A stretch of 64,000 nt of DNA from Salipaludibacillus neizhouensis. GTDB taxonomy: Bacteria; Bacillota; Bacilli; Bacillales; Salisediminibacteriaceae. The DNA lies in the NCBI RefSeq assembly GCF_002886185.1, contig NZ_KZ614146.1:2712930-2776929 (forward strand). Reading direction: 5' to 3'. The translations under genes and the position numbers were made by a program. Under the pieces are notes generated by a model. It ran no database searches. It was not told where the DNA came from and worked only from the letters and a program-made list of their open reading frames with translations. Below are positions 1 to 64,000 of this stretch, piece by piece. How positions within the stretch are numbered: the first letter of the stretch is position 1; each line of letters starts with the position of its first letter.

Positions 1-272
1 ACCGCAGCTGCAAAACTTAGTCCGGTAGAACCGCAAATTTTCCCTATTTCTTCAACAGCTAAAATATAGGAAGTTGTATCGCCTCCCGCTCCTCCATATT
101 TTTCAGGAAAAGGAATTCCTAAAAGGCCTAGCTTACCGATTTTCTCGAAAACCTCAATTGGAAACCTTCCCGTCCGATCAATTTCATCTGCAATCGGAGC
201 TATTTCCTTTTGCGCAAAATCACGCACCATTTCTCGAACCATTTCCTGCTCTTTAGTAAATGAAAAATCCAA
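1..272 (-). CDS. Acyl-CoA dehydrogenase, N-terminal part (cut by window edge)
   Basis: The first 90 residues of an acyl-CoA dehydrogenase, the flavoenzyme that introduces the alpha-beta double bond in fatty-acid or branched-chain acyl-CoA oxidation. The visible part is the helical N-terminal domain: it opens MDFSFTKEQEMVREMVRDFA and contains the family stretch LGLLGIPFPEKYGG followed by the SYILAVEEIGK helix. The start is a TTG at 272-270, about eight bases after an AAAGGAG ribosome site; no ATG fits the frame there. The FAD-binding and catalytic parts lie outside the window, so substrate class (short-chain, butyryl, isovaleryl) cannot be decided. It lies downstream of nadA on the same strand but is separated from it by two hairpins. 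Confidence 0.85.
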   Translation of the reverse strand, partial: MDFSFTKEQEMVREMVRDFAQKEIAPIADEIDRTGRFPIEVFEKIGKLGLLGIPFPEKYGGAGGDTTSYILAVEEIGKICGSTGLSFAAA

Positions 273-317
273 TCCATCACTCCTTTAATAAATATAAGGG
301 CTTTCATTACTATACAG

Positions 318-354
318 AAAAAACCTAATCTGACTTTGTAATCGTTCAGATTAG
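318..354 (-). terminator. Rho-independent terminator upstream of acyl-CoA dehydrogenase
   Basis: On the minus strand a 9-bp perfect stem (CTAATCTGA / TCAGATTAG) with a 12-nt loop is followed by GG and six T. It separates the nad operon from the acyl-CoA dehydrogenase gene. Confidence 0.75.
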
Positions 355-408
355 ATCTATACCTACTATAATTATAATCATTAAATTCAGAATTGTAAAA
401 CTAATTTA

Positions 409-439
409 GTAGCACCTATGACTGATAGTCAGGTGCTAC
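409..439 (-). terminator. Hairpin just after nadA
   Basis: A 9-bp perfect stem GTAGCACCT / AGGTGCTAC with a 13-nt loop, 12 bases past the nadA stop. The T-rich tract after it is weak, so it may only stabilise or pause. The same GTAGCACCTA hairpin core forms the central stem of the dispersed palindromic repeat found elsewhere in this window. Confidence 0.55.
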
Positions 440-450
440 CTAAATATTCT

Positions 451-1551
451 TTAATCATTAACTAGCATTCGATCTATCGCCAGTTTAGCCTCTTGTGCGA
501 CTTGATGGTCAACACGTATTTGATTTGGTATTCTTCCCTCATATAACTCATCAAGGGCCCACACTAAATGCGGTAAATCAATTCGATTCATCGTTAAACA
601 AGGACACATTTCTGGATTTAAAGAGACAATTGACTGGTCTGGAAATTGTTTTATTAACCGTTTTACAAGGTTCATTTCTGTTCCGATAGCCCATTTTGCC
701 CCTTTAGGTGCTTGCCTTACTTGTTCGATAATGAAACGGGTAGATCCAGCTAGATCAGCCGCTTGCGTGACTTCCCATGAACACTCTGGATGCACAAGAA
801 TTTTTCTCTCAGGGTCTTTTTCCCGTAAGGACCACACATGATCGATTCTAAAATTTTCATGAACGGAACAATGGCCTTTCCAAAGAATCATTTTAGGATC
901 TAATACATCTTCTTCCATCTCTTCCTTGTGCGGATTCCATACGACCATTTCATTCAATGAAATACCCATATCATAAGCGGTATTTCTGCCTAAATGTTGA
1001 TCAGGTAAAAATAAAATTCTTTTTTTCTGTGAAAAAGCCCAATGCAGCATTTTCTCCGCATTTGATGAAGTAACCGTAGCACCACCGTGTCGACCAACAA
1101 ATGCTTTTATTTCTGCAGAAGAGTTAACGTAGGTTATAGGTATGATAGTGTCCCCATAAATACTTGTCAGCTTTTCCCACGCTTTTTCAGTCTGTGCTCT
1201 ATTCGCCATATCTGCCATGGAACAGCCAGCACGTAAATCTGGTAATATCACACGTTGATTTTCATTTGCTAGTATATCTGCCGTTTCCGCCATGAAGTGA
1301 ACACCGCAAAAAATAATGTAAGATGCTTCCGTATTAGCCGCTGAAACTTGGGCTAATTGCAAGGAATCACCTGTGGCATCAGCAAATTGAATAACGTCAT
1401 CCCGCTGATAATGATGACCCGGTATGAACAAGTCTTTACCGAAGTATTTCTTTAGTTTCCAAACTTTTTCAATCAACTCTTTATCGGTCGCTTCCTTATA
1501 CTTAACAGGTAGTTGTGGCTGAACTTCTTGAAATATATCATTAAGAAGCAT
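451..1551 (-). CDS. nadA: Quinolinate synthase NadA
   Basis: Condenses iminoaspartate with dihydroxyacetone phosphate to quinolinate in NAD de novo synthesis; a cytosolic [4Fe-4S] enzyme. The 366 residues match the Gram-positive type. Cysteines that fit the three cluster ligands are at C110 ([10 protein letters not shown]), C228 ([10 protein letters not shown]) and C318 ([10 protein letters not shown]). The start ATG at 1551 follows AAAGGAGGGAG. It is the last gene of nadB-nadC-nadA and overlaps the end of nadC by 11 bases, implying translational coupling. The cluster is probably assembled by the divergent nifS product, as in B. subtilis. Confidence 0.97.
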
Positions 1552-2395
1552 TTGTAACTCCCTCCTTTACGGATACATTAAAGCTAATATCTAATGCTGT
1601 TGCAGAATGAGTTAACGCACCCATAGAAATGTAATCTACCCCTGCTTTTGCATAAGCTTCTAATTGATCTTCCGTCATTCCCCCGGAAACTTCTGTTGTG
1701 ATGTAAGAAGGAATCATTTTGCACCAAGTCGTAGCTTCTTCAATAGAGCAATTATCCAACATAATCACATCAACGCCTGCTTTAATTGCTTCCTCTAGTT
1801 GAAGCAAATTTTCTATCTCAACTTCAATCTTTCTCATATGACCAATAGACTGCTTCACTTTTGTCACAGCTCTTGTAACCGATCCTGCTTGGGTAATATG
1901 ATTATCTTTAATCAAAATAGCATCATCCAGACCGAATCTGTGGTTCCAACCTCCTCCACACCTTACAGCATACTTTTCCAACATTCGCAGACCGGGGGTT
2001 GTCTTTCTTGTGTCACATATTTTTGTTTCTGTCCCCTTCACTTTGGAAACCGATACCGCGGTTTTTGTAGCTATACCAGATAATCGTTGTATCAGATTTA
2101 AAGCCACCCTTTCTGTACTTAAGAGGTCAACGATCGGACCGGATACCTTCGCAAAAATTTCTCCGGATTCAAGTAGATCACCGTCACTTTTCAAAAGTGT
2201 AAGTTCAATCTTTGCCGAAACTAATTCATAGATCGATTGAAGAACTTTCTCTCCACAAAAAATTCCTGGCTCTTTCGCTAAAAATTCCGCCTCTCCCCAC
2301 TCATCTTCAAATATTGCTTGAGATGTTTGATCGCCATAACCAATATCTTCTTGCAAAAAATTAGATAACTGTTGCTTTAATAAAAGCTGATTCAT
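1541..2395 (-). CDS. nadC: Nicotinate-nucleotide diphosphorylase (carboxylating) NadC
   Basis: Quinolinate phosphoribosyltransferase: converts quinolinate and PRPP to nicotinate mononucleotide, CO2 and PPi. At 284 residues it is full length. The family's [10 protein letters not shown] segment (about residues 128-137), [17 protein letters not shown] and the C-terminal VDVIMLDNC and VSGGM phosphate-loop motifs are all visible. The start ATG at 2395 lies behind GAGGAGAG and inside the last codons of nadB (35-base overlap). Middle gene of the NAD operon. Confidence 0.97.
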
Positions 2396-3884
2396 GTTCT
2401 ACTCTCTCCTCTTCGCTCTGCATAAAGTGAGCACCTATACTTTTTTTTCTATTAAAAGCAGCTTTGGCAATCAAAAAAGCCGTAAGCATCATATTACTTC
2501 GCTCCAACTCTTTTTTACTCCAGCCATTTCTAGTAATAGATTGATACTTTTCTATTTGATAAGATTCAAGCCAACTAAGGAATTCCAGTAATTTTTTCTC
2601 CGTTCTCACCACACCTAATGCACTTGTCACCTGTTTTCTTATGTCACTTTTGGGAGGAAGAAGGCACTTCAAAGAGTTTTCAGAGGTTTGAACAGATTTA
2701 GAAGGCAATCGATCATAGGTTTGCGGTAACCCGCTAATCCATTCTCCCACCCTTTCCCCGAATACAATTGCTTCTAGCAAAGAGTTGCTAGCCAATCGAT
2801 TCGCTCCATGAACACCACTTCCAGCTACTTCGCCTACCGCAAAAAGATTTTGTACACTCGTTCTCCCGTACTCATCTGTTTGCACACCTCCCATATGAAA
2901 ATGTGCCCCTGGACGGACAGGAATCCTTTTCCCTTCCCAATCGACATCGTTGCGCACACACATGTCTTTAATCTGTGGAAAATGTTCATCGACTTTTTGG
3001 ACATCCGTAATATCGAGATAAACATCATTTCCTTTTTCAATGTGTGAATAAAGAACTCTTGCCACAACATCTCTCGGAGCTAAATCTCCTAAAGGATGCT
3101 TGTCATTCATGATTAGTTCCCCTTCGGAGTTTACGAGCTTTGCTCCCTCACCTCGCAGTGCCTCTGAGGCTAAACCGATCACTTTATGATTTGACACAAT
3201 GAGCGTAGGGTGGAACTGAATATATTCTAAGTCTAGTAATCTTGCACCAGCCCGGTAAGCTAAAGCAATACCGTCTCCTGTAATCGTTTCATCGTTACTG
3301 GATTCCTGAAACAATCCTCCTAAGCCTCCAGTTGCCAAAATAGTTTGGTCTGCATAGAGTTCTTGTGTATCTCCCTGTTCATCTTGTATGAGTGCTCCGA
3401 TACACGCGTCTTCCTCAATAATAAGATCGATGACAATACAGTTTTCTATCATGTGAAGTTTATCACGTAATTGTCCAGAAAAATAATTCATCGTACGATC
3501 TCCTGTTCGGTCTCCGCCCGCATGAACGATTCTCCGTTGACTATGGGCCCCTTCTTTTCCAAGAGAAAAACTGCCATCTAATGTTTTGTCAAATAATAAT
3601 CCGTTGTTTATCCAACATTTCAGTCGCTTAGGTCCTTCATTAACTAATATATCTACTAGTACGCGGTTATTTTGAAAACAGCCCGCATGTAATGTATCCT
3701 CCATGTGTAGAGTTGGTGAATCCTCTTCACTAAGGGCAACAGCGATACCTCCTTGTGCTCTCCAGGAGTTCCCCTCTGTTTTTCGCCCTTTTAAAACCAT
3801 CGTTACTTGTTTATCTGCGACAAGTTTCGAAGCAGCCATCATCGCAGCTAATCCACCACCTATAATTAAAACATCTGTTTTCAT
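2361..3884 (-). CDS. nadB: L-aspartate oxidase NadB
   Basis: FAD enzyme that oxidises L-aspartate to iminoaspartate, first step of NAD synthesis. The Rossmann motif is at the very N-terminus (DVLIIGGGLAAM). Further family marks are RAQGGIAVAL, the GGDRTGDRTMNYF segment, EYIQFHPT and HMGGVQTDEYGRT, with the C-terminal helical domain intact. The reading frame is open back to a GTG at 3896, but the ATG at 3884 has the better spacing from AAGGTG and is chosen. First gene of the operon; its promoter faces nifS across a 94-base gap carrying two putative NiaR boxes. Confidence 0.97.
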   Translation of the reverse strand: MKTDVLIIGGGLAAMMAASKLVADKQVTMVLKGRKTEGNSWRAQGGIAVALSEEDSPTLHMEDTLHAGCFQNNRVLVDILVNEGPKRLKCWINNGLLFDKTLDGSFSLGKEGAHSQRRIVHAGGDRTGDRTMNYFSGQLRDKLHMIENCIVIDLIIEEDACIGALIQDEQGDTQELYADQTILATGGLGGLFQESSNDETITGDGIALAYRAGARLLDLEYIQFHPTLIVSNHKVIGLASEALRGEGAKLVNSEGELIMNDKHPLGDLAPRDVVARVLYSHIEKGNDVYLDITDVQKVDEHFPQIKDMCVRNDVDWEGKRIPVRPGAHFHMGGVQTDEYGRTSVQNLFAVGEVAGSGVHGANRLASNSLLEAIVFGERVGEWISGLPQTYDRLPSKSVQTSENSLKCLLPPKSDIRKQVTSALGVVRTEKKLLEFLSWLESYQIEKYQSITRNGWSKKELERSNMMLTAFLIAKAAFNRKKSIGAHFMQSEEERVEHESAFIKATVI

Positions 3885-3907
3885 CAAATAAATCACCTTA
3901 ATCTTTA

Positions 3908-3959
3908 CATGTGTCTTGACACCTATATTTACATAAAATTAAACTAATGACAAGACATT
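3908..3959. promoter_or_regulatory. Divergent nadB / nifS promoters with two putative NiaR (NadR/YrxA) operators
   Basis: Box 1, GTGTCTTGACAC at 3911-3922, is a palindrome (arms GTGTC/GACAC). Box 2, AATGACAAGACATT at 3946-3959, is the same motif in the other orientation with one arm mismatch. Box 1 contains the rightward -35 TTGACA (3916-3921; possible -10 TAAACT after 18 bases). Box 2 contains TTGTCA on the minus strand, a plausible leftward -35 for nadB. The niaR gene encoding the likely nicotinate-responsive repressor is 1.2 kb away. Repressor identity is inferred from family knowledge and location. Confidence 0.7.
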
Positions 3960-3978
3960 TTAAGAAAAGGTGATTTTT

Positions 3979-5109
3979 ATGATATATTTAGACCATGCAG
4001 CAACGACTCCTATTTCAGAAAACGCAGTAAATACTTGGATAAAAGCGAATGATTCCTTTTTTGCCAATACGAGCAGTCTTCATGAACCGGGAGAGGTTGC
4101 CAACCAGCTACTAACTACTTGTCAACGTCAGTTAGCGACCCTTCTTGACTGTCAATCTGACGAAATTTATTTTACAAGCGGAGGAACAGAGTCGAACCAT
4201 TTAGCTTTAGAGAGTCTATATCTAGCAAACAAACATAAAGGAAATCACGTGATTACTTCATCCATTGAACACCCTTCTGTTCATTCTTTTTTTCACCAGC
4301 TTGAGGAAAAAGGGGTGGAGGTTACCTATTTGCCGGTTGATCACCACGGACTCATAGACATCGAAGAAGTAAAAAAAGCGACTAGAAATGATACTTTTCT
4401 GGCATCGATTCAACATGTAAATGCGGAAATTGGTACCATTCAACCGTTAGCACAATTGGGAGATTGGTTTAAAGAACGTGCGATCATCTTTCATAGTGAT
4501 TGTGTGCAATCGTTTGGAAAAATCCCTATCAATACACCCGCTTTTTCTGTTGACGCCATTTCTATATCAAGTCATAAAATTTATGGACCAAAAGGTGTTG
4601 GAGCCGTTTTTCTCTCTAATAAAGTGAATTGGTCTAAAATACGTCCTTTAACCTCTCACCAACAGGGTTTTCGGCCTGGCACACTAAATATCCCGGGAAT
4701 TGCGAGCTTTACACAAGCTTCCGTTGATATTCATGAACAATTGGAGGACAGACGAATACAAGCCTGGAGTCTTCGTGAGGGGTTCATAAGCGCGATAGCT
4801 CCGTTAGGTGACAAGCTTCGGATTGAGGGACATCCTTTAAAGTCTAATCAACTTCCATGGATTATTGGAATTTCTATCAAAGGGATTCAGGGACAATATA
4901 TGATGTTATCGCTAGACAGACATAATATCTGTATTTCTACTGGAAGTGCTTGTCAATCAGAGGAATTTGACGCATCATCAGCCATGAATAGCATTTATCT
5001 TAGTGAACAAGACCGATTGCGTTTTTTCCGTATCTCATTCGGGAAACATACAACAAAACAGGATCTCAGCCTTACAGCAACAAAAATACTGGAAATATCG
5101 AAGGAATAA
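3979..5109 (+). CDS. nifS: NifS-type cysteine desulfurase of the NAD locus
   Basis: PLP enzyme that takes sulfur from cysteine. The NAD-locus paralogue is known in Bacillus to supply sulfur for the NadA iron-sulfur cluster. It opens MIYLDHAATTP. The PLP lysine is in SISSHKIYGPKGVGAV (about residue 202) and the persulfide cysteine in CISTGSACQSEEF (about residue 322). About 376 residues. A GTG lies nine bases upstream in frame, but the ATG at 3979 is correctly spaced from AAAAGGTG. Divergent from nadBCA and followed 22 bases later by niaR. Confidence 0.93.
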   Translation: MIYLDHAATTPISENAVNTWIKANDSFFANTSSLHEPGEVANQLLTTCQRQLATLLDCQSDEIYFTSGGTESNHLALESLYLANKHKGNHVITSSIEHPSVHSFFHQLEEKGVEVTYLPVDHHGLIDIEEVKKATRNDTFLASIQHVNAEIGTIQPLAQLGDWFKERAIIFHSDCVQSFGKIPINTPAFSVDAISISSHKIYGPKGVGAVFLSNKVNWSKIRPLTSHQQGFRPGTLNIPGIASFTQASVDIHEQLEDRRIQAWSLREGFISAIAPLGDKLRIEGHPLKSNQLPWIIGISIKGIQGQYMMLSLDRHNICISTGSACQSEEFDASSAMNSIYLSEQDRLRFFRISFGKHTTKQDLSLTATKILEISKE

Positions 5110-5131
5110 TTTATTGGGAGGCATACAATCT

Positions 5132-5683
5132 ATGAAATCAAAGAAAAAGTGGCTTGGGGACGAACGCCGCGAAGAAATTATTTCTTTATTGAGGCAAGAC
5201 AATATTCCGTTGACCGGAGGACAGTTGGCAGAATACTTAAATGTCAGTCGTCAGGTGATTGTTCAGGATATTTCGCTATTAAAAGCGAAAAATATATCCA
5301 TTTTAGCAACGAGCCAAGGGTACGTATTAACCGAGGATAACGCCAACGAACATGCAATCACTCGGATCGTCCCTAGTTATCATCGACCGGAAGATACAGA
5401 GCAGGAACTTCTTATCCTTGTAGATCAAGGGGTGCTCGTAAGAGATGTGAAAGTGGAACATCCGATTTATGGAGATTTAACGGCCAGTGTCATGGTCAGT
5501 AATAGAAAGGAAGTTTATCAATTCATAAAAAATATTCAGAAAACTAATGCCAGTTACTTGTCCGAATTAACCGATGGAATCCACCTTCACACACTTGAGG
5601 CTAAATCAGAACAAGATTTGGATGATGCTGAAAGAGCCATGGATCAAGCAGGGTTTTTATTGACAGACAACACAAAACACTGA
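5132..5683 (+). CDS. niaR: Transcriptional repressor NiaR (YrxA), NAD synthesis
   Basis: 183 residues. An N-terminal winged HTH of the HTH_11 type (about residues 8-65: RREEIISLLRQDNIPLTGGQ, then LAEYLNVSRQVIVQDISLL) is followed by a 3H domain with its conserved histidines (YHRPEDTEQE, VEHPIYGDL, GIHLHTLE). The family represses nad and niacin-uptake genes when nicotinic acid is present. The start ATG at 5132 follows TTGGGAGG. The frame is open further upstream inside nifS, but that extension lacks a ribosome site and homology. Co-transcribed with nifS; it probably acts on the boxes at 3908-3959. Confidence 0.92.
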   Translation: MKSKKKWLGDERREEIISLLRQDNIPLTGGQLAEYLNVSRQVIVQDISLLKAKNISILATSQGYVLTEDNANEHAITRIVPSYHRPEDTEQELLILVDQGVLVRDVKVEHPIYGDLTASVMVSNRKEVYQFIKNIQKTNASYLSELTDGIHLHTLEAKSEQDLDDAERAMDQAGFLLTDNTKH

Positions 5684-5686
5684 TTA

Positions 5687-6418
5687 TTACCAAAAAGTAA
5701 GAATATCAATAATGCCAATAAAGATCATAAATGACCCTGCTAAACGTTGAACGAAAAAACCAATTTCACGCCCTTTTTTCAATATCGCTCCCCCTAAACC
5801 GAGGTACCAAATAACAAAGATAACAAATAGAAATGGTATAGAGGTGCCGATTGCAAAAACACTCGGCATGATTACACCATAGCTAGTTGACAAAGTTAAT
5901 GGCATAAGCAATACAAAAAAGAGAATAAACATGGTTGGACAAAAACCTAGAGAAAAACTAAAACCAAGCATGAAAGCTCCCCACTTCCCACGTTGTCGGG
6001 TTGTTCCATGTTTTTGTTTCCATAACTGTAAATTCCATTTCATCGCAAAAAAACCTATCATATATAAACCTATGAGGATAAGAACGGGTCCAAGCACCTT
6101 TCTCATTGGTTCAAAAAACAAAGGAAGTTGCCGTTGAAATTCCTGGCCTAAAAGTACTACAACTAACCCCAATGCCGAGAAAGCAACTATCTTTCCCAAG
6201 ACATAATAAAGCGTATCAGACCAGGAGATTCCCTTTTTCAAAGAGTTCGTTCCATATAATGTAATAGCACTCACATTCCCGGAAAACTGACAAGGGGCTA
6301 GAGCTCCTACTAATCCTAATAATAACGCAAACAGCAATGGGAAAGACTCCACACTATTTGCCGCGTTCATAAATGGTTCTCTTAACAATTGACTTATACT
6401 ATCAATATAATCATACAT
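5687..6418 (-). CDS. DsbD/CcdA-like polytopic membrane protein (sulfite exporter TauE/SafE or cytochrome c biogenesis type)
   Basis: 243 residues, six or seven hydrophobic segments. After the first helix comes GLVGALAPCQFSGNVSAI and in the fourth SLGFCPTMFILFFVLL. These APC and FCPT motifs are typical of the CcdA/DsbD transmembrane family, whose two cysteines shuttle reducing equivalents across the membrane. Relatives are also annotated as UreH-like or heavy-metal-linked transporters, so the substrate is not assigned. The frame is open to a TTG at 6442, but AGGAG precedes the ATG at 6418. It converges with niaR (three bases between the two stops). Confidence 0.75.
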   Translation of the reverse strand: MYDYIDSISQLLREPFMNAANSVESFPLLFALLLGLVGALAPCQFSGNVSAITLYGTNSLKKGISWSDTLYYVLGKIVAFSALGLVVVLLGQEFQRQLPLFFEPMRKVLGPVLILIGLYMIGFFAMKWNLQLWKQKHGTTRQRGKWGAFMLGFSFSLGFCPTMFILFFVLLMPLTLSTSYGVIMPSVFAIGTSIPFLFVIFVIWYLGLGGAILKKGREIGFFVQRLAGSFMIFIGIIDILTFW

Positions 6419-6480
6419 AGTCCCATCTCCTAGCCTAACCAAATAATATCTTTCAAGAAGCCAGTCTTCGTGAACTTTGT

Positions 6481-6567
6481 TAAGAAAAATGCAAAGCGTC
6501 TTTTGTTAAATACAGCGTTATCCTCGCCACCCCGAGTAGCACCTACGAAGTGTAGGTGCTACTCGGG
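6481..6567 (+). repeat. Dispersed palindromic repeat, copy A (5' part only)
   Basis: Begins TAAGAAAAATGC and carries the family's CTTTTGTTAAATACAGCG block, then a hairpin with 16-bp perfect arms (6531-6546 and 6552-6567, CCCGAGTAGCACCTAC and its complement) and a 5-nt loop. After 6567 similarity to other copies ends, so the right half is missing or diverged. Confidence 0.8.
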
Positions 6568-6676
6568 ATAAACACTGAAGCGTTGCCCACGGAAAATGTT
6601 CGCCTAAAGCGAATTTAGGTCTACCTCTTCTCTTGCAAAACATTTATTGTAGAATTCTCTTGGCATCATTTTAGCA

Positions 6677-6720
6677 TAAAAAAGAAGAGTGAAGGGATTG
6701 TTCAACACAACCCTTCACTC
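6677..6720 (-). terminator. Terminator of bmrCD operon
   Basis: A 10-bp perfect stem (GAGTGAAGGG / CCCTTCACTC) with a 14-nt loop. On the minus strand it is followed after CTTC by a run of T, 37 bases past the bmrD stop. Confidence 0.85.
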
Positions 6721-6757
6721 ATCTTATGAAAAATCAGGACGAACTATGACTATGCAT

Positions 6758-8770
6758 TTAACTTGCAGAATCTTTCCTCGTCCCTTTCTGCAGTTGATAC
6801 ATATGGTAGTATTTTCCTTCTCGCTGCATCAACGCATCATGATCTCCTTGTTCAACGATTTCCCCTCTGTTTAATACGAATATTTTATCAGCCTTGCGGA
6901 TAGTGGAAAGTCGGTGAGCAATAACAAAGGTTGTTCTTCCTTCTTTTACGACATCTAAAGCCTGTTGAATTAACTCTTCCGTATCCGTATCTATGTTCGC
7001 AGTTGCTTCATCGAGTATTAATATAGGTGGATCGTAAACTAGTGCTCTTGCAAATGAAATCAGCTGTCGTTGCCCTGCCGATAGCGTACTTCCTTTTTCT
7101 TTCACCTCTTCATCCAATCCATTCGGTAACCCATCTAACATCTCATGGGCACCAACCTTTTCAAGCGCATCCAGAATTCGCTCGCGGGAAATAGAGGCAT
7201 CATTCATACTAACGTTCGTTGCTATCGTGCCGGTAAATAAAAATGGGTCTTGGAGAACGATAGCCATATGCTCTCTTAATTCTTGTTTAGTCATGGAATG
7301 AATATCAATGCCATCAACTTTTATGGTACCTTTTTGATGATCATAAAAGCGAAATAAAATATTCATAATTGAACTTTTTCCTGAGCCTGTATGTCCTACA
7401 AAGGCAAAGGTTTCCCCTCTTTTAGCCGAGAATGAGATATTTTTCAATACATACTCATCTTTTTTGTAAGCAAATGAAACATCTTCAAATTGTACATCTC
7501 CATGAAACCTTGGTCGATGACTTTCTAATAATTCTGTGCCTGGTTCATCCATCAGTTTAAATACTCGTTCGCCGGCAATTCTCGCTTCCTCTAGCTGTGC
7601 CAATTGGTTGACAATACCATTAACCGGTTCAAACAGACGATTAATGTAATCAACAAAAGCATAAACGACTCCAAGACTGATGACCATACCAACTCCTAAT
7701 GATCCCCCTCCGAAATACCAAATAAGTGCAACAAAAGCGATATTTCGAACAAGATTCAGCAAATTAAACGAAGTCATTGCGTTCAAAGAAAGCAGTTTAT
7801 TATTGTACTTGAAATGTTCTTCATTAAGCTTTTCAAATTCAACGGCTACTTCTTTCTCTCTTCCGAAGGCTTGCACAATTGGCATTCCTTGAATGTTTTC
7901 ATTAATTGACCCATTAATTTCACTAATCTTTTCACGAATGACGCGATTGTATTTTCCAGCAAACTTCCGATAAAATATCATCCAAAGTATCAAAATCGGG
8001 ACTATTAAAAGCGTTGCCCAAGCTAAACGAGTGTCTAATAAAAATAACGCAATAAAAATTCCTGTCATATAAATGATACTAGTAAAGAAAGTAGCTAAAA
8101 CACGGACGTAAAGCTCACGAATTGCTTCTGTATCATTTGTCACTCTTGCAACAATTTTACCAGTAGGTTGCTTATCAAAGTATTCGATAGGAAGTTCATG
8201 GATTTTTGCAAACACATCTTCCCGCATTCTTTTAATAATACGATTTGCTGATATTTGTAACCATAGACTCTGATAATAATGAAATATAGCGGAGATAATG
8301 ATTAAAACTAAATATCCCCCCAGAAGCATCATAATGAAAGCTACTTCCTGTTGAAAAAAAAGATATATTTCTTGCTGAGTCATTGGCGTAGCCTCATAAC
8401 TGTTTTGATCCTCGCCCCTCTCAATGGTAAGTACACCATTTTCATATGTTCTTTCCCCATCAAAGGCAATCGCCTCATCAACAAAATAATACGTTAAACC
8501 AATTTGGAGTAGGTTTACTTCCTCGTCCTCTGACCACTTCGTTTCCATTCGGTCACTACGAGTAAATTCTCGGTTGTTATATACTACGTCGCCATCTTCT
8601 TGTTCCACCCAAGGTTGTTCAATTCCCATGATATGTTTGTCAATCATCGTTTTTGCAATAAAAGGTCCTGTTAATTCCGCAGCCGCTGCAATAGATAAAA
8701 ACAGAAGGGCAACTAAAATTGTTCGCTTCGCTTGGAGAGCATAGTTAAAAAGCCTTTTCCCTACGTTCAT
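6758..8770 (-). CDS. bmrD: Multidrug ABC exporter subunit BmrD (YheH)
   Basis: 670-residue half-transporter: six-helix ABC exporter domain (about 1-390) with a large extracytoplasmic insert after helix 1 (about residues 50-130) typical of BmrD, then the nucleotide-binding domain. Walker A GHTGSGKSS, signature TLSAGQRQL, Walker B ILILDEAT with the catalytic glutamate, and the H-loop IAHRLSTI are all canonical. Forms a heterodimer with BmrC, whose own site is degenerate. Start ATG overlaps the bmrC stop by four bases. The gene is under control of the leader at 10561-10930. Confidence 0.92.
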   Translation of the reverse strand: MNVGKRLFNYALQAKRTILVALLFLSIAAAAELTGPFIAKTMIDKHIMGIEQPWVEQEDGDVVYNNREFTRSDRMETKWSEDEEVNLLQIGLTYYFVDEAIAFDGERTYENGVLTIERGEDQNSYEATPMTQQEIYLFFQQEVAFIMMLLGGYLVLIIISAIFHYYQSLWLQISANRIIKRMREDVFAKIHELPIEYFDKQPTGKIVARVTNDTEAIRELYVRVLATFFTSIIYMTGIFIALFLLDTRLAWATLLIVPILILWMIFYRKFAGKYNRVIREKISEINGSINENIQGMPIVQAFGREKEVAVEFEKLNEEHFKYNNKLLSLNAMTSFNLLNLVRNIAFVALIWYFGGGSLGVGMVISLGVVYAFVDYINRLFEPVNGIVNQLAQLEEARIAGERVFKLMDEPGTELLESHRPRFHGDVQFEDVSFAYKKDEYVLKNISFSAKRGETFAFVGHTGSGKSSIMNILFRFYDHQKGTIKVDGIDIHSMTKQELREHMAIVLQDPFLFTGTIATNVSMNDASISRERILDALEKVGAHEMLDGLPNGLDEEVKEKGSTLSAGQRQLISFARALVYDPPILILDEATANIDTDTEELIQQALDVVKEGRTTFVIAHRLSTIRKADKIFVLNRGEIVEQGDHDALMQREGKYYHMYQLQKGTRKDSAS

Positions 8771-10524
8771 CTTGCATGCACCTCCGTTGAACTATTTTCC
8801 ATTTGTTGTTTTGTAAACTGATTTTCATACCAACCTTTTTGAAGCATTAGTTCATCGTGAGTTCCAGCTTCTTTTACTTGGCCGTCTTCCATTACTAAAA
8901 TCAAATCAGCATGCCGAACCGCTGACATACGATGAGCTGTAATAAACGTTGTTTTGCCAGCACGTTCCTTGCGAATATTTTGAACGATGGTTGCCTCTGT
9001 TTTTGCATCTACTGCTGATAAAGCGTCGTCGAGTAAAAGTATTTGCGGATCTTTGATTAGTGCTCTGGCAATGGCTATTCGTTGTTTCTGTCCACCAGAT
9101 AAAGACACTCCTTTTTCCCCTACCAACGTTTCGATACCATCAGAAAATGTCTCTATATCAGCTGTAATTGAGGCATGTTCCATTACTCGTTCTAAATCGA
9201 TCTCATTAGCATCGGGAAAACCAAATAATATGTTTTCTCGTATCGTCTTTGAAAACAAAAATTGATCTTGCGGTACATAACCGATCCAGTTTTTCAATGT
9301 GCCTAGAGCAATCTGCTCAATTGAGAGTTGTGAAATAAACAATTTATTACTATCGATTGGGTATTCTCTTAGTAATTGCTTGAAAAATGTTGTCTTCCCA
9401 CTCCCGGTTTTTCCAACTATCCCCACATTATAGCCACGCGGAATATAAATATGAATATTCTTCAAGACATCTGTTTTCGCTAGTGGATAAGAAAAGGACA
9501 GATCCTTTAACTCAATAGATGTTGGCATAATACTTGATTGGGCAGCCTCACCATTTTGAACATCCGGTTCATACGTAAATGTCTCGTTTAAACGATCCAT
9601 CGAGGCATTCCCGCGTTGCATTACATTCATTAACTCTCCAAAAGCGAACATCGGCCATATGAGCATACCTAAGTAAATGTTAAAAGATATCAACTGTCCT
9701 AAAGTAATTTCGCTTCGAAACACGAACAATGCACCATAGCCAAGTCCGATCACGTAACTGAAAGCAACTAGTATTTTGATCGTTGGTTCAAAAAGTGCAT
9801 CAATTTTTGCTACTTGAATGTTTTTCTCAAGGACCTCATTCGTGATCTGTCCAAATTGCTGCCGATCATCCTTTTCTTTAACAAACGCTCGCACTACTCT
9901 TACGCCAGAAATGGATTCTAATACTTGATCATTTAAATCCCCGAAAGCATCTTGCGCTTTAATAAAGCGTTCATGGATAACTTTTCCGTACCGCTTCATT
10001 AACCATCCCATAATCGGTAGCGGGAGAAACGCGGCTATTGTAAGTTTCCAACTCACGAGAAAACCCATCGTAAACAAGATAATGACTAAAAACACGGTCG
10101 CATCAATCAACGTTAAGACTCCAAACCCTGTTGTTAAGGAAATCGCTTTTAAATCGTTCGTGGCCTTGGCCATTAAGTCACCAGTCTTATTTTTCTCGTA
10201 GAATGTTGGTGTCATCTTCATTAAATGATTCATATAATTCGTTCGAAGTGTCCTTTCAATAATAATTGCTCCACCAAAAAGTTGACGCATCCATGTGTAG
10301 GTGATCAGGTAAATAACTAGCATTAATCCAATAAATAAAATGATGTAATTACGTAACATCCATTCTGTCATTTGTCCTTGATGCACGTCATCAATAACCA
10401 TCCCGATAAGCCTTGGCGGTATAACCTCTAGTAAACTAGCAAAAATTAATAAACTGATTGCAAGAATATACCTCTTTTTGTGCTGCTTGAAAAACCATGT
10501 TAATTTCTTTAATACTGAAAACAT
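8767..10524 (-). CDS. bmrC: Multidrug ABC exporter subunit BmrC (YheI)
   Basis: 585 residues, the same length as B. subtilis BmrC. An ABC exporter membrane domain is followed by an ATPase domain with Walker A GKTGSGKTT and signature VSLSGGQKQR. Walker B is ILLLDDALSAVD: the catalytic glutamate is aspartate, the hallmark of the non-hydrolysing site in BmrC-type heterodimers. First cistron of bmrC-bmrD. The ATG at 10524 has only a weak ribosome site (CGGGAAGTGAT) and stands 36 bases after a 21-codon ORF, so its translation may depend on that ORF. Confidence 0.92.
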   Translation of the reverse strand: MFSVLKKLTWFFKQHKKRYILAISLLIFASLLEVIPPRLIGMVIDDVHQGQMTEWMLRNYIILFIGLMLVIYLITYTWMRQLFGGAIIIERTLRTNYMNHLMKMTPTFYEKNKTGDLMAKATNDLKAISLTTGFGVLTLIDATVFLVIILFTMGFLVSWKLTIAAFLPLPIMGWLMKRYGKVIHERFIKAQDAFGDLNDQVLESISGVRVVRAFVKEKDDRQQFGQITNEVLEKNIQVAKIDALFEPTIKILVAFSYVIGLGYGALFVFRSEITLGQLISFNIYLGMLIWPMFAFGELMNVMQRGNASMDRLNETFTYEPDVQNGEAAQSSIMPTSIELKDLSFSYPLAKTDVLKNIHIYIPRGYNVGIVGKTGSGKTTFFKQLLREYPIDSNKLFISQLSIEQIALGTLKNWIGYVPQDQFLFSKTIRENILFGFPDANEIDLERVMEHASITADIETFSDGIETLVGEKGVSLSGGQKQRIAIARALIKDPQILLLDDALSAVDAKTEATIVQNIRKERAGKTTFITAHRMSAVRHADLILVMEDGQVKEAGTHDELMLQKGWYENQFTKQQMENSSTEVHAR

Positions 10525-10560
10525 ATCCGATCACTTCCCGTTTCTATTTTTCTACACTCA

Positions 10561-10626
10561 CTAGCCGCTCCCTGTCGCTTCCTCTGGTGTCACCTTGATA
10601 CGTTTAAATACTTTCCTATTAACCAT
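10561..10626 (-). CDS. Small 21-residue ORF immediately upstream of bmrC
   Basis: Starts MVNRKVFKRIKVT and ends EEATGSG before TAG. It is preceded by a strong ribosome site (TTGGAGGG, six bases from ATG), better than that of bmrC. It lies after both leader terminators, so it is only transcribed in antiterminated or read-through mRNA. It has a basic N-terminus and no recognisable domain. It could be a coupling or regulatory leader peptide, or a remnant of a longer bmrB-like gene. Confidence 0.5.
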   Translation of the reverse strand: MVNRKVFKRIKVTPEEATGSG

Positions 10627-10671
10627 CCTTTTCCCTCCAATTTCATTAGTCTGCTGCCCTAGATAACATAT

Positions 10672-10706
10672 AAAAAAACGTATAGAGCAAGGCTCATACG
10701 TTTTTT
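10672..10706 (-). terminator. Second leader terminator upstream of bmrCD
   Basis: An 11-bp A/T-flanked stem (AAAAAACGTAT / ATACGTTTTTT) extended by GAGC/GCTC around a CTT loop, then TTTTTTT on the minus strand. It is palindromic enough to act in both directions. Confidence 0.75.
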
Positions 10707-10736
10707 AAAATCCATTATTTTACAGTAATGTCCATT

Positions 10737-10775
10737 AAAAAACGCACGATACACATATCCATGTATACCGTGCGT
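10737..10775 (-). terminator. First leader terminator (attenuator) upstream of bmrCD
   Basis: A 15-bp stem (two G-U pairs) with a four-base GGAT loop. It begins with the arm ACGCACG and is followed by six T on the minus strand. It lies 25 bases after the stop of the 29-codon leader ORF, a spacing suited to ribosome-controlled attenuation. Confidence 0.85.
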
Positions 10776-10800
10776 ATAATCGTTAGATTGAGTATGCGCG

Positions 10801-10890
10801 TTATAGAGTTAAATTAGGAGTCTCAAACTTAACAGCATGGATGGGATCGATGTATGAAATTGGATGAGATAATGTCTTATTATTAATCAT
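10801..10890 (-). CDS. 29-residue leader peptide of the bmrCD operon
   Basis: Starts MINNKTLSHPISYIDPIHAV and ends PNLTL before TAA. It has a strong ribosome site (AAAGGGGAG, nine bases before ATG) and a well-formed promoter just upstream. Position (promoter, short ORF, terminator, exporter genes) matches the B. subtilis bmrB-bmrCD arrangement, in which ribosome stalling by translation inhibitors on bmrB prevents termination. No sequence similarity to bmrB is claimed. The segment ATCCATG at 10842-10836 could pair with the loop segment CATGGAT of the first terminator, a possible antiterminator contact. Confidence 0.7.
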   Translation of the reverse strand: MINNKTLSHPISYIDPIHAVKFETPNLTL

Positions 10891-10933
10891 GCTGATAACT
10901 CCCCTTTCTGAACTGTTTATTATTTCCAAATTA

Positions 10934-10963
10934 ATCTTAGCACTAGCGCAACCTCATCGTCAA
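10934..10963 (-). promoter_or_regulatory. Sigma-A promoter of the bmr leader
   Basis: Minus strand -35 TTGACG (10963-10958), 18-base spacer, -10 TAAGAT (10939-10934). It starts directly after the luxR-type gene's stop codon and predicts a transcript start about 37 bases before the leader ORF. Confidence 0.65.
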
Positions 10964-10969
10964 CCATTT

Positions 10970-11584
10970 TTAAATCATTTCCAATTTTTTCCCCCATTGA
11001 ACCCACTCACTGTTTTTTTTGATATTTAATTTTTTTCGAATATTTCTACGATGATTTTCCACCGTTTTTTCTGATATTTTCAAAACTTCTGCTGCTTCTT
11101 TTACGGTAAAACCCCGAATCTTCATGTAAAATACTTCTTCTTCCCGTTTCGTTAACTCATTCGATGGCTTCCAATCCTCCGAAAAAACACGTACTTTTTG
11201 ATTCCAATTCAGGGATATTCTTTCTCCTTCTAGTACTTGTTGAAAAAATTTCATCAGTTCCCCTAAATCCGCTTTCTCATAACCGATACCATCTATCACC
11301 TTACTAAAAAAAAGGTCATTCACAAGTTGTAAAGGTTCCTTTAACAGGAAGACACACTTAGCATCCGGCTGCTTTTCTAATTGCAAAACAATTGCTTGTA
11401 TCCCTGTTTCTTCATATAATGATGAATCAATCACGATAAAATCAAACGTATATTTTTGTAAAGAATCAATAAAGTCTTCCGTATTAGCAGCACTAACCAT
11501 GTACTCGATGGAAGTCACATCTTTTAACAATTGAATACATCCATACCGCTTTAATTCATGAGACATACCGACAAGAATTCTCAT
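10970..11584 (-). CDS. LuxR/NarL-family transcriptional regulator
   Basis: 204 residues. The C-terminal GerE/LuxR HTH (about 138-200) is clear: ELTKREEEVFYMKIRGFTVK, then the EAAEVLKISEKTVENHRRNI helix pair. The N-terminal 120 residues look like a divergent receiver domain with one central aspartate (FIVIDSS). The acidic pair and lysine of a true response regulator are not obvious, so phosphorylation is uncertain. No histidine kinase gene lies nearby. Located upstream of the bmr leader on the same strand but with its own ribosome site (TAGGAGGTAT); a role in controlling bmrCD is possible from position only. Confidence 0.75.
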   Translation of the reverse strand: MRILVGMSHELKRYGCIQLLKDVTSIEYMVSAANTEDFIDSLQKYTFDFIVIDSSLYEETGIQAIVLQLEKQPDAKCVFLLKEPLQLVNDLFFSKVIDGIGYEKADLGELMKFFQQVLEGERISLNWNQKVRVFSEDWKPSNELTKREEEVFYMKIRGFTVKEAAEVLKISEKTVENHRRNIRKKLNIKKNSEWVQWGKKLEMI

Positions 11585-11933
11585 GCATATACCTCCTAAT
11601 TAAATTACTTTTTGCCTAAGAAGCAAAGACTAAGACTCTCTCGAGAAAAGCCCAACTTCAACGTAGCCTATTACTAGATAAACACAGCTATGATAAGTCT
11701 TGTTTGTCTCTTTATCGTTCACTGAATTGTAACATTAATCTTTGTTCAACAAACGCTCACAATTTCACAGAATATGAGTGAAAACCCCTATAACCGAAGT
11801 CTACAATATTTATTACTATAGATACAGTGTTAAGTTTTTATCAAAAAGGGAAAATACGTTATAGTTTCATCGAAAACCGCTATATGTCATGATAATAGAT
11901 AGTAAAGATTATGAAGAAAGGTTGGAATTGCCT
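11585..11933 (+). promoter_or_regulatory. Intergenic region with the cydA promoter
   Basis: Divergent region between the LuxR-type gene and cydA. A plausible sigma-A promoter is TTATCA (11838-11843), 16 bases, TATAGT (11860-11865), about 65 bases before the chosen cydA start. An AT-rich stretch with TCACAATTTCACAG at 11758-11771 resembles half of a Rex-type site but not the full palindrome. Nothing else recognised. Confidence 0.45.
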
Positions 11934-13304
11934 ATGTTTATAGATTATGATCCCGTCATATATAGTCGACTTTTAACATCTCTTACTCTTGGATTCCATG
12001 TTATATTTGCTACAATCGGTGTTGGTGTACCACTAATGATCGCCATCGCTGAGTGGATGGGCATCAAGAGAAATGATCCTCATTATACCCTTATGGCAAG
12101 AAGATGGGCACGAGGATTTGTGATAACCGTTGCAGTTGGTGTTGTTACTGGTACTGCAATTGGTCTGCAACTCAGTCTGCTATGGCCAAACTTCATGCAG
12201 GCAGCTGGTCATACCATTGGATTACCTATGTTTATGGAAGTATTTGCTTTCTTTTTTGAAGCTATTTTTCTAGGAATCTATTTATATACGTGGGACCGAT
12301 TCAAAACTAAAATGAGACACTTTCTTTTAGTCATCCCTATTGTAATTGGTGCAACTGCCAGTGCATTTTTTATCACAACAGTTAACTCTTTTATGAATGC
12401 ACCACAAGGGTTTAATATCGTTGATGGTATTCTAACGGATGTTAGTCCTTTAGCTGCAATGTTTAATGCCGCTACACCTACAAAAATATCTCATGTTATT
12501 ATTACTTGTTATTTAACAGCAGCATTTATATTAGGTGCTATTGCAGCGTTCCATATCTTAAAAGGGAACAAGCACGTTTATCATAAAAAGGCTCTTCATT
12601 TGACGATGGTGTCAGGTATTATTTTTGCAATAGGTACAGCCCTCATCGGTGACCTTTCCGGAAAGTATCTTCATGAATATCAACCTGAGAAATTAGCCTC
12701 GGCGGAATGGCATTTGGAAACTGAAAGTGGCGCACCGCTAATACTTGGTGGTTTTATAAATGATGAAAATGAAATAAGTTATGCCTTGGAAATCCCTTAT
12801 GCTTTAAGTATATTAGCAGGCGGAACTCCAGATACAGAAGTGATAGGTTTAAATGAATTTCCTGAAGAAGATCTCCCGCCTCTCTGGATTCATTATATGT
12901 TTGATTCTATGGTGTTTATTGGGATGTTCTTAGCAGCTGTTTCTGCTTTATTTGTCGCTATGAATTGGAAGAAAAACTGGAATGCTTTTAATCGGCCATT
13001 ATTATGGGCCGTTGTAGCGGGTGGACCTTTGTCCATGTTAGCTATTGAATCAGGCTGGTTTTTTGCAGAGGTAGGTCGGCAACCATGGATTATTAATGGT
13101 GTCATGAGAACTGCAGAAGGTGCAACAACTTCCCAGCATGTTGATCTGATGCTTTACTTGTTTATTATTCTTTATGCCGTCCTTGGTATTACTGTCGTCG
13201 TCGTACTTCGCAGAATGTTTAAATCGAATCCAATAGAGCATGAACTCGAAGAACGAGGTTTTGCTCACAAGAAAGAGGATGAGAAGGAGGTTGCGAGACG
13301 ATGA
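11934..13304 (+). CDS. cydA: Cytochrome bd-type quinol oxidase subunit I (CydA / YthA type)
   Basis: Membrane quinol oxidase subunit that carries haems b558, b595 and d and reduces oxygen to water. Visible marks are the haem ligand histidine in LGFHVIFATIGVG (about residue 22), the GRQPWIINGVMRT signature near residue 385 and nine hydrophobic segments. Length about 456 residues from the ATG at 11934. The frame is open 45 bases further up, but those codons have no family similarity. The Q-loop region includes an acidic stretch (NEFPEEDLPPLWIHYM). Overlaps cydB by four bases. It forms a three-gene set with cydB and the small subunit cydS. Confidence 0.93.
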   Translation: MFIDYDPVIYSRLLTSLTLGFHVIFATIGVGVPLMIAIAEWMGIKRNDPHYTLMARRWARGFVITVAVGVVTGTAIGLQLSLLWPNFMQAAGHTIGLPMFMEVFAFFFEAIFLGIYLYTWDRFKTKMRHFLLVIPIVIGATASAFFITTVNSFMNAPQGFNIVDGILTDVSPLAAMFNAATPTKISHVIITCYLTAAFILGAIAAFHILKGNKHVYHKKALHLTMVSGIIFAIGTALIGDLSGKYLHEYQPEKLASAEWHLETESGAPLILGGFINDENEISYALEIPYALSILAGGTPDTEVIGLNEFPEEDLPPLWIHYMFDSMVFIGMFLAAVSALFVAMNWKKNWNAFNRPLLWAVVAGGPLSMLAIESGWFFAEVGRQPWIINGVMRTAEGATTSQHVDLMLYLFIILYAVLGITVVVVLRRMFKSNPIEHELEERGFAHKKEDEKEVARR

Positions 13305-14320
13305 TGAGTTATGAAGTAGTTGGTATTACAGTATTATGGTCCTTCCTTTATGGATATTTAATTGTCGCCTCCGTCGATTTCGGAGCAGGTTTTTTTAGTT
13401 ACTATTCTAAAGCTACGAAAAAAAATCATGTTATTCATAACATTATACAACGTTATTTATCACCGGTATGGGAGATTACGAATGTATTTCTAGTATTCTT
13501 CTTTATCGGTATCGTCGGTTTTTTCCCATCAACTGCTTATTATTACGGGACAGCCTTACTCGTTCCGGGAAGCATAGCTATTATCTTATTAGCACTCAGG
13601 GGGTCCTATTACGCTTTCGCAACGTATGGTGCAAAAGAAAGCAAATTCTACTCCTTTCTCTACGGTGCAACGGGATTATTGATTCCCGCTTCTCTAACTA
13701 CCGTTTTAACTATTTCAGAAGGTGGCTACATTTCCAATGAGAATGGTACTGTTGAATTGCTTTACAGAGATCTTTTTACAAGTCCCTATTCATGGAGTGT
13801 GGTAATTTTAGCAATTGTAAGTGTTCTATTTATATCTGCTACGTTTCTAACATTCTATGCTTCCCGTGCACAGGATACAAACGCTTTAAAATTGCTTAGA
13901 AAATACGCTCTTACATGGTCACTGCCTTCCATTGTTATGGGCGTTATCGTACTAATGTTATTAAGAGCCCAAAATATCGAGCATTATCAAAACATCCTTG
14001 ATATATGGTGGGTTTTCGCTATATCCTTTGTACTATTCGCAGTAGCTACGTTTTTAATTTGGAAAGGTAAAAAGTATGGTACGGCGTTTATATTAATCAT
14101 GGTTCAGTATTTAACTGCTTTCTTTGGCTACGGCGTTTCACATTTTCCATATTTATTGTACCCATACCTGACTATTTATGATGGCTTCACAAGCGAACCG
14201 ATGGCCATTGCACTAATAATCGCTTTCATAGGCGGATTGTTTTTGCTAATTCCATCCTTACTTTTAATCATGAAACTTTTCTTGTTCGATGCCGATTATG
14301 TGCAAGGAAAAAGAAAGTAA
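13301..14320 (+). CDS. cydB: Cytochrome bd-type quinol oxidase subunit II (CydB)
   Basis: 339 residues with eight or nine hydrophobic helices. The family stretch ASVDFGAGFFSYYSK near the N-terminus and ALRGSYYAFATYGAKESKF in the middle identify it. Subunit II pairs with CydA; in bd oxidases it usually lacks haem and stabilises the complex. ATG start with GAGAAGGAGGTTG just upstream, inside the last codons of cydA (translational coupling). A dispersed palindromic repeat separates it from cydS. Confidence 0.93.
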   Translation: MMSYEVVGITVLWSFLYGYLIVASVDFGAGFFSYYSKATKKNHVIHNIIQRYLSPVWEITNVFLVFFFIGIVGFFPSTAYYYGTALLVPGSIAIILLALRGSYYAFATYGAKESKFYSFLYGATGLLIPASLTTVLTISEGGYISNENGTVELLYRDLFTSPYSWSVVILAIVSVLFISATFLTFYASRAQDTNALKLLRKYALTWSLPSIVMGVIVLMLLRAQNIEHYQNILDIWWVFAISFVLFAVATFLIWKGKKYGTAFILIMVQYLTAFFGYGVSHFPYLLYPYLTIYDGFTSEPMAIALIIAFIGGLFLLIPSLLLIMKLFLFDADYVQGKRK

Positions 14321-14360
14321 CTTTCAGCTGAATACAGATGCTGCTCTTACAACACTCTTT

Positions 14361-14438
14361 TAAGAAAAACGGCATAGCCGTCTTTTATTAAATACAGAGC
14401 CAGCTTCCACCGCCATCTTATAAATTCTTAACTTTTAA
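14361..14438 (+). repeat. Dispersed palindromic repeat, copy B (shortened), inside the cyd operon
   Basis: TAAGAAAAACGGCATAGCCG at the left end, the TCTTTTATTAAATACAG block, then a jump to the right-end block ATCTTATAAATTCTTA. The central GTAGCACCTA hairpin is missing, so this copy looks internally deleted. It lies 40 bases after the cydB stop and 15 bases before the cydS start. Confidence 0.8.
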
Positions 14439-14453
14439 AAGGAGGAATAAACA

Positions 14454-14606
14454 GTGGATATACACACATTTTTAATTATGATTGCTCCCCCCCTTGTTTT
14501 AATCGCAGCAATCTTCGTCGTATTTTTTTGGGCTTCAAAAGGAAAAACACCTGCTTTTATCAAAGAGGCCGAATATCAAGAAAGCAATCAAAGTAAAATT
14601 AATTAA
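14454..14606 (+). CDS. cydS: Small subunit of cytochrome bd-type oxidase (CydS-like)
   Basis: 50 residues from a GTG start preceded by AAAAGGAGG. The N-terminal helix MDIHTFLIMIAPPLVLIAAI resembles the 33-residue CydS of the Geobacillus bd oxidase (from memory, starting MQTFLIMYAPMVVV). A single transmembrane segment is followed by a short charged tail (SKGKTPAFIKEAEYQ). CydS/CydX-type subunits sit beside CydA and stabilise haem binding or block the oxygen channel. Position directly after cydAB and before the operon terminator supports the assignment. Confidence 0.75.
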   Translation: MDIHTFLIMIAPPLVLIAAIFVVFFWASKGKTPAFIKEAEYQESNQSKIN

Positions 14607-14616
14607 TCACATTCAG

Positions 14617-14658
14617 GGCTGTCCTAAAGGTTTAAAAAACCTTTGGGACAGCCTTTTT
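14617..14658 (+). terminator. Terminator of cydABS
   Basis: A long stem GGCTGTCC-TAAAGGTTT pairs with AAACCTTTGGGACAGCC around a short A loop and is followed by TTTTT. It begins 10 bases after the cydS stop. Confidence 0.9.
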
Positions 14659-14673
14659 AATGTAAGTTTTTTC

Positions 14674-14737
14674 TTGACCGATAATATATTAAATTATATA
14701 ATTCAAGTGTACTAAATCAAACAACACACCTAGTACA
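14674..14737 (+). promoter_or_regulatory. Strong sigma-A promoter and putative GntR(YtrA-type) operator
   Basis: -35 TTGACC (14674-14679), exactly 17 bases, perfect -10 TATAAT (14697-14702). Just downstream, over the expected transcript start, is an inverted repeat: AGTGTACTA (14706-14714) and TAGTACA (14731-14737), 16 bases apart. This fits autoregulation by the GntR-type repressor encoded next. The leader is about 180 nt; no other element was recognised in it. Confidence 0.65.
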
Positions 14738-14890
14738 GACTATCTTTTCATGGAAAGAAGGCAGTCTCGTAAACGTTGTTTATAAAAATGCTTCGATTAC
14801 CTCCTCGTTCTAAAAAAACAATTGAATTTAAGAGAGCCTTTTGTTTTGTGTCCAATAAATAGTTGAAACTTCGATACAGGTGGTGAAGCG

Positions 14891-15286
14891 ATGTATTTCG
14901 AAATAGACCCCAAAAAGAGTATCCCATTATATGAACAAGTCATTCAGCAAGTAAAAGAGTTATGTGCAAGAGGGTTATTAAAACCTAACGAAAAACTTCC
15001 CTCTGTGAGAGATTTATCATCTCAAATGCTGATAAATCCTAACACTGTTAGTAAGGCCTATCAGGAATTAGAACGACAGGGTATTATTATCACTATACGA
15101 GGACGCGGCACGTTTATATCAGAGGAATTAACCGGATATATAGATCCAAAAAAAACAGAGAGACTTCAGCAAGCGTTAAAGAATGTTATTATTGATAGTC
15201 ACTTTGCCGGGATTTCTGAAATAGAATTGAAACGTTGGACAGAAGAGATCTATAAAAAGTTAGGAGGAAACGGAGATGAGGGTTAA
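14891..15286 (+). CDS. GntR-family repressor, YtrA subfamily
   Basis: 131 residues. An N-terminal winged HTH (IPLYEQVIQQVKELCARGLL, then KLPSVRDLSSQMLINPNTVS and RGRGTFISEE) is followed by only about 50 residues of helix. This is the short C-terminus of the YtrA subfamily, which typically controls a neighbouring ABC transporter. Ribosome site AGGTGGTGA. Overlaps the start of the ATPase gene by 11 bases, so gntR-ABC-permease is one operon. Confidence 0.9.
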   Translation: MYFEIDPKKSIPLYEQVIQQVKELCARGLLKPNEKLPSVRDLSSQMLINPNTVSKAYQELERQGIIITIRGRGTFISEELTGYIDPKKTERLQQALKNVIIDSHFAGISEIELKRWTEEIYKKLGGNGDEG

Positions 15287-16151
15287 ACATGTTTCCAAGG
15301 AAATTCATCATCATAAAATTCTTACTGATATAGATTTTGATATAAAAACAGGAAGTATCGTTGGAATAGTTGGCAGGAACGGAGCCGGGAAAACAACTCT
15401 TCTAAGAACCATGGTTGGGATATTAGATCCTTCTTTCGGTGACGTCTTAATAGAAAATGAGAGTATCTTTCGAAATCCTCAATTAAAACAACAAATTATT
15501 TTTGTTCCCGATTCATCTGAAGCACTTAAAAGCTATAGTACCAAAGAAATGATCCACTTGTATAAGCAAATATATCCTAGTTTAGATGAAGACTATTATC
15601 TTCAGTTAATGGAAAGATTCGCTCTGCCAGAAATAAAGAAAATTGGCAATTACTCCAAAGGGATGAAGGCTTTATTTTTCTTAGTAGTTGCTTTTTCAAC
15701 CAAGGCTAAATATATACTGCTTGACGAACCAACTGATGGCTTAGATGTCATTGTCAAAAAACAAGTATTAAAAATCCTTGTTGAAGAAGTAGCCACCAAT
15801 GATGTTTCTGTGATCATTTCATCGCACCGTTTAGATGAACTAGAATTTATTGCAAATGATATTATTATGATTAAAGATGGTATGGTAAACAGTCGATATG
15901 GGTTGGATGAAATGAAAGCCAATTATATAAAAGCACAAGTCGCATTCGAAAGTGACCTGCCAGTTGCCTTAAAGGACCAAGTCACTATTTTAAAACAAAC
16001 AGGGCGCGTCTATATCATTTTAATAGATAAAAATCACGATGAAATAATAAAAAAGATCAAGCTTGCTTCTCCACTATTATTCGAAGATCTACCTTTATCT
16101 TTAGAAGACTTATTCGTAGCAAGGTTAGGTGGTGATGATGATGTTTCATAA
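15276..16151 (+). CDS. ABC transporter ATP-binding protein
   Basis: 291 residues, one ABC ATPase domain: Walker A GRNGAGKTT (about residue 39), signature YSKGMKALFF (a KGM variant of LSGGQ common in this export group), Walker B KYILLDEPTDGLD and H-loop SSHRLDELEF. A C-terminal 70-residue extension is typical of antibiotic/bacitracin or YtrB-like ATPases. Partner of the permease encoded next. The YtrA-type regulator suggests induction by cell-envelope stress, but the substrate is unknown. Confidence 0.9.
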   Translation: MRVKHVSKEIHHHKILTDIDFDIKTGSIVGIVGRNGAGKTTLLRTMVGILDPSFGDVLIENESIFRNPQLKQQIIFVPDSSEALKSYSTKEMIHLYKQIYPSLDEDYYLQLMERFALPEIKKIGNYSKGMKALFFLVVAFSTKAKYILLDEPTDGLDVIVKKQVLKILVEEVATNDVSVIISSHRLDELEFIANDIIMIKDGMVNSRYGLDEMKANYIKAQVAFESDLPVALKDQVTILKQTGRVYIILIDKNHDEIIKKIKLASPLLFEDLPLSLEDLFVARLGGDDDVS

Positions 16152-17151
16152 GGCATTATGGTATCAAAACTATAAACAAACTCGAATGATCATTTGGATG
16201 ACTCTAGCGTTATTTGTTGTTTTTCTTCCCTTTCAATCAACGTTAGCACTTGAAACCTGGAAAGAACTTCAAGAGCAAGCTCAATTAGTAGATGATTCTA
16301 TCTATGAAGTGCAGCAATGGGATGTTTTACAAATATTTTCTGAGGGAGGATTAGCAATATTAGTAACATTATCCATTATCGTTTTGGCAGGAATGCTCGT
16401 TGGCCTTGAAAGAAATACGCGACGCAATGATTTTACATTTTCTTTACCATTTTATCGCAATGATCTTTTCTTGGCGAAGTGGTTTTACGGGGCAATCCTT
16501 ATTTCTCTTTTCCATTCAGTAAATTTTTGGATTGCATATTTTATTATCTATCAATCAGAGTTTGCTTCCGCTTTATACCTAGTCTCGTGGACAGAGATAT
16601 TCTGGGGACCTCTTCTAGGCTTTTTATTTTTCTTTACTTTTTCGTTATTCATCGGAACAATTGCCGGGGAATTAATATCTCAGATAGCCCTAACTATTGT
16701 TTTTGCTATTTTCCCGCTCGGCCTCTTTACATTAATTCAAGGGCTGATAGACGTTCATTTTAAATATTATCTAAACCAGCCCGTCTGGTTAGAATACGTA
16801 ACACCATTTATGTATGTCTTTTCGAACACATCAACTATTGCTACAATTATCACTGCTATCGCTTTTACTGTCTTTTTTCTTTTGCTTGGTACTTTTTTAT
16901 ATAAAAAGAATAAAATTGAACACAATGGAGAATTTCTTATTTTCAAGAGACTAAATCTCCCATTTTTAATCCTGTTTAGCCTTTGCTTTTCATTATTAGG
17001 TGGAATGATTATTTCTTCTTTGGCACCGTGGAATGCAGATGCGCTAAGAATTGTCTCTTATTGGATTGGCTTTACGTTATTCTTATTATTCTCATTGTTA
17101 ATTGCAAGGAGACTGCTAGCGATGAATCTAATGATTAGTAATAAAGCATAA
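16135..17151 (+). CDS. ABC-2 type transporter permease
   Basis: About 338 residues with six or seven hydrophobic helices and an early extracytoplasmic loop (ETWKELQEQAQLVDD). The start is ambiguous: GTG GTG ATG ATG ATG at 16129-16143 are all in frame, and the first ATG is used here. It overlaps the ATPase gene. Its stop codon TAA (17149-17151) is also the first three bases of a dispersed palindromic repeat. Membrane partner of the preceding ATPase; substrate unknown. Confidence 0.8.
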   Translation: MMMFHKALWYQNYKQTRMIIWMTLALFVVFLPFQSTLALETWKELQEQAQLVDDSIYEVQQWDVLQIFSEGGLAILVTLSIIVLAGMLVGLERNTRRNDFTFSLPFYRNDLFLAKWFYGAILISLFHSVNFWIAYFIIYQSEFASALYLVSWTEIFWGPLLGFLFFFTFSLFIGTIAGELISQIALTIVFAIFPLGLFTLIQGLIDVHFKYYLNQPVWLEYVTPFMYVFSNTSTIATIITAIAFTVFFLLLGTFLYKKNKIEHNGEFLIFKRLNLPFLILFSLCFSLLGGMIISSLAPWNADALRIVSYWIGFTLFLLFSLLIARRLLAMNLMISNKA

Positions 17152-17308
17152 GAAAAACGCGTAGCGTCTTTTCTTAAATACATCGTTATCTTTCGCCACC
17201 ATCATTTAAGTGGCAAGGGTGGGTTTCCCTTGACACGCGTGGCAAGGGTGGGTTTCCCTTGACACGCGTGGCGTAAAGATAGCTGTAACCTTATAAATTC
17301 TTATCTTG
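17149..17308 (+). repeat. Dispersed palindromic repeat, copy C1, starting at a stop codon
   Basis: Begins with the TAA stop of the permease gene (TAAGAAAAACGCGTAGCG). It has the outer pairing ATCTTTCGCCAC / GTGGCGTAAAGAT. The centre is replaced by two exact tandem copies of a 29-base unit (17210-17238 and 17239-17267) that itself holds a CAAGGG / CCCTTG hairpin. The right end is TTATAAATTCTTATCTTGTA. Confidence 0.85.
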
Positions 17309-17474
17309 TAAAAAAAACGGCATAGCCGTCTTTTATTAAATACAGCGTGATCTTTAAAGCCACCCCCGAGTAGCACCTACTTAGTGCGTGTAGGTGCTAC
17401 TCGAAAGGAAGCGAACTTCCCTTGATGCGTGTGGCGTAATGATAGCTGTCAACTTATAAATTACCTTGTAAGAA
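17309..17474 (+). repeat. Dispersed palindromic repeat, copy C2 (full form)
   Basis: Follows C1 head to tail. It has ACGGCATAGCCGT at the left end, the TCTTTTATTAAATACAGCG block, a central 14-bp hairpin CGAGTAGCACCTAC / GTAGGTGCTACTCG (17367-17380, 17390-17403), an AACTTCCCTTGATGCGTG block, then GTGGCGTAATGATAGCTG and TTATAAATT. One of the most complete copies. Confidence 0.88.
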
Positions 17475-17491
17475 AACTCTAAAAAGTTCGA

Positions 17492-17530
17492 AGGGGCACT
17501 GGAAAAGTAGATAACTTTTTCTGTGCCCCT
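17492..17530 (-). terminator. Terminator of psuK-psuG
   Basis: Stem AGGGGCAC / GTGCCCCT extended by a second A/T-rich stem (AAAAGT / ACTTTT). On the minus strand the sequence after it is TCGAACTTTTTAG. It starts 12 bases past the psuG stop. Confidence 0.7.
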
Positions 17531-17542
17531 CACTTCTTTTAT

Positions 17543-18466
17543 TTATTTTTCAATATCATGAAGGGCAACGGCAATTTCCGCCCCTACATGAGCGTTATTC
17601 TCTACTAAAGCAATATTCGTCGTTAACGTTGCGCCCTCACTTAATTCTTTTAAACGATCCAGTAAAAAGGGTGTTGTTTCTTTCCCGCTTATTCCTTTAT
17701 CCTTCGCTTCTTTAAGAGCTTTATCAATAATTTGATCTATCAAAGATTTATCCATTTCTTTATCTTTCGGGACTGGATTTCCAATAACAACTCCGCCATG
17801 GAGGTTTAATTCCCATTTTACGTTTAACATAGCTGCAATATCCTGAGGAGTCTCACCCTTAACATCAACACCAAAGCCACTTTTTTGCGTGTAAAAAGCC
17901 GGGAACTCGTCTGTTTCAAATCCAACAACGGGAACGCCATGTGTTTCTAAATATTCAAGAGTTAAACCAATATCTAATATTGATTTCGCACCTGCACAAA
18001 CAACGGCCACATTTGTTTTGGCTAACTCCTGTAAGTCAGCAGATACATCCATTGTTTCTTCAGCGCCTCTATGTACGCCACCGATTCCTCCGGTTACAAA
18101 GACTTTTATTCCAGCCAATTCTGCACAAATCATCGTTGCCGCTACCGTCGTAGCACCTGCTTTTTTAGAAGCCAAAACAGAGGCAAGATCTCTTCGGCTG
18201 ACTTTTTCTACATCGGTCGCTTTTGCAAAATAAATAAGTTCTTCCTCTGAAAGTCCTATTTTAATTTTCCCATCTAAAATAGCAATCGTAGCTGGCACTG
18301 CTCCTTTATTGCGAATAATTTTTTCAACTTTCTTAGCTGTGTCTACATTCTGAGGGTATGGCATACCGTGAGAGATAATTGTTGATTCAAGAGCAACGAT
18401 TGGTAAGTTTGCTTCTTTAGCTTTTAATACCTCTGCTGAATAGTCAATATATTGTGTGTAGCTCAT
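17543..18466 (-). CDS. psuG: Pseudouridine-5'-phosphate glycosidase PsuG
   Basis: Cleaves pseudouridine 5'-phosphate to uracil and ribose 5-phosphate, second step of pseudouridine catabolism. 307 residues. Family motifs: [16 protein letters not shown] near residue 25, [20 protein letters not shown] (about 125-145) and [19 protein letters not shown]. The reading frame is open 45 codons further, overlapping psuK, but that extension is basic and low-complexity; the ATG at 18466 follows CCAAGGAGG and is the start. Downstream partner of psuK. Confidence 0.95.
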
Positions 18467-18572
18467 GTTATGTTCCTCCTTGGTTTGATGGTTCTTAGTT
18501 TCATTTCGTTTCAATTTATTCTTGGTCGATCGACGTTTTAACGAAAATTTTTTTTTATTGCCTTTGTACCTG

Positions 18573-19658
18573 TTAGAGTACCTCGTTAAAAATGGATTCA
18601 TTTAATCCTTCGGCAACGGTTTCTGTAGTGCTTAACGTTCGCTGTGCCAGCTTCGTACCATTTTCACAAGCAACCTTTAACGTCAGTCCTTTATGAATGC
18701 TGTAAAAGACGCCAGCAGCAAAAGCATCCCCTGCACCCGTAACATCCTCTACATGTGTTTTTAACGCAACAGTCTGTCCTATTGATCCTTCCACCGATTG
18801 AAAATGTGCACCTTTTTCCCCTGCAGTAACAATTATATTCTTCACTCCAAGCTTCACTATCTCATCCATTTTCATTGGAATATCCTTTGATTTCACATGA
18901 GGAACATACCTTTCAATGACTGCGTTTAACTCCTCAATATTTAAAATAAAATAATCGATTTTCGATAAATCGTCCGGTAATCGATTAATTTTTTTGGCGG
19001 ATACTGGCACAACTCCGAGAATTTGCTTGCCTGCATCCTTTTGATGAAATATAGACGATAAAACATCTTTCGGGAAATTCGTGTCAAGAATGATCATATC
19101 AGCTGAACGGAAATGACTAAGAGATTTTTTTACATCAGCTACCGAAACTGCGTCATATATATCCATCTCTGCTAGTGCAAACATCATATTATTTTTTTCA
19201 TTAAGCACCGCAGTATAGTTTCCAGTCCTTTGATCCTGTTTTTGAATCGATGTCGACATATCATAATGTAACGAGTGAGACCATATTTTGTCTCCTTCAG
19301 AATCCGATCCTACTGCAGTATAAAGCAATGTTGGAACTTGAAGTCTGGCAAGATTGTCTGCTATATTTCTGGCTACTCCTCCAATTGTTTCACTGACCAC
19401 TACTGGATTTGAGTCTTCCCATTGGAATTCTGATTGAATTTTTGCCTTACGGTCAATATTCGCTCCACCGACACATAAAACTTGCCGTTCATTATTTAAT
19501 ACATAGGCTCTTCCTTTAATATGGCCATTTTTTGTCAATGACGAAATATAACCAGCTACAGCAGATCGGGATAACTGTAATCTGCTTGCTAAATCTTGTT
19601 GTGAAATATAAGGATTATTTTTAATGAGACCTATAATGTACTCTTCTTTTTCGTTCAT
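18573..19658 (-). CDS. psuK: Pseudouridine kinase PsuK with N-terminal HTH
   Basis: 361 residues. A winged-HTH head (residues 1-55: YIISQQ-type helix [20 protein letters not shown]) is fused to a PfkB-family sugar kinase ([28 protein letters not shown], and the ATP/anion-hole motif [14 protein letters not shown] near 310). It phosphorylates pseudouridine for PsuG. The HTH may let it bind the 13-bp inverted repeat in its own promoter region at 19689-19723. ATG start with AAGGAGGAAGG. About 105 bases separate it from psuG. Confidence 0.9.
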
Positions 19659-19688
19659 TACCTTCCTCCTTATCCTCTCACTTAATTA

Positions 19689-19723
19689 AAACAAACATTT
19701 GTTTATAAATCAAATGTTTGTTT
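19689..19723. promoter_or_regulatory. Perfect 13-bp inverted repeat (operator candidate) between psuK and the AarF-type gene
   Basis: Arms AAACAAACATTTG (19689-19701) and CAAATGTTTGTTT (19711-19723) around the 9-base spacer TTTATAAAT. It lies 30 bases upstream of the psuK start. A dyad this perfect is more likely a repressor site than a terminator, because no T-run follows. The HTH of PsuK or an outside regulator could bind it. Confidence 0.55.
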
Positions 19724-19819
19724 ATTCTTGTTTTCGCTTACTTTTTATTACTTAAGGGTATAGAATTAATTAACATACATCATCCACTATTATTTTGTAT
19801 GTTTATCGGGAGGCACAAT

Positions 19820-21463
19820 GTGAAAAATTTCTCTTTATATCGAATCACGGTCATTGTTATTATGTTTCTTAAATTTGTTCTGCAACTTTATATCTTTAAT
19901 AAAACACATAATAATTGGGATTCAACCTCTCATCAAAAATGGGAGCAGCTATTAAAAAAACAAGCAATAGAGTATCGCGAAAAAGCGCTTAAACTTGAAG
20001 GTTTAATGATTAAAGTTGGTCAATTCCTTAGTACTCGGGCCGATATTATGCCTGAAGTTTTCCTGAAAGAATTAGCAGACTTAATTGACCAGGTCCCTCC
20101 TGTTCCAGCCGAAGTTTCCAAGAAAATACTGGAAGATGAATGGGGTCAACCTATTTCCAATCGATTATCACAAATTAGTGATAAACCGATTGCCTCCGCT
20201 TCGATTGGAGAAGTCTACAAAGGCACATTAAAAAATGGACAAGAAGTCGCCATTAAAATTAAACGGAATCATATCGATAAAATTATTCGCACAGATTTTA
20301 AAGCATTACGAATCGTACTATGGATTACCAGGACCTGCACTAAATTCGGTAAAGAAGTCGATACGAAAGCTTTATTCAAAGAAGTCGTTTCAATTATCGG
20401 TGATGAGCTTAATTATTATAAAGAACTAAAAAATGCTCAAAATTTTCAAAAGAGATTTAGTCATAGTCAGGATTATTATATCCCTCAGTTTTTTGAAGAA
20501 TTCTGTACAAAAAAAGTTCTTGTGATGGAGTGGATTGAAGGAAGAAAGGTAACTGAATTATCTTTTTTGAAGAAACATCAAATTGATCACAAAGACACAG
20601 CAAGAAGACTTTTTCAATTTTTTATTGATCAATTGCTCGACTATGGAATGTTTCATGCTGATCCACATCAAGGAAACATTCTTATAACAAAGGAAGGTCA
20701 AATCGTTATTCTTGATTTTGGAATGGTTGGTGATATCTCACGCGATGACGCCAAAAGAATTCGCAAGATGATTCAAGGATTTGTCTTGGATGATTATCAG
20801 CTTGTTATTAGCCAACTTGAAGATTTAGGTTTCCTTCTTCCCAAAGCAAATAAACAAAAGCTCCAAACCTTACTTAAAACTTATGTAGATATGTATTTGG
20901 AAGAAGACATTACCCAATTAGATCAGCACAAGGTAGAAGAAATATTTAATGATCTTCAAGAAATAGTACGGGAACAGCCTATCCAATTACCCGCAGAATT
21001 CGCGTTTTTAGGTCGCGCCGCATCTATCGGTATTGGCGTTCTAACCATTATTGATCCCAAAATCGATTTTATAGAATTAGGTAAACCTGTAGTAGCGAAA
21101 TGGTTAGAAGATACCGATGACGACCGCGGAAATATAAAGATGCAAGTATTGAAAGAATCGGTGAAACCTTTATTGTCGCTCCCTCGTAACTTAAATAGTT
21201 ACCTTGAAGCACCTCATGAACAAAGAAAATCTGAAGAACGAAGACAGTGGAGGCAATTTGACCACCAAAGATATATACTATTAATAATCAGTTCTGTATG
21301 TGGTTTTTTCTTCAGTAGTCTATTGTTATTTGTCTCGCTTATTTTCTCTTTTCCATTGTTGCAGAGCTTTATGGCTCTTGTGACACTTGTATTTTTAATC
21401 GCTACTGTTTTTAGTTTTATCATTCATAAGCGGTGGGTGAAAAAATTAGACAATAAATTTTAG
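19820..21463 (+). CDS. AarF/ABC1/UbiB-family atypical kinase
   Basis: About 547 residues. Kinase-like core: SASIGEVYKGTLKNG (ala/ser-rich loop), VAIKIKR, HADPHQGNILI catalytic loop and ILDFGMVGDI metal motif. The KLEGLMIKVGQFLSTRADIM segment ahead of the core is the family's KxGQ motif. Two hydrophobic helices form the C-terminus (about 490-545). The family supports quinone synthesis or lipid handling; the exact role in Bacilli is not settled. The start is GTG at 19820 behind CGGGAGG; the longer frame upstream has no ribosome site. Paired with the phasin-like gene 12 bases downstream. Confidence 0.85.
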   Translation: MKNFSLYRITVIVIMFLKFVLQLYIFNKTHNNWDSTSHQKWEQLLKKQAIEYREKALKLEGLMIKVGQFLSTRADIMPEVFLKELADLIDQVPPVPAEVSKKILEDEWGQPISNRLSQISDKPIASASIGEVYKGTLKNGQEVAIKIKRNHIDKIIRTDFKALRIVLWITRTCTKFGKEVDTKALFKEVVSIIGDELNYYKELKNAQNFQKRFSHSQDYYIPQFFEEFCTKKVLVMEWIEGRKVTELSFLKKHQIDHKDTARRLFQFFIDQLLDYGMFHADPHQGNILITKEGQIVILDFGMVGDISRDDAKRIRKMIQGFVLDDYQLVISQLEDLGFLLPKANKQKLQTLLKTYVDMYLEEDITQLDQHKVEEIFNDLQEIVREQPIQLPAEFAFLGRAASIGIGVLTIIDPKIDFIELGKPVVAKWLEDTDDDRGNIKMQVLKESVKPLLSLPRNLNSYLEAPHEQRKSEERRQWRQFDHQRYILLIISSVCGFFFSSLLLFVSLIFSFPLLQSFMALVTLVFLIATVFSFIIHKRWVKKLDNKF

Positions 21464-21475
21464 GAGGAGTTACTT

Positions 21476-21817
21476 ATGAGTAATTTATTAAAAACAGGGT
21501 TTTTGTTAGGCTTAGGAGCTGCAGTATCTAGTAAAGAAAAAGTAGAAAAGTATATTGATGATTTAGTATCCAAAGGCCGGGTTACTCCCCAGGAAGCTGA
21601 CGACATGTATCACTCCCTACTAAAAAAGGGTGAGGAAACAGAAGAAAAATGGAATACACGTTCAAAAGAAAAAGTAGGCAACTTTATAGAAGATCTAAAT
21701 CTTGTGTCTAAAGATGATTATAAGCTTTTACAAGCGAGAGTTGAATTATTAGAGGAAAAGTTATCCAGACTTGAAAAACAAGACAAAGATTCTGATATAG
21801 ACGAAGACCACCAGTAA
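21476..21817 (+). CDS. Phasin-like / PhaF-type coiled-coil protein
   Basis: 113 residues, charged and helical. The first 20 residues include a short hydrophobic stretch (LLKTGFLLGLGAAVSSKEKV), then YIDDLVSKGRVTPQEADDMY, which matches polyhydroxyalkanoate synthesis regulator phasin-like proteins, and a C-terminal coiled coil (LLEEKLSRLEKQ). These small proteins often follow aarF/ubiB genes in Bacilli. Ribosome site TTAGGAGG. Followed by a terminator, so it ends a two-gene operon. Confidence 0.75.
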   Translation: MSNLLKTGFLLGLGAAVSSKEKVEKYIDDLVSKGRVTPQEADDMYHSLLKKGEETEEKWNTRSKEKVGNFIEDLNLVSKDDYKLLQARVELLEEKLSRLEKQDKDSDIDEDHQ

Positions 21818-21843
21818 ATATTTTATTCGAGTCATCTATATGA

Positions 21844-21885
21844 AGGCACTGAAAAAGTCGTTTTTTACTTTTTCAGTGCCTTTTT
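21844..21885 (+). terminator. Terminator after the phasin-like gene
   Basis: Stem AGGCACTGAAAAAGT / ACTTTTTCAGTGCCT, then TTTT. 26 bases after the stop. Confidence 0.9.
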
Positions 21886-22019
21886 GATGCTATGAACGAA
21901 GCCATTGCCATGTATATTTTCAAATTTTATCAATGGTCCTCTTTATCTGCTGTTTTTTTCTAGGTATATCTCTCCCGTATTCTCACATGATAGGAAAGAA
22001 AAAAGGAGGCAATACTTTT

Positions 22020-22295
22020 ATGGATAGTAATCAATTACAGTCAGGTGACACCGTATTTGTCATTCAACGAAATCCTCATACACAATCAGTTGCACATATT
22101 CAAGAAGCATCCATTGTTACCAATCCTTTTCACCCTGGTCATTTAGCTTTGTTTTTCATGGAAGAGTATTATCCTCTAACGGATGATTTAGCCATATACT
22201 CCAGCTACTCAGAAGCCAAAGGGGATTACACGTCTACATTTGGTCCAATGGAATCGGATCTAGACCAATCTCCTATCCAAGAGACTTACGACTGA
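22020..22295 (+). CDS. splA: Transcriptional regulator SplA
   Basis: 91 residues. VFVIQRNPHTQSVAHIQEAS and AIYSSYSEAKGDY match B. subtilis SplA, the small negative regulator of splB. The C-terminal 15 residues extend past the usual length. ATG at 22020 follows AAAGGAGG; an upstream extension of the frame is not supported. Its TGA shares one base with the splB ATG (TGATG), so the two are coupled. Confidence 0.9.
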   Translation: MDSNQLQSGDTVFVIQRNPHTQSVAHIQEASIVTNPFHPGHLALFFMEEYYPLTDDLAIYSSYSEAKGDYTSTFGPMESDLDQSPIQETYD

Positions 22296-23323
22296 TGATC
22301 GCTCCTTTTGTACCTCAACTCGTTTATATGGAGCCACGAGCATTGGAATATCCATTGGGAAAGCAGCTTAACAAAAAATTCACTGATATGGGAATTGAAA
22401 TACGTCAGACTACTTCACACAATCAAGTTCGGAATATACCAGGGAAAAATCATTTTCAGCAATATCGCGTAGCAAAGTCTACCCTTGTAGTAGGCGTAAG
22501 AAAGACATTGAAATTCGATACATCAAAACCTTCTGCAGAATATGCGATTCCACTAGCTACTGGTTGCATGGGCCATTGCCAATATTGCTATTTGCAAACC
22601 ACAATGGGAAGTAAACCTTACATTCGTACCTATGTAAATACCGATGAAATATTTAACGCAGCTGATGAATACATGCAGGAACGTGCCCCTAAGGAAACTA
22701 GGTTCGAGGCAGCGTGTACATCTGATATTGTTGGCATAGATCACTTAACCCACTCTCTAAAAAAAGCTATTGAACATTTTGGAAAGTCGGAACATGGTAA
22801 ACTTCGTTTTGTCACTAAATACCATCATGTAGATCACCTATTAGATGCTGACCACCGAGGCAAAACCCGGTTTAGATTCAGCATTAATGCCGATTATGTT
22901 ATTAAGCATTTTGAACATGGTACTTCCCCTCTGAATGAGCGCATAAATGCGGCTGTAAAAGTGGCTAAGGCCGGCTATCCGTTAGGTTTCATCATCGCTC
23001 CAATATATTTACACGAAGGTTGGGAAAAGGGTTACTATACGATGTTCGAGAAGCTCAACAAAAAACTTCCTCAATCATTAAGACATAATGTCACGTTCGA
23101 ATTAATTCAGCACAGGTTTACAAAACCTGCAAAACGAGTGATTCAAAAAAATTATCCGATGACGAAATTAGAGTTAGATGAAGAAAAAAGAAAATACAAA
23201 TGGGGAAAGTACGGGATAGGTAAATACGTCTATCAAACACAAGAACAAGAGATGATCCAAGAAACATTTCATCGGTATAAAGATGAATTTTTTCCTGAAT
23301 CAAAAATTGAATACTTCACGTAA
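22295..23323 (+). CDS. splB: Spore photoproduct lyase SplB
   Basis: Radical-SAM enzyme that reverses the spore photoproduct (5-thyminyl-5,6-dihydrothymine) during germination. 342 residues. The cluster motif is C91-MGH-C95-QY-C98, and the conserved hydrogen-donor cysteine is C141 in AACTSDIVGIDHL, both at the positions known in B. subtilis. Presence of splAB implies a spore former. The stop codon TAA at 23321-23323 is the first codon of a dispersed palindromic repeat, so the 3' end of the gene abuts the repeat directly. Confidence 0.97.
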   Translation: MIAPFVPQLVYMEPRALEYPLGKQLNKKFTDMGIEIRQTTSHNQVRNIPGKNHFQQYRVAKSTLVVGVRKTLKFDTSKPSAEYAIPLATGCMGHCQYCYLQTTMGSKPYIRTYVNTDEIFNAADEYMQERAPKETRFEAACTSDIVGIDHLTHSLKKAIEHFGKSEHGKLRFVTKYHHVDHLLDADHRGKTRFRFSINADYVIKHFEHGTSPLNERINAAVKVAKAGYPLGFIIAPIYLHEGWEKGYYTMFEKLNKKLPQSLRHNVTFELIQHRFTKPAKRVIQKNYPMTKLELDEEKRKYKWGKYGIGKYVYQTQEQEMIQETFHRYKDEFFPESKIEYFT

Positions 23324-23465
23324 GAAAAACGCGTAGCGCTTTTCTTAAATACAGCGTGATCTTTCGCCACCCCGAGTAGCACCTCTTTAGTACGTGTAGG
23401 TGCTACTCTTTAGTAGTAGGGCGGGGTTCGCTTGATGCGTGTGTCTTAAAGATAGCTAAAAAATA
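23321..23465 (+). repeat. Dispersed palindromic repeat, copy D, starting at the splB stop codon
   Basis: TAAGAAAAACGCGTAGCG, the CTTTTCTTAAATACAGCG block, the 11-bp hairpin GAGTAGCACCT / AGGTGCTACTC (23374-23384, 23398-23408), then the diverged right part CGCTTGATGCGTGTGTCTTA and AAGATAGCT. A further piece of the right end (CTTATCTCATAAAA) may follow near 23507. Confidence 0.82.
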
Positions 23466-23516
23466 CCATACTCCCCTAAAGGAAACATGGTCCGAATCTC
23501 TACTTTCTTATCTCAT

Positions 23517-23535
23517 AAAACGGCATTAGCCGTTT
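23517..23535 (-). terminator. Short hairpin downstream of the GNAT gene
   Basis: AAACGGC / GCCGTTT arms with a short TAAT-type loop, then TTATG on the minus strand. It resembles the ACGGCATAGCCGT left-end hairpin of the repeat family and may derive from it. Confidence 0.4.
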
Positions 23536-23557
23536 CTTTACTTTGACTCAGTTTTCT

Positions 23558-24424
23558 TCAAACATAATCAAAACGATACTCTATAGCATCTCCTACAAAT
23601 TCATATCCAATTTTCATGTAAATAGAATTAGAGGTTGGATTTTCAGCATCTGTGTTTAAGCTGCAGAATTGAAATCCTTCTTGAAGAAGTCGTTCACTCA
23701 ACGCAGCTACACAAGATGTGGCATACCCTTGTCCTTGATATTCGTCTGGAGTATATACAAAGTTTACTACTACTCCATTTTCCAACTCCCGAGCACGTTT
23801 TGCCATTGATACCGGCGTACAATTCTCATTTTTCCAGAGAAACACCCGGTTATGCTCTATTTCATCAAGTACATTTTTTTCTAAGTCTTTATGCTCTGTC
23901 ATTCCTAAAGTATCTCTTTCAAAATCCTCTGTCCATGACATGATGAGTGCAATATCATCTTCATTTGCATAGCACAGTTTTCCTTTTGTTCGCTTAAAGT
24001 CACGGAGCGAGGCTAGCTGATAGATTTTTTGTTGCATGACTTTTACAACATTACAAGAGGTTAGTTCTTTCCATTTTTCAGAGAAATCAGTTACTAGATC
24101 AGAACATCCAATCACTCCAGGGATTGCTAATCCTTCTTCCTTATAAGTCCATATTGCGGCATCATGCACCGCAGATTTATGTCCACAGATAATAAGGTTT
24201 CGTTGCGGTGTTCGAACAAGGACAATGTTTGGCTTACTATCATCCTCTTTCCCAATAACCATTAAGAAATCCTTTAGTTGGGAAGTTTGACCTGATTTTC
24301 TTTCGCTCTTAGCTAACTGTTTTAGGATTCCAAGGGGAAGATTATGCTCTGCCTCATTGTCCACTAAAAAGTTTTCTACTTCCTTTAACATGGTTACAGC
24401 TGAGTACTGGCGAAAAAACTTCAT
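23558..24424 (-). CDS. GNAT-family N-acetyltransferase
   Basis: 288 residues with the GNAT fold in the second half (about 150-288): the acetyl-CoA loop appears in VVNFVYTPDEYQGQGYATSC (Q-x-x-G-x-G/A motif) followed by ALSERLLQEGFQFCSLNTDAENP and SIYMKIGYEFVGDAIEYRF. The N-terminal half (AEHNLPLGILKQLAK, NIVLVRTPQRNLIICG) is of the type found in Bacillus GNAT proteins of unknown substrate. ATG start with GGAAGGTGG. Stands alone between repeat copies D and E. Confidence 0.85.
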   Translation of the reverse strand: MKFFRQYSAVTMLKEVENFLVDNEAEHNLPLGILKQLAKSERKSGQTSQLKDFLMVIGKEDDSKPNIVLVRTPQRNLIICGHKSAVHDAAIWTYKEEGLAIPGVIGCSDLVTDFSEKWKELTSCNVVKVMQQKIYQLASLRDFKRTKGKLCYANEDDIALIMSWTEDFERDTLGMTEHKDLEKNVLDEIEHNRVFLWKNENCTPVSMAKRARELENGVVVNFVYTPDEYQGQGYATSCVAALSERLLQEGFQFCSLNTDAENPTSNSIYMKIGYEFVGDAIEYRFDYV

Positions 24425-24448
24425 AAAGCATCCACCTTCCTAGTAGTT

Positions 24449-24477
24449 TAAGAAAAACGCAAAGCGTCTTTTATTCT
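24449..24477 (+). repeat. Dispersed palindromic repeat, copy E (left end only)
   Basis: TAAGAAAAACGCAAAGCGTC followed by TTTTATT, identical over 27 bases to the left end of copy F, then unrelated sequence. It lies just upstream of the GNAT start codon, in its 5' region. Confidence 0.75.
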
Positions 24478-24690
24478 CGAATTAAATCCTCTATCATCAT
24501 TATACACAACCTTTGCAGAAAAACTTCCCCTGTTGGCCTATTTTATTAATGAATGAATCAGTTTAAATGTTACCTACCGGTTATAATTAATACAAAAATT
24601 TATAAGAAAACAGTCATTATGTAAGATCACCCGCTTGCCTATTCGCCAATTGCCAATTCTTAGAGCATAAACTAGCTATCTTTCTACATT

Positions 24691-24737
24691 AAAAAAATGT
24701 CTCAACAGGTAATATATATAACCTGCTGAGACATTTC
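24691..24737 (-). terminator. Terminator of the LysM-CAP gene
   Basis: Stem AATGTCTCA-CAGGT / ACCTG-TGAGACATT around an AT-rich loop; minus strand continues TTTTTTT. 10 bases past the stop. Confidence 0.85.
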
Positions 24738-24747
24738 CTAATAGAAA

Positions 24748-25392
24748 TTATTTTGTAGTAAACATTTGTGTCCAGTAGTGACCGTAAGATCCGCCTTCAA
24801 CATGTCCTACTCCTATATGTGTAAAACTGCTCTTTAAAATATTTTCACGATGACCTTGAGAGTTCATCCAACCTTGGACAACTTGTTGAGGTGTACTTTG
24901 ACCTGCAGCAATATTCTCTCCTGCTCCCCGATAAGAAACACCATAGTTTTTCAGCATATCAAATGGACTGCCGTGCGTTGGACTTTGGTGTGAGAAATAA
25001 TTTTGGTCTCTCATATCCTCTGATTTAATTCTAGCAACTTTTGAAACTTGATTATCTATCTGTAACGGAGATAATCCCTGATTTTCACGCTCAATATTTG
25101 TAAGGCGAACGACTTCTTGTTCGAATTGTGAAAGTTGACTTGATTGTTCAACGGTAGTTCCATTTTGACTGGCTGGAATCGTCAACTGTTGCCCTACAGA
25201 GATAATATTTGGGTTAGAAATATTTTTATTCGAAGCTAAAAGATCAGAATATTTTACTCCTTGTTCTACAGAGATAAACCATAATGTATCCCCATTTTTC
25301 ACCTGATACGTCGAGCTGGCCTCCACTTCAGAATTTACTAGTGGAAATACAACACATAATGCAATAACTGATGATAATACTTTTTTAATCAT
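24748..25392 (-). CDS. Secreted LysM and CAP (SCP/YkwD-like) domain protein
   Basis: 214 residues: signal peptide (MIKKVLSSVIALCVVFPLVN, cleavage after VEA near residue 25), one LysM peptidoglycan-binding repeat (YQVKNGDTLWFISVEQGVKY to VGQQLTIP, about 29-73), then a CAP domain (about 88-214) with the signature pieces NIERENQGLSPL, SHQSPTHGSPFDML, GENIAAGQ and SFTHIGVGHVEG. Related Bacillus proteins (YkwD, spore-coat or cell-wall CAP proteins) are extracytoplasmic with unclear function. RBS GGAGGTG. Single gene with its own terminator. Confidence 0.9.
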   Translation of the reverse strand: MIKKVLSSVIALCVVFPLVNSEVEASSTYQVKNGDTLWFISVEQGVKYSDLLASNKNISNPNIISVGQQLTIPASQNGTTVEQSSQLSQFEQEVVRLTNIERENQGLSPLQIDNQVSKVARIKSEDMRDQNYFSHQSPTHGSPFDMLKNYGVSYRGAGENIAAGQSTPQQVVQGWMNSQGHRENILKSSFTHIGVGHVEGGSYGHYWTQMFTTK

Positions 25393-25599
25393 CTTTGAAC
25401 ACCTCCATGAGCAACATTATGTCATAAAAAATTCCCCTTATGTGTATGGGGAAAAGATTACCAGACTTCAAATGTTGGTTATGTTGGAAAATATTTCACA
25501 CAGTTACTGTGAAACTAAAAAGGATTTGTAATCTGTTTAGTAAAAGAGGATACGTCAGAAGGACTGCATAGAGACCTTCTAACATACGAAAATCAATTA

Positions 25600-26040
25600 T
25601 TATCGACATTGAAATGAACGGATCTGATTTGTATCTATCCCCATATAAACCCATCGATACTGTCTAGGTCTCCATCTGTAACCTGCAACAGATCTCCTGC
25701 CAATAAACGTTGGCCAAAACCAAAACCTTCGACCATTTTCCAAGCGAACGTACGTATATCGGTACAGACAACCATAAAATGCCCCTGGATCTACGGCAAA
25801 AACTCCAATATCTTCCTGTTGTCCAAAAGACTGTAACGGAGGTGTACTAGGAGGTGGCCCGGGTGGTGGTCCTTGTTGTGCGCCTGCCCCGGAGCCCGGT
25901 GATCCTCCTGGTGGTGGCCCCGGTGGTCCTTGACCTTGCCCTGGTCCAAATCCAAAGTACTGACCAATACCACCTAATCCTTGGGAAGGTTGACCTGGTT
26001 GGTTCGGAAATAGCCAGTTAAAAACTCTTGTGTCATCCAC
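25600..26040 (-). CDS. Pro/Gly-rich protein with conserved aromatic C-terminal domain, function unknown
   Basis: 146 residues. Residues 12-75 are low-complexity Gly/Pro/Gln (collagen-like in composition, without strict G-X-Y). The C-terminal 75 residues are ordered and rich in Trp, Tyr and Arg: AVDPGAFYGCLYRYTYVRLE, NGRRFWFWPTFIGRRSVAGY, RWVYMGIDTNQIRSFQCR, with two cysteines. I recall Bacillus homologues of this tail that databases sometimes label transporter, but there is no membrane segment, so that name is doubtful. A surface or spore-associated role is a guess from composition. RBS GGGAGAG before ATG 26040. Confidence 0.7.
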   Translation of the reverse strand: MDDTRVFNWLFPNQPGQPSQGLGGIGQYFGFGPGQGQGPPGPPPGGSPGSGAGAQQGPPPGPPPSTPPLQSFGQQEDIGVFAVDPGAFYGCLYRYTYVRLENGRRFWFWPTFIGRRSVAGYRWRPRQYRWVYMGIDTNQIRSFQCR

Positions 26041-26143
26041 ATTATTCTCTCCCTTCTCACATACTCCTTACAGCCTATGATTAGTTAGAAACCAAGGTGC
26101 TTGCCTATGTGAGAAAACAGAGTTCCATTTGCTCATTGCTGTA

Positions 26144-26298
26144 TAAGAAAAACGCAAAGCGTCTTTTATTAAATACAGCGTGATCTTTAGCCACCCCGAG
26201 TAGCACCTACGTACTGAGTGTAGGTGCTACTCGAAAGGAGGTGGGTTTCCCTTGATACTTGTGGCGTAAAGATAGCTGCCAATTTTATAAATTTTATG
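26144..26298 (+). repeat. Dispersed palindromic repeat, copy F (full form)
   Basis: TAAGAAAAACGCAAAGCGTC, the TTTTATTAAATACAGCGTG block, outer arm ATCTTTAGCCAC, 14-bp hairpin (26197-26210 and 26220-26233), GGGTTTCCCTTGATACTTG block, outer arm GTGGCGTAAAGAT, AGCTGCC and TTATAAATTTTATG. It lies between the convergent 3' side of map and the 5' side of the Pro/Gly-rich gene, upstream of the latter. Confidence 0.9.
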
Positions 26299-26305
26299 AA
26301 AAAAG

Positions 26306-27076
26306 TTAAAGGTCCATTAACCCTTCTTGTTCCTGATCCGTTGTGATAATCGGTTTACCATTTGTTATTACTAGCGTATGTTCATACTGAGTGGACAGCG
26401 TTCCGTCTTGTGTTCTTGCAGTCCAGCCGTTATCATCCATTTTTGACTGCCACCCGCCGATATTAATCATCGGTTCTATTGTTATTACCATTCCTTCTTT
26501 CAACCGGAGTCCTTTCCCTTTCTGACCATAATGAGGTATATTTGGTTGCTCATGAATCGTTGGTCCGATACCATGTCCTGCAAAATCCCGCACAATTCCA
26601 TAGCCATAAGGCTCTACATATGCTTGGATTGCAGCACCAATATCACCTACCCTATTCCCAGCTACAGCAGCCTCAATTCCCTTATAAAGTGAATTTCTGG
26701 TTACATTATTTAGCTGTTTTATATCATCACTGATATTTCCAACAGGATATGTCCAAGCTGAATCCGCTAATCCACCGTTAAGATCGACTACGAAATCAAC
26801 TGTAACGATATCTCCTTCTATCAATTTTTCTGATCGGGGAAAACCATGACAAATTTCATCATTTATAGATGCACACGTTGCAAACTCATACCCGCGAAAT
26901 CCTTTTTGTGCTGGGGTAGCACCATATTTATTCATCGTCTGCTCTACGAAATCATTTATTTCTAATGTTGTAATACCCGGCTTAATCATTGTTGCAAGCT
27001 TTCGGTGAATAGATGCTAATAGCTTTCCTGCTTCTATCATAAGTGCAATTTCCCGTTCAGATTTACGTTGAATCAT
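26306..27076 (-). CDS. map: Methionine aminopeptidase, type I
   Basis: Removes the initiator methionine; dinuclear metal enzyme. About 256 residues. Metal ligands are visible in VTVDFVVDLNGGLADSAW (two Asp), GHGIGPTIHEQPNIP (His), ITIEPMI (Glu) and QYEHTLVIT (Glu). The frame is open to 27142, but AAAGGAG precedes ATGs at 27085 and 27076; the latter (MIQRKSEREI) has better spacing. It is a stand-alone gene, not in the ribosomal protein operon, so it is probably the second Bacillus paralogue (YflG type). Confidence 0.93.
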   Translation of the reverse strand: MIQRKSEREIALMIEAGKLLASIHRKLATMIKPGITTLEINDFVEQTMNKYGATPAQKGFRGYEFATCASINDEICHGFPRSEKLIEGDIVTVDFVVDLNGGLADSAWTYPVGNISDDIKQLNNVTRNSLYKGIEAAVAGNRVGDIGAAIQAYVEPYGYGIVRDFAGHGIGPTIHEQPNIPHYGQKGKGLRLKEGMVITIEPMINIGGWQSKMDDNGWTARTQDGTLSTQYEHTLVITNGKPIITTDQEQEGLMDL

Positions 27077-27437
27077 ATTCTTCATTTCTCCTTTATTATC
27101 AGTCCTGTAATTTATTCTTTTGTGTCTTGACTCTTCGTTCAATAGTTCTTACGACAAAACAACTAATAACAGAACCTCAATATTCATGTCTTATCTTTAA
27201 TTATTTCTATTGCTAAGGTATTATCATATCAATTAATAAGTTGTCCTTTCAACATATTAAAACATATGCAAAATGAATTGTGGAAAAATCTCTTATATAT
27301 GACATTAACATTTCAATAGGTGACAATCTCTTTTCAAAACATTAAATAGATAGTAAAAGGGTTGTTAGCCCAAATCCAGGCTGATATGATTGGCATCGTT
27401 GTACAAGAAACAACAACAATTTGAAGGAGGGTTTCGA
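27077..27437. other. Intergenic region between divergent map and the 3D-domain gene
   Basis: About 360 AT-rich bases with no coding potential that I can support. It must hold promoters for both genes, but no pair of boxes stands out. No clear WalR-type direct repeat was found upstream of the cell-wall gene. Confidence 0.4.
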
Positions 27438-28493
27438 TTGAAAAGAAATCTAAAAAACCGTTCTTTCCAACGGGTAGGCGTATCAGCAGTAGTATTAGGG
27501 GCTTTGGTGTTCACTACAGACCAAGCTAGTGCTGCAGGTGACACAGAATTCGGCGAAAAGCTACTATATAATGGAAAAACTCATGATCATGTCATCGAAC
27601 TTAAGGAGCTTTTAGAAGAGACCGAGTTTTATGATGGTGAAGTGAATAACAATTTCGATACAGCAACTGAAGAGGCAGTTATTGATTTCCAAGAAAATTA
27701 CGATCTTCTAGTAGATGGATTAACTGGTATTCAAACATACAGTGCACTTATTGGTCTAGAACAAGGAGATAACGGAGATCTGGTTCTCGCTCTTCAAGAA
27801 GATCTAGCTGAATTAGACTATTTTACTGCTGAACTTGACGGTAAATTTGGTCCCTTAACAGAAGAAGCTCTCATTAACTTCCAAGAAGAAGAGGGGGTGC
27901 AAGGCGAAAAGGGTATTGCAGGTCCATATACGTATCAAGCACTTTACCCTTTAACAAGTAGATATAATCCAGAGCTTGCCGCTCCAGCAGAAGAGGCACC
28001 AAGCTCTTCTGAAGAGGAATCTTCTGAGGTTTCAACTAAAGAACCTGCGGAAAGTGTTTCCAGTGAACCTTCTGAGGAATCAACAGAAGAATCTACGGAA
28101 GAAGTTCCTGAGGAATCAACTCAAGAGTCAGCGGAAGCTTCTAACAGCAATAACGCTTCTTCATCCGAAGAAAGCTCAGATTCTAGTAATGATGCTGAAG
28201 GATCAATCACTATGGAAGCAACTGCCTATACGGCTGGTTGTGAAGGATGCAGCGGCATTACAGCAACTGGAATCGACCTAAGAGATCAACCAAACAAAAA
28301 AGTTGTAGCAGTTGATCCTAGTGTAATTCCACTCGGTTCTATTGTGGAAGTAGAAGGATATGGAAGAGCAGTAGCTGGTGACACTGGCGGTGCTATTAAA
28401 GGTAATAAAATTGACCTTCATGTTGCTTCAAAAGATGATGCATTTGCGTTTGGTCGCAAAGATGTTAATGTAACTATCATTGAAACTCCATAA
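27438..28493 (+). CDS. Secreted cell-wall protein: two peptidoglycan-binding domains, Ser/Glu-rich linker, 3D domain (YocH-like)
   Basis: About 351 residues from a TTG start that follows AAGGAGGG; the frame is open upstream but without a ribosome site. Signal peptide (about 1-33, ending DQASAA), two PG_binding_1 repeats (about 42-105: EVNNNFDTATEEAVIDFQ; 106-172: LDGKFGPLTEEALINFQ), then a highly acidic Ser/Glu linker (about 185-265) with repeated EEST motifs. The C-terminal 3D domain has TMEATAYTAGCEG, VAVDPSVIPLGS and AGDTGGAIKGNKIDLHV, which hold the three catalytic aspartates of the Sps/MltA-like lytic fold. Probably a lytic transglycosylase or autolysin. Followed by a terminator. Confidence 0.9.
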   Translation: MKRNLKNRSFQRVGVSAVVLGALVFTTDQASAAGDTEFGEKLLYNGKTHDHVIELKELLEETEFYDGEVNNNFDTATEEAVIDFQENYDLLVDGLTGIQTYSALIGLEQGDNGDLVLALQEDLAELDYFTAELDGKFGPLTEEALINFQEEEGVQGEKGIAGPYTYQALYPLTSRYNPELAAPAEEAPSSSEEESSEVSTKEPAESVSSEPSEESTEESTEEVPEESTQESAEASNSNNASSSEESSDSSNDAEGSITMEATAYTAGCEGCSGITATGIDLRDQPNKKVVAVDPSVIPLGSIVEVEGYGRAVAGDTGGAIKGNKIDLHVASKDDAFAFGRKDVNVTIIETP

Positions 28494-28505
28494 CTATCGA
28501 TCTAA

Positions 28506-28535
28506 AGAGTGCTCAAATATTGAGCACTCTTTTTA
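28506..28535 (+). terminator. Terminator of the 3D-domain gene
   Basis: Perfect 10-bp stem AGAGTGCTCA / TGAGCACTCT with an AATAT loop, then TTTT. 12 bases past the stop. Confidence 0.92.
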
Positions 28536-28761
28536 TATATTTATAAAATTTTTATTTTTAGAGAGCATATTCCCCTTTCCTACGATGGTGCTCGAATTCG
28601 CTTTAGGCAGACGCTTGTCGGCGACTATCTTTAGCCTAGGATCGCACCCACAGATAAAGCAAGCGGTAATTCTTCCAAACAACCTTCCATGATAACCCCA
28701 CACGCATAAAGAGAAGCTTGCCTTTGATACATAATAGATAGTGGCAAAAGATTAAGCACTA
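28536..28761. other. Non-coding stretch upstream of the decayed peptidase copy
   Basis: No supported gene, hairpin or repeat. It is slightly more GC-rich in 28590-28670 than its surroundings, but no family was recognised. Confidence 0.3.
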
Positions 28762-29410
28762 TTTAAGAAAAGAAGCTACGCGATTTTCTGATTTTATTAT
28801 GATTAATATTTCATAAAGATATCCAATGATTCGATAGCTCTCTTCAAAATCCTCGCTTTATTATTTCACCGCATTAACTTCTATTTTTTGGTAGACGTAT
28901 TTTCTAAAGTATACTATTCTTATTAGAATGAACAAACTTTGAATGAAGTTTCTCCATGTCAAATTTCCACCAAGAAAAATTAAGTTTCAAGATCCTATTT
29001 CTGTTGAGCAATCGTTTAAAGATTTACTTAAAGAAGAGATTGAAACAATCAAAGAAATGGAAACCTGGTTGGAACAGCATTCATAGATCAAAAACTATAT
29101 TGAAGAGGGTCTCACTGATCACTACATAGACTTTCAGTGTCAAAGTGATTCAGAAACAGCAAAAAAATCTTTTGAATATGACCAGAAAATAATTGAACCC
29201 TTAGTTAAAAAATACGAAGCTTTATTGGATGAGAAATTTCTCACTTCTCACTTTATTACCGCGAGTTTTTTTAAAGTGAAATAAATGCAAAAGAGTTATT
29301 CCGAGTAAATAATATTGCATTAGAAATTGAGGAAGATCGTCTTATTACTCATTATTTCGAACACACAGGAAGCCTTACAGTTGATTGGAATGGAAAGGAA
29401 AAAACTCTTA
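28762..29410 (+). repeat. Degenerate direct duplicate of the M3 peptidase locus (copy 1)
   Basis: About 650 bases align with 31999-32670, including roughly 190 bases of upstream region (shared AAGAAAAGAAGCTACG, ATCCAATGATTCGATAGCTC and TTTTTGGTAGACGTATTTTC) and the 5' third of the gene. Similarity stops sharply after AAAACTCTTA at 29410. Confidence 0.92.
28956..29410 (+). pseudogene. Truncated, disabled copy of the M3-family oligoendopeptidase gene
   Basis: Starts ATGTCAAATTTCCACC like the intact gene at 32193. Disabling changes visible by comparison: a one-base deletion near 28985 (TTAAGTTTCAAG for TTAAATTTTCAAG), CAG to TAG at 29084-29086 (CATTCATAGATC for CATTCACAGATC), and a deletion of about 20 bases near 29255-29275. 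The frame ends at the breakpoint 29410, before the zinc motif. The weakened ribosome site (AATGAAG for AAGGAGG) is also decayed. Confidence 0.92.
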
Positions 29411-29653
29411 TTCTCAAATTTAGAGAAAGCCGGAAGGTATACGTCCGAAAACTTACAAAAGAGCTATTTGAGCAAATCTCGGAGTCCTACGAGGTGTCAG
29501 GGATTGACTCCATCAAGTTTTGTTGCCACAGGAACACTCGGTATTAATGAGTTTAATCAGCGACATTCGTTGAAGATAATTATCAAGGATTTAGAAGAGA
29601 CGGCAGTACTTCTTAGTTAAACATGAGACAGGAGAAAGGAGGTGAAAGGACCT
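29411..29653 (+). other. Orphan sequence after the duplication breakpoint
   Basis: About 240 bases between the truncated peptidase copy and the YiaA/B-like gene. One frame reads KLTKELFEQISESYEVSGID and then stops; another is open to 29620. Neither is recognised, and neither has a start or ribosome site of its own. Probably the 3' scar of a lost gene. Confidence 0.35.
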
Positions 29654-30109
29654 ATGCTTGATAACGATGACGGATCACAGATACCCGCCCCTAAATTAAA
29701 AGAAGAACGAAAGATCGGTGAACCAACATCCGCCTTTAAAGGCGCGTCTTGGGGTGCTTTGGTTGTTGGAATGTCCGCGTACTTCATAGGATTGTTTAAC
29801 GCGACAATGGAACTCAATGAAAAAGGCTATTATCTTGCGGTGTTATTATTAGGGCTTTACTCTGCGGTGTCATTGCAAAAAGCGGTACGAGATAAAGATG
29901 AAGGTTTACCTGTGACGGGTATTTATTATGGGATTAGTTGGTTTGCGTTAGTTTCGTCGATTGCCCTTATGGGGATTGGGTTGTTTAATGCCGGAAGTAT
30001 TATTTTGAGTGAAAAAGGTTTTTACGGGATGGCGTTTGTCCTTAGTTTGTTCGCTGTGGTAACGGTTCAGAAGAACATACGTGATGAGCAAGAGGCGAAA
30101 GATGCCTAA
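29654..30109 (+). CDS. YiaA/YiaB two-helix domain membrane protein
   Basis: 151 residues with four hydrophobic helices arranged as two repeats: FKGASWGALVVGMSAYFIGL with LNEKGYYLAVLLLGLYSAVS, and YYGISWFALVSSIALMGIGL with LSEKGFYGMAFVLSLFAVVT. Each repeat ends in a charged QKxxRD stretch, the yiaA/B two-helix signature. Function unknown; inner-membrane. The ATG at 29654 lies 11 bases after AGGAGG; an in-frame GTG at 29642 overlaps that site and is less likely. Confidence 0.85.
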   Translation: MLDNDDGSQIPAPKLKEERKIGEPTSAFKGASWGALVVGMSAYFIGLFNATMELNEKGYYLAVLLLGLYSAVSLQKAVRDKDEGLPVTGIYYGISWFALVSSIALMGIGLFNAGSIILSEKGFYGMAFVLSLFAVVTVQKNIRDEQEAKDA

Positions 30110-30175
30110 GCAGGATGTCTAAAACAAGAAAACAGACCGTTGATTAGGTGGCTACCCCCAAAAGTTAGAGTTTTT

Positions 30176-31040
30176 TTATGCAGCTGATTGGCTGGATTGA
30201 GTTCGGTATTCTACTGGACTCAATCCGGCCAATTTTATTTTTGATCGTTCATTGTTATACCACGATATATTCTTCTATCCGTCTTTTTAATTCTTCATAG
30301 CTTACTAATTTTTCCCCATAATACATTTCTTGTTTTAAGATGCCAAAGAAATTTTCCATTGAAGCGTTGTCTGCGCAGGTTGCTTTACGTGACATGCTTT
30401 AGAATACTTTATTTTCTTTTAATGTCCTCACCCATTGATTGTGCTGGTAATGCCAACCTTGATCAGAATGAATGGTAGCGCGATAAGTTGCATGATTCTT
30501 TATTATCTGTAGCGCCCTTGTTAAAGGTTCTATGACATGATCTAGTGTTGGACGTTTCCTGATTTCAAACGCAATTACTTCTCCGTTATAAAGGTCAAGA
30601 ATTGGATTTAAATATAACTTCTCTTCGCCTAGACATTTGAATTCTGTAATGTCGGTTACTAACTTTTGAAGAGGGATAGGTGTGCTAAAGCGGCGGGACA
30701 ATCGGTTTATCGCTACTTTTCCTACGTTTCCCTTATATGAATTGTATTTACGGGATTTCCGCATAAATTTCACACATTTTAACCCTAGTTCCAGCATAAT
30801 GCGATACACTTTTTTATGGTTGATAGAATGTCCTAATTTGTTTAATTCTCTTGTGACACGTTTATAACCATAGCGTTCATGAAACTGCTTAAATAGGCTT
30901 GTAATCAGTTTTTTTAGTTCTGTATCTGAGTCTTCTTGTCCAAAGTTTTTCACATGATAGTGATAGGTTGCTTCAAGAATACCTACAACAATGAATATAT
31001 TTTTTAATCGGAATCCTCTTTCTTTGAGTTCGAATGCCAC
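30176..31040 (-). pseudogene. IS3-family transposase orfB (DDE integrase core), disrupted
   Basis: The frame reads FHERYGYKRVTRELNKLGHS (HTH_21), then LVTDITEFKC with the first catalytic Asp and IHSDQGWHYQHNQW with the second. It is then cut by a TAA at 30401-30399 where relatives have Gln (KVF-stop-SMSRKATCADNASMENFF). Further on a one-base deletion near 30255 breaks VVYNNER; after correction the ending LAGLSPVEYRTQSSQ is normal and stops at 30176. With the DDE glutamate (ASMENFF) beyond the stop, the protein cannot be active. Confidence 0.92.
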
Positions 31041-31567
31041 TTTTGCCTGTGCTTTTCGTGGAAGGCATTTGGATTCTCCCGAAAAGCTTTCAACTTTTTT
31101 AGGTAAGCATTTTCTAGTCTTAGTAGTTCATTCTCACGTTCTAATTCTTCTTCACGTGTTAACTTTGTCTCTTCCTTATTCTTGGATTTAGTTGGTTTCT
31201 TAGACATAGAAGGTCGCCCCTTTGATATTGGTTTCAGGCCTTCTATCCCTCGTTCATTAAATGTTTTCATCCAACGATAAATTAAGGAAGGATTGTTCAA
31301 TCTAAATTGATCAGCAGTTTCCTGATAAGAAGCACCTGTCTCTAGTATAAATTGTATCGTATCTAATTTAAATTGAACAGAGTACCCTTCCTGCATCTTT
31401 CTTCGTTTTAATCCATCCATGCCCTGTGTTTTATAGGATCTCACCCAATTTTTTAATGGGGTGGAACTGGGTATATTATATTTTTTTGACAACGATTTGT
31501 ATCCAAGATTCCCATACAAATACTCGGTGACGAGCTTCATTTTAAATTCTTCACTATATTTGGCCAT
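31004..31567 (-). CDS. IS3-family transposase orfA
   Basis: 187 residues. Two helix-turn-helix units (YSEEFKMKLVTEYLYGNLGY.. and VQFKLDTIQFILETGASYQE..) are followed by a leucine-zipper coiled coil (EEELERENELLRLENAYLKKL), as in IS150/IS3 OrfA. It overlaps orfB by 37 bases in the -1 frame, where OrfAB fusion would be made by frameshifting. Intact, but without a functional orfB. The ATG at 31567 follows GGGGGTG, which lies in the hairpin arm at the IS end. Confidence 0.9.
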   Translation of the reverse strand: MAKYSEEFKMKLVTEYLYGNLGYKSLSKKYNIPSSTPLKNWVRSYKTQGMDGLKRRKMQEGYSVQFKLDTIQFILETGASYQETADQFRLNNPSLIYRWMKTFNERGIEGLKPISKGRPSMSKKPTKSKNKEETKLTREEELERENELLRLENAYLKKLKAFRENPNAFHEKHRQKWHSNSKKEDSD

Positions 31568-31624
31568 AAAAACACCCCCGAAAGTTAGATTTTCTACTCT
31601 AACTTTCGGGGGTCGGTATCTAGT

Positions 31625-31909
31625 CTAATTTTGCTTGCTTTTCTGCTTCAGAACGGACACTACTCCCCAAGAAATCACTAATGAGATTACAGGGAAAATA
31701 ATATTCCAAGATGTGTAACTAATTTCGAGTTCGTCATAATAGTGTTTCATATACCAAGTTTCATATAAAAGATTCAATAACAATGTTATCAAAGGTGCAA
31801 CAAATACCTTTTTAGCAAGAATAGATACTAATAGCCCTAATCCAATTACTATAAGCGGAACAATGAACAACTGCATGAGAAAAGGATCTATTGACTCAAT
31901 AAATTCCAT
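31625..31909 (-). CDS. Small membrane protein, DUF2651 (YbeF-like)
   Basis: 94 residues, three hydrophobic segments (FLMQLFIVPLIVIGLGLLVS, APLITLLLNLLY, NIIFPVISLVISWGVVSVL) ending in a basic tail. The KKVFVAPLIT motif after helix 1 is typical of DUF2651. Function unknown. The ATG at 31909 follows GAGGAGG; an upstream in-frame start at 31924 overlaps that site. Right next to the IS end, it starts transcription away from the peptidase gene. Confidence 0.72.
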   Translation of the reverse strand: MEFIESIDPFLMQLFIVPLIVIGLGLLVSILAKKVFVAPLITLLLNLLYETWYMKHYYDELEISYTSWNIIFPVISLVISWGVVSVLKQKSKQN

Positions 31910-31998
31910 AACATTCCTCCTCACTATTTATCAGAATTATATCATTGTAAATATTATCCTTGTTTATTCAAAAATCAACAATCTTTTAGAAAACATCC

Positions 31999-32670
31999 TT
32001 TAAGAAAAGAAGCTACGTGATTTTCTGATTTTATTATGATAAATAATTCTTAAAGGTATCCAATGATTCGATAGCTCTATTCAAAATCTTTGCTTTATTA
32101 TTTCGCTGCAATAATTTCTATTTTTTGGTAGACGTATTTTCTAAAATCTACTATGCTTATTAGGATGAACATACTTTGAAGGAGGTTTCTCCATGTCAAC
32201 TTTTTACCAAGAAAAATTAAATTTTCAAGATCCAACTTCTGTTGAGCAATCTTATAAAAATTTACTTAATGAAGATATTGAAACAGTGAAAGAAATGGAG
32301 GCCTGGTTGAAACAGCATTCACAGATCCAAAACTATATTGAAGAAGGTCTCACTGGACACTACATAGACTTTCAATGTCAAAGTGATTCAGAAACAGCAA
32401 AAAAAGCTTTTGAATATGACCAGCAAGTAATTGAACCCTTAGTCAAAAAATACGAAGCATTATTGGATGAGAAATTTCTATCTTCTCCAATTAAAAACCA
32501 ACTTGATCCACTGTATTACCGAGAGTTTTTGAAAAGTAAAATGAATGCAAAAGAATTATTTCGAGAAAGTAACATCGCATTAGAAATTGAAGAAGATCGT
32601 CTTACTACTCATTATTTCGAACATACAGGAAGTCTCACAGTTGATTGGAATGGAGAGGAGAAAACTCTTA
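31999..32670 (+). repeat. Direct duplicate (copy 2) covering the promoter region and 5' third of the intact M3 peptidase gene
   Basis: Parent-like copy of 28762-29410. The duplicated upstream region probably holds the promoter (around TTTTTGGTAGACG and TATGCT, 32119-32159). Between the two copies lie the YiaA/B-like gene, the IS3 element and the DUF2651 gene. Confidence 0.9.
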
Positions 32671-33887
32671 GTGAAATCTCAACTTATTTAGAGGATTCTA
32701 ACCGGAAAATACGAAAAAAAGCAATGACGTTGACTGTAGAGGCATTTATTTCTAAAGAAACAGAATTGCAAAACATAATGAGCGATCTAATCGAACTTCG
32801 ACACAGAAAAGCAGAAAATGCCGACCTTCCTAATTATCGCGATTATATGTTCAAAAAGTATGAACGTTTTGATTATACTCCTGAGGATTGCACAAATCTC
32901 GCAGTTGCTATCCAAAAGCATGTAACCCCCTTAAATAAAAGACTTCAACGAGAGCATCAAAAAGAATTGGGAGTTGACGTATATAGACCATGGGATCGAA
33001 AAGGCGTTTCTAATGAACAGAAACCTCTTCAGCCATTTCATAATCGTAATGAACTTGTAGAGAAAACTACACAGATATTTTCAAATTTAGAACCCCGCTT
33101 TGCGGAGTTAATTACTACAATGGATAAACACGGGATGCTTGATTTAACAACTCGGAAGGGAAAATCACCAGGAGGATTCTGTGCACCTCTTCCTGTATCT
33201 GAGCTTTCTTTTATTTTTATGAACGCTTCAAAAACACACGATGATATGACTACGTTGTTGCATGAAATGGGCCACTGTATTCATAATGATTTAACAAAAG
33301 ATCTTCCTCTTAGTAAATACCGTGATACTCCAATGGAATCTGCTGAACTTGCTAGTATGACCATGGAGTTACTAACGATGGATCAATGGCATTTATTTTA
33401 CGATGATCAGGAAGATCTTAGACGAGCAAAAAAAGACCATTTAACTGGGATCGTTGGATTTTTACCATTTGGAATGGTCGTTGATCAATTTCAACATTGG
33501 TTGTATGAGAATCCAAATCATACTCCTGCAGAAAGAAAAATGAAGTTTAAAGAACTTCAGTTCCAAATAGATTCAAGCATTGTTGATTGGACAGGATACG
33601 AGGAATGGTCTGAAATAACGTGGCTTCGAATTCTTCATATTTTTGAAGTCCCATTTTATTTTGTAGAATACGTCATTGCGCAATTAGGTGCTTTGCAAAT
33701 GTATAAACAATATCGAACTAATCCGGAAAAAACGTTAGAAAACTACAAGCAGGCATTATCATTGGGAGCTTCTAAATCTCTGTCGGAAGTTTATAAAGCT
33801 GCCGGTATTCGTTTTGACTTTTCAGAAGAAATGATTAAAAACTTAATGGAGTTTGTAGAAGAAGAATTGGAAGCGTTGAATGACTAA
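32193..33887 (+). CDS. M3-family oligoendopeptidase (PepF-like)
   Basis: 564 residues, cytosolic zinc metallopeptidase that degrades oligopeptides. The zinc motif H357-E-M-G-H361 is in TTLLHEMGHCIHND with the third ligand glutamate in DTPMESAELASM downstream. The start matches the shorter M3B oligoendopeptidase group rather than classical PepF (about 600). RBS GAAGGAGG. A truncated dead copy lies 3.2 kb upstream. Its stop codon TAA (33885-33887) is again the first codon of a dispersed repeat. Confidence 0.93.
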   Translation: MSTFYQEKLNFQDPTSVEQSYKNLLNEDIETVKEMEAWLKQHSQIQNYIEEGLTGHYIDFQCQSDSETAKKAFEYDQQVIEPLVKKYEALLDEKFLSSPIKNQLDPLYYREFLKSKMNAKELFRESNIALEIEEDRLTTHYFEHTGSLTVDWNGEEKTLSEISTYLEDSNRKIRKKAMTLTVEAFISKETELQNIMSDLIELRHRKAENADLPNYRDYMFKKYERFDYTPEDCTNLAVAIQKHVTPLNKRLQREHQKELGVDVYRPWDRKGVSNEQKPLQPFHNRNELVEKTTQIFSNLEPRFAELITTMDKHGMLDLTTRKGKSPGGFCAPLPVSELSFIFMNASKTHDDMTTLLHEMGHCIHNDLTKDLPLSKYRDTPMESAELASMTMELLTMDQWHLFYDDQEDLRRAKKDHLTGIVGFLPFGMVVDQFQHWLYENPNHTPAERKMKFKELQFQIDSSIVDWTGYEEWSEITWLRILHIFEVPFYFVEYVIAQLGALQMYKQYRTNPEKTLENYKQALSLGASKSLSEVYKAAGIRFDFSEEMIKNLMEFVEEELEALND

Positions 33888-33918
33888 GAAAAACGCATAG
33901 CATCTTTTGTTAAATAGC
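33885..33918 (+). repeat. Dispersed palindromic repeat, copy G (left end only), starting at a stop codon
   Basis: TAAGAAAAACGCATAGCATC, then TTTTGTTAAATAGCG, directly fused to the terminator at 33919. Only the first 34 bases of the family are present. Confidence 0.75.
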
Positions 33919-33962
33919 GATGTCTCAAAAGGTCAAAATACACCTTTTGAGACATCCTTTTT
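33919..33962. terminator. Bidirectional terminator between the M3 peptidase and aldo/keto reductase genes
   Basis: Perfect stem GATGTCTCAAAAGGT / ACCTTTTGAGACATC with a CAAAATAC-like loop, then CTTTTT. The two genes converge here. Confidence 0.9.
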
Positions 33963-33963
33963 A

Positions 33964-34947
33964 CTAGTAAGCACCTCGAATATGCGCATGAACATTTTTT
34001 TCATAAAATGACTGGATTTCCGTTAATTCTTTCGGCGAATACTTTTTCGTAGAGATTGCTTTCAAGTTATTCTCAACTTGTTTGACGTTCTTGAAGCCTG
34101 GTATTACAGAGGATACAGCATGATGCTCCAATACCCATTTCAGCGCAGCCTGAGACATACTTTCTCTTCCTTTTGCAATCCATGATAGCTGTTCACTTAA
34201 TTCCACACCTTTTTCAAATGGAAGTCCAGCAAAAGTCTCTCCCACATTGAACTGCTGACCATCACGGTTAAAATCTCGATGATCATCCTTTTCAAATTGA
34301 TGATCACTCGAAAACTTTCCTGTCAAAAGGCCGCTTGCTAGTGGAACCCGCGCTAAAATCCCGACACCCTTTTCGATAGCTTGAGGAAAAAGCTCGGTAA
34401 CAGGTTTTTGTCGAAACATATTAAAGATGACTTGAAGTGCACGGACATTTTTATATTCCATACTGAGAAGTCCTTCTTCAACCGTCTCTACACTTACACC
34501 ATAATGACGAATTTTACCTTCAGCCTGTAATTTATCAAGTACTTCAAATACTTTACCATCCTTAAGAATTTCAATTGGCGGGCAGTGAATTTGGTATAAA
34601 TCTAGCCGCTCCCTTTTTAATCTTCTCAATGTATTTTCTAAATAATTGCGCACAGATTCTTCCGAGTAGGTTTTAGGATCATGGATATCACCAGCACGGC
34701 AAAACTTACTCGCTATATGGATACTGTCTTCTTTTCCTTTTGTTGCCTTAGCCAATAACTGCTCACTGTGACCGTCACCGTAGACATCTGCTGTATCTAG
34801 GAAATTAACTCCTTGATCGATGGCATACTCCAAGCCCTTTAGTGCTTCTTTATCATCGGTTCCCCCCCATGAACCACCGATAGCCCATGTTCCAAAGCTT
34901 AATTCACTAATCTTTAAATCTGTATTTCCAAGTCTGCGATAATTCAT
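33964..34947 (-). CDS. Aldo/keto reductase
   Basis: 327 residues, NADPH-dependent (beta/alpha)8 barrel. Catalytic tetrad visible: Asp and Tyr in FLDTADVYGDGHSEQLL, Lys in HIASKFCRAG, His in LYQIHCPP. The cofactor-binding C-terminal end SVIPGFKNVKQVENNL is present. It most resembles the general stress/YhdN-like group; the substrate is not predictable. RBS AAAGGGGGA upstream of ATG 34947. Confidence 0.92.
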   Translation of the reverse strand: MNYRRLGNTDLKISELSFGTWAIGGSWGGTDDKEALKGLEYAIDQGVNFLDTADVYGDGHSEQLLAKATKGKEDSIHIASKFCRAGDIHDPKTYSEESVRNYLENTLRRLKRERLDLYQIHCPPIEILKDGKVFEVLDKLQAEGKIRHYGVSVETVEEGLLSMEYKNVRALQVIFNMFRQKPVTELFPQAIEKGVGILARVPLASGLLTGKFSSDHQFEKDDHRDFNRDGQQFNVGETFAGLPFEKGVELSEQLSWIAKGRESMSQAALKWVLEHHAVSSVIPGFKNVKQVENNLKAISTKKYSPKELTEIQSFYEKNVHAHIRGAY

Positions 34948-35006
34948 TCTTATCCCCCTTTAAAATTTCCTTGTAGATCATTATAACGTGAATGAAGGCG
35001 TTAACA

Positions 35007-35315
35007 CTACTTTAATTTATCTTGTCTCTCTTGTTCTTTTTCTTTAAAGATTCGTATAAACTCTGTTGGATCCTCTTTGACACTATAAGAAAATACACCC
35101 TGGGAAGTATGAATATACAACATCGCATCTCCCCCGCTCATTTCTCTAAATGATATATCAAATACCCTCTCTATCGGGAATTGATGGTGTTTTGTTGCCA
35201 ATTTATCTTCGTATAGATACATTCTCCGCTCATACTCCACATTCTTCTGTTGAATACTGTTAATCTCCCTTATTACTTTTATATAAGGGTGGCTTGCTAC
35301 AAAATTATTTTCCAC
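35007..35315 (-). CDS. Hypothetical protein, PH-like fold possible
   Basis: 102 residues, soluble and charged. The stretch FPIERVFDISFREMSGGDAM followed by LYIHTSQGVFSYSVKEDPTEFI alternates short strands and ends in a helix, which looks like a small PH/GRAM-like domain, as in some short Bacillus cytosolic proteins. No family name can be given with confidence. RBS GGAATGGAAATG region is modest (AAAGGAATGG). Stands alone after the aldo/keto reductase gene. Confidence 0.6.
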   Translation of the reverse strand: MENNFVASHPYIKVIREINSIQQKNVEYERRMYLYEDKLATKHHQFPIERVFDISFREMSGGDAMLYIHTSQGVFSYSVKEDPTEFIRIFKEKEQERQDKLK

Positions 35316-35420
35316 ATTTCCATTCCTTTCTTTTGATACCTATTATTCCAATACGTAAATCAATTATTATATGTTTCAAGCATAACAAAAAGAACCTTAA
35401 AGCTATATATAAAGGACTTA

Positions 35421-35553
35421 TAGAGGATGTTCAAAAAGGAAGTTTGTTTTTCCTTTTTGAACATCCTCAAAGCAATGGGCGAAGCTGCTGCATTGCTTAA
35501 GCCTGGTCTGAGTGATTTTTCAGAACAGGCGAGTAGCATGTGTAACCATTGCA
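35421..35553 (+). repeat. MITE-like repeat, left copy (inverted relative to 37102-37262)
   Basis: Opens TATAGAGGATGTTCAAAAAG, with a 17-bp terminator-like hairpin (35423-35468), then AAGCAATGGGCGAAGCTGCT, TTAAGCCTG..CAGAACAGGC and TGTAACCATTGCA. The reverse complement of the right copy matches this over about 130 bases. The far terminal repeat is missing here. The hairpin could terminate transcription in both directions. Confidence 0.85.
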
Positions 35554-35742
35554 TGGAAAGAAATTTGAAGATGCGATGTCCGCGAAAGCGTCCACCTGTA
35601 ATGAATTCGATTTTCCCCGTTTGATTTTAACAACAATCTCTATATACCCTTTCCATATATAAGAAACTCTTTAGATTTCCTAAATATTTGATAGAATAGA
35701 TATCAGACAATGAATAATCTCATCATGAGGAAGGATTCGCCT

Positions 35743-37007
35743 ATGAAAAAATCTGTATCAAAACCTATTAAGCCCGATTTTTATTATGGTTGGTATATAG
35801 TCATCATTGGTGCCATGAGTTTATTTTTTCTGGACCAGGCCAAACATATTCTAATGCAGTATTTATAGATTATTATATTCTTGACTTTGGCTGGGAACGT
35901 TCGTTAGTATCCGGCATCTACTCCTCGGCAACACTAGCAGCTGGATTTTTATTATTCCTTGTCGGTTCCAGTATTGACAGATTCGGTCAACGAACGGTCT
36001 CGTTAACTGTTAGTATCTTGCTTGCAGCAGCTTGCTTTTGGAATAGTATCGTAGTTAATCCGTGGATGTTATTCATCGGTTTTTTCCTAATTCGGTTACT
36101 CGGTCAAGGTTCTATGACACTTGTTCCAAACACTCTCATCCCACAATGGTTTATTGAAAAAAGAGGCCGTGCATTCAGTATTATGATGCTCGGTGGATTT
36201 TTAAGCTCTACTCTCTTTCCTCCGTTTAATGCTTGGCTGATTACTAGTTTCGGTTGGGAAACTGCTTGGAGAATTTTAGGTGTGCTTATTCTTTTTCTTT
36301 TTGTTCCTGTAGCTTATTTTTTCATGAAAAATAAACCTGAAGAAATCGGGTTATTACCTGATAATAAAAAACCATCTACTGATGAAGAAGAAGAAAAATT
36401 AAAACGTGATTTAGATGTTTCATGGACACTGAAAGAAGCAATGAGAACAAAACAATTTTGGCTGATTTTGCTCTGTGTAGGTATTCCTTCGATGGTTAAC
36501 ACCGGTCTTACTTTCCATCTCATATCTATATTAGGTGGAAGTGGTCTTAGTACAACTGCCGCTGCATTTATTTTAAGTCTCATGGCAATGGTCGGTTTTC
36601 CAGTCACTATGATGGCTGGATTCGTATTAGAAAAAGTAAAAGTTCATTATATGTTTGCTTTTGTTTTCTTTGGCCAATTTATATTTATTATTACCCTGTA
36701 CTTTACAGAGTCATTCATGATGGCAGTAATTTTTGGATTAATATGGGGGTTTGTTGGCGGAATGGAGAGAATAGTCATTTCGGTTATTTTTCCAGATTAT
36801 TTCGGCAGAAGATACATAGGCAGCATCAAAGGAGTAGCAACAACAGTTACAGTATGTGCTTCTGCTTTTGGTCCTTTACCATTCGGAATAGCTTATGATT
36901 TATTTGGCGGATATCAAGAAATTCTACTTTTAACCTTGATTTTTCCTGCTCTCGGCCTCACGGCAAGCCTGCTTTCACCCAAACCTCATAAAAATATTAC
37001 TGCCTAA
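35743..37007 (+). pseudogene. MFS transporter (oxalate/formate-antiporter-like group), frameshifted near the N-terminus
   Basis: The proper start is ATG 35743 behind GAGGAAGG, reading MKKSVSKPIKPDFYYGWYIV. After SLFF the frame runs off at a run of six T (35824-35829). The +1 frame continues SGPGQTYSNAVFIDYYILDF, the family sequence. One missing T therefore splits the gene; the rest (about 395 residues, 11 more helices, motif GQRTVSLTVSILL after helix 2) is intact to 37007. It is either a real mutation, a phase-variable homopolymer, or a sequencing error. Flanked on both sides by inverted copies of a MITE-like repeat. Substrate unknown (a monocarboxylate is typical for the group). Confidence 0.8.
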
Positions 37008-37101
37008 CCCTTGGCTAATCATATTTTAGTGAGGTAATAACTTACTTTTTTGAAACACCGTTAAAAGAGGTTTTTTTTCCTATTCACTGCTATAATGTCT
37101 T

Positions 37102-37262
37102 TATAGAGTTTGTTCAAAAGGTATGTGCAATGGCTACACACGCTGCATGCCTGTTCTGAGAAAACCGCTCAGAACAGGCTTAAGACAATGCAGCAGCTTC
37201 GCTCATTGCTTAGAGGATGTTCAAAAAGGTAAAAAAACTACCTTTTTGAACATCCTCTATAG
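37102..37262 (-). repeat. MITE-like repeat, right copy (complete, with terminal inverted repeats)
   Basis: 161 bases with ends TATAGAGTTTGTTCAAAAGG (left) and, read inward from the right, TATAGAGGATGTTCAAAAAG: near-identical terminal inverted repeats of about 20 bases. Inside are the GCCTGTTCTGAG / CTCAGAACAGGC hairpin and the strong GAGGATGTTCAAAAAGGTA hairpin at 37213-37258. No ORF inside. Confidence 0.85.
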
Positions 37263-37290
37263 TAAATTATAGAGAAAGGCAGGGGTAAAC

Positions 37291-37482
37291 ATGGACCTAT
37301 TTACTGTTCCCGACCCTTCAGATAGTGGAATGGGATACGCGTATATCTTTATGATATTTGTATTAATTGCAGCTTCTTTCACTGTGTATAAACTAAAGAA
37401 GTTTAATAAAACAAAGCAAGAAGCCGAATCTCCTAAAGCTTATGATATGTATGAATCTAATAAAAAAGATAAGAACAGCTAG
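37291..37482 (+). CDS. Small single-span membrane protein, unknown
   Basis: 63 residues: a short N-terminal region, one transmembrane helix (YAYIFMIFVLIAASFTVYKL), then a highly charged cytosolic tail (KKFNKTKQEAESPK..). RBS AGAAAGGCAGGGG. It directly precedes pgeF (56 bases) on the same strand and may be co-transcribed. No family recognised. Confidence 0.65.
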   Translation: MDLFTVPDPSDSGMGYAYIFMIFVLIAASFTVYKLKKFNKTKQEAESPKAYDMYESNKKDKNS

Positions 37483-37538
37483 TTCTCTGCGACCATAGTA
37501 TAGAAGGAATATACATTGAAAGTATCGAGGTGTTCTTC

Positions 37539-38363
37539 ATGACTGAAGTTTTTAAAACGACAGCTGGTCCAATTATGCCATTATCCAATTGGCAGGACAA
37601 AAACCCAGCTTTGGTTGCTGGATTCACAACAAAATCCGGCGGCACAAGTAAAGGTTGTTTTGATTCAAATAATTTAGGGCTACATGTAGATGACAAAGCG
37701 GACACAGTTGCTCTAAATCGAAAAATCCTAGCTGATAAGCTAGGATTTCCTTTGACTTCTTGGGCTTGCGCTGAGCAAACACACCAGGATCATATTGTTA
37801 AAATCACTCCTGAATTAACTGGCTACGGTGCCTTGGAATACAAAGAGAGCATAAAAGGGACAGATGCTTTTTATACAAAAGAAACGAACGTCTTACTTAC
37901 GCTATGCTACGCTGACTGTGTCCCGCTATATTTCTATTCTGCTGAACAGGCCATGGTTGGCATTGCACATGCTGGATGGAAGGGAACTGTCAAGAACATA
38001 GGTGGTAAAATGATCGAACTTTGGCAGATCACTGAAGATGTCATACCTGCTGAGGTGAAAGTTACCATTGGTCCCTCAATAGGTGAATGTTGTTACAGAG
38101 TGGACCAACCAGTTATTGAACAAGTGAAAGAGGCTTTACAACCTTGTTCATTTAAAGATAAATTTTATGAAGAAATTAGCGCAGGACAATTCTCATTAGA
38201 TTTAAAAGGGATTAATAGACAACTCCTCCTTCAAGCTGGAGTATTAGAAGAAAACATTCAAACATCAACATACTGCACAAGTTGTGAAAAGGACTTATTC
38301 TACTCACACCGACGTGACCAGGGAAAGACTGGAAGAATGTTAAGTTATATTGGTTTTAAATAA
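37539..38363 (+). CDS. pgeF: Peptidoglycan editing factor PgeF (multi-copper polyphenol oxidase/laccase-like, YlmD family)
   Basis: About 274 residues, DUF152/YfiH fold. The metal/active site is seen in CAEQTHQDHI (His), LLTLCYADCVPLYF (Cys) and VGIAHAGWKGTVKNIGGKMI (His). SIGECCYRVDQPV and TSTYCTSCEKDLFYSHRRDQ complete the family. Known relatives are purine nucleoside phosphorylase/hydrolases that prevent L-Ser misincorporation in peptidoglycan. In Bacillus ylmD usually sits in the sigE-ylm cluster; here it is alone. The ATG at 37539 follows GAGGTG. Its terminator is split by repeat copy H. Confidence 0.9.
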   Translation: MTEVFKTTAGPIMPLSNWQDKNPALVAGFTTKSGGTSKGCFDSNNLGLHVDDKADTVALNRKILADKLGFPLTSWACAEQTHQDHIVKITPELTGYGALEYKESIKGTDAFYTKETNVLLTLCYADCVPLYFYSAEQAMVGIAHAGWKGTVKNIGGKMIELWQITEDVIPAEVKVTIGPSIGECCYRVDQPVIEQVKEALQPCSFKDKFYEEISAGQFSLDLKGINRQLLLQAGVLEENIQTSTYCTSCEKDLFYSHRRDQGKTGRMLSYIGFK

Positions 38364-38404
38364 AGCCAGTTTCCTTAAACGTTAATGTTTATATTTGAAA
38401 AATA

Positions 38405-38566
38405 GAAGTCTCAAAAGGTCAATAAGAAAAACGGCATAGCCGTCTTTTATTAAATACAGCGTGATCTTTTTAGCCACCCTCACTTAAGTATCAAGGGAAA
38501 CCCACCCTTGATACTTAAGTGAGGGTGGCTGTCATTTTACATTTTCTTATCTAATTTTGAGACTTC
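38405..38566 (+). terminator. pgeF terminator interrupted by a repeat insertion
   Basis: Arms GAAGTCTCAAAA (38405-38416) and TTTTGAGACTTC (38555-38566) are perfect 12-base complements followed by CTTTTATC. The same kind of hairpin, uninterrupted, ends the M3 peptidase gene at 33919-33962. Here the loop holds the 130-base repeat copy H. Confidence 0.65.
38423..38554 (+). repeat. Dispersed palindromic repeat, copy H, with a 26-bp perfect central hairpin
   Basis: Left end TAAGAAAAACGGCATAGCCG, TCTTTTATTAAATACAGCG block, then perfect 26-base arms at 38472-38497 and 38505-38530 (AGCCACCCTCACTTAAG.. and complement) with a 7-base AAACCCA loop. The right end is TTTTCTTATCTAA. The ends TAAGAAAA and TTTTCTTA are themselves inverted repeats. 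Confidence 0.88.
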
Positions 38567-38584
38567 CTTTTATCACTCTTTTAT

Positions 38585-40003
38585 TTATACATACCTTTTT
38601 TGAACCTTATTCCCATCAAAACTAAAAGCAATATTCCGATCGGAAATCACTGTTTCTATATGAACGTTTCTTCCCCAAAGCTGATATAAATACGGAAGAG
38701 TTTTCTCTAAATACTTCGTATCCAGTTCCACCCCTTCGTATTCATGAGTTAAATAAAGCTCTCCACCTTTTAAATAATCTCCATCCTTAACACTAATAAA
38801 TGGAAATCCTCCATTAACACGACTTTCAATGAGAGAATCCCTTACTTCAGTCCAGGATTTATCAGTAATTTTATATTCTCTTCCTTGTTTCTGAAACAGA
38901 TACATATCTTCTCGCCCAACTAAATCTTTCGTTAAATAATTTCTTACAAAAGAAATATCAGATTCAATCTCCCTTACTTCAAACATTTTCTCTCTTCCAC
39001 TATTTGGAAGAATCCCTTGAAGTTCTCGCATCTCTTGACTGGGGTTATTATATCTCTCTTCAATATCCTCAAACATTTTAAGACCAAGATAGTAAGGATT
39101 TATTTGGGTTTTTGAAGGCTGTACAACACCAGCATTCAGCTTAGCAAATTCTATCGCCTCACCTGATGTTAAATCAAGTTCTCGGATAATTCGTTGATGC
39201 CAATAAGAAGCCCAACCTTCATTCATGATTTTCGTTTCAAGTTGTGGCCAAAAATAAAGCATTTCTTCTCTCATCATTGTTAAGATATCTCGCTGCCATT
39301 CTTCCAACTCTTTACTATAATGCTCAATAAATAACAAAATATCTTTTTCAGGCTCTGGTGGAAATTGTTTCTTTTTCTTAAAATCAATTTTCTTATCCTG
39401 TTCCTCTTCTGTTATTTTCCATAAATCATCGTAGGGACCAGTTGCTTTCTTTACTTCCTCCTGTTCTTCCAACCAAATATCGTCTTTTGACCATCTGAGT
39501 TTAGGACGTTGCAAGCTCGGATCAATATGTTCTTGAATAGCCATGACAGCATCTAAAAACTTTTCTACTTCCTCACGGCCATGTAACATTTCATATGCGG
39601 AAATTCTTTCCGCAGTAGCAGTCATACTTTCCACCATATCTTTTCTGGTATTCGAGAATCTCACATTATTTTTAAAGAAATCACAGTGTGCTAATACATG
39701 GGCAATAATAAGTTTATTTTGAATGAGAGAATTCGTATCAAGTAAAAATGCGTAACATGGATTAGAGTTAATTACTAACTCGTATATTTTACTTAACCCT
39801 AAATCATATTGCAGTTTCATCTTATGGAATTGCTTTCCGAAACTCCAATGCCCGAACCTTGTTGGCATTCCATATGCTCCAAACGTGTAGATAATATCAG
39901 CAGGGCAAATTTCATACCTCATTGGATAAAAGTCCAAGCCAAAACCTTCCGCAATTTCAGTGATTTCATCAATTGCTTTTAATAATTCCTTATCCTGTTT
40001 CAT
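38585..40003 (-). CDS. spoVR: SpoVR family protein (stage V sporulation protein R)
   Basis: 472 residues matching the SpoVR/YcgB family: early [80 protein letters not shown] and HPT-like [20 protein letters not shown]. In B. subtilis the gene is expressed in the mother cell and its product affects spore cortex; the molecular activity is unknown. ATG at 40003 follows GGAGGGGGA. A clear sigma-E promoter could not be picked out by eye. Confidence 0.95.
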
Positions 40004-40329
40004 ACTGATTCCCCCTCCTCTCTTTCTAATAACATATGAAACAGCCTAAGCTTTGATGAAAAGAAACTCTAAGCTATTGATAATGTAAGCGCTATATAAA
40101 AATTTACAATCCAACACTTTTTTAATCCAGTTGTCCCAATAATGAGACTGCTATCGCTTTCTTCGCAATTGATTAATTTGAAATGTTAGAATTTTTAACA
40201 AATAGCTGTTGACCTTCTTTCTAAATGGTTGTATGATTGGCTCCAATATCATATTTATTAGCGATAAGTGCATCCTAATTTATATGAACTGAATTTAGAA
40301 ACATTTTTCAAGGAAAGGAGTGAATCGGT
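40004..40329. promoter_or_regulatory. Divergent region spoVR / ilvE with a cre-like site
   Basis: 326 bases, no gene. At 40083-40097 the sequence ATGTAAGCGCTATAT matches the CcpA cre consensus except for one position. CcpA is known to activate the ilv-leu operon in B. subtilis, so the site is plausible but weak. No T-box is seen upstream of ilvE itself. Confidence 0.35.
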
Positions 40330-41238
40330 ATGAGCAGCCAATGGATTTTTCTTGCAGGCGAATTCGTGAAAAAAGAAGATGCCGTCGTTTCTGTGTATGA
40401 TCACGGTTTTTTATACGGCGATGGAGTATTCGAAGGTATTCGTGTTTACAGTGGTAATGTTTTTAAATTAGATGAACACTTACAACGACTCTATGAATCC
40501 GCACAATCTATCATGTTAAACATCCCATATGATAAGGAGGAGTTAGAGCAAATTATTGTAAATACCATCAGGAAAAATGAATTAGAAACTGCTTATATCC
40601 GAGTTGTTGTCTCACGCGGACCGGGAAATTTAGGTTTGGATCCTGCATCCTGTTCGCAACCTAAAGTAATAGTAATAGCTGAGGCACTCACTCTTTTCCC
40701 GAAGGAATTATATCAAAGAGGTTTAAGGCTTGGTTCTGTGTCAACTCGACGTAATCGACCAGACGTCTTAAGTCCGCAAGTGAAGTCATTGAATTATTTA
40801 AACAATATTCTCGTAAAACTAGAAGCGAATCAAGCTGGCGTTGATGAAGCGTTAATGTTAAATGATCAAGGCTATGTTACAGAAGGTTCAGCTGATAATA
40901 TATTTATCATCAAAAACAACACGATCTTCACTCCCCCGGTTTACTTAGGGGCTTTAGAGGGAATTACAAGAAATGCCATCATAGACCTCGCAAAAACAAA
41001 TGGGTATGTGATGAAAGAGTCTCCCTTCACTCGCCATGATGTCTATGTTGCTGATGAAGTCTTTCTAACAGGTACAGCAGTAGAAGTAATCGCGGTAGTC
41101 GAAGTTGATGGCCGGAAAATTAATAACGGTGAGCCGGGCAATATTACGAATCACTTATTGTCTGAATTCAGAAAAATTGTTACTATAGATGGTGTAGCTT
41201 GCTATAACGCTACTCAAAATAAAGCAATTGTAAGTTAA
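40330..41238 (+). CDS. ilvE: Branched-chain amino acid aminotransferase IlvE
   Basis: 302 residues, class IV PLP aminotransferase for Val, Leu and Ile. Marks: FLYGDGVFEGIRVY, PLP lysine in SPQVKSLNYLNNILVK (about residue 156), EGSADNIFIIKN and EVFLTGTAVEVIAVVEVDGR. The C-terminal LSEFRKIV segment is shorter than some homologues. RBS AAAGGAG. It precedes the T-box/ilvB leader on the same strand, as in many Bacillaceae where ilvE opens the branched-chain cluster. Confidence 0.93.
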   Translation: MSSQWIFLAGEFVKKEDAVVSVYDHGFLYGDGVFEGIRVYSGNVFKLDEHLQRLYESAQSIMLNIPYDKEELEQIIVNTIRKNELETAYIRVVVSRGPGNLGLDPASCSQPKVIVIAEALTLFPKELYQRGLRLGSVSTRRNRPDVLSPQVKSLNYLNNILVKLEANQAGVDEALMLNDQGYVTEGSADNIFIIKNNTIFTPPVYLGALEGITRNAIIDLAKTNGYVMKESPFTRHDVYVADEVFLTGTAVEVIAVVEVDGRKINNGEPGNITNHLLSEFRKIVTIDGVACYNATQNKAIVS

Positions 41239-41254
41239 AACTTCATTATTAAAA

Positions 41255-41573
41255 AGCGATGAAGGGAAAAAAGGTTTAAGGGTCTGTATTTACAGAGAGC
41301 CGGGGTTGCTGGAAGCCCGGAATTACAGCTTAATCCGACATCATCCTTGAGTGTTATGCTGAACGAGAATTCTCCATTAGGCGTAATCAGGTGTCTTAAA
41401 TACACCTGTTATCAAAAAAAGCACCTCTTTCTCAAGAAGTGCTTTATGAGACAATATCTGTAAAGGTATTGTAAATTCGGGTGGTACCGTGAAAAGTAAA
41501 GGTCTTTTCTCCCCGCAACTGTAGTAGTCTACTGATGTAGCTACGACCATTGTGGGAAGAATAGGCTTTTTTC
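41255..41573 (+). promoter_or_regulatory. T-box leader (isoleucine type) of ilvB operon
   Basis: Class I T-box: AGAGAG motif with the adjacent CCGGG..CCCGG hairpin (41294-41320), specifier region CCGACATCATCCTTGAG with ATC (Ile) codons at 41340-41342 and 41343-41345, stem III AAAGCACCT../AAGTGCTTT (41420-41448), T-box sequence GGGTGGTACCG at 41479-41489 and a terminator (41501-41573; TCTCCCC / GTGGGAAGA, ends CTTTTTT). Uncharged tRNA-Ile would favour antitermination. B. subtilis uses a Leu (CUC) specifier for this operon, so an Ile specifier is a difference. Confidence 0.9.
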
Positions 41574-41621
41574 TAATGATATAGACTAAATTGCAACATT
41601 TAAATTAGGAGGGATGACAAG

Positions 41622-43346
41622 GTGAAAGTAGACGCAAAGACAGAAGCTAAGCCAGTTACAACACAACAGACAGGTGCAGATGTTTTAGTACAGTCATTAC
41701 TTGACCAAGGAGTTGACACAATATTTGGTTATCCAGGCGGAGCAGTTCTTCCAATATACGATGCATTGTATCGTTCAGACGGTGATTTTCAACACATTCT
41801 AACTCGCCATGAACAAGGAGCTATCCACGCAGCAGAAGGGTATGCTCGAGTATCCGGTAAACCAGGAGTAGTACTCGTTACTTCTGGACCTGGGGCTACA
41901 AACGTTGTAACAGGAATTGCAGATGCTATGATGGATTCTTTGCCGCTAGTTGTCATTACAGGACAGGTTACAACAGCAGTAACAGGAACAGATGCCTTTC
42001 AAGAAGCAGATATTATGGGAATTACAACACCTATTACGAAGCATAACTATCAAGTGTTATCTAGTTATGATCTTCCAAGAATAATGAAAGAAGCTTTTCA
42101 TATTGCTTCTACCGGAAGACCAGGACCTGTTGTTGTAGATATCCCTAAAGACATTTCAGCAAATCCATGTTTTGAAACGGACCAATCTGAATTTTATCTT
42201 CCAGGCTATCAACCAACGATAAAACCAAATCCTTTGCAAATCAAAAAGCTTACAGAAGCATTGAAGAAAGCAAAGAAACCTTTAATTTTATCAGGAGCAG
42301 GCGTACTTCACGGAAAAGCAACAGAAACACTTGTTGACATCGTCAATGAATTTTCAATACCGGTAACATCAACTCTATTAGGACTAGGCGCATTTCCTGG
42401 TGATCATGAATTGTTTCTAGGAATGGCAGGAATGCACGGAACCTATACGTCTAATATTGCAATCTCTGACTGTGATCTGCTTATCAATGTAGGAGCCAGA
42501 TTTGATGATCGTCTTACAGGGAACTTACAACACTTTGCTCCCAAGGCGACCATTGCTCACATTGATATAGATCCTGCGGAAATCGGTAAAAACGTACCCA
42601 CTCATATTCCAATCGTTGCAGACTCAAATGCTGCCCTTCTAGAGTTGAAACGTCAACTTAAAGAGGGACCGGATCATAAAGATTGGTTGGATGAATTAGC
42701 AAATAATAAAAAAGACTTTCCTCTTTGGTTCAACAATCCGGATAGCAAGATGATCCCACAATGGCTCATCAGAACTATTCATGATACAACGGACGGTAAT
42801 GCGATTGTTACGACTGACGTAGGCCAGCATCAAATGTGGGCAGCTCAGTACTATCCATTTTCAAAACCAAACCGATGGGTAACTTCAGGTGGACTTGGAA
42901 CAATGGGCTTCGGTTTCCCTGCTGCTATTGGGGCACAATTAGCTTTTCCTGATGAACCGGTTATCGCAATTGTTGGTGATGGTGGTTTCCAAATGACTCT
43001 TCAAGAGCTATCCGTTTTGCAGGAAAGAAACTTACCTGTAAAAATCATTATTGTTAACAATGGTGCTCTCGGAATGGTTAGACAATGGCAAGAATCTTTC
43101 TATGATAAGCGATATTCTGAATCGCTAATGAGTGTTCAACCAGATTTCGTGATGCTCGCAAATAGTTACAGCGTTCGTGGAATGAAAATTGAAACACAAG
43201 CAGAATTCATGAAGGTATTTCCGGAAGTCATGGCTTATGATGGTCCAGTTCTCATGGACTGTCGTGTTCTTCAGGAAGAAAATGTTTTCCCAATGATTGC
43301 TCCAGGAAAAGGGATCCATGAAATGATAGGGGTGAAACCAAGGTGA
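41622..43346 (+). CDS. ilvB: Acetolactate synthase, large subunit IlvB
   Basis: 574 residues, thiamine-diphosphate enzyme; makes acetolactate (Val/Leu) and acetohydroxybutyrate (Ile). N-terminal PYR domain with [14 protein letters not shown] and the conserved Glu in [17 protein letters not shown]-terminal ThDP-binding motif [21 protein letters not shown] (about 445-475). GTG start behind AGGAGGGATG. Overlaps ilvH by four bases; both lie under the T-box. Confidence 0.97.
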
Positions 43347-43864
43347 AAAGAATTATAACTGCAGTCGTTCAAAACAGAAGTGGAGTTTTAAATCGGGTAA
43401 CTGGCTTGATGCACAAACGTCAGTTCAATATTGAAAGCATTTCTGTCGGCAGAACTGAAACGGAAGGAATGTCAAAAATGACGTTTGTCGTTGACGTACC
43501 CGACTATCAAAAACTCGAGCAATTAACAAAGCAATTAAACAAACAAATTGATGTAATTAAAGTAACAGACCTTTCAGATAAGGCGATCGTCGCCAGAGAG
43601 CTTGCTCTCGTTAAAGTGGTAAGTAATCCTCAGGTCAGAAGTGAAATTCAAGGTATAATAGAGCCATTCCGGGCTTCTGTTATTGATGTAAGTAAAGATA
43701 GTCTTTCTCTTCAAGTTACCGGGAAAACGGAAAAGATCGAAGCATTTATTGATCTTCTTCGCCCCTATGGTATAAAAGAGATCGCCCGGACCGGGATTAC
43801 AGCATTCCCTCGAGGGCATCAACCACAAGTGACGGACCTGACGTCATTTTCAGTATTAAATTAA
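43343..43864 (+). CDS. ilvH: Acetolactate synthase, small (regulatory) subunit
   Basis: 173 residues. An N-terminal ACT domain ([28 protein letters not shown]) and the C-terminal half ([32 protein letters not shown]) are those of IlvN/IlvH. Confers valine feedback control and activates IlvB. Start within the ilvB stop (translational coupling). Confidence 0.95.
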
Positions 43865-43901
43865 ACAATGTGCTAAGCAATACTTTTTCAACCAAATATA
43901 A

Positions 43902-44954
<1,053 letters not shown>

Positions 44955-44982
44955 TTTGTCATTTTTAAAAGTACTAAACAAA

Positions 44983-45029
44983 ATTTAGAATCGTGGAGGC
45001 AGGGAGATCCTGCCTCCATGATTCTAAAT
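44983..45029 (+). other. Very stable 21-bp hairpin after ilvC
   Basis: Arms 44983-45003 and 45009-45029 pair over 21 bp with a single G-U (core GGAGGCAGG / CCTGCCTCC) and a five-base GAGAT loop. No T-run follows, so it is not a standard terminator. By analogy with the processed, stable ilvC transcript of B. subtilis it could protect the ilvC 3' end; it could also be the scar left at the leuA deletion. Confidence 0.65.
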
Positions 45030-45041
45030 ACTATTAATTAT

Positions 45042-45304
45042 CTTAGAGAAATTGCAAGAAAAAGTGAGAGGTTTATCCGTTTTGGGATTGGCTCGAGCCA
45101 ATCCCCTATTTGATATCGCTTGGAAACACTTGCAACGAAGCCATTCCAAGACTCCACATTTTTCTTGCCACTTCTCAAAAAAATTCATCCCAATACAGTA
45201 CAACAACTTCAAACCTCCTCTCTGCTACGATTGTTCTAGTTGATGTAGAATCCACCAACATTGAAACAGCCTACACAGAGCAAGGAAGTCTAAAAGCTAT
45301 TTAA
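45042..45304 (+). pseudogene. leuA: Collapsed remnant of leuA (2-isopropylmalate synthase)
   Basis: About 260 bases in place of a 1.5-kb gene. Three frames in succession give LeuA-like pieces: LREIARK (from 45042), then VRGLSVLGLARANPLFDIAW (from about 45067), then EAIPRLHIFLATSQ (from about 45140). These match the N-terminal barrel region of LeuA (typical GLARA..DIAWEALK..PRIHTFIATS). The last frame continues QYSTTTSNLLSATIVLVDVE and ends TAYTEQGSLKAI, like the C-terminal regulatory domain. So about 1.2 kb of the middle and the first 60 codons are gone and at least two frameshifts remain. Alignment is from memory of the family. Confidence 0.75.
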
Positions 45305-45372
45305 TAATACACTAGATGATATAATTCTATTATAGAAACATAGCTTAACTACTAATTAAGGAGGGATCTATT

Positions 45373-46449
45373 GTGAACAAAAAAATTGTTCTTCTTCCTG
45401 GAGACGGAATTGGTCCAGAAGTCATTCAGTCAGCCCAAGCAGTTTTAGAAGCCATCTCAGAAGAATTTAAACATACATTTACATTCGAAACACATTCTAT
45501 TGGTGGTAATGCCATAGATGAGTATGATACTCCCCTCCCGGATGAAACAACAAAAGCCTGTCATCAAGCAGATGCTGTTCTTTTGGGAGCTGTCGGAGGC
45601 CCAAAATGGGATCAAAATCCTTCCCACCTGCGTCCGGAAAAAGGATTGCTTGGTATTCGTAAAGCCTTAGACCTTTTTGCAAACCTTAGACCTATTCAAG
45701 GATTTGACAACTTGCTTCATGCTTCTCCTTTGAAGGAAGAAGTTGTGAAGGGCAGTGACCTGCTGATCGTTCGTGAACTGACTGGAGGTCTCTATTTTGG
45801 AACTCCTAGTGAACGTCGAAATAATGGACAGTCTGTTGTAGATACACTGGCTTATGACCGTTCTGAAATTGAAAGAATCGTCGAAAAAGCTTTTGAATCA
45901 GCACAAATTCGCCGAAAACATCTTACATCGGTTGATAAAGCAAACGTCTTGGAATCTAGCAAATTATGGCGTGAAGTAGTGGAAGAGAAAAAAGCAAACT
46001 ATCCTGAAGTCACGGTTGAACACATGCTAGTCGATAATGCAGCCATGAAATTAATTACAGATCCTAAGCATTTTGATGTCATTGTCACTGAAAATATGTT
46101 CGGAGATATTTTAAGTGATGAAGCATCTGTTTTAACTGGCTCTCTAGGGATGTTACCTTCTGCCAGTATGCGAAGTGATGATTTTGGCCTGTATGAACCT
46201 GTACATGGCTCTGCACCGGATATAGCGGGTCTTGGAATCGCTAATCCGTTAGCAATGATATTATCCACTGCCCTAATGCTAAGACACTCCTTCCATTTGG
46301 AAAATGAAGCTGTTTTAGTAGAAAAAGCTGTCGAAGATGTCCTTGACAGAAAGTTCCACACAGCTGACTTGTCTGTCATAAACGGACAAAAAGTTGGAAC
46401 CGAAAAAATGACGAACCTTGTTGTTGACTATATTAAGAAAAATGCATAG
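45373..46449 (+). CDS. leuB: 3-isopropylmalate dehydrogenase LeuB
   Basis: 358 residues, NAD-dependent oxidative decarboxylase of leucine synthesis. Family motifs: LPGDGIGPEVIQSA, substrate-binding RPEKGLLGIRKALDLFANLRP, LIVRELTGGLYFG, VDNAAMKLITDPKHFDVIVT, NMFGDILSDEAS and HGSAPDIAGLGIANP. GTG start at 45373 behind AAGGAGGG. First intact leu gene of the cluster, since leuA is a remnant. Confidence 0.97.
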   Translation: MNKKIVLLPGDGIGPEVIQSAQAVLEAISEEFKHTFTFETHSIGGNAIDEYDTPLPDETTKACHQADAVLLGAVGGPKWDQNPSHLRPEKGLLGIRKALDLFANLRPIQGFDNLLHASPLKEEVVKGSDLLIVRELTGGLYFGTPSERRNNGQSVVDTLAYDRSEIERIVEKAFESAQIRRKHLTSVDKANVLESSKLWREVVEEKKANYPEVTVEHMLVDNAAMKLITDPKHFDVIVTENMFGDILSDEASVLTGSLGMLPSASMRSDDFGLYEPVHGSAPDIAGLGIANPLAMILSTALMLRHSFHLENEAVLVEKAVEDVLDRKFHTADLSVINGQKVGTEKMTNLVVDYIKKNA

Positions 46450-46513
46450 CGATAAGTGCAGCGAATAGTATCAAGAATTAATACTAGTAATTTACTTGCG
46501 AGGAGTGAAAAAA

Positions 46514-47929
46514 GTGGAGAATCCAAAAACAATTATCGATAAAATTTGGGATAAACATCTCGTTCATCAAGAAGATAATAAACCAGACCTAATTTATATT
46601 GATTTGCAGCTTGTACATGAGGTAACTTCGCCTCAGGCTTTCGAAGGTCTCCGTATGAAGGGGAGAAAAGTACGCCGCCCCGATCGTACTTTTGCTACAA
46701 TGGACCATAATGTACCAACAATCGCGAGGCACATAATCAACGATCCTGTATCAAAAATTCAAATGGAAACTCTGGAAAAAAACTGTAAGGAATTTAGTGT
46801 TCCGTTAGCAGATATTAATCATCCTGATCAAGGAATAGTCCATGTTATTGGACCTGAATTAGGTCTTACACAGCCTGGAAAAACAATTGTTTGTGGAGAC
46901 AGTCATACCTCTACTCATGGAGCGTTTGGAGCACTTGCCTTCGGTATAGGTACCAGTGAAGTTGAACATGTTCTAGCTACACAAACTTTATGGCAAGCCC
47001 CACCAAAGTCCATGAAAGTAAAAGTAAATGGTAGATTAAGTCCTGCAGTTACAGCAAAAGACTTAATTCTAGCAATCATAGCTAAATTTGGTGTTCGCTT
47101 CGGTACTGGGTACGTTTTAGAATACACTGGCGAAGCGATTCGAAATCTTTCTATGGAAGAACGAATGACGATTTGTAATATGTCTATTGAAGCCGGTGCA
47201 AGAGCAGGTCTGATTAGTCCAGATGAAACAACCTTTAATTATTTAAAGGGCCGTCGACATGTTCCTAAGAATGAGGAATTCGATGCTGCTGTGCAGTCTT
47301 GGAAGGCACTAGCTACCGATGAGGGTGCTAGCTATGATGCACAAGTAGAAATTGATGCAGACGAAGTGGAACCTCAAGTTACATGGGGCACAAATCCTGC
47401 TATGTGTATTCCCGTTAGTGGACTAATTCCTAATCCTAATTCAGCAAAAACAGATGCGTCTAAAGAGGAAATTGAACGTGCTTTAGACTATATGGGTCTT
47501 GAGGCAGATCAGCCAATTGCTTCTGTCCATATTGATCATGTTTTTATTGGCTCCTGTACAAATTCCAGAATCAGCGATCTTCGTAAAGCTGCCAAAATAA
47601 TCGAGGGAAAGAAAGTACATCCTAAGGTTCACGCGATGGTTGTTCCTGGTTCTCAAACAGTAAAAATTAAAGCGGAAGAAGAAGGCTTAGATAAAATCTT
47701 TTTGGAAGCAGGATTCGAATGGAGAGAAGCAGGTTGCAGTATGTGTTTAGCTATGAATGATGACATCGTACCTCCAGGTGAACGTTGTGCTTCTACTTCT
47801 AATCGTAATTTTGAAGGGCGTCAAGGAAATGGTGCGAGAACACATTTAGTAGGCCCTGAAATGGCTGCTGCTGCTGCAATAGAAGGTCATTTTGTAGATG
47901 TTCGAAATTTATTAGCTACATCTGTTTAA
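46514..47929 (+). CDS. leuC: 3-isopropylmalate dehydratase, large subunit LeuC
   Basis: About 471 residues of an aconitase-fold enzyme. Cluster cysteines: [20 protein letters not shown] (one) and [13 protein letters not shown] (two); also [20 protein letters not shown] and [10 protein letters not shown]. The start is the GTG at 46514 ([12 protein letters not shown]) eight bases behind GAGGAG; a TTG 18 bases upstream overlaps that site. Acts with LeuD. Confidence 0.96.
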
Positions 47930-47987
47930 AATAAGTACTAACCTTAGAATATAATAGAGCCAACCTAAGGAAAAGGAGTTAGTGAGT

Positions 47988-48575
47988 ATGGAACCCTTTA
48001 AAGAACATAAAGGATTAGTTTATCCTTTGAATCGATCAAATATTGACACGGATCAAATTATCCCAAAACAATTTTTAAAACGTATTGAGCGCCAAGGATT
48101 CGGTCAATTTCTATTTTATAATTGGAGATTTGACGATGATGGAAACCCTCGCGAGGATTTCTCACTAAACGATCCCAAGTATGATGGAGCTTCCATCCTT
48201 GTCTCAGGTGAGAATTTTGGCTGTGGATCTTCTCGTGAGCATGCTCCCTGGGCTATCCAAGATTATGGATTCAAGGTGGTCATTGCTTCTAGTTTTGCAG
48301 ACATTTTTTACAGTAACTGTTCTAAAAATGGCATTCTTCCTATCCAATTATCCGAACAAGAAATCTCTAACATAGTCTCTAATGCGGAGTCTACAAATTA
48401 TTATCTTACCGTAGATTTGGAAAATCAAGTCGTCAGTGATAGTGAAGGATTTAAAGCCACTTTTGAACTTGTAAATTATTTACGGGAAATGTTATTAAAA
48501 GGTTGGGATGAGATTGCTGTAACTCTTAGTCATTCCGATAAAATTACGTCCTTTGAAGAACAATCACATTCTTAA
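47988..48575 (+). CDS. leuD: 3-isopropylmalate dehydratase, small subunit LeuD
   Basis: 195 residues, swivelling domain of isopropylmalate isomerase: LNRSNIDTDQIIPKQFLKRI and ENFGCGSSREHAPWAIQDYG. ATG at 47988 follows AAAAGGAG with nine-base spacing; a GTG six bases earlier is too close. Last gene of the cluster. Confidence 0.96.
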   Translation: MEPFKEHKGLVYPLNRSNIDTDQIIPKQFLKRIERQGFGQFLFYNWRFDDDGNPREDFSLNDPKYDGASILVSGENFGCGSSREHAPWAIQDYGFKVVIASSFADIFYSNCSKNGILPIQLSEQEISNIVSNAESTNYYLTVDLENQVVSDSEGFKATFELVNYLREMLLKGWDEIAVTLSHSDKITSFEEQSHS

Positions 48576-48585
48576 TTTTATAGTG

Positions 48586-48619
48586 GCGTGTTGAAAAGTC
48601 TTTTGGACTTTCAACACGC
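48586..48619 (+). terminator. Hairpin ending ilv-leu cluster
   Basis: Stem GCGTGTTGAAAAGTC-like arm / GACTTTCAACACGC, 10 bases past leuD; followed by TATTTATATG, a weak T-tract. Confidence 0.75.
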
Positions 48620-48984
48620 TATTTATATGTGGAAATATAATGGCTATAGAAGTATACACTTCTCCCCCACCTTCAGTATGTCAAAAATGCTGTTTTCGCA
48701 TAACATTAATTAAGCTGTTCTGCTTCTCCTCTTGGCTTTAGACACAATTTTAGTTATAATTAAATATTGGAGAGTTAATAAATTATACATTTTTGCTAGA
48801 AACATTCGCATTCAAACTCAATAGTGGTGTTTCGTATAAGACTACTTGAGCAGCGACATAATCGCTAAAAGTTTCTACGGTGAATATTCATAGCAGTTTA
48901 ATTATTGTTTTCGCGTGAACCATACACTTATATCACCTATTTGCTAATACAAAATGAGTTTTAAATAGAGAGGATTATGTATAT
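48620..48984. other. Gene-free stretch before prfC
   Basis: About 365 bases. No ORF of substance and no convincing hairpin; the prfC promoter must lie here but is not obvious. Confidence 0.35.
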
Positions 48985-50529
48985 ATGTCTACTGAAACAC
49001 CAAGACGAACATTTGCCATTATCTCCCACCCGGATGCTGGGAAAACAACTCTAACTGAAAAGGTACTTCTACTAGGTGGCGGAATTAGAAGCGCCGGTAC
49101 TGTAAAAGGAAAAAAATCAGGAAAGTTTGCGACATCCGACTGGATGGATATTGAAAAACAACGAGGTATTTCCGTTACCTCCAGCGTTATGCAGCTTTTG
49201 TATGACAATAAGCAAATTAACATTCTGGATACACCTGGTCACCAAGACTTCAGTGAGGATACTTATCGAACGCTAACAGCTGTAGATACTGCAGTGATGG
49301 TTATCGACAGCGTTAAAGGGATAGAAGCCCAGACACTCAAATTATTCAAGGTGTGCCGTATGAGAGGCATTCCAATCCTTACATTTATTAATAAGTTAGA
49401 CCGAGAAGGAAAAGAGCCATTAGACTTACTAGCGGAGATTGAGGAAGTATTAGAGATGGAGACTTTCCCTATGAACTGGCCAATTGGCACTGGGAAACGA
49501 TTGAAAGGAATATACAGTATTCCGGATGAAACAGTGGAAATGTACAATGAAGACCATGACCGTATTATTAAACCTTATAAGGACGTAACTACATTAGAAG
49601 ATTATGAGAGAGAAAACCTTGAAGGTGAGATTTCATTACTTGAGGAAGCTGGAAATGAATTTACGATAGAAAAAGTCCGAAATGGTTCATTAACACCCGT
49701 TTTTTTCGGAAGTGCATTATCTAATTTTGGTGTTCAATCTTTTCTAGATCAATTTGTAAAGCTAGCGGCAGAACCTCAGGCTAGAAAAGCATCTGGTGAT
49801 TTTATACCACCATCCAGCCCTCATTTCTCGGGTTTTGTTTTTAAAATCCAAGCAAATATGAACCCTAATCACAGGGATCGCATTGCATTTTTAAGAGTGT
49901 GTTCTGGCTCCTTTGAACGAGGGATGGAAGTAACCCTATCACGTTCAGGCAAAAAAATGAAATTAAATCAATCTCATTCTTTTTTCGCTTCAGATCGTGA
50001 AACGGTAGAAAAGGCCTTACCTGGAGATATTGTTGGTTTATATGATTCAGGTAATTTTGAAGTGGGAGATACAATCGTTGGTGGAGGTCCGAAAATCCAA
50101 TACGAAGAAATGCCTCAATTCCCTCCAGAAAAATTCGCAAAAGTTACTGCGAAAAATGCTATGAAGCATAAGCAATACCATAAAGGAATGGAACAACTGG
50201 TTCAAGAAGGAACGATTCAGCTTTATAAAACACCTTATTTCGAAGATTACATTATCGGGGCTGTTGGTGAACTTCAATTCCAAGTTTTTGAGTACCGTAT
50301 GAAACACGAGTACAAAGTAGACATTGATTTCATTCATATGACTCACGAACTGGCCAGATGGGTCACCAAAGGGAAGATCACAGATCAAATGACCGATAGC
50401 AGAAAAATGCTTGTGCATGATCAACAAGGAAGATCCGTCTTACTATTCGAAAATGAATTTGCTCTTCGCTGGTTCCAGGATAAAAATCCTGATATCTCCC
50501 TCTCAACTGGTTGGGAAATCCTCGAATAA
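48985..50529 (+). CDS. prfC: Peptide chain release factor 3 (RF3)
   Basis: 514 residues, translational GTPase that removes RF1/RF2 after termination. G motifs: [17 protein letters not shown] (G1), [10 protein letters not shown] switch [15 protein letters not shown] (G3) and FINKLDRE (G4). The domain III end ([20 protein letters not shown]) is full. RF3 is not found in B. subtilis 168 but occurs in other Bacilli, so this points away from that species. The start ATG has only a weak ribosome site (AGAGAGGATT). Confidence 0.94.
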
Positions 50530-50599
50530 TTATGAGCCATTAACCCGATTTACGTTTGTTTTTAGCGCAACAAGGAGACTCCTCTCCTTGTTGTTACGG

Positions 50600-50743
50600 T
50601 TAAATGGCTTTATTTTTTTTTACATACTTTCTTTTACCCAGTCCATTACAATCACGGCATGAAATAACTTTCATTCTAAACAAAAGCTTTTTCTCAACAC
50701 GTCCAGTACCTCTACATTTTTTACAAATATAAACTATGGCCAT
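50600..50743 (-). CDS. Small zinc-ribbon protein (DnaJ-like CxxCxGxG; YuiA-like)
   Basis: 47 residues with two Cys pairs: VYICKKCRGTGRVEKK and VISCRDCNGLGKRKYV. The CxxC-x-G-x-G spacing repeats as in the zinc module of DnaJ. Short Bacillus proteins such as YuiA have this form; function unknown. Basic (many Lys/Arg), which would also allow nucleic-acid contact. The ribosome site is modest (GCGGTGA). It lies between prfC and the Spo0E-like gene and is convergent to prfC. Confidence 0.65.
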   Translation of the reverse strand: MAIVYICKKCRGTGRVEKKLLFRMKVISCRDCNGLGKRKYVKKNKAI

Positions 50744-50874
50744 GCGAATTCACCGCTTTCTCTTGTTTATTTTATTATATACCCCCTGCCACAGTATTGA
50801 TACATTAATAATCTATATTAACAGAATTTTCAGTATATGTTACAGTACTGGTAATTAAATTAGTTATAGCAAAT

Positions 50875-50899
50875 AAAAAAACACCTATTAAGGTGTTTT
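50875..50899 (-). terminator. Terminator downstream of the Spo0E-like gene
   Basis: AAAACACCT / AGGTGTTTT with a four-base loop; the minus strand ends with TTTTTT. Confidence 0.8.
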
Positions 50900-51002
50900 C
50901 TCTCTCTTGAAAGTAAAGTCTTTTTAGAGGGAGGATTTATAGTCATTAATTTCATTTATTTCTATCGCTCATAGACTACAAAAGAAAGCCCGCTAGCAAA
51001 TC

Positions 51003-51203
51003 TTAGTTTACAGAAGAAACCTTTGGACAGGAACACTTTTTACCAGACTGAATGACTCTTCGATATACATTCATTAAGTGGTCTAATTCCTGACTATAAC
51101 GAATCGTTTCAGACGATGTAAAACCATGCTTATTTGCTGAAAGCATCATTAACTCACGTTTTAATTCCATTTGTGTTTTTAAAGAAGTTTTAAAGCACAT
51201 CAT
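51003..51203 (-). CDS. Spo0E-family aspartyl-phosphate phosphatase
   Basis: 66 residues, short helical hairpin. The family signature SQELD is in SSETIRYSQELDHLMNVYRR, preceded by the heptad helix ELKRELMMLSANKHG. Members dephosphorylate Spo0A-P and restrain sporulation. The C-terminal CSCPK tail is extra. RBS AAGGTGAGG before ATG 51203. The exact paralogue (Spo0E, YisI, YnzD) cannot be decided. Confidence 0.85.
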   Translation of the reverse strand: MMCFKTSLKTQMELKRELMMLSANKHGFTSSETIRYSQELDHLMNVYRRVIQSGKKCSCPKVSSVN

Positions 51204-51414
51204 TTTAATCGCCTCACCTTAAAATCGCAATCTACAACTTAATACTTGGAAGTTACTTACTAATTATACCATACCCAGTTTTAGGATTTCCAACCTTAAT
51301 CTTTAATAATTTGAACAATTATTTACAATTATTCAAATAACAGATGAAAATTAGACAAAATACCACCATATTGCCCTTTAGAAAACGTGGTCCTAATCTA
51401 TACGTTTTTTCCGT

Positions 51415-51452
51415 AAAAAAACTAGACATTCTATTAAGAATCCCTAGTTTTT
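51415..51452 (-). terminator. Terminator of pgcA
   Basis: AAAAACTAG / CTAGTTTTT arms; the minus strand continues with T-rich TTTTTACGG. 9 bases from the pgcA stop. Confidence 0.75.
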
Positions 51453-51460
51453 TACATATT

Positions 51461-53194
51461 TTAAATAGCTTCTATTTTCACCAGTACTTCTTCTTTTAAA
51501 CTTTCCAATTTGTTCATAGCATCTTTTTGAGAGGAACCTGTAACCCCAAAGTAACATTTAATTTTTGGTTCTGTACCAGATGGTCTTAAACAATACCATG
51601 ATCCATCTGTCAATCTCATTTTCAGGACGTTCGACGAGGGAAGATGGATATCTTCTATTCTATCATTTTTCAAATAATACTTCTTGTTCGTCTGATAATC
51701 CTCTACGTTTTCCACATTGTCTGATAGGTTTCCTTGCTTACTATCATTCCGAAACTCTTCCATAATACGCTGAATCTTTTCAGCGCCTTCTTTTCCTTTG
51801 AAAACAAAAGAAGATAAGTCTTCAAAATAATAGCCGTATTTTTCATACATATTTAGCAAACCATCATAAACAGTCAAGTTCTGTTTTTTATAATATGCAG
51901 CTAACTCTGCAGAAACCAATGCTGCTTGAATGGCATCTTTATCTCTGACAAATGGCTTTATGAGATAACCAAAACTCTCTTCGTAACCAAATAAGAAGGT
52001 GAATTCTCCCGATGTTTCAAATTGGCGAATTTTTTCACCAATAAATTTAAATCCTGTCAAGACATCCAGAGTTTCTACTCCGTAAGAAGAGGCAATCGTT
52101 CTCCCTAATTCAGAGGTTACAATTGTTTTTATAACAGCCCCATTCTCAGGCAATTCATTTTTTTCTTGTTTTTTCATTAATAAGTAATCAAGCATCAACG
52201 CTCCCGTTTGGTTACCAGACAAGACTTGATAGTTTCCATCATGATCTTTGCAAGCGAGTCCTACCCTGTCTCCATCAGGATCTGTTGCAATAAGTATATC
52301 CGCGTTAACCTTTTCGCCTAAATTAATGGCTAGTTCAAATGCATCTTTTTCTTCAGGATTTGGAGAACGTACCGTTGAAAATTCTGTATCCGGCTTCGCT
52401 TGTTCCTCTACTACATGAATATTTTTAAAACCATTACTATCGAATGCTCTCATCATTGGTATTTGAGCGGCTCCATGCAATGGGGTAAAAACAATAGAAA
52501 TATCTTTACCGATTTCGCGAACAATATTTCTATCTACTATGACAGAAGCCAACTCTTCGTCATAGGCATCATCTAGATCTTCTAACACCCATGTGAGTAA
52601 ACCTTGCTCTTCTAATGTAGCAGAATCTGCTGTTTTCACTTCTAACTCGTCTTCTACTGCGTCTACCATAAATATAAGTCGATCTGCATCTTCTGGAACA
52701 AGCTGTCCACCATCATCACCGTATACTTTAAACCCATTGTATTCCGGCGGATTATGACTTGCAGTAATCATGACACCTGAATGAGTCTGAAGTTTTCTGA
52801 CTGCAAACGATAATTCAGGTGTAGGTCGCAGCTCTTGAAATAAATAAGCATGAATGCCATTAGCCCCGAATGTGCAAGCCGTTTCTAAGGCGAATTCCTT
52901 AGACATCCGTCGGTTATCATGAGCGATAACAACTCCATTTTCACAAGCTGATTCTCCTGCTTGCTTAATAAAATCGGCCATGCCTTGTGCAGCTTTTCGT
53001 ATCGTATAGATGTTCATCCGATTCGTTCCGGGACCAATTTCTCCACGCATCCCGCCTGTTCCAAATTCAAGGTTTTTATAGAAACTATCTTCTAAATACT
53101 TCTCATTATTTTGATAGCTTTCAAGTTCCCTTTTTGTGTTCTCGTCCAACCCTAGCTTTGATTTCCATTTTTCATACTTCATTTTCCAATCCAT
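51461..53194 (-). CDS. pgcA: Alpha-phosphoglucomutase PgcA (YhxB)
   Basis: 577 residues, interconverts glucose 1- and 6-phosphate for UDP-glucose and teichoic-acid glycosylation. Active serine in MITASHNPPEYNGFKVYG (about residue 145), metal loop ATDPDGDRVGLA, sugar-binding GYEESFGYLI and phosphate-binding RPSGTEPKIKCYFG. RBS AAGGAGG. It lies downstream of glpD as in B. subtilis (glpD-yhxB order). Confidence 0.95.
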   Translation of the reverse strand: MDWKMKYEKWKSKLGLDENTKRELESYQNNEKYLEDSFYKNLEFGTGGMRGEIGPGTNRMNIYTIRKAAQGMADFIKQAGESACENGVVIAHDNRRMSKEFALETACTFGANGIHAYLFQELRPTPELSFAVRKLQTHSGVMITASHNPPEYNGFKVYGDDGGQLVPEDADRLIFMVDAVEDELEVKTADSATLEEQGLLTWVLEDLDDAYDEELASVIVDRNIVREIGKDISIVFTPLHGAAQIPMMRAFDSNGFKNIHVVEEQAKPDTEFSTVRSPNPEEKDAFELAINLGEKVNADILIATDPDGDRVGLACKDHDGNYQVLSGNQTGALMLDYLLMKKQEKNELPENGAVIKTIVTSELGRTIASSYGVETLDVLTGFKFIGEKIRQFETSGEFTFLFGYEESFGYLIKPFVRDKDAIQAALVSAELAAYYKKQNLTVYDGLLNMYEKYGYYFEDLSSFVFKGKEGAEKIQRIMEEFRNDSKQGNLSDNVENVEDYQTNKKYYLKNDRIEDIHLPSSNVLKMRLTDGSWYCLRPSGTEPKIKCYFGVTGSSQKDAMNKLESLKEEVLVKIEAI

Positions 53195-53280
53195 ATATCA
53201 TTTCCTCCTTATGGGCTTACGTACCTATCTTATTTATACGCATTTTTCCACTCGGAGTAAAGGGTAGATTTAAAGTGTTT

Positions 53281-54936
53281 TTAGCTTATTTTTACCGGAT
53301 TTGTCGAATAGAAGATTTCATCGTCCAAAATCTTCTCATGTTTCTTTTTCTCTTCTTCCGTCCAATGAAAACGATCAGCCATATAGTCCAGAACACCAAG
53401 CTTTTTTTCACGGACAAAGGCAATATTGAAAAACAATGCACTCGTTCTGCGATTAAAGAAATCTATCGGTGATACCACCATTTCTTCCTCGATTCCATAT
53501 ACTAAAGAAGCAAAGACTCCTGCCGATAATTGATAGTGTTCCCCTTCATTGCCATGAGTTTCAATAATTTCAAAAACCCGCTTTACATTTGATCCATATA
53601 AAGAAGTTAATCTTTCTGCTTCTTCTGCAGATAATCCGATTTTTTTACCATTACTAATCCATTCCTTTTTAAATGCTTCGAAGTTCTGAGATCCGCCTGT
53701 TTCTCCTCCTGACAATACGATGGACGCCGTTTGACATGAATTTTTTCGTTTTAAGTCTTTCGAAACGATATCAACAATCCGCTCGGCCATTTTTCGATAT
53801 CCGGTTAATTTTCCACCTGCTATCGATAAAAGACCTGAATTTGATTGGAAGATTTCATCTTTTCTAGAAATCTCAGAAGCACTTTTTCCTTCTTCATGTA
53901 TGAGTGGTCGAAGTCCCGCCCAGTTCGATTCTACATCTTCTCGTATTAGTTTGATTGAGGGGAACATATCATTAGCAGCATCGATGATATAGTTTAAATC
54001 CTCTTCTGTCATCCGAGGAGAGGCAATGTCTTTCGCATAATGTGTATCTGTTGTTCCAACATAGGTTTTACCGCCCCTAGGAATTGCGAAAAGCATTCGA
54101 CCATCATCTTTTGTATCAAAATAGACGGCTTGCTTTAACGGAAAGCGAGACTGATCAATGACTAGGTGAACACCTTTTGTTAAATATAAGTATTTACCCT
54201 GCTTAGAATTGTCTTTTTCTCTCAGTTCATCTACCCATGGCCCAGATGCGTTAACTACTTTTTTTGCATGAATCTCATAGGTTTTTCCGGAAATTAGATC
54301 TTCCACTTTTGCACCTATTACTTTTCCATTTTTATAAAGTAACGACTGAGCCTTTGTATAGTTAACAGCCTTGGTCCCTCTGTGAACCGCTTCTTTCATA
54401 ATTTCGAGCGTCAGTCTCGCATCATCTGTTTTATATTCCACATAAACGCCTGCACCTTTAAGCTTATCCGTTCTAAGCAAAGGTTCACGTTTCATTGCTT
54501 CTTTTTTGCTTAGCATGTTTCTTCGTTCTTTTCGTTTCACACCAGCTAAATAATCATAGACTTTCAAACCGAGGGAACTTGCCAATTTACCAAAAGTTCC
54601 TCCTTGTATGATCGGAAGCATCATCCACTCTGGATTCGTCACATGCGGAGCATTCTCATAGACAATCGCTCGTTCTTTTCCTACCTCAGAAACGATTTTA
54701 AATTCAAATTGTTTTAAATATCTTAATCCCCCGTGCACCAATTTCGTTGACCGACTAGACGTTCCAGCCGCAAAATCTTGCATTTCAACTAATCCAGTTG
54801 TTAATCCTCTATCTATCGCATCAAGTGCAATTCCTGCACCTGTAATTCCCCCTCCTATAACAAGCAAATCTACTTCTTTTGCTTGCAATTCATCTAAATA
54901 CACTTTTCGCTGTAATGCAGAAAATGGTTTAACCAT
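53281..54936 (-). CDS. glpD: Glycerol-3-phosphate dehydrogenase GlpD (aerobic)
   Basis: 551 residues, FAD- and quinone-linked, peripheral membrane. N-terminal FAD motif DLLVIGGGITGAGIALDAID, then DFAAGTSSRSTKLVHGGLRY, a middle PRGGKTYVGTTDTHY and C-terminal SIAGGKLTGYRKMAE. Converts glycerol 3-phosphate to dihydroxyacetone phosphate. A leader terminator at 54973-55038 upstream fits GlpP-dependent antitermination. RBS GGAAGGGTG. Confidence 0.96.
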   Translation of the reverse strand: MVKPFSALQRKVYLDELQAKEVDLLVIGGGITGAGIALDAIDRGLTTGLVEMQDFAAGTSSRSTKLVHGGLRYLKQFEFKIVSEVGKERAIVYENAPHVTNPEWMMLPIIQGGTFGKLASSLGLKVYDYLAGVKRKERRNMLSKKEAMKREPLLRTDKLKGAGVYVEYKTDDARLTLEIMKEAVHRGTKAVNYTKAQSLLYKNGKVIGAKVEDLISGKTYEIHAKKVVNASGPWVDELREKDNSKQGKYLYLTKGVHLVIDQSRFPLKQAVYFDTKDDGRMLFAIPRGGKTYVGTTDTHYAKDIASPRMTEEDLNYIIDAANDMFPSIKLIREDVESNWAGLRPLIHEEGKSASEISRKDEIFQSNSGLLSIAGGKLTGYRKMAERIVDIVSKDLKRKNSCQTASIVLSGGETGGSQNFEAFKKEWISNGKKIGLSAEEAERLTSLYGSNVKRVFEIIETHGNEGEHYQLSAGVFASLVYGIEEEMVVSPIDFFNRRTSALFFNIAFVREKKLGVLDYMADRFHWTEEEKKKHEKILDDEIFYSTNPVKIS

Positions 54937-54972
54937 ATTAGAACACCCTTCCTATTTGTAAAAAAATGTAAT

Positions 54973-55038
54973 AAAAAAAGAGACTACAACAACTTATGCA
55001 TTAAGAGTTTTCTCTCATGCGCAAGTGATGTAGTCTCT
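54973..55038 (-). promoter_or_regulatory. Leader terminator of glpD (putative GlpP target)
   Basis: Outer arms AGAGACTAC / GTAGTCTCT enclose a second interrupted stem (TTGCGCATGAGAG / CTCTTAATGCATAA), then TTTTTTT on the minus strand. It lies 37 bases before the glpD start. In Bacillus the GlpP antiterminator plus glycerol 3-phosphate opens such a hairpin. Confidence 0.75.
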
Positions 55039-55131
55039 CCATAATCTCCAGACCATTTCATACGTTTATTAAATTAATTTCATTGTAACACAGTTTTATT
55101 AACTTTTACAATATTGGATATGCTCATTAAT

Positions 55132-56643
<1,512 letters not shown>

Positions 56644-57492
56644 CTATTGTGCTTTTGTTGTTGTTGGATTATGAAATACTTCCTTATTAGGCAGTGACTC
56701 TAGATCTTTCTTATGAAGCTGCATAGATAGAAATAGTACTGCGAAAAATGCAGCTATAAATATCCATAATGCATTATAGACCATGCCTTCAAATAATGCC
56801 GCATATGTTAGAGAACCTAATCCTCCTCCAATAATTGGTCCAGCAATGGGCACCCATGAGTATGCCCAATTTGAATTCCCTTTTCCTACAATCGGTAAAA
56901 CAGCATGGGCAATTCTCGGTCCCAAATCACGCGCAGGATTAATTGCATATCCAGTCGTACCTCCTAAAGAAAGGCCAATTGCTACGATTAAACAGCCAAC
57001 AATTAATGGATTTAAACCTTCAGTAAATTCGTTAGCACCAATGAACAATAAACCAATTACTAATACAAACGTACCGAGTACTTCACTGAAATAATTTGAC
57101 GGCGTGTGTTTAATTGCTGGATCTGTTGCAAATACAGCTAGTTTCGCGCCTGGATCATCTGTATCTCTAAAATGGGCATAATATTGGAACCATACTAGTG
57201 TAGCACCTATAAATGCTCCTATTAATTGAGCAAGAATATAACTTGGTACTTGTGACCAAGGGAATTCGCCTATCAAAGCAAAACCAACAGTAACAGCTGG
57301 ATTTAAGTGCGCACCGCTAACTTCCCCGACTGCATATACTCCTAAAGCAACTCCCAGTCCCCAAGCAACCGTAATGACTATCCAGCCACTCGCTTCAGCT
57401 TTTGATCCTTTTAGTACCACACCTGCAACAACACCGGCTCCAAAAATGATTAAGATCATTGTACCAAAAATTTCCCCTACAAATGGTGACAT
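56644..57492 (-). CDS. glpF: Glycerol uptake facilitator GlpF (aquaglyceroporin)
   Basis: About 282 residues, six helices plus two half-helices. Both NPA boxes are visible: AHLNPAVTVGFAL and YAINPARDLGPRI; the Asp after the second box (NPARD) is the glyceroporin mark. ATG at 57492 follows AAAGGGGGAAAGG. An upstream in-frame extension is not supported. Its leader has a terminator and the promoter overlaps a cre site. Confidence 0.95.
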   Translation of the reverse strand: MSPFVGEIFGTMILIIFGAGVVAGVVLKGSKAEASGWIVITVAWGLGVALGVYAVGEVSGAHLNPAVTVGFALIGEFPWSQVPSYILAQLIGAFIGATLVWFQYYAHFRDTDDPGAKLAVFATDPAIKHTPSNYFSEVLGTFVLVIGLLFIGANEFTEGLNPLIVGCLIVAIGLSLGGTTGYAINPARDLGPRIAHAVLPIVGKGNSNWAYSWVPIAGPIIGGGLGSLTYAALFEGMVYNALWIFIAAFFAVLFLSMQLHKKDLESLPNKEVFHNPTTTKAQ

Positions 57493-57522
57493 ATCCTTTC
57501 CCCCTTTAAAAGTAGTTAGAGA

Positions 57523-57582
57523 CACAAAAAACCAACGAAAATACACCCAGGGCTTTTATGGCCTTCGTGTATTTTCGTTGGT
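57523..57582 (-). promoter_or_regulatory. Leader terminator of glpFK (putative GlpP target)
   Basis: Perfect 16-bp arms at 57531-57546 and 57567-57582 (ACCAACGAAAATACAC and complement), inner GGCC-rich stem, then six T on the minus strand. It is an antitermination target located 30 bases upstream of glpF. Confidence 0.85.
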
Positions 57583-57622
57583 CTCCATGTCTCCACCGAA
57601 AAAATTTATTAACTTAGGTTCT

Positions 57623-57652
57623 ATTGAAACACAGGTTTGTAAACGTTGTCAA
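57623..57652 (-). promoter_or_regulatory. glpF promoter overlapping a perfect cre (CcpA) site
   Basis: TTGTAAACGTTGTCA at 57637-57651 fits the cre consensus WTGNNANCGNNNNCW exactly. On the minus strand it includes the -35 TTGACA (57652-57647), with an 18-base spacer to TTCAAT (57628-57623). CcpA binding would block the promoter, giving catabolite repression in addition to GlpP control. Confidence 0.75.
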
Positions 57653-57695
57653 CTTGAAAATAGTAAAAATTGGATAGATTTTTAGAATATGAGAT

Positions 57696-58253
57696 TTAAT
57701 TCTCATATTTTTCCTGATTCCAAAGAGCGCGGTTCGAAGTTGTAACAGTTGTCGCTCCGGCGTTTATTGCTGATTCGACCTCTTCATCCGTTCGAATAAG
57801 TCCGCCTGCTATAATCGGAATATTAGTTTTCTGATAAATTTCCTGAATAATATGAGGAATTACCCCCGGCAGTACTTCAATACAATCCGGTTCAATATGT
57901 TCAAGCATATTATAACTAGATTCAAGTGCAATAGAATCTAGTAAAAATAACCGTTGTATCGTAATTAATTTGGCTTTCTTAGCAGTACTTAAGACCCCTT
58001 TTCTTGTCGAAATAAGTCCATCAGGCCGGATATCACGACATAAAAATTGAGCCGCATACTCATCACTTTTAAGACCTTGCACCAGGTCCGCATGCAGTAG
58101 TACCTTTTTATCATTGTCATGCAGCATTTTGACAATACTTTTTAACTGGCCTATGTGCGTGTTAAGTAAAACAACATACTCATAATCTGTTTTTACTACT
58201 TTATCTAAATCTTTTAAATCACGGATTGCAGGTAATATCTTTGAGTTAAACAT
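57696..58253 (-). CDS. glpP: Glycerol uptake operon antiterminator GlpP
   Basis: 185 residues, RNA-binding antiterminator that responds to glycerol 3-phosphate. The family ends are clear: PAIRDLKDLDKVVKTDYEYV, HADLVQGLKSDEYAAQFLC, PDGLISTRKGVLSTAKKAKL, EVLPGVIPHIIQEI, IIAGGLIRTDEEV and AGATTVTTSNRALW. RBS TAGGGGAG. It lies upstream of glpFKD as in B. subtilis. Targets are the leader hairpins at 57523 and 54973. Confidence 0.95.
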   Translation of the reverse strand: MFNSKILPAIRDLKDLDKVVKTDYEYVVLLNTHIGQLKSIVKMLHDNDKKVLLHADLVQGLKSDEYAAQFLCRDIRPDGLISTRKGVLSTAKKAKLITIQRLFLLDSIALESSYNMLEHIEPDCIEVLPGVIPHIIQEIYQKTNIPIIAGGLIRTDEEVESAINAGATTVTTSNRALWNQEKYEN

Positions 58254-58269
58254 GACACTCCCCTATCCT

Positions 58270-59280
58270 TTAATATCTGAGATGGAATACAGTTCTTTTT
58301 TCATAAATCTCATCTTTATTTAATAAATATGATTCATTTTGATTTGGCACCTCTTGAGTTTCCAAACAAATACCTGCATACTTTGCTGCTTTACCGCCAT
58401 TTAACAGTGGAGTCGCTTGAATTTGATTCGCTGAATAAATGACTACAGCTGGGTCATCTGTTTTGACTCTGATCGAACGTCCTGACTGGTCATCGGTCAA
58501 CACAATTTTTTCTTCCGCCTGTTTATCGAGTAAAAACGGATGATCTATTCCTCCACCAACAAGAGCAACTTGCTCTTCAGAACTTTCCATTGCAAGCTTA
58601 ATTTTTTTCTTCGTTTTAAAATTAAACGCATCTATTTCTTCTACATTTAGTTTCTCTTTTGGTATTGATCCTTGATCCAATACATAAACCTCATTACTTG
58701 CCAATTGTAAGTCATGGTCCAGTATATCTTGTTTCATATCACCTGATAGATTAAAATATGCGTGGTTTGTTAAATTAATAGGTGTCGTTTTATCCGTTTC
58801 CGCATGATAATCAATAATAAACTGATTATCCTCCGTCAATTGATACGTCACCTGGAACTTTACATTTCCGGGATAATCATCTTCTCCATCTGGACTCGTG
58901 TACTCGAAATGTAAAGCTGAGTTTTCTTCTGTCACATTCCAAAAGCTCTTAGATAATCCATTTACTCCTCCGTGTAAATGGTTGTCACCATCATTTAAAG
59001 CCAATGACACAGTCTCGCCATCTATGTATAGCTTTCCATCTGCTGTTCTTCCTGCTGTTCTGCCAACTATTACACCTAGGTAATAGGGATTCTTTTCATA
59101 CAAAGCATAATCATCATACGAAATAATTACATTTTCTTTAACTCCATTTTTATCAGGTACATTCAGTTCCGTGATAGCACCCCCGTAATTTAAAGCCGTT
59201 AGTTCTACTCCATTACTATTTGATATCGTATAAGCATAAACCGATTTATCCTGAAAAGTTCCTACGTGTTTTTTTGCCAT
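58270..59280 (-). CDS. galM: Aldose 1-epimerase (galactose mutarotase)
   Basis: 336 residues, interconverts alpha and beta forms of galactose or glucose. Catalytic histidine regions NDGDNHLHGGVNGLSK and NLTNHAYFNLSGD, catalytic glutamate in GICLETQEVPNQNESYL, sugar-binding DHPFLLD. RBS GAGAGGAAG. The stop is 16 bases from the glpP start, so glpP may be read from the galM transcript. B. subtilis has a different gene at this point. Confidence 0.93.
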   Translation of the reverse strand: MAKKHVGTFQDKSVYAYTISNSNGVELTALNYGGAITELNVPDKNGVKENVIISYDDYALYEKNPYYLGVIVGRTAGRTADGKLYIDGETVSLALNDGDNHLHGGVNGLSKSFWNVTEENSALHFEYTSPDGEDDYPGNVKFQVTYQLTEDNQFIIDYHAETDKTTPINLTNHAYFNLSGDMKQDILDHDLQLASNEVYVLDQGSIPKEKLNVEEIDAFNFKTKKKIKLAMESSEEQVALVGGGIDHPFLLDKQAEEKIVLTDDQSGRSIRVKTDDPAVVIYSANQIQATPLLNGGKAAKYAGICLETQEVPNQNESYLLNKDEIYEKRTVFHLRY

Positions 59281-59428
59281 GTTATAATCTTCCTCTCTGA
59301 TAATGATCTCACTATTAGAAAACGCTCTCTATTTATTGTAGCCGAATAATGAGAGCAAATAAAGAAAACTTACCTTAAGATTAAAAAAAGTTCCTATAAT
59401 TTACATAAACTAATCTATAAACATCAAA

Positions 59429-59467
59429 AGGTGTGACAAAAGTCTCGCTAGATCTTTTGTCACACCT
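59429..59467 (-). terminator. Terminator of the GNAT-nitrilase fusion gene
   Basis: AGGTGTGACAAAAG / CTTTTGTCACACCT, 14-bp perfect stem; minus strand continues TTTTGATG. Confidence 0.8.
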
Positions 59468-59500
59468 ATTAATATCAGATCTCATTTACATCTAGAATCT

Positions 59501-61039
59501 TTAACAGTCATAATTCACTTTGTACAAATCTTTCCTACGATCACGCCATTGCGTAACATTTCCTGATTTTCTTTGTCTTCTTAATAACTCTAAGTCCACA
59601 TCACCTACAACAACTGTTTCAATATTAGGATGACATTCTCCCACGATACCGTCACGAGGGAAAGCAAAATCCGATGGAGTAAATATTCCTGATTGAGCAT
59701 ACTGAATATCCATATTTTCTACGTGAGTAAGGTTTCCAACTGTGCCCGCAATCATCGTATAAATTTGATTTTCCACGGCACGAGCCTGAGCACAATACCG
59801 TACACGTAGATACCCTTGTCTCTCATCCGTACAAAATGGAGTAAAAATTATATTAGCGCCTTTTTCTGTTGCGATTCTGCCAAGCTCAGGGAATTCTATG
59901 TCATAACAAATTTGAATGGCAATTTTGCCACAATCTGTATCAAACACTTCTACTTTGTCTCCACCATGAATGCCCCAAAACTTTCGTTCATTTGGCGTTA
60001 TATGAATCTTATACTGTTTCTCAATCGTGCCGTCTCTTCTGAATAAATAGGCAATATTATAAATCTTACCTTCTTCTTCCACAAAATGAGAACCGCCTAT
60101 GATATTTACATTATATTTAATCGCTAAATCAGTAAATAGATTAATATATTCCTCCGTGTATTCCGTCAAACGTCGAATCGCCCGGCTTGGACTTTTCTCA
60201 TCCATAAACGACAACAACTGTGTTGTGAATATCTCTGGAAAAACGACAAAGTCTGATGTATAACTTGCACCTACATCGGCATAGTACTCGCACTGCTGGG
60301 CAAATTCTTCAAAGGAATTTATTTTCTTCATCATATATTGAATGGCACAAATTCTTACAGGAAGTGCTGTTTTAAAGTGACGTTTTGTTGTTGGGCGATA
60401 ATCAACATTATTCCACTCCATTAAAGTTGCATATTTCATGGAAGCATGGTCATCTGTAAGATAATTTCTGTTTACCCGTTTTAATGTAAATGCGTTCATT
60501 ACCTGAAATGTTAAAACAGGATCATATATATTATGACTCATAACTTCATCTACATATTGTCTCGGTGTAAGTTCCGCTGCGTATTTACGATAATTCGGTA
60601 TTCTGCCACCAATAATCATACTTTTTAAATTCATTTCCCTTGCTAATTCTTTTCTTGCCTCATAGAGTCTTCGTCCAATTTTCATTCTTCTGAAATCTGG
60701 ATGTACAGCTACTTCAATGCCATATAAGTTGTAACCTTCATCATCGTGATTTGTAATATAACCTTCATCCGTAATTTCATCCCAAGTGTGCTGGTCATCG
60801 TATTCATCAAAATTTATAATCAAGCTGGAACAGGATCCAATGATTTCTCCATCGAACTCCACGCAAAATTGTCCTTCCGGAAACACTTCTAAATGACTCA
60901 TTATGTGGGACCTTTTCCAAGGATCCATATTTGGAAAACATGCTGTAGAAAGTTTTATTATATCTTCAATATCGCTGTGACGAATGTTACGTACGATAAT
61001 TTTCTTTTCAAATTTCGATATATCTAGTTCTTCACTCAT
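59501..61039 (-). CDS. GNAT acetyltransferase fused to carbon-nitrogen hydrolase (YhcX type)
   Basis: 512 residues. N-terminal GNAT domain (about 1-205: GIEVAVHPDFRRMKIGRRLY acetyl-CoA loop) followed by a nitrilase domain (about 220-505) with the Glu-Lys-Cys triad: VVFPEIFTTQ, YKIHITPNERKFWG, AIQICYDIEFPE. B. subtilis YhcX has the same fusion and sits near glpP there too. Function unknown; the fusion suggests acylation and amide hydrolysis of one metabolite. Start ATG at 61039 behind AAAGGGTGA; an upstream start at 61057 is less likely. Confidence 0.9.
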   Translation of the reverse strand: MSEELDISKFEKKIIVRNIRHSDIEDIIKLSTACFPNMDPWKRSHIMSHLEVFPEGQFCVEFDGEIIGSCSSLIINFDEYDDQHTWDEITDEGYITNHDDEGYNLYGIEVAVHPDFRRMKIGRRLYEARKELAREMNLKSMIIGGRIPNYRKYAAELTPRQYVDEVMSHNIYDPVLTFQVMNAFTLKRVNRNYLTDDHASMKYATLMEWNNVDYRPTTKRHFKTALPVRICAIQYMMKKINSFEEFAQQCEYYADVGASYTSDFVVFPEIFTTQLLSFMDEKSPSRAIRRLTEYTEEYINLFTDLAIKYNVNIIGGSHFVEEEGKIYNIAYLFRRDGTIEKQYKIHITPNERKFWGIHGGDKVEVFDTDCGKIAIQICYDIEFPELGRIATEKGANIIFTPFCTDERQGYLRVRYCAQARAVENQIYTMIAGTVGNLTHVENMDIQYAQSGIFTPSDFAFPRDGIVGECHPNIETVVVGDVDLELLRRQRKSGNVTQWRDRRKDLYKVNYDC

Positions 61040-61374
61040 CAAATCACCCTTTTCCATTTACTATCATATAGTAAAAACGGTCTAAATCTCGTATTTAAAG
61101 ATATCAATAATCCTCCATATAATCTAAAGGAATCCCTAGAAAAAAGCAAGGTTTATGAAATGGTATTGATTGGGTATTTGTGATTTACATATTAAACAGG
61201 TATTATTAAGGGATGTTAGTCGAATTCAAGCCTCTCTGTTCGGCAAAAAACAATCTCTAAAAAACCAATAGTTTTATAAATCCTTGTGATAACAATAACA
61301 CGTTTCTACGCAAAAAATTGAGGATGGAATAATTCCAAACTCAAATTTCTTCTATGTAAATCTAAAGTTACATT
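61040..61374. other. Gene-free stretch with a minor repeat
   Basis: No gene. Bases 61218-61285 are similar to 62768-62833 (shared AACAATCT, AACCAAT, ATAAAT in the same order, about 75 percent by eye). Nothing else was recognised. Confidence 0.4.
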
Positions 61375-61839
61375 TCAGTCACTATTTTCCGATAAAGATA
61401 TGTGCACTTCGATCTTTCCCATTATTGAATCCATCGGGATCGTAATAAATCTTTTGGTAGAGCGGAAATTAGACCTTCCATCATTAACAACTGGCGGCGT
61501 AACATCAACAATAATATTTTCCGCGGAAAGCTCTGTTGCAGTCGCTCCCGCTACCCAATTACCAAACTCTTGGATTGCACTCCAACCCATGTCATCCAAC
61601 GTTTCAATTGCCATTCCTCCCATCATGCTCCCAACGATCTTTTTAGCTGTTTCTGCGTCAAAAGAACAAATAATTTGACCGTTTAGCTCACCATGTACCC
61701 CTAAGACAGCAGATACCTCATTCGAAGCTAGAAATTCTTTAACAACTTGTGGAGATCGGTGTGATATTTCAACCCCAAAATGATTATTCATCATTGTTTT
61801 TGTTGCTTTACATACAGCATTAATATGTTTAGCATTCAT
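61375..61839 (-). CDS. CheX-family chemotaxis protein (phosphatase-like)
   Basis: 154 residues. The E-x-x-N phosphatase motif is seen in WSAIQEFGNWVAGATATELS, with the helical lead ICSFDAETAKKIVGSMMGGM and the closing FRSTKRFITIPMDSIMGKIE. CheX proteins dephosphorylate CheY-P or form part of chemotaxis adaptors. No other che gene is nearby. RBS AAAGGTG. Confidence 0.88.
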   Translation of the reverse strand: MNAKHINAVCKATKTMMNNHFGVEISHRSPQVVKEFLASNEVSAVLGVHGELNGQIICSFDAETAKKIVGSMMGGMAIETLDDMGWSAIQEFGNWVAGATATELSAENIIVDVTPPVVNDGRSNFRSTKRFITIPMDSIMGKIEVHISLSENSD

Positions 61840-61885
61840 ATTTTCTCAACACCTTTACATCACATTTTAATTAAAGCTAAATAAA

Positions 61886-62560
61886 TCACATTGCTCTAGC
61901 CTCTTGCCATTGTTCCCTTGCTTTTTCAACGATAGCTGCTTCTTTTTGCTTATCTTTGTGTTGAATGACTTTTGAGAAATAGTTAATTGATTGTTCTTTC
62001 TTTCCTACTTTACGATAGTATTCTCCGAGCAAAAATAACAACATTAACTCGCTTACACTCTTTTGTATAAAATCGCCATGCTTATAGGAATCTTCGAATT
62101 GTTCTAACGCCATTTCAATAAACCTGATTTCCTCTTGTTTTTCGTTCATAGTTCGAAATAACCAACTTAGCTTCATACACAAGCTTCCTCGAACGATATA
62201 TGGTTGATTCGTTATTTCAGCTGAAAGTATAGCTAATTTATATGTTTTTACGGAATTTTCATAACTTCTAGTACCAGAGAAATCTTGGCTTGTCCAATAT
62301 TTAGATACCTTCTGATTGAATTGCTCCTTTATACTAGGTTTAAGTATAGGATCAAATTGTTCATTAAAGCCATAACCACAAGCTGAACATACACTTATCT
62401 CATATAAAACCGGATTTAATTGCTCATCCTTATAATCTTTAGAGTAATCATTAAATACCTCATTCACTCTTATAAATCTAGAACGGATCTTTTTTGAATA
62501 AAAGGCAAGGTTGCAATTTGGACACGTAACTTCTTTATCATACAACGGTTCTAGATCCAT
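61886..62560 (-). CDS. DUF2225 family protein
   Basis: 224 residues. An N-terminal zinc-binding pair of CxxC motifs (VTCPNCNLAF and SVCSACGYGF) is followed by a TPR-like helical region (KTYKLAILSAEI, LMLLFLLGEYYRKVGKKEQS, INYFSKVIQHK). The family is widespread in Firmicutes; function unknown. RBS GGGAGG. On the same strand as cheX, 46 bases apart. Confidence 0.85.
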   Translation of the reverse strand: MDLEPLYDKEVTCPNCNLAFYSKKIRSRFIRVNEVFNDYSKDYKDEQLNPVLYEISVCSACGYGFNEQFDPILKPSIKEQFNQKVSKYWTSQDFSGTRSYENSVKTYKLAILSAEITNQPYIVRGSLCMKLSWLFRTMNEKQEEIRFIEMALEQFEDSYKHGDFIQKSVSELMLLFLLGEYYRKVGKKEQSINYFSKVIQHKDKQKEAAIVEKAREQWQEARAM

Positions 62561-62683
62561 ATGCTCATTAAACCTCCCTCAATAGTACTTACTGTCTTTA
62601 TATAGTATAAAAGACCTTAGTCTAAGAAGGAAGGAATTTTTTCTAATTCACTATAATGAATTAGATATACCTAGTAAACCATA

Positions 62684-62713
62684 TGAAAAGCGCATAGCGT
62701 CTATTATTAAATT
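62684..62713 (+). repeat. Dispersed palindromic repeat, copy I (degenerate left end)
   Basis: GAAAAGCGCATAGCGTCTAT then TATTAAATTT, close to the family left end GAAAAACGCATAGCGTCTTT. No hairpin centre. Confidence 0.5.
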
Positions 62714-62838
62714 TTCAGAGCCCTTCATAATTTGTCCGATGAGTCTAACAGAAATCGTCCGCTTAGAGCTGATTCGAGCATCTTTGTTAGACAGCATAAA
62801 ACAATCTTTAAATAACCAATTATTTAATAAATTTATGC

Positions 62839-62887
62839 AAAAAAGGGTGAGAAAAAAAGATCGCATTGGATCTTCTTTCTCACCCTT
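62839..62887 (-). terminator. Terminator of the nupP-nupQ operon
   Basis: GGGTGAGAAA / TTTCTCACCC plus inner GATC..GATC pairing; minus strand continues with TTTTTT. 16 bases past the nupQ stop. Confidence 0.85.
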
Positions 62888-62902
62888 CATTTATAAATAA
62901 TC

Positions 62903-63865
62903 TTATCTACTACCTTTTTCATAAGGCTGATTTAAAGCTTTAGGTGATTCAGCTTTACCTACAAAACCTGCTAATGCTAGAATTGTTAATACGTATGGCA
63001 GAATTAACATGTAAACTTGAGGAACATTATCTAATCCTGGAATTTGCTGAGCTGAAATACTTAAAGCCTGAGCAAATCCAAAGAAGATTGCTGCCCCCAT
63101 TGCACCAACTGGATGCCATTTCCCAAAAATTAAGGCTGCTAACGCCATAAAACCTTGACCGACAATTGTATTTCCAGCAAAGTTTCCTGCAGTAGTGATA
63201 GCAAAAATTGCTCCACCTGCCCCACCAAATGCACCACTTAGCATAACAGCAATATAGCGCATTCGATTAACATTGATACCCATCGTGTCCGCAGCGATCG
63301 GATGTTCACCTACAGATCGAAGACGCAATCCGAAAGGCGTTTTAAATACTACATACCAAACAATTGCCACTAAAACAAATGCAATGTAGGTTGTTGCATA
63401 AACACGTGGAAATATCAACTGTCCAATAACCGGTATATCGCTTAGTAAAGGGATTTCAACTCTTGGAATTCTAGATGCAACAACATCCGTTTGTCCACGA
63501 TCAAAAACTTCCTTTACAATAAACACCGACAAACCAACTGCCAGAAAGTTTAATGCCACTCCACTGACTATTTGATCTGCTTTTAACGTTATCGATGCCA
63601 CAGCATGGAAAAGGGAAAAGATAGCACCTATAACGATTGCAAATAAAATACCCATCCACGGTGCAGCATCCCCAAATCCTAGAGACTCAAAAATTAGCGT
63701 ACCAACAATCCCTCCAAAAGCGCCCATGACCATAAGCCCTTCAAGACCTATGTTAACAATACCGGATCGTTCACTGAATAAACCACCTAGTGCAGTAAGA
63801 AGTAAGGGAGTAGCAGCAATTAGAGCAGCTGGGATAATGGTATAAAGAATTGATAATATATCCAT
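62903..63865 (-). CDS. nupQ: Nucleoside ABC transporter permease NupQ (YufQ)
   Basis: 320 residues with about ten hydrophobic helices, BPD_transp_2 / branched-chain-type permease. Marks: LGGLFSERSGIVNIGLEGLM, VGEHPIAADTMGINVNRMRY (EAA-like loop) and GTFGAAG-like GGAGGAIFAITTAGNFAGNT. Matches the last gene of the B. subtilis nupNOPQ guanosine importer operon. The ATG is directly adjacent to the nupP stop. Confidence 0.9.
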   Translation of the reverse strand: MDILSILYTIIPAALIAATPLLLTALGGLFSERSGIVNIGLEGLMVMGAFGGIVGTLIFESLGFGDAAPWMGILFAIVIGAIFSLFHAVASITLKADQIVSGVALNFLAVGLSVFIVKEVFDRGQTDVVASRIPRVEIPLLSDIPVIGQLIFPRVYATTYIAFVLVAIVWYVVFKTPFGLRLRSVGEHPIAADTMGINVNRMRYIAVMLSGAFGGAGGAIFAITTAGNFAGNTIVGQGFMALAALIFGKWHPVGAMGAAIFFGFAQALSISAQQIPGLDNVPQVYMLILPYVLTILALAGFVGKAESPKALNQPYEKGSR

Positions 63866-64000
63866 TTATTTACCCTCCTTCTTAAATTGCAACTTCGTGT
63901 AAATCCATCGAACTAAATAACTAGAAGCCACAAAGAAAATAATTAGTGCAATGATTATCTCTACAAGTTCTGGTGCAACTCCCGCAGCTGCCTGCATATT
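63866..64000 (-). CDS. nupP: Nucleoside ABC transporter permease NupP, C-terminal 44 residues (cut by window edge)
   Basis: Reads NMQAAAGVAPELVEIIIALI then IFFVASSYLVRWIYTKLQFK before TAA at 63868-63866, the last transmembrane helix and basic tail of a YufP-type permease. The stop codon abuts the nupQ ATG (TAAATG), so the two are translated together. Most of the gene lies beyond the window. Confidence 0.8.
   Translation of the reverse strand, partial: NMQAAAGVAPELVEIIIALIIFFVASSYLVRWIYTKLQFKKEGK

Follow-up and report, generated by a model that had tools for sequence, protein, structure and literature searches.

The genome of Salipaludibacillus neizhouensis carries hundreds of copies, whole or broken, of a short, putatively mobile element that contains no gene, that strongly prefers the site directly 3′ of the T-tract of an intrinsic terminator, and whose polarity follows replication. 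Within the window (the whole 64-kb stretch of DNA analysed), the original prediction had described ten copies of a dispersed, ORF-less repeat with a common order of parts, and this description is supported. The family is genuine and extends far beyond those ten: a 23-mer from its left end (up to three mismatches) has 233 matches genome-wide as against none for the reversed control, and chance is excluded as its source. A longer left-end pattern matched three times within the window (0.00 expected), and a 1.765-Mb sample of the genome held 107 left ends and 75 right ends, 68 of these paired. Because the copies far outnumber ten and their parts keep a common order, the possibility that the ten stood alone or shared no order falls away.

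Table 1. Copies of the element and adjoining features in the 64-kb window.
Feature	Positions	Strand	Description	Basis
Copy A	6481..6599	-	Long core, degenerate at the 5′ (window-right) end	R1 model, E 3.1e-4
Copy B	14361..14433	-	Both ends present, interior deleted	R1 model, E 5.1e-8
Copy C1	17149..17306	-	Short core, 29-nt tandem duplication	R1 model, E <= 0.001
Copy C2	17309..17469	-	Full long-core copy	R1 model, E <= 0.001
Hairpin GGGGCACTG..CTGTGCCCC	17493..17529	-	Adjoins the C1/C2 array; coordinates counted by hand	
Copy D	23321..23479	-	Long core, altered near the 5′ end	R1 model, E <= 0.001
Remnant E	24449..24475	-	Left end only	Left-end profile, E 4e-5
Copy F	26144..26300	-	Full long-core copy	R1 model, E <= 0.001
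Degenerate copy	28698..28792	+	Inverted repeat	Left-end profile, E 8e-6
Remnant G	33885..33916	-	Left end only	Left-end profile, E 2e-5
Hairpin half GAAGTCTCAAAA	38405..38422	.	Left half of split terminator-like hairpin	Sequence
Copy H	38423..38552	-	Short-core variant, 26-bp perfect inner hairpin	R1 model, E <= 0.001
Hairpin half TTTTGAGACTTC	38553..38566	.	Right half of split hairpin	Sequence
Remnant I	62684..62714	-	Left-end-like	Left-end profile, E 6e-3

All ten predicted positions share the left end, although some of the copies are degenerate and three of the ten are left-end remnants only (Table 1); a covariance model of the entire element (R1) recovered seven of the ten in the window at E <= 0.001. 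The degenerate copy on the plus strand, in the opposite orientation, had been missed, and is one of ten exceptions to the polarity described below. The C1 duplication and the inner hairpin of H are both exact. C1 and C2 stand in tandem, C1 directly behind the terminator-like end of C2, and the hairpin next to this array is likely the terminator of the convergent ORF 17543-18601. Copy H interrupts a terminator-like hairpin, whose two halves now flank it. ORF 16129-17151 takes its stop codon from the TAA of C1 (17149-17151), the spore photoproduct lyase ORF 22295-23323 from that of D, and ORF 32193-33887 (M3 oligoendopeptidase family) from that of remnant G. Remnant I is followed by a piece related to a second repeat family.

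The element is best read on the strand opposite to that originally chosen. So read, it starts with AGATAAGAATTTATAA: from 5′ to 3′, AGATAAGAA is followed by H1, a hairpin that is long and imperfect, by the small hairpin H2 and by TTTTTCTTA. Its length is about 130 nt with a short core or about 160 nt with a long one. The proposed modularity, constant ends around swapped cores, also holds outside the window, where the forms are short cores, long cores with a GAGTAGCACCTAC hairpin, and both ends with no interior. Included in the long core is a GTAG-containing palindrome, GTAGCACCTAC, like arrays in the congeners G002 and G003. The H1/H2 fold, which places a hairpin near each end, is conserved while the stem sequences change: 25 of 29 pairs vary on both sides, covariation was counted in 146 cells compared with 43.0 (sd 10.4) in shuffles, none of 500 shuffles reached the observed value, and in a set dominated by G025, a species of another genus, 20 of 29 pairs change on both sides. 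These compensatory changes support the fold, which was supplied by hand; the first consensus fold lacked the small hairpin because stems of 4 bp and 5 bp had been misaligned.

A terminator-like H2 end and a conserved fold would also be compatible with immobile repeats, a collection of fixed regulatory RNAs and separate terminators of similar appearance, as would the divergence of nearest copies, whose median identity is 0.83 (middle half about 70–89%; the maximum of 1.0 may be an artefact, three copies being present twice in the alignment). We find this scarcely credible, however, given that homology spans the whole 130–160 nt, that the genome has 233 left-end matches as against none for the control, that copy H splits a hairpin, that copies stack in tandem, and that none of the seven congeneric genomes examined has a match to the element although gene order around the window is largely kept. 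The same divergence of nearest copies indicates that the family may be inactive at present. Aligned stretches of the congeners are only about 64–77% identical, so that the insertion junction cannot be placed in them. In all, 35 joined-flank queries yielded no precise empty site (the seven spanning hits were tandem neighbours or related copies), so that mobility and the absence of a target duplication are both inferred. Copy H has a two-base AA on either side, and no target duplication was seen across L002. Compared with a classical DDE-type MITE, which has terminal inverted repeats and a target duplication of fixed length, the element shows only a short TAAGAA-type match between its ends, and no common duplication is evident in 35 flanks.

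Beyond this genome, G025 gave 95 matches to the element model (97 scored), and plasmids and phages searched gave none. The order-wide model search, which scored eight candidates per genome, was insensitive; in the R1 covariance model search, four of the 90 sources were G025 and not S. neizhouensis. Exact-pattern scans of named genomes, which may leave out near records, also returned no match.

The preference for terminators is seen most directly at the 5′ end of the element, which an intrinsic terminator abuts in 19 of 35 copies, in the direction of the element, while one lies beyond the 3′ end in one of 35; as controls, about 3000 random intergenic sites gave 116 such cases and 3000 random sites gave 62. 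Under a relaxed test the figures were 32 of 82 model hits for this genome, 20 of 45 for other genomes and 199 of 3000 for the control, so that 16 of 35 copies fail under the strict test and 50 of 82 hits in this genome under the relaxed one. The flank is A-rich (A at positions 4 to 8 in 28, 32, 24, 26 and 29 of 35), the bases at the 5′ junction vary among copies, and in 14 of 106 copies the gene next to the element has the first three element bases as its stop codon. H2 and the T-tract at the 3′ end resemble the target, and in tandem stacks copies sit behind one another's H2 end. Other mobile DNA shares this site: in relatives, all ten IS200-type copies read by eye are located directly 3′ of a terminator, those with a mapped right end terminating in hairpin-TTTTGATT, and group II introns of this genome (474-aa protein) start directly after a terminator at both of the two readable 5′ junctions.

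Judged by GC skew, polarity follows replication in 92 of 102 copies, and it does so in all ten copies that oppose both neighbouring genes; it is thus replication, and not the neighbouring genes, that polarity follows. The same holds in G025 for 45 of 52 copies by the nearest skew sample, five of the seven misses falling within the two intervals in which the skew switches sign and no sample was taken.

We give about an even chance to the proposal that the element is non-autonomous and that a hairpin-recognising Y1 enzyme moves it to sites behind terminators. Such an enzyme (HUH, of IS200/RAYT type) would act in trans, the element being excised from and inserted into the lagging-strand template as single-stranded DNA, and insertion would occur behind the terminator T-tract with no target duplication. 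Such a landing site, sometimes a stop codon for which the element's own TAA would substitute, would spare the host, and the inserted copy would act as an extra terminator. Like PATEs, the ends-only derivatives of IS200/IS605, the element has no ORF, has hairpins near both ends and would be expected to move in trans; unlike them, it has a long, imperfect H1 and hundreds of copies, and the loci fetched held no parent IS that shares its ends. It shares its lagging-strand polarity with the IS200/IS605 family, for which such a bias is reported in PMC7290912, although for the species studied there that account gives no strand preference (10/22). With REPs and REPINs moved by RAYTs it has in common that it is hairpin-based, intergenic, of high copy number and presumed to move in trans, and RAYT-like genes are present; in contrast to REPs, which PMC3733652 describes with a GTAG or CGTC tag at the hairpin foot, it ends in AGATAAGAA and TTTTTCTTA with no such tag, and the RAYT genes examined here are not flanked by it.

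Movement in trans, as originally suggested, remains the natural inference, but a RAYT/TnpA-like enzyme with these ends was not found. None of the Y1 and RT loci fetched held a transposase gene flanked by the same ends: 40 such loci had no end match at E <= 1, 20 further Y1 loci had none better than E 0.24, and the ends of relatives' IS200 copies, compared by eye, do not resemble those of the element. Nor does the element flank any of the three RAYT-type places examined in S. neizhouensis; one is followed only by a degenerate end of the related second-family repeat, and within about 2.5 kb of the other two no match is significant. A search for an autonomous copy gave two orphan right ends among 25 A-tract motif hits, with no left end within 5 kb, the right-end motif being weak (71 hits vs 40 in reversed form). 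Judged on length and score, the three genomes richest in model hits (S. neizhouensis, G025 and G010) lack an intact TnpA of the IS200 type. The intact Y1 proteins of these three are RAYT-like only, whereas G084 has the IS200 type and no RAYT, so that no single Y1 class tracks the elements; RAYT-like proteins also occur in congeners that lack the element. An enzyme of the IS200/RAYT type nevertheless fits the hairpin ends and the manner in which relatives' IS200s insert, and a Y1 mobiliser stays no more than a candidate, given that no transposase with these ends was found and that group II introns use such targets.

A dedicated enzyme of another class, a site-specific recombinase or unknown transposase that would recognise the folded ends as an integron integrase does attC, seems to us rather unlikely. 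It would accord with a fold, rather than a stem sequence, that is conserved across two families of bacteria, with variable 5′ junction bases and with tandem arrays that offer a new site at each end; against it, no gene for such an enzyme was found adjoining an element, recombinase families lying outside the survey. It is also conceivable, though less likely than not, that these elements form a distinct, fold-defined class of parasite that lands on terminators exposed as hairpins on the lagging-strand template and stacks there, moved by a dedicated enzyme not so far recognised. If so, the element would end in a replica of its own landing site, giving rise to stacking and to new landing sites, and the second repeat family, which is larger and carries these same ends, would depend on that enzyme too.

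Insertion directly behind terminators, with a lagging-strand bias, is reported for group IIC introns (PMC8919778), and the element shares both the terminator targets and the polarity. The element might be a bacterial counterpart of a SINE: the intron reverse transcriptase would turn its RNA, which ends in the H2 terminator, into DNA on the lagging-strand template, at sites behind terminators. The introns of this genome, the class of which was left untyped, start where this would require, and in the 1.765-Mb sample the 5′ part is missing more often than the 3′ part (39 left-only vs 7 right-only copies). We nonetheless judge this route improbable: G025 has its many model matches and no RVT_1 match, and the element has no group II match in Rfam (a weak archaeal sRNA family is listed at E 0.1, below the cut-off), whereas the genome's introns do match. 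Compared with group IIC introns, the element lacks a ribozyme and an ORF and has different ends. Retrotransposition with 5′ truncation, which the excess of left-only copies had suggested, was not adopted, the truncations being mixed. Of 106 copies, 45 fall short of the right end. Read by eye, most of these truncations have no adjoining terminator and a few join a T-tract; about ten of the 45 retain both ends, some continue into a different repeat, and at least four are misaligned or end where a segment was cut.

Several Gram-positive bacteria are already known to carry small repeats close to stop codons and terminators. The Efar repeats of Enterococcus faecalis are modular, lie near stop codons and are terminator-like, and the element resembles them in this. 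By description it also resembles bcr1 of the Bacillus cereus group in size (147–167 bp; PMC2267715), in its MITE-like nature and frequent location in UTRs (PMC3446304), and in the TTTAT motif linked to the mobility of bcr1-type repeats (PMC6542083). Streptococcus pneumoniae has the modular BOX, whose inner units vary in number, and SPRITE, a terminator-like repeat with its strongest enrichment downstream of genes (PMC3049150); the element is modular like the one and terminator-like like the other, while the excerpted account of both mentions neither a replication-strand polarity nor a precise terminator target.

In S. neizhouensis the copies themselves reveal the target T-tract, the replication polarity and the fold that is likely recognised, so that the mobiliser becomes testable. 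Our observations suggest one landing site on which these elements converge with IS200s and group II introns, and also that mobile DNA remodels the ends of transcription units.

The repeat family extends well beyond the ten copies (A-I, with C1 and C2 in tandem) of the original prediction. The analysis read and aligned the ten window coordinates and searched the whole genome of the source organism (5,511,086 bases on 11 contigs) with the left-end pattern; at up to 3 mismatches 114 forward and 119 reverse matches were found (233 genome-wide), versus 0 forward and 0 reverse for the reversed pattern used as control. With copy F as query, a blast-type search yielded 349 candidates, 40 of which were scored. 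In a sample of 87 segments (1,765,456 bases, 32% of the genome), composed of spaced pieces of the larger contigs, the window and the entire contig C4, nhmmer identified 107 left ends and 75 right ends, giving 68 paired copies; gene context, from simple ORF calls with no annotation, was assigned for 106 of the 107 left ends.

In the orientation first described the element reads TAAGAAAAACGGCATAGCCGTCTTTTATTAAATACAGCG, arm, core, second arm, TTATAAATTCTTATCT. We read it here on the opposite strand, because its neighbours and targets make more sense there; 5' to 3' it then consists of AGATAAGAATTTATAA, a long imperfect hairpin (H1), TATTTAATAAAA, a small hairpin (H2, GACGGCTATGCCGT) and TTTTTCTTA. 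Constant ends around differing cores, as had been claimed, are borne out, with two main cores: in the short core H1 terminates in a TATCAAGGG..CCCTTGATA hairpin, in the long core a GAGTAGCACCTAC hairpin takes the place of one arm, and some copies (e.g. copy B) retain both ends with the interior deleted. Copies read in the relatives G025 and G008 are of the short-core type with different letters; G010 and G084 show the same architecture with very different stem sequences, the TTTTTCTTA end being mostly retained. The long-core hairpin (GTAGCACCTAC / GTAGGTGCTAC) is a palindrome arrayed in congeners G002 and G003 at the copy D site, and we infer that the long core may be a short element that acquired a REP-like palindrome and then multiplied.

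A perfect H2 stem of 4 or 5 pairs is present at 78 of 107 left ends (none by the same test in 29). The fold itself is conserved: in an alignment of 88 model hits both sides are altered in 25 of 29 pairs, with 146 both-side-change cells against 43.0 (sd 10.4) in shuffled alignments (0/500 shuffles reach 146) and 16 to 37 in slid controls. For a second set of 45 distinct rows, most of them from G025, the figures were 20/29 pairs and 46 such cells versus 9.2 (sd 2.7). Although both alignments were fitted to the model and so lean towards it, and kinship of copies inflates such counts, the gap to shuffles and slides is large, which argues for conservation.

The 5' end of the element often adjoins a T-tract with a hairpin before it. 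A strict terminator test succeeded at the 5' end of 19 of 35 copies, these being the paired copies with a motif-placeable end (the remainder of the 68 were dropped, and the motif is slightly off in at least 2 of the 35), compared with 1/35 windows past the 3' end; among random positions it succeeded at 116 of about 3000 restricted to intergenic DNA and at 62/3000 drawn without that restriction. When model hits that had sufficient flank were put through a relaxed test, the figures were 32/82 in the source genome and 20/45 in other genomes (control 199/3000); the preference for terminators is thus strong, and by this test not universal. Old copies, and copies behind another element's short stem, would fail such a test. 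A terminator-like hairpin, GAAGTCTCAAAA..TTTTGAGACTTC, surrounds copy H. Of 106 copies, 47 are preceded by a same-direction gene, and in 14 of the 106 the element's first three bases (on the strand first described) form that gene's stop codon, C1, D and G being among these 14. In each of the three congeners from which the copy D site could be excised, the element is absent and the orthologue has its end at the same position.

Orientation follows replication. Judged against regional GC skew, 92 of 102 copies, 4 skew-ambiguous ones having been set aside, carry the element strand along leading-strand synthesis, i.e. as lagging-strand template, and 86/98 agree when gene-strand majority replaces skew; tandem copies were counted singly, and not all are independent. 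Agreement with replication holds at 27/35 convergent, 13/13 divergent and 3/3 other sites, and between tandem genes both where the element is parallel to the two genes (39/41) and where it runs against them (10/10), a split that separates replication from transcription as the correlate of polarity. Along a 4.46-Mb contig of G025, orientation switches at about 0.8 and 3.0 Mb, with skew sign changes nearby; 45 of 52 listed copies agree with the nearest skew sample, and of the 7 misses, 5 fall within the two unsampled intervals in which skew changes sign.

What mobilizes the element? Y1 (PF01797) proteins, classed by length and score only, include RAYT-like members in the source genome, G025 and G010, with broken IS200 pieces also in the source genome; by the same sorting none of the three has an intact IS200-type TnpA, and G084 has the IS200 type only. 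IS200-type copies of relatives begin directly 3' of a terminator T-tract in 10/10 cases read by eye, a count outside which fall a fourth G084 copy (L282), a broken G003 copy, one G006 copy and other fetched Y1 loci, apparently of IS605 or RAYT type. Mapping of their right end in G006 and G084 showed hairpin-TTTTGATT, which can be compared with hairpin-TTTTTCTTA of the element. In the source genome, group II introns encoding a 474-aa protein likewise begin directly 3' of terminators (2/2 readable), an insertion mode published for C-class introns (PMC8919778). Because two unrelated machineries insert alike, the element could belong to one or the other, or to neither. RVT_1 (reverse transcriptase) matches occur in the source genome (9), G008 (11), G010 (11), G084 (9) and G032 (1); the lack of any such match in G025 and the element's two-hairpin anatomy favour the Y1 side. 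We give a Y1 enzyme roughly an even chance of being the mobilizer. Elsewhere in the window, a repeat-bounded stretch overlapping the start of an M3 peptidase ORF is perhaps an insertion sequence (see table).

Loci and window features associated with the repeat families, candidate mobilizers and other repeats
Feature	Genome	Locus or position	Remark
IS200-type copies read by eye	G006	L142, L150, L157	3 of 4
IS200-type copies read by eye	G084	L279-L281	3 of 4
IS200-type copy read by eye	G008	L143	
IS200-type copy read by eye	G003	L144	
IS200-type copy read by eye	G000 (source)	L155	relic
IS200-type copy read by eye	G023	L263	
Group II introns	G000	L161, L171, L167	
RAYT-like gene, 267 aa	G000	L147 (C2:1164214-1167543)	degenerate second-family end just downstream
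Second repeat family, example	G000	L104:1027-1202	
REP-like palindrome GTAGCACCTAC	window	408-439	lone, related
Imperfect 36-nt repeats	window	28017-28136	within ORF 27390-28493
Repeated stretch	window	28762-29410, 31999-32670	overlaps start of M3 peptidase ORF
Inverted ends	window	30142-30171, 31596-31625	with two short ORFs, between the repeated stretches
Long inverted repeats	window	35419-35553, 37126-37261	incl. 52 nt at 92%; flank MFS transporter ORF 35790-37007

Copies also stack end to end, as C1 and C2 do, in at least six further close pairs of the sample and in G025 and G010; a clean joint has a TTTTTCTTA-type end, a few variable bases and an AGATAAG-like start of the next copy, and degenerate joints occur as well. 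The sample also contains 48 hits to a second, larger repeat family (core GGCGACTCCTGCGGG..). Several of its copies, on reading, showed the element's right end and an adjoining terminator, and 37 of 47 hits run with replication and 10 against (1 further hit is ambiguous). This common right end, terminator target and replication polarity support one machinery reading the ends of both families.

Related literature covers bcr and other stem-loop families (PMC6542083, PMC3446304, PMC2267715), IS200/IS605 (PMC7290912), BOX (PMC3049150), MITEs (review, PMC10969869) and REPs (PMC3733652). A limited word search combining IS200, repeats, terminators and strand bias, which is no proof of absence, returned no report of the finding evident from titles or abstract openings, nor any paper evidently reporting IS200 insertion directly behind terminators.

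The left-end pattern matched 4/100 genomes including the source, with places genuine by eye in G025 (3) and G008 (1); the match in G075 was rejected by eye. A model search matched 5 of 35 genomes of the taxonomic family: the source (at least 97 matches) and G025 (at least 95; 97 scored in each), G010 (9), G008 (2) and G032 (1). None of seven congeners searched with the model matched, nor did fourteen 20-kb congener stretches at the syntenic place up to E 1. Among 397 genomes of the order, in a weak search scoring 8 candidates per genome and not shown to have drawn G025, matches fell in the source genome, G010 and G084. Many copies are not recent, since nearest-copy identity has a median of 0.83 and a maximum of 0.97 (from 79 rows in alignment A4, each 110 nt or longer, with gaps scored as differences), and the patchy spread is consistent with a mobile element.
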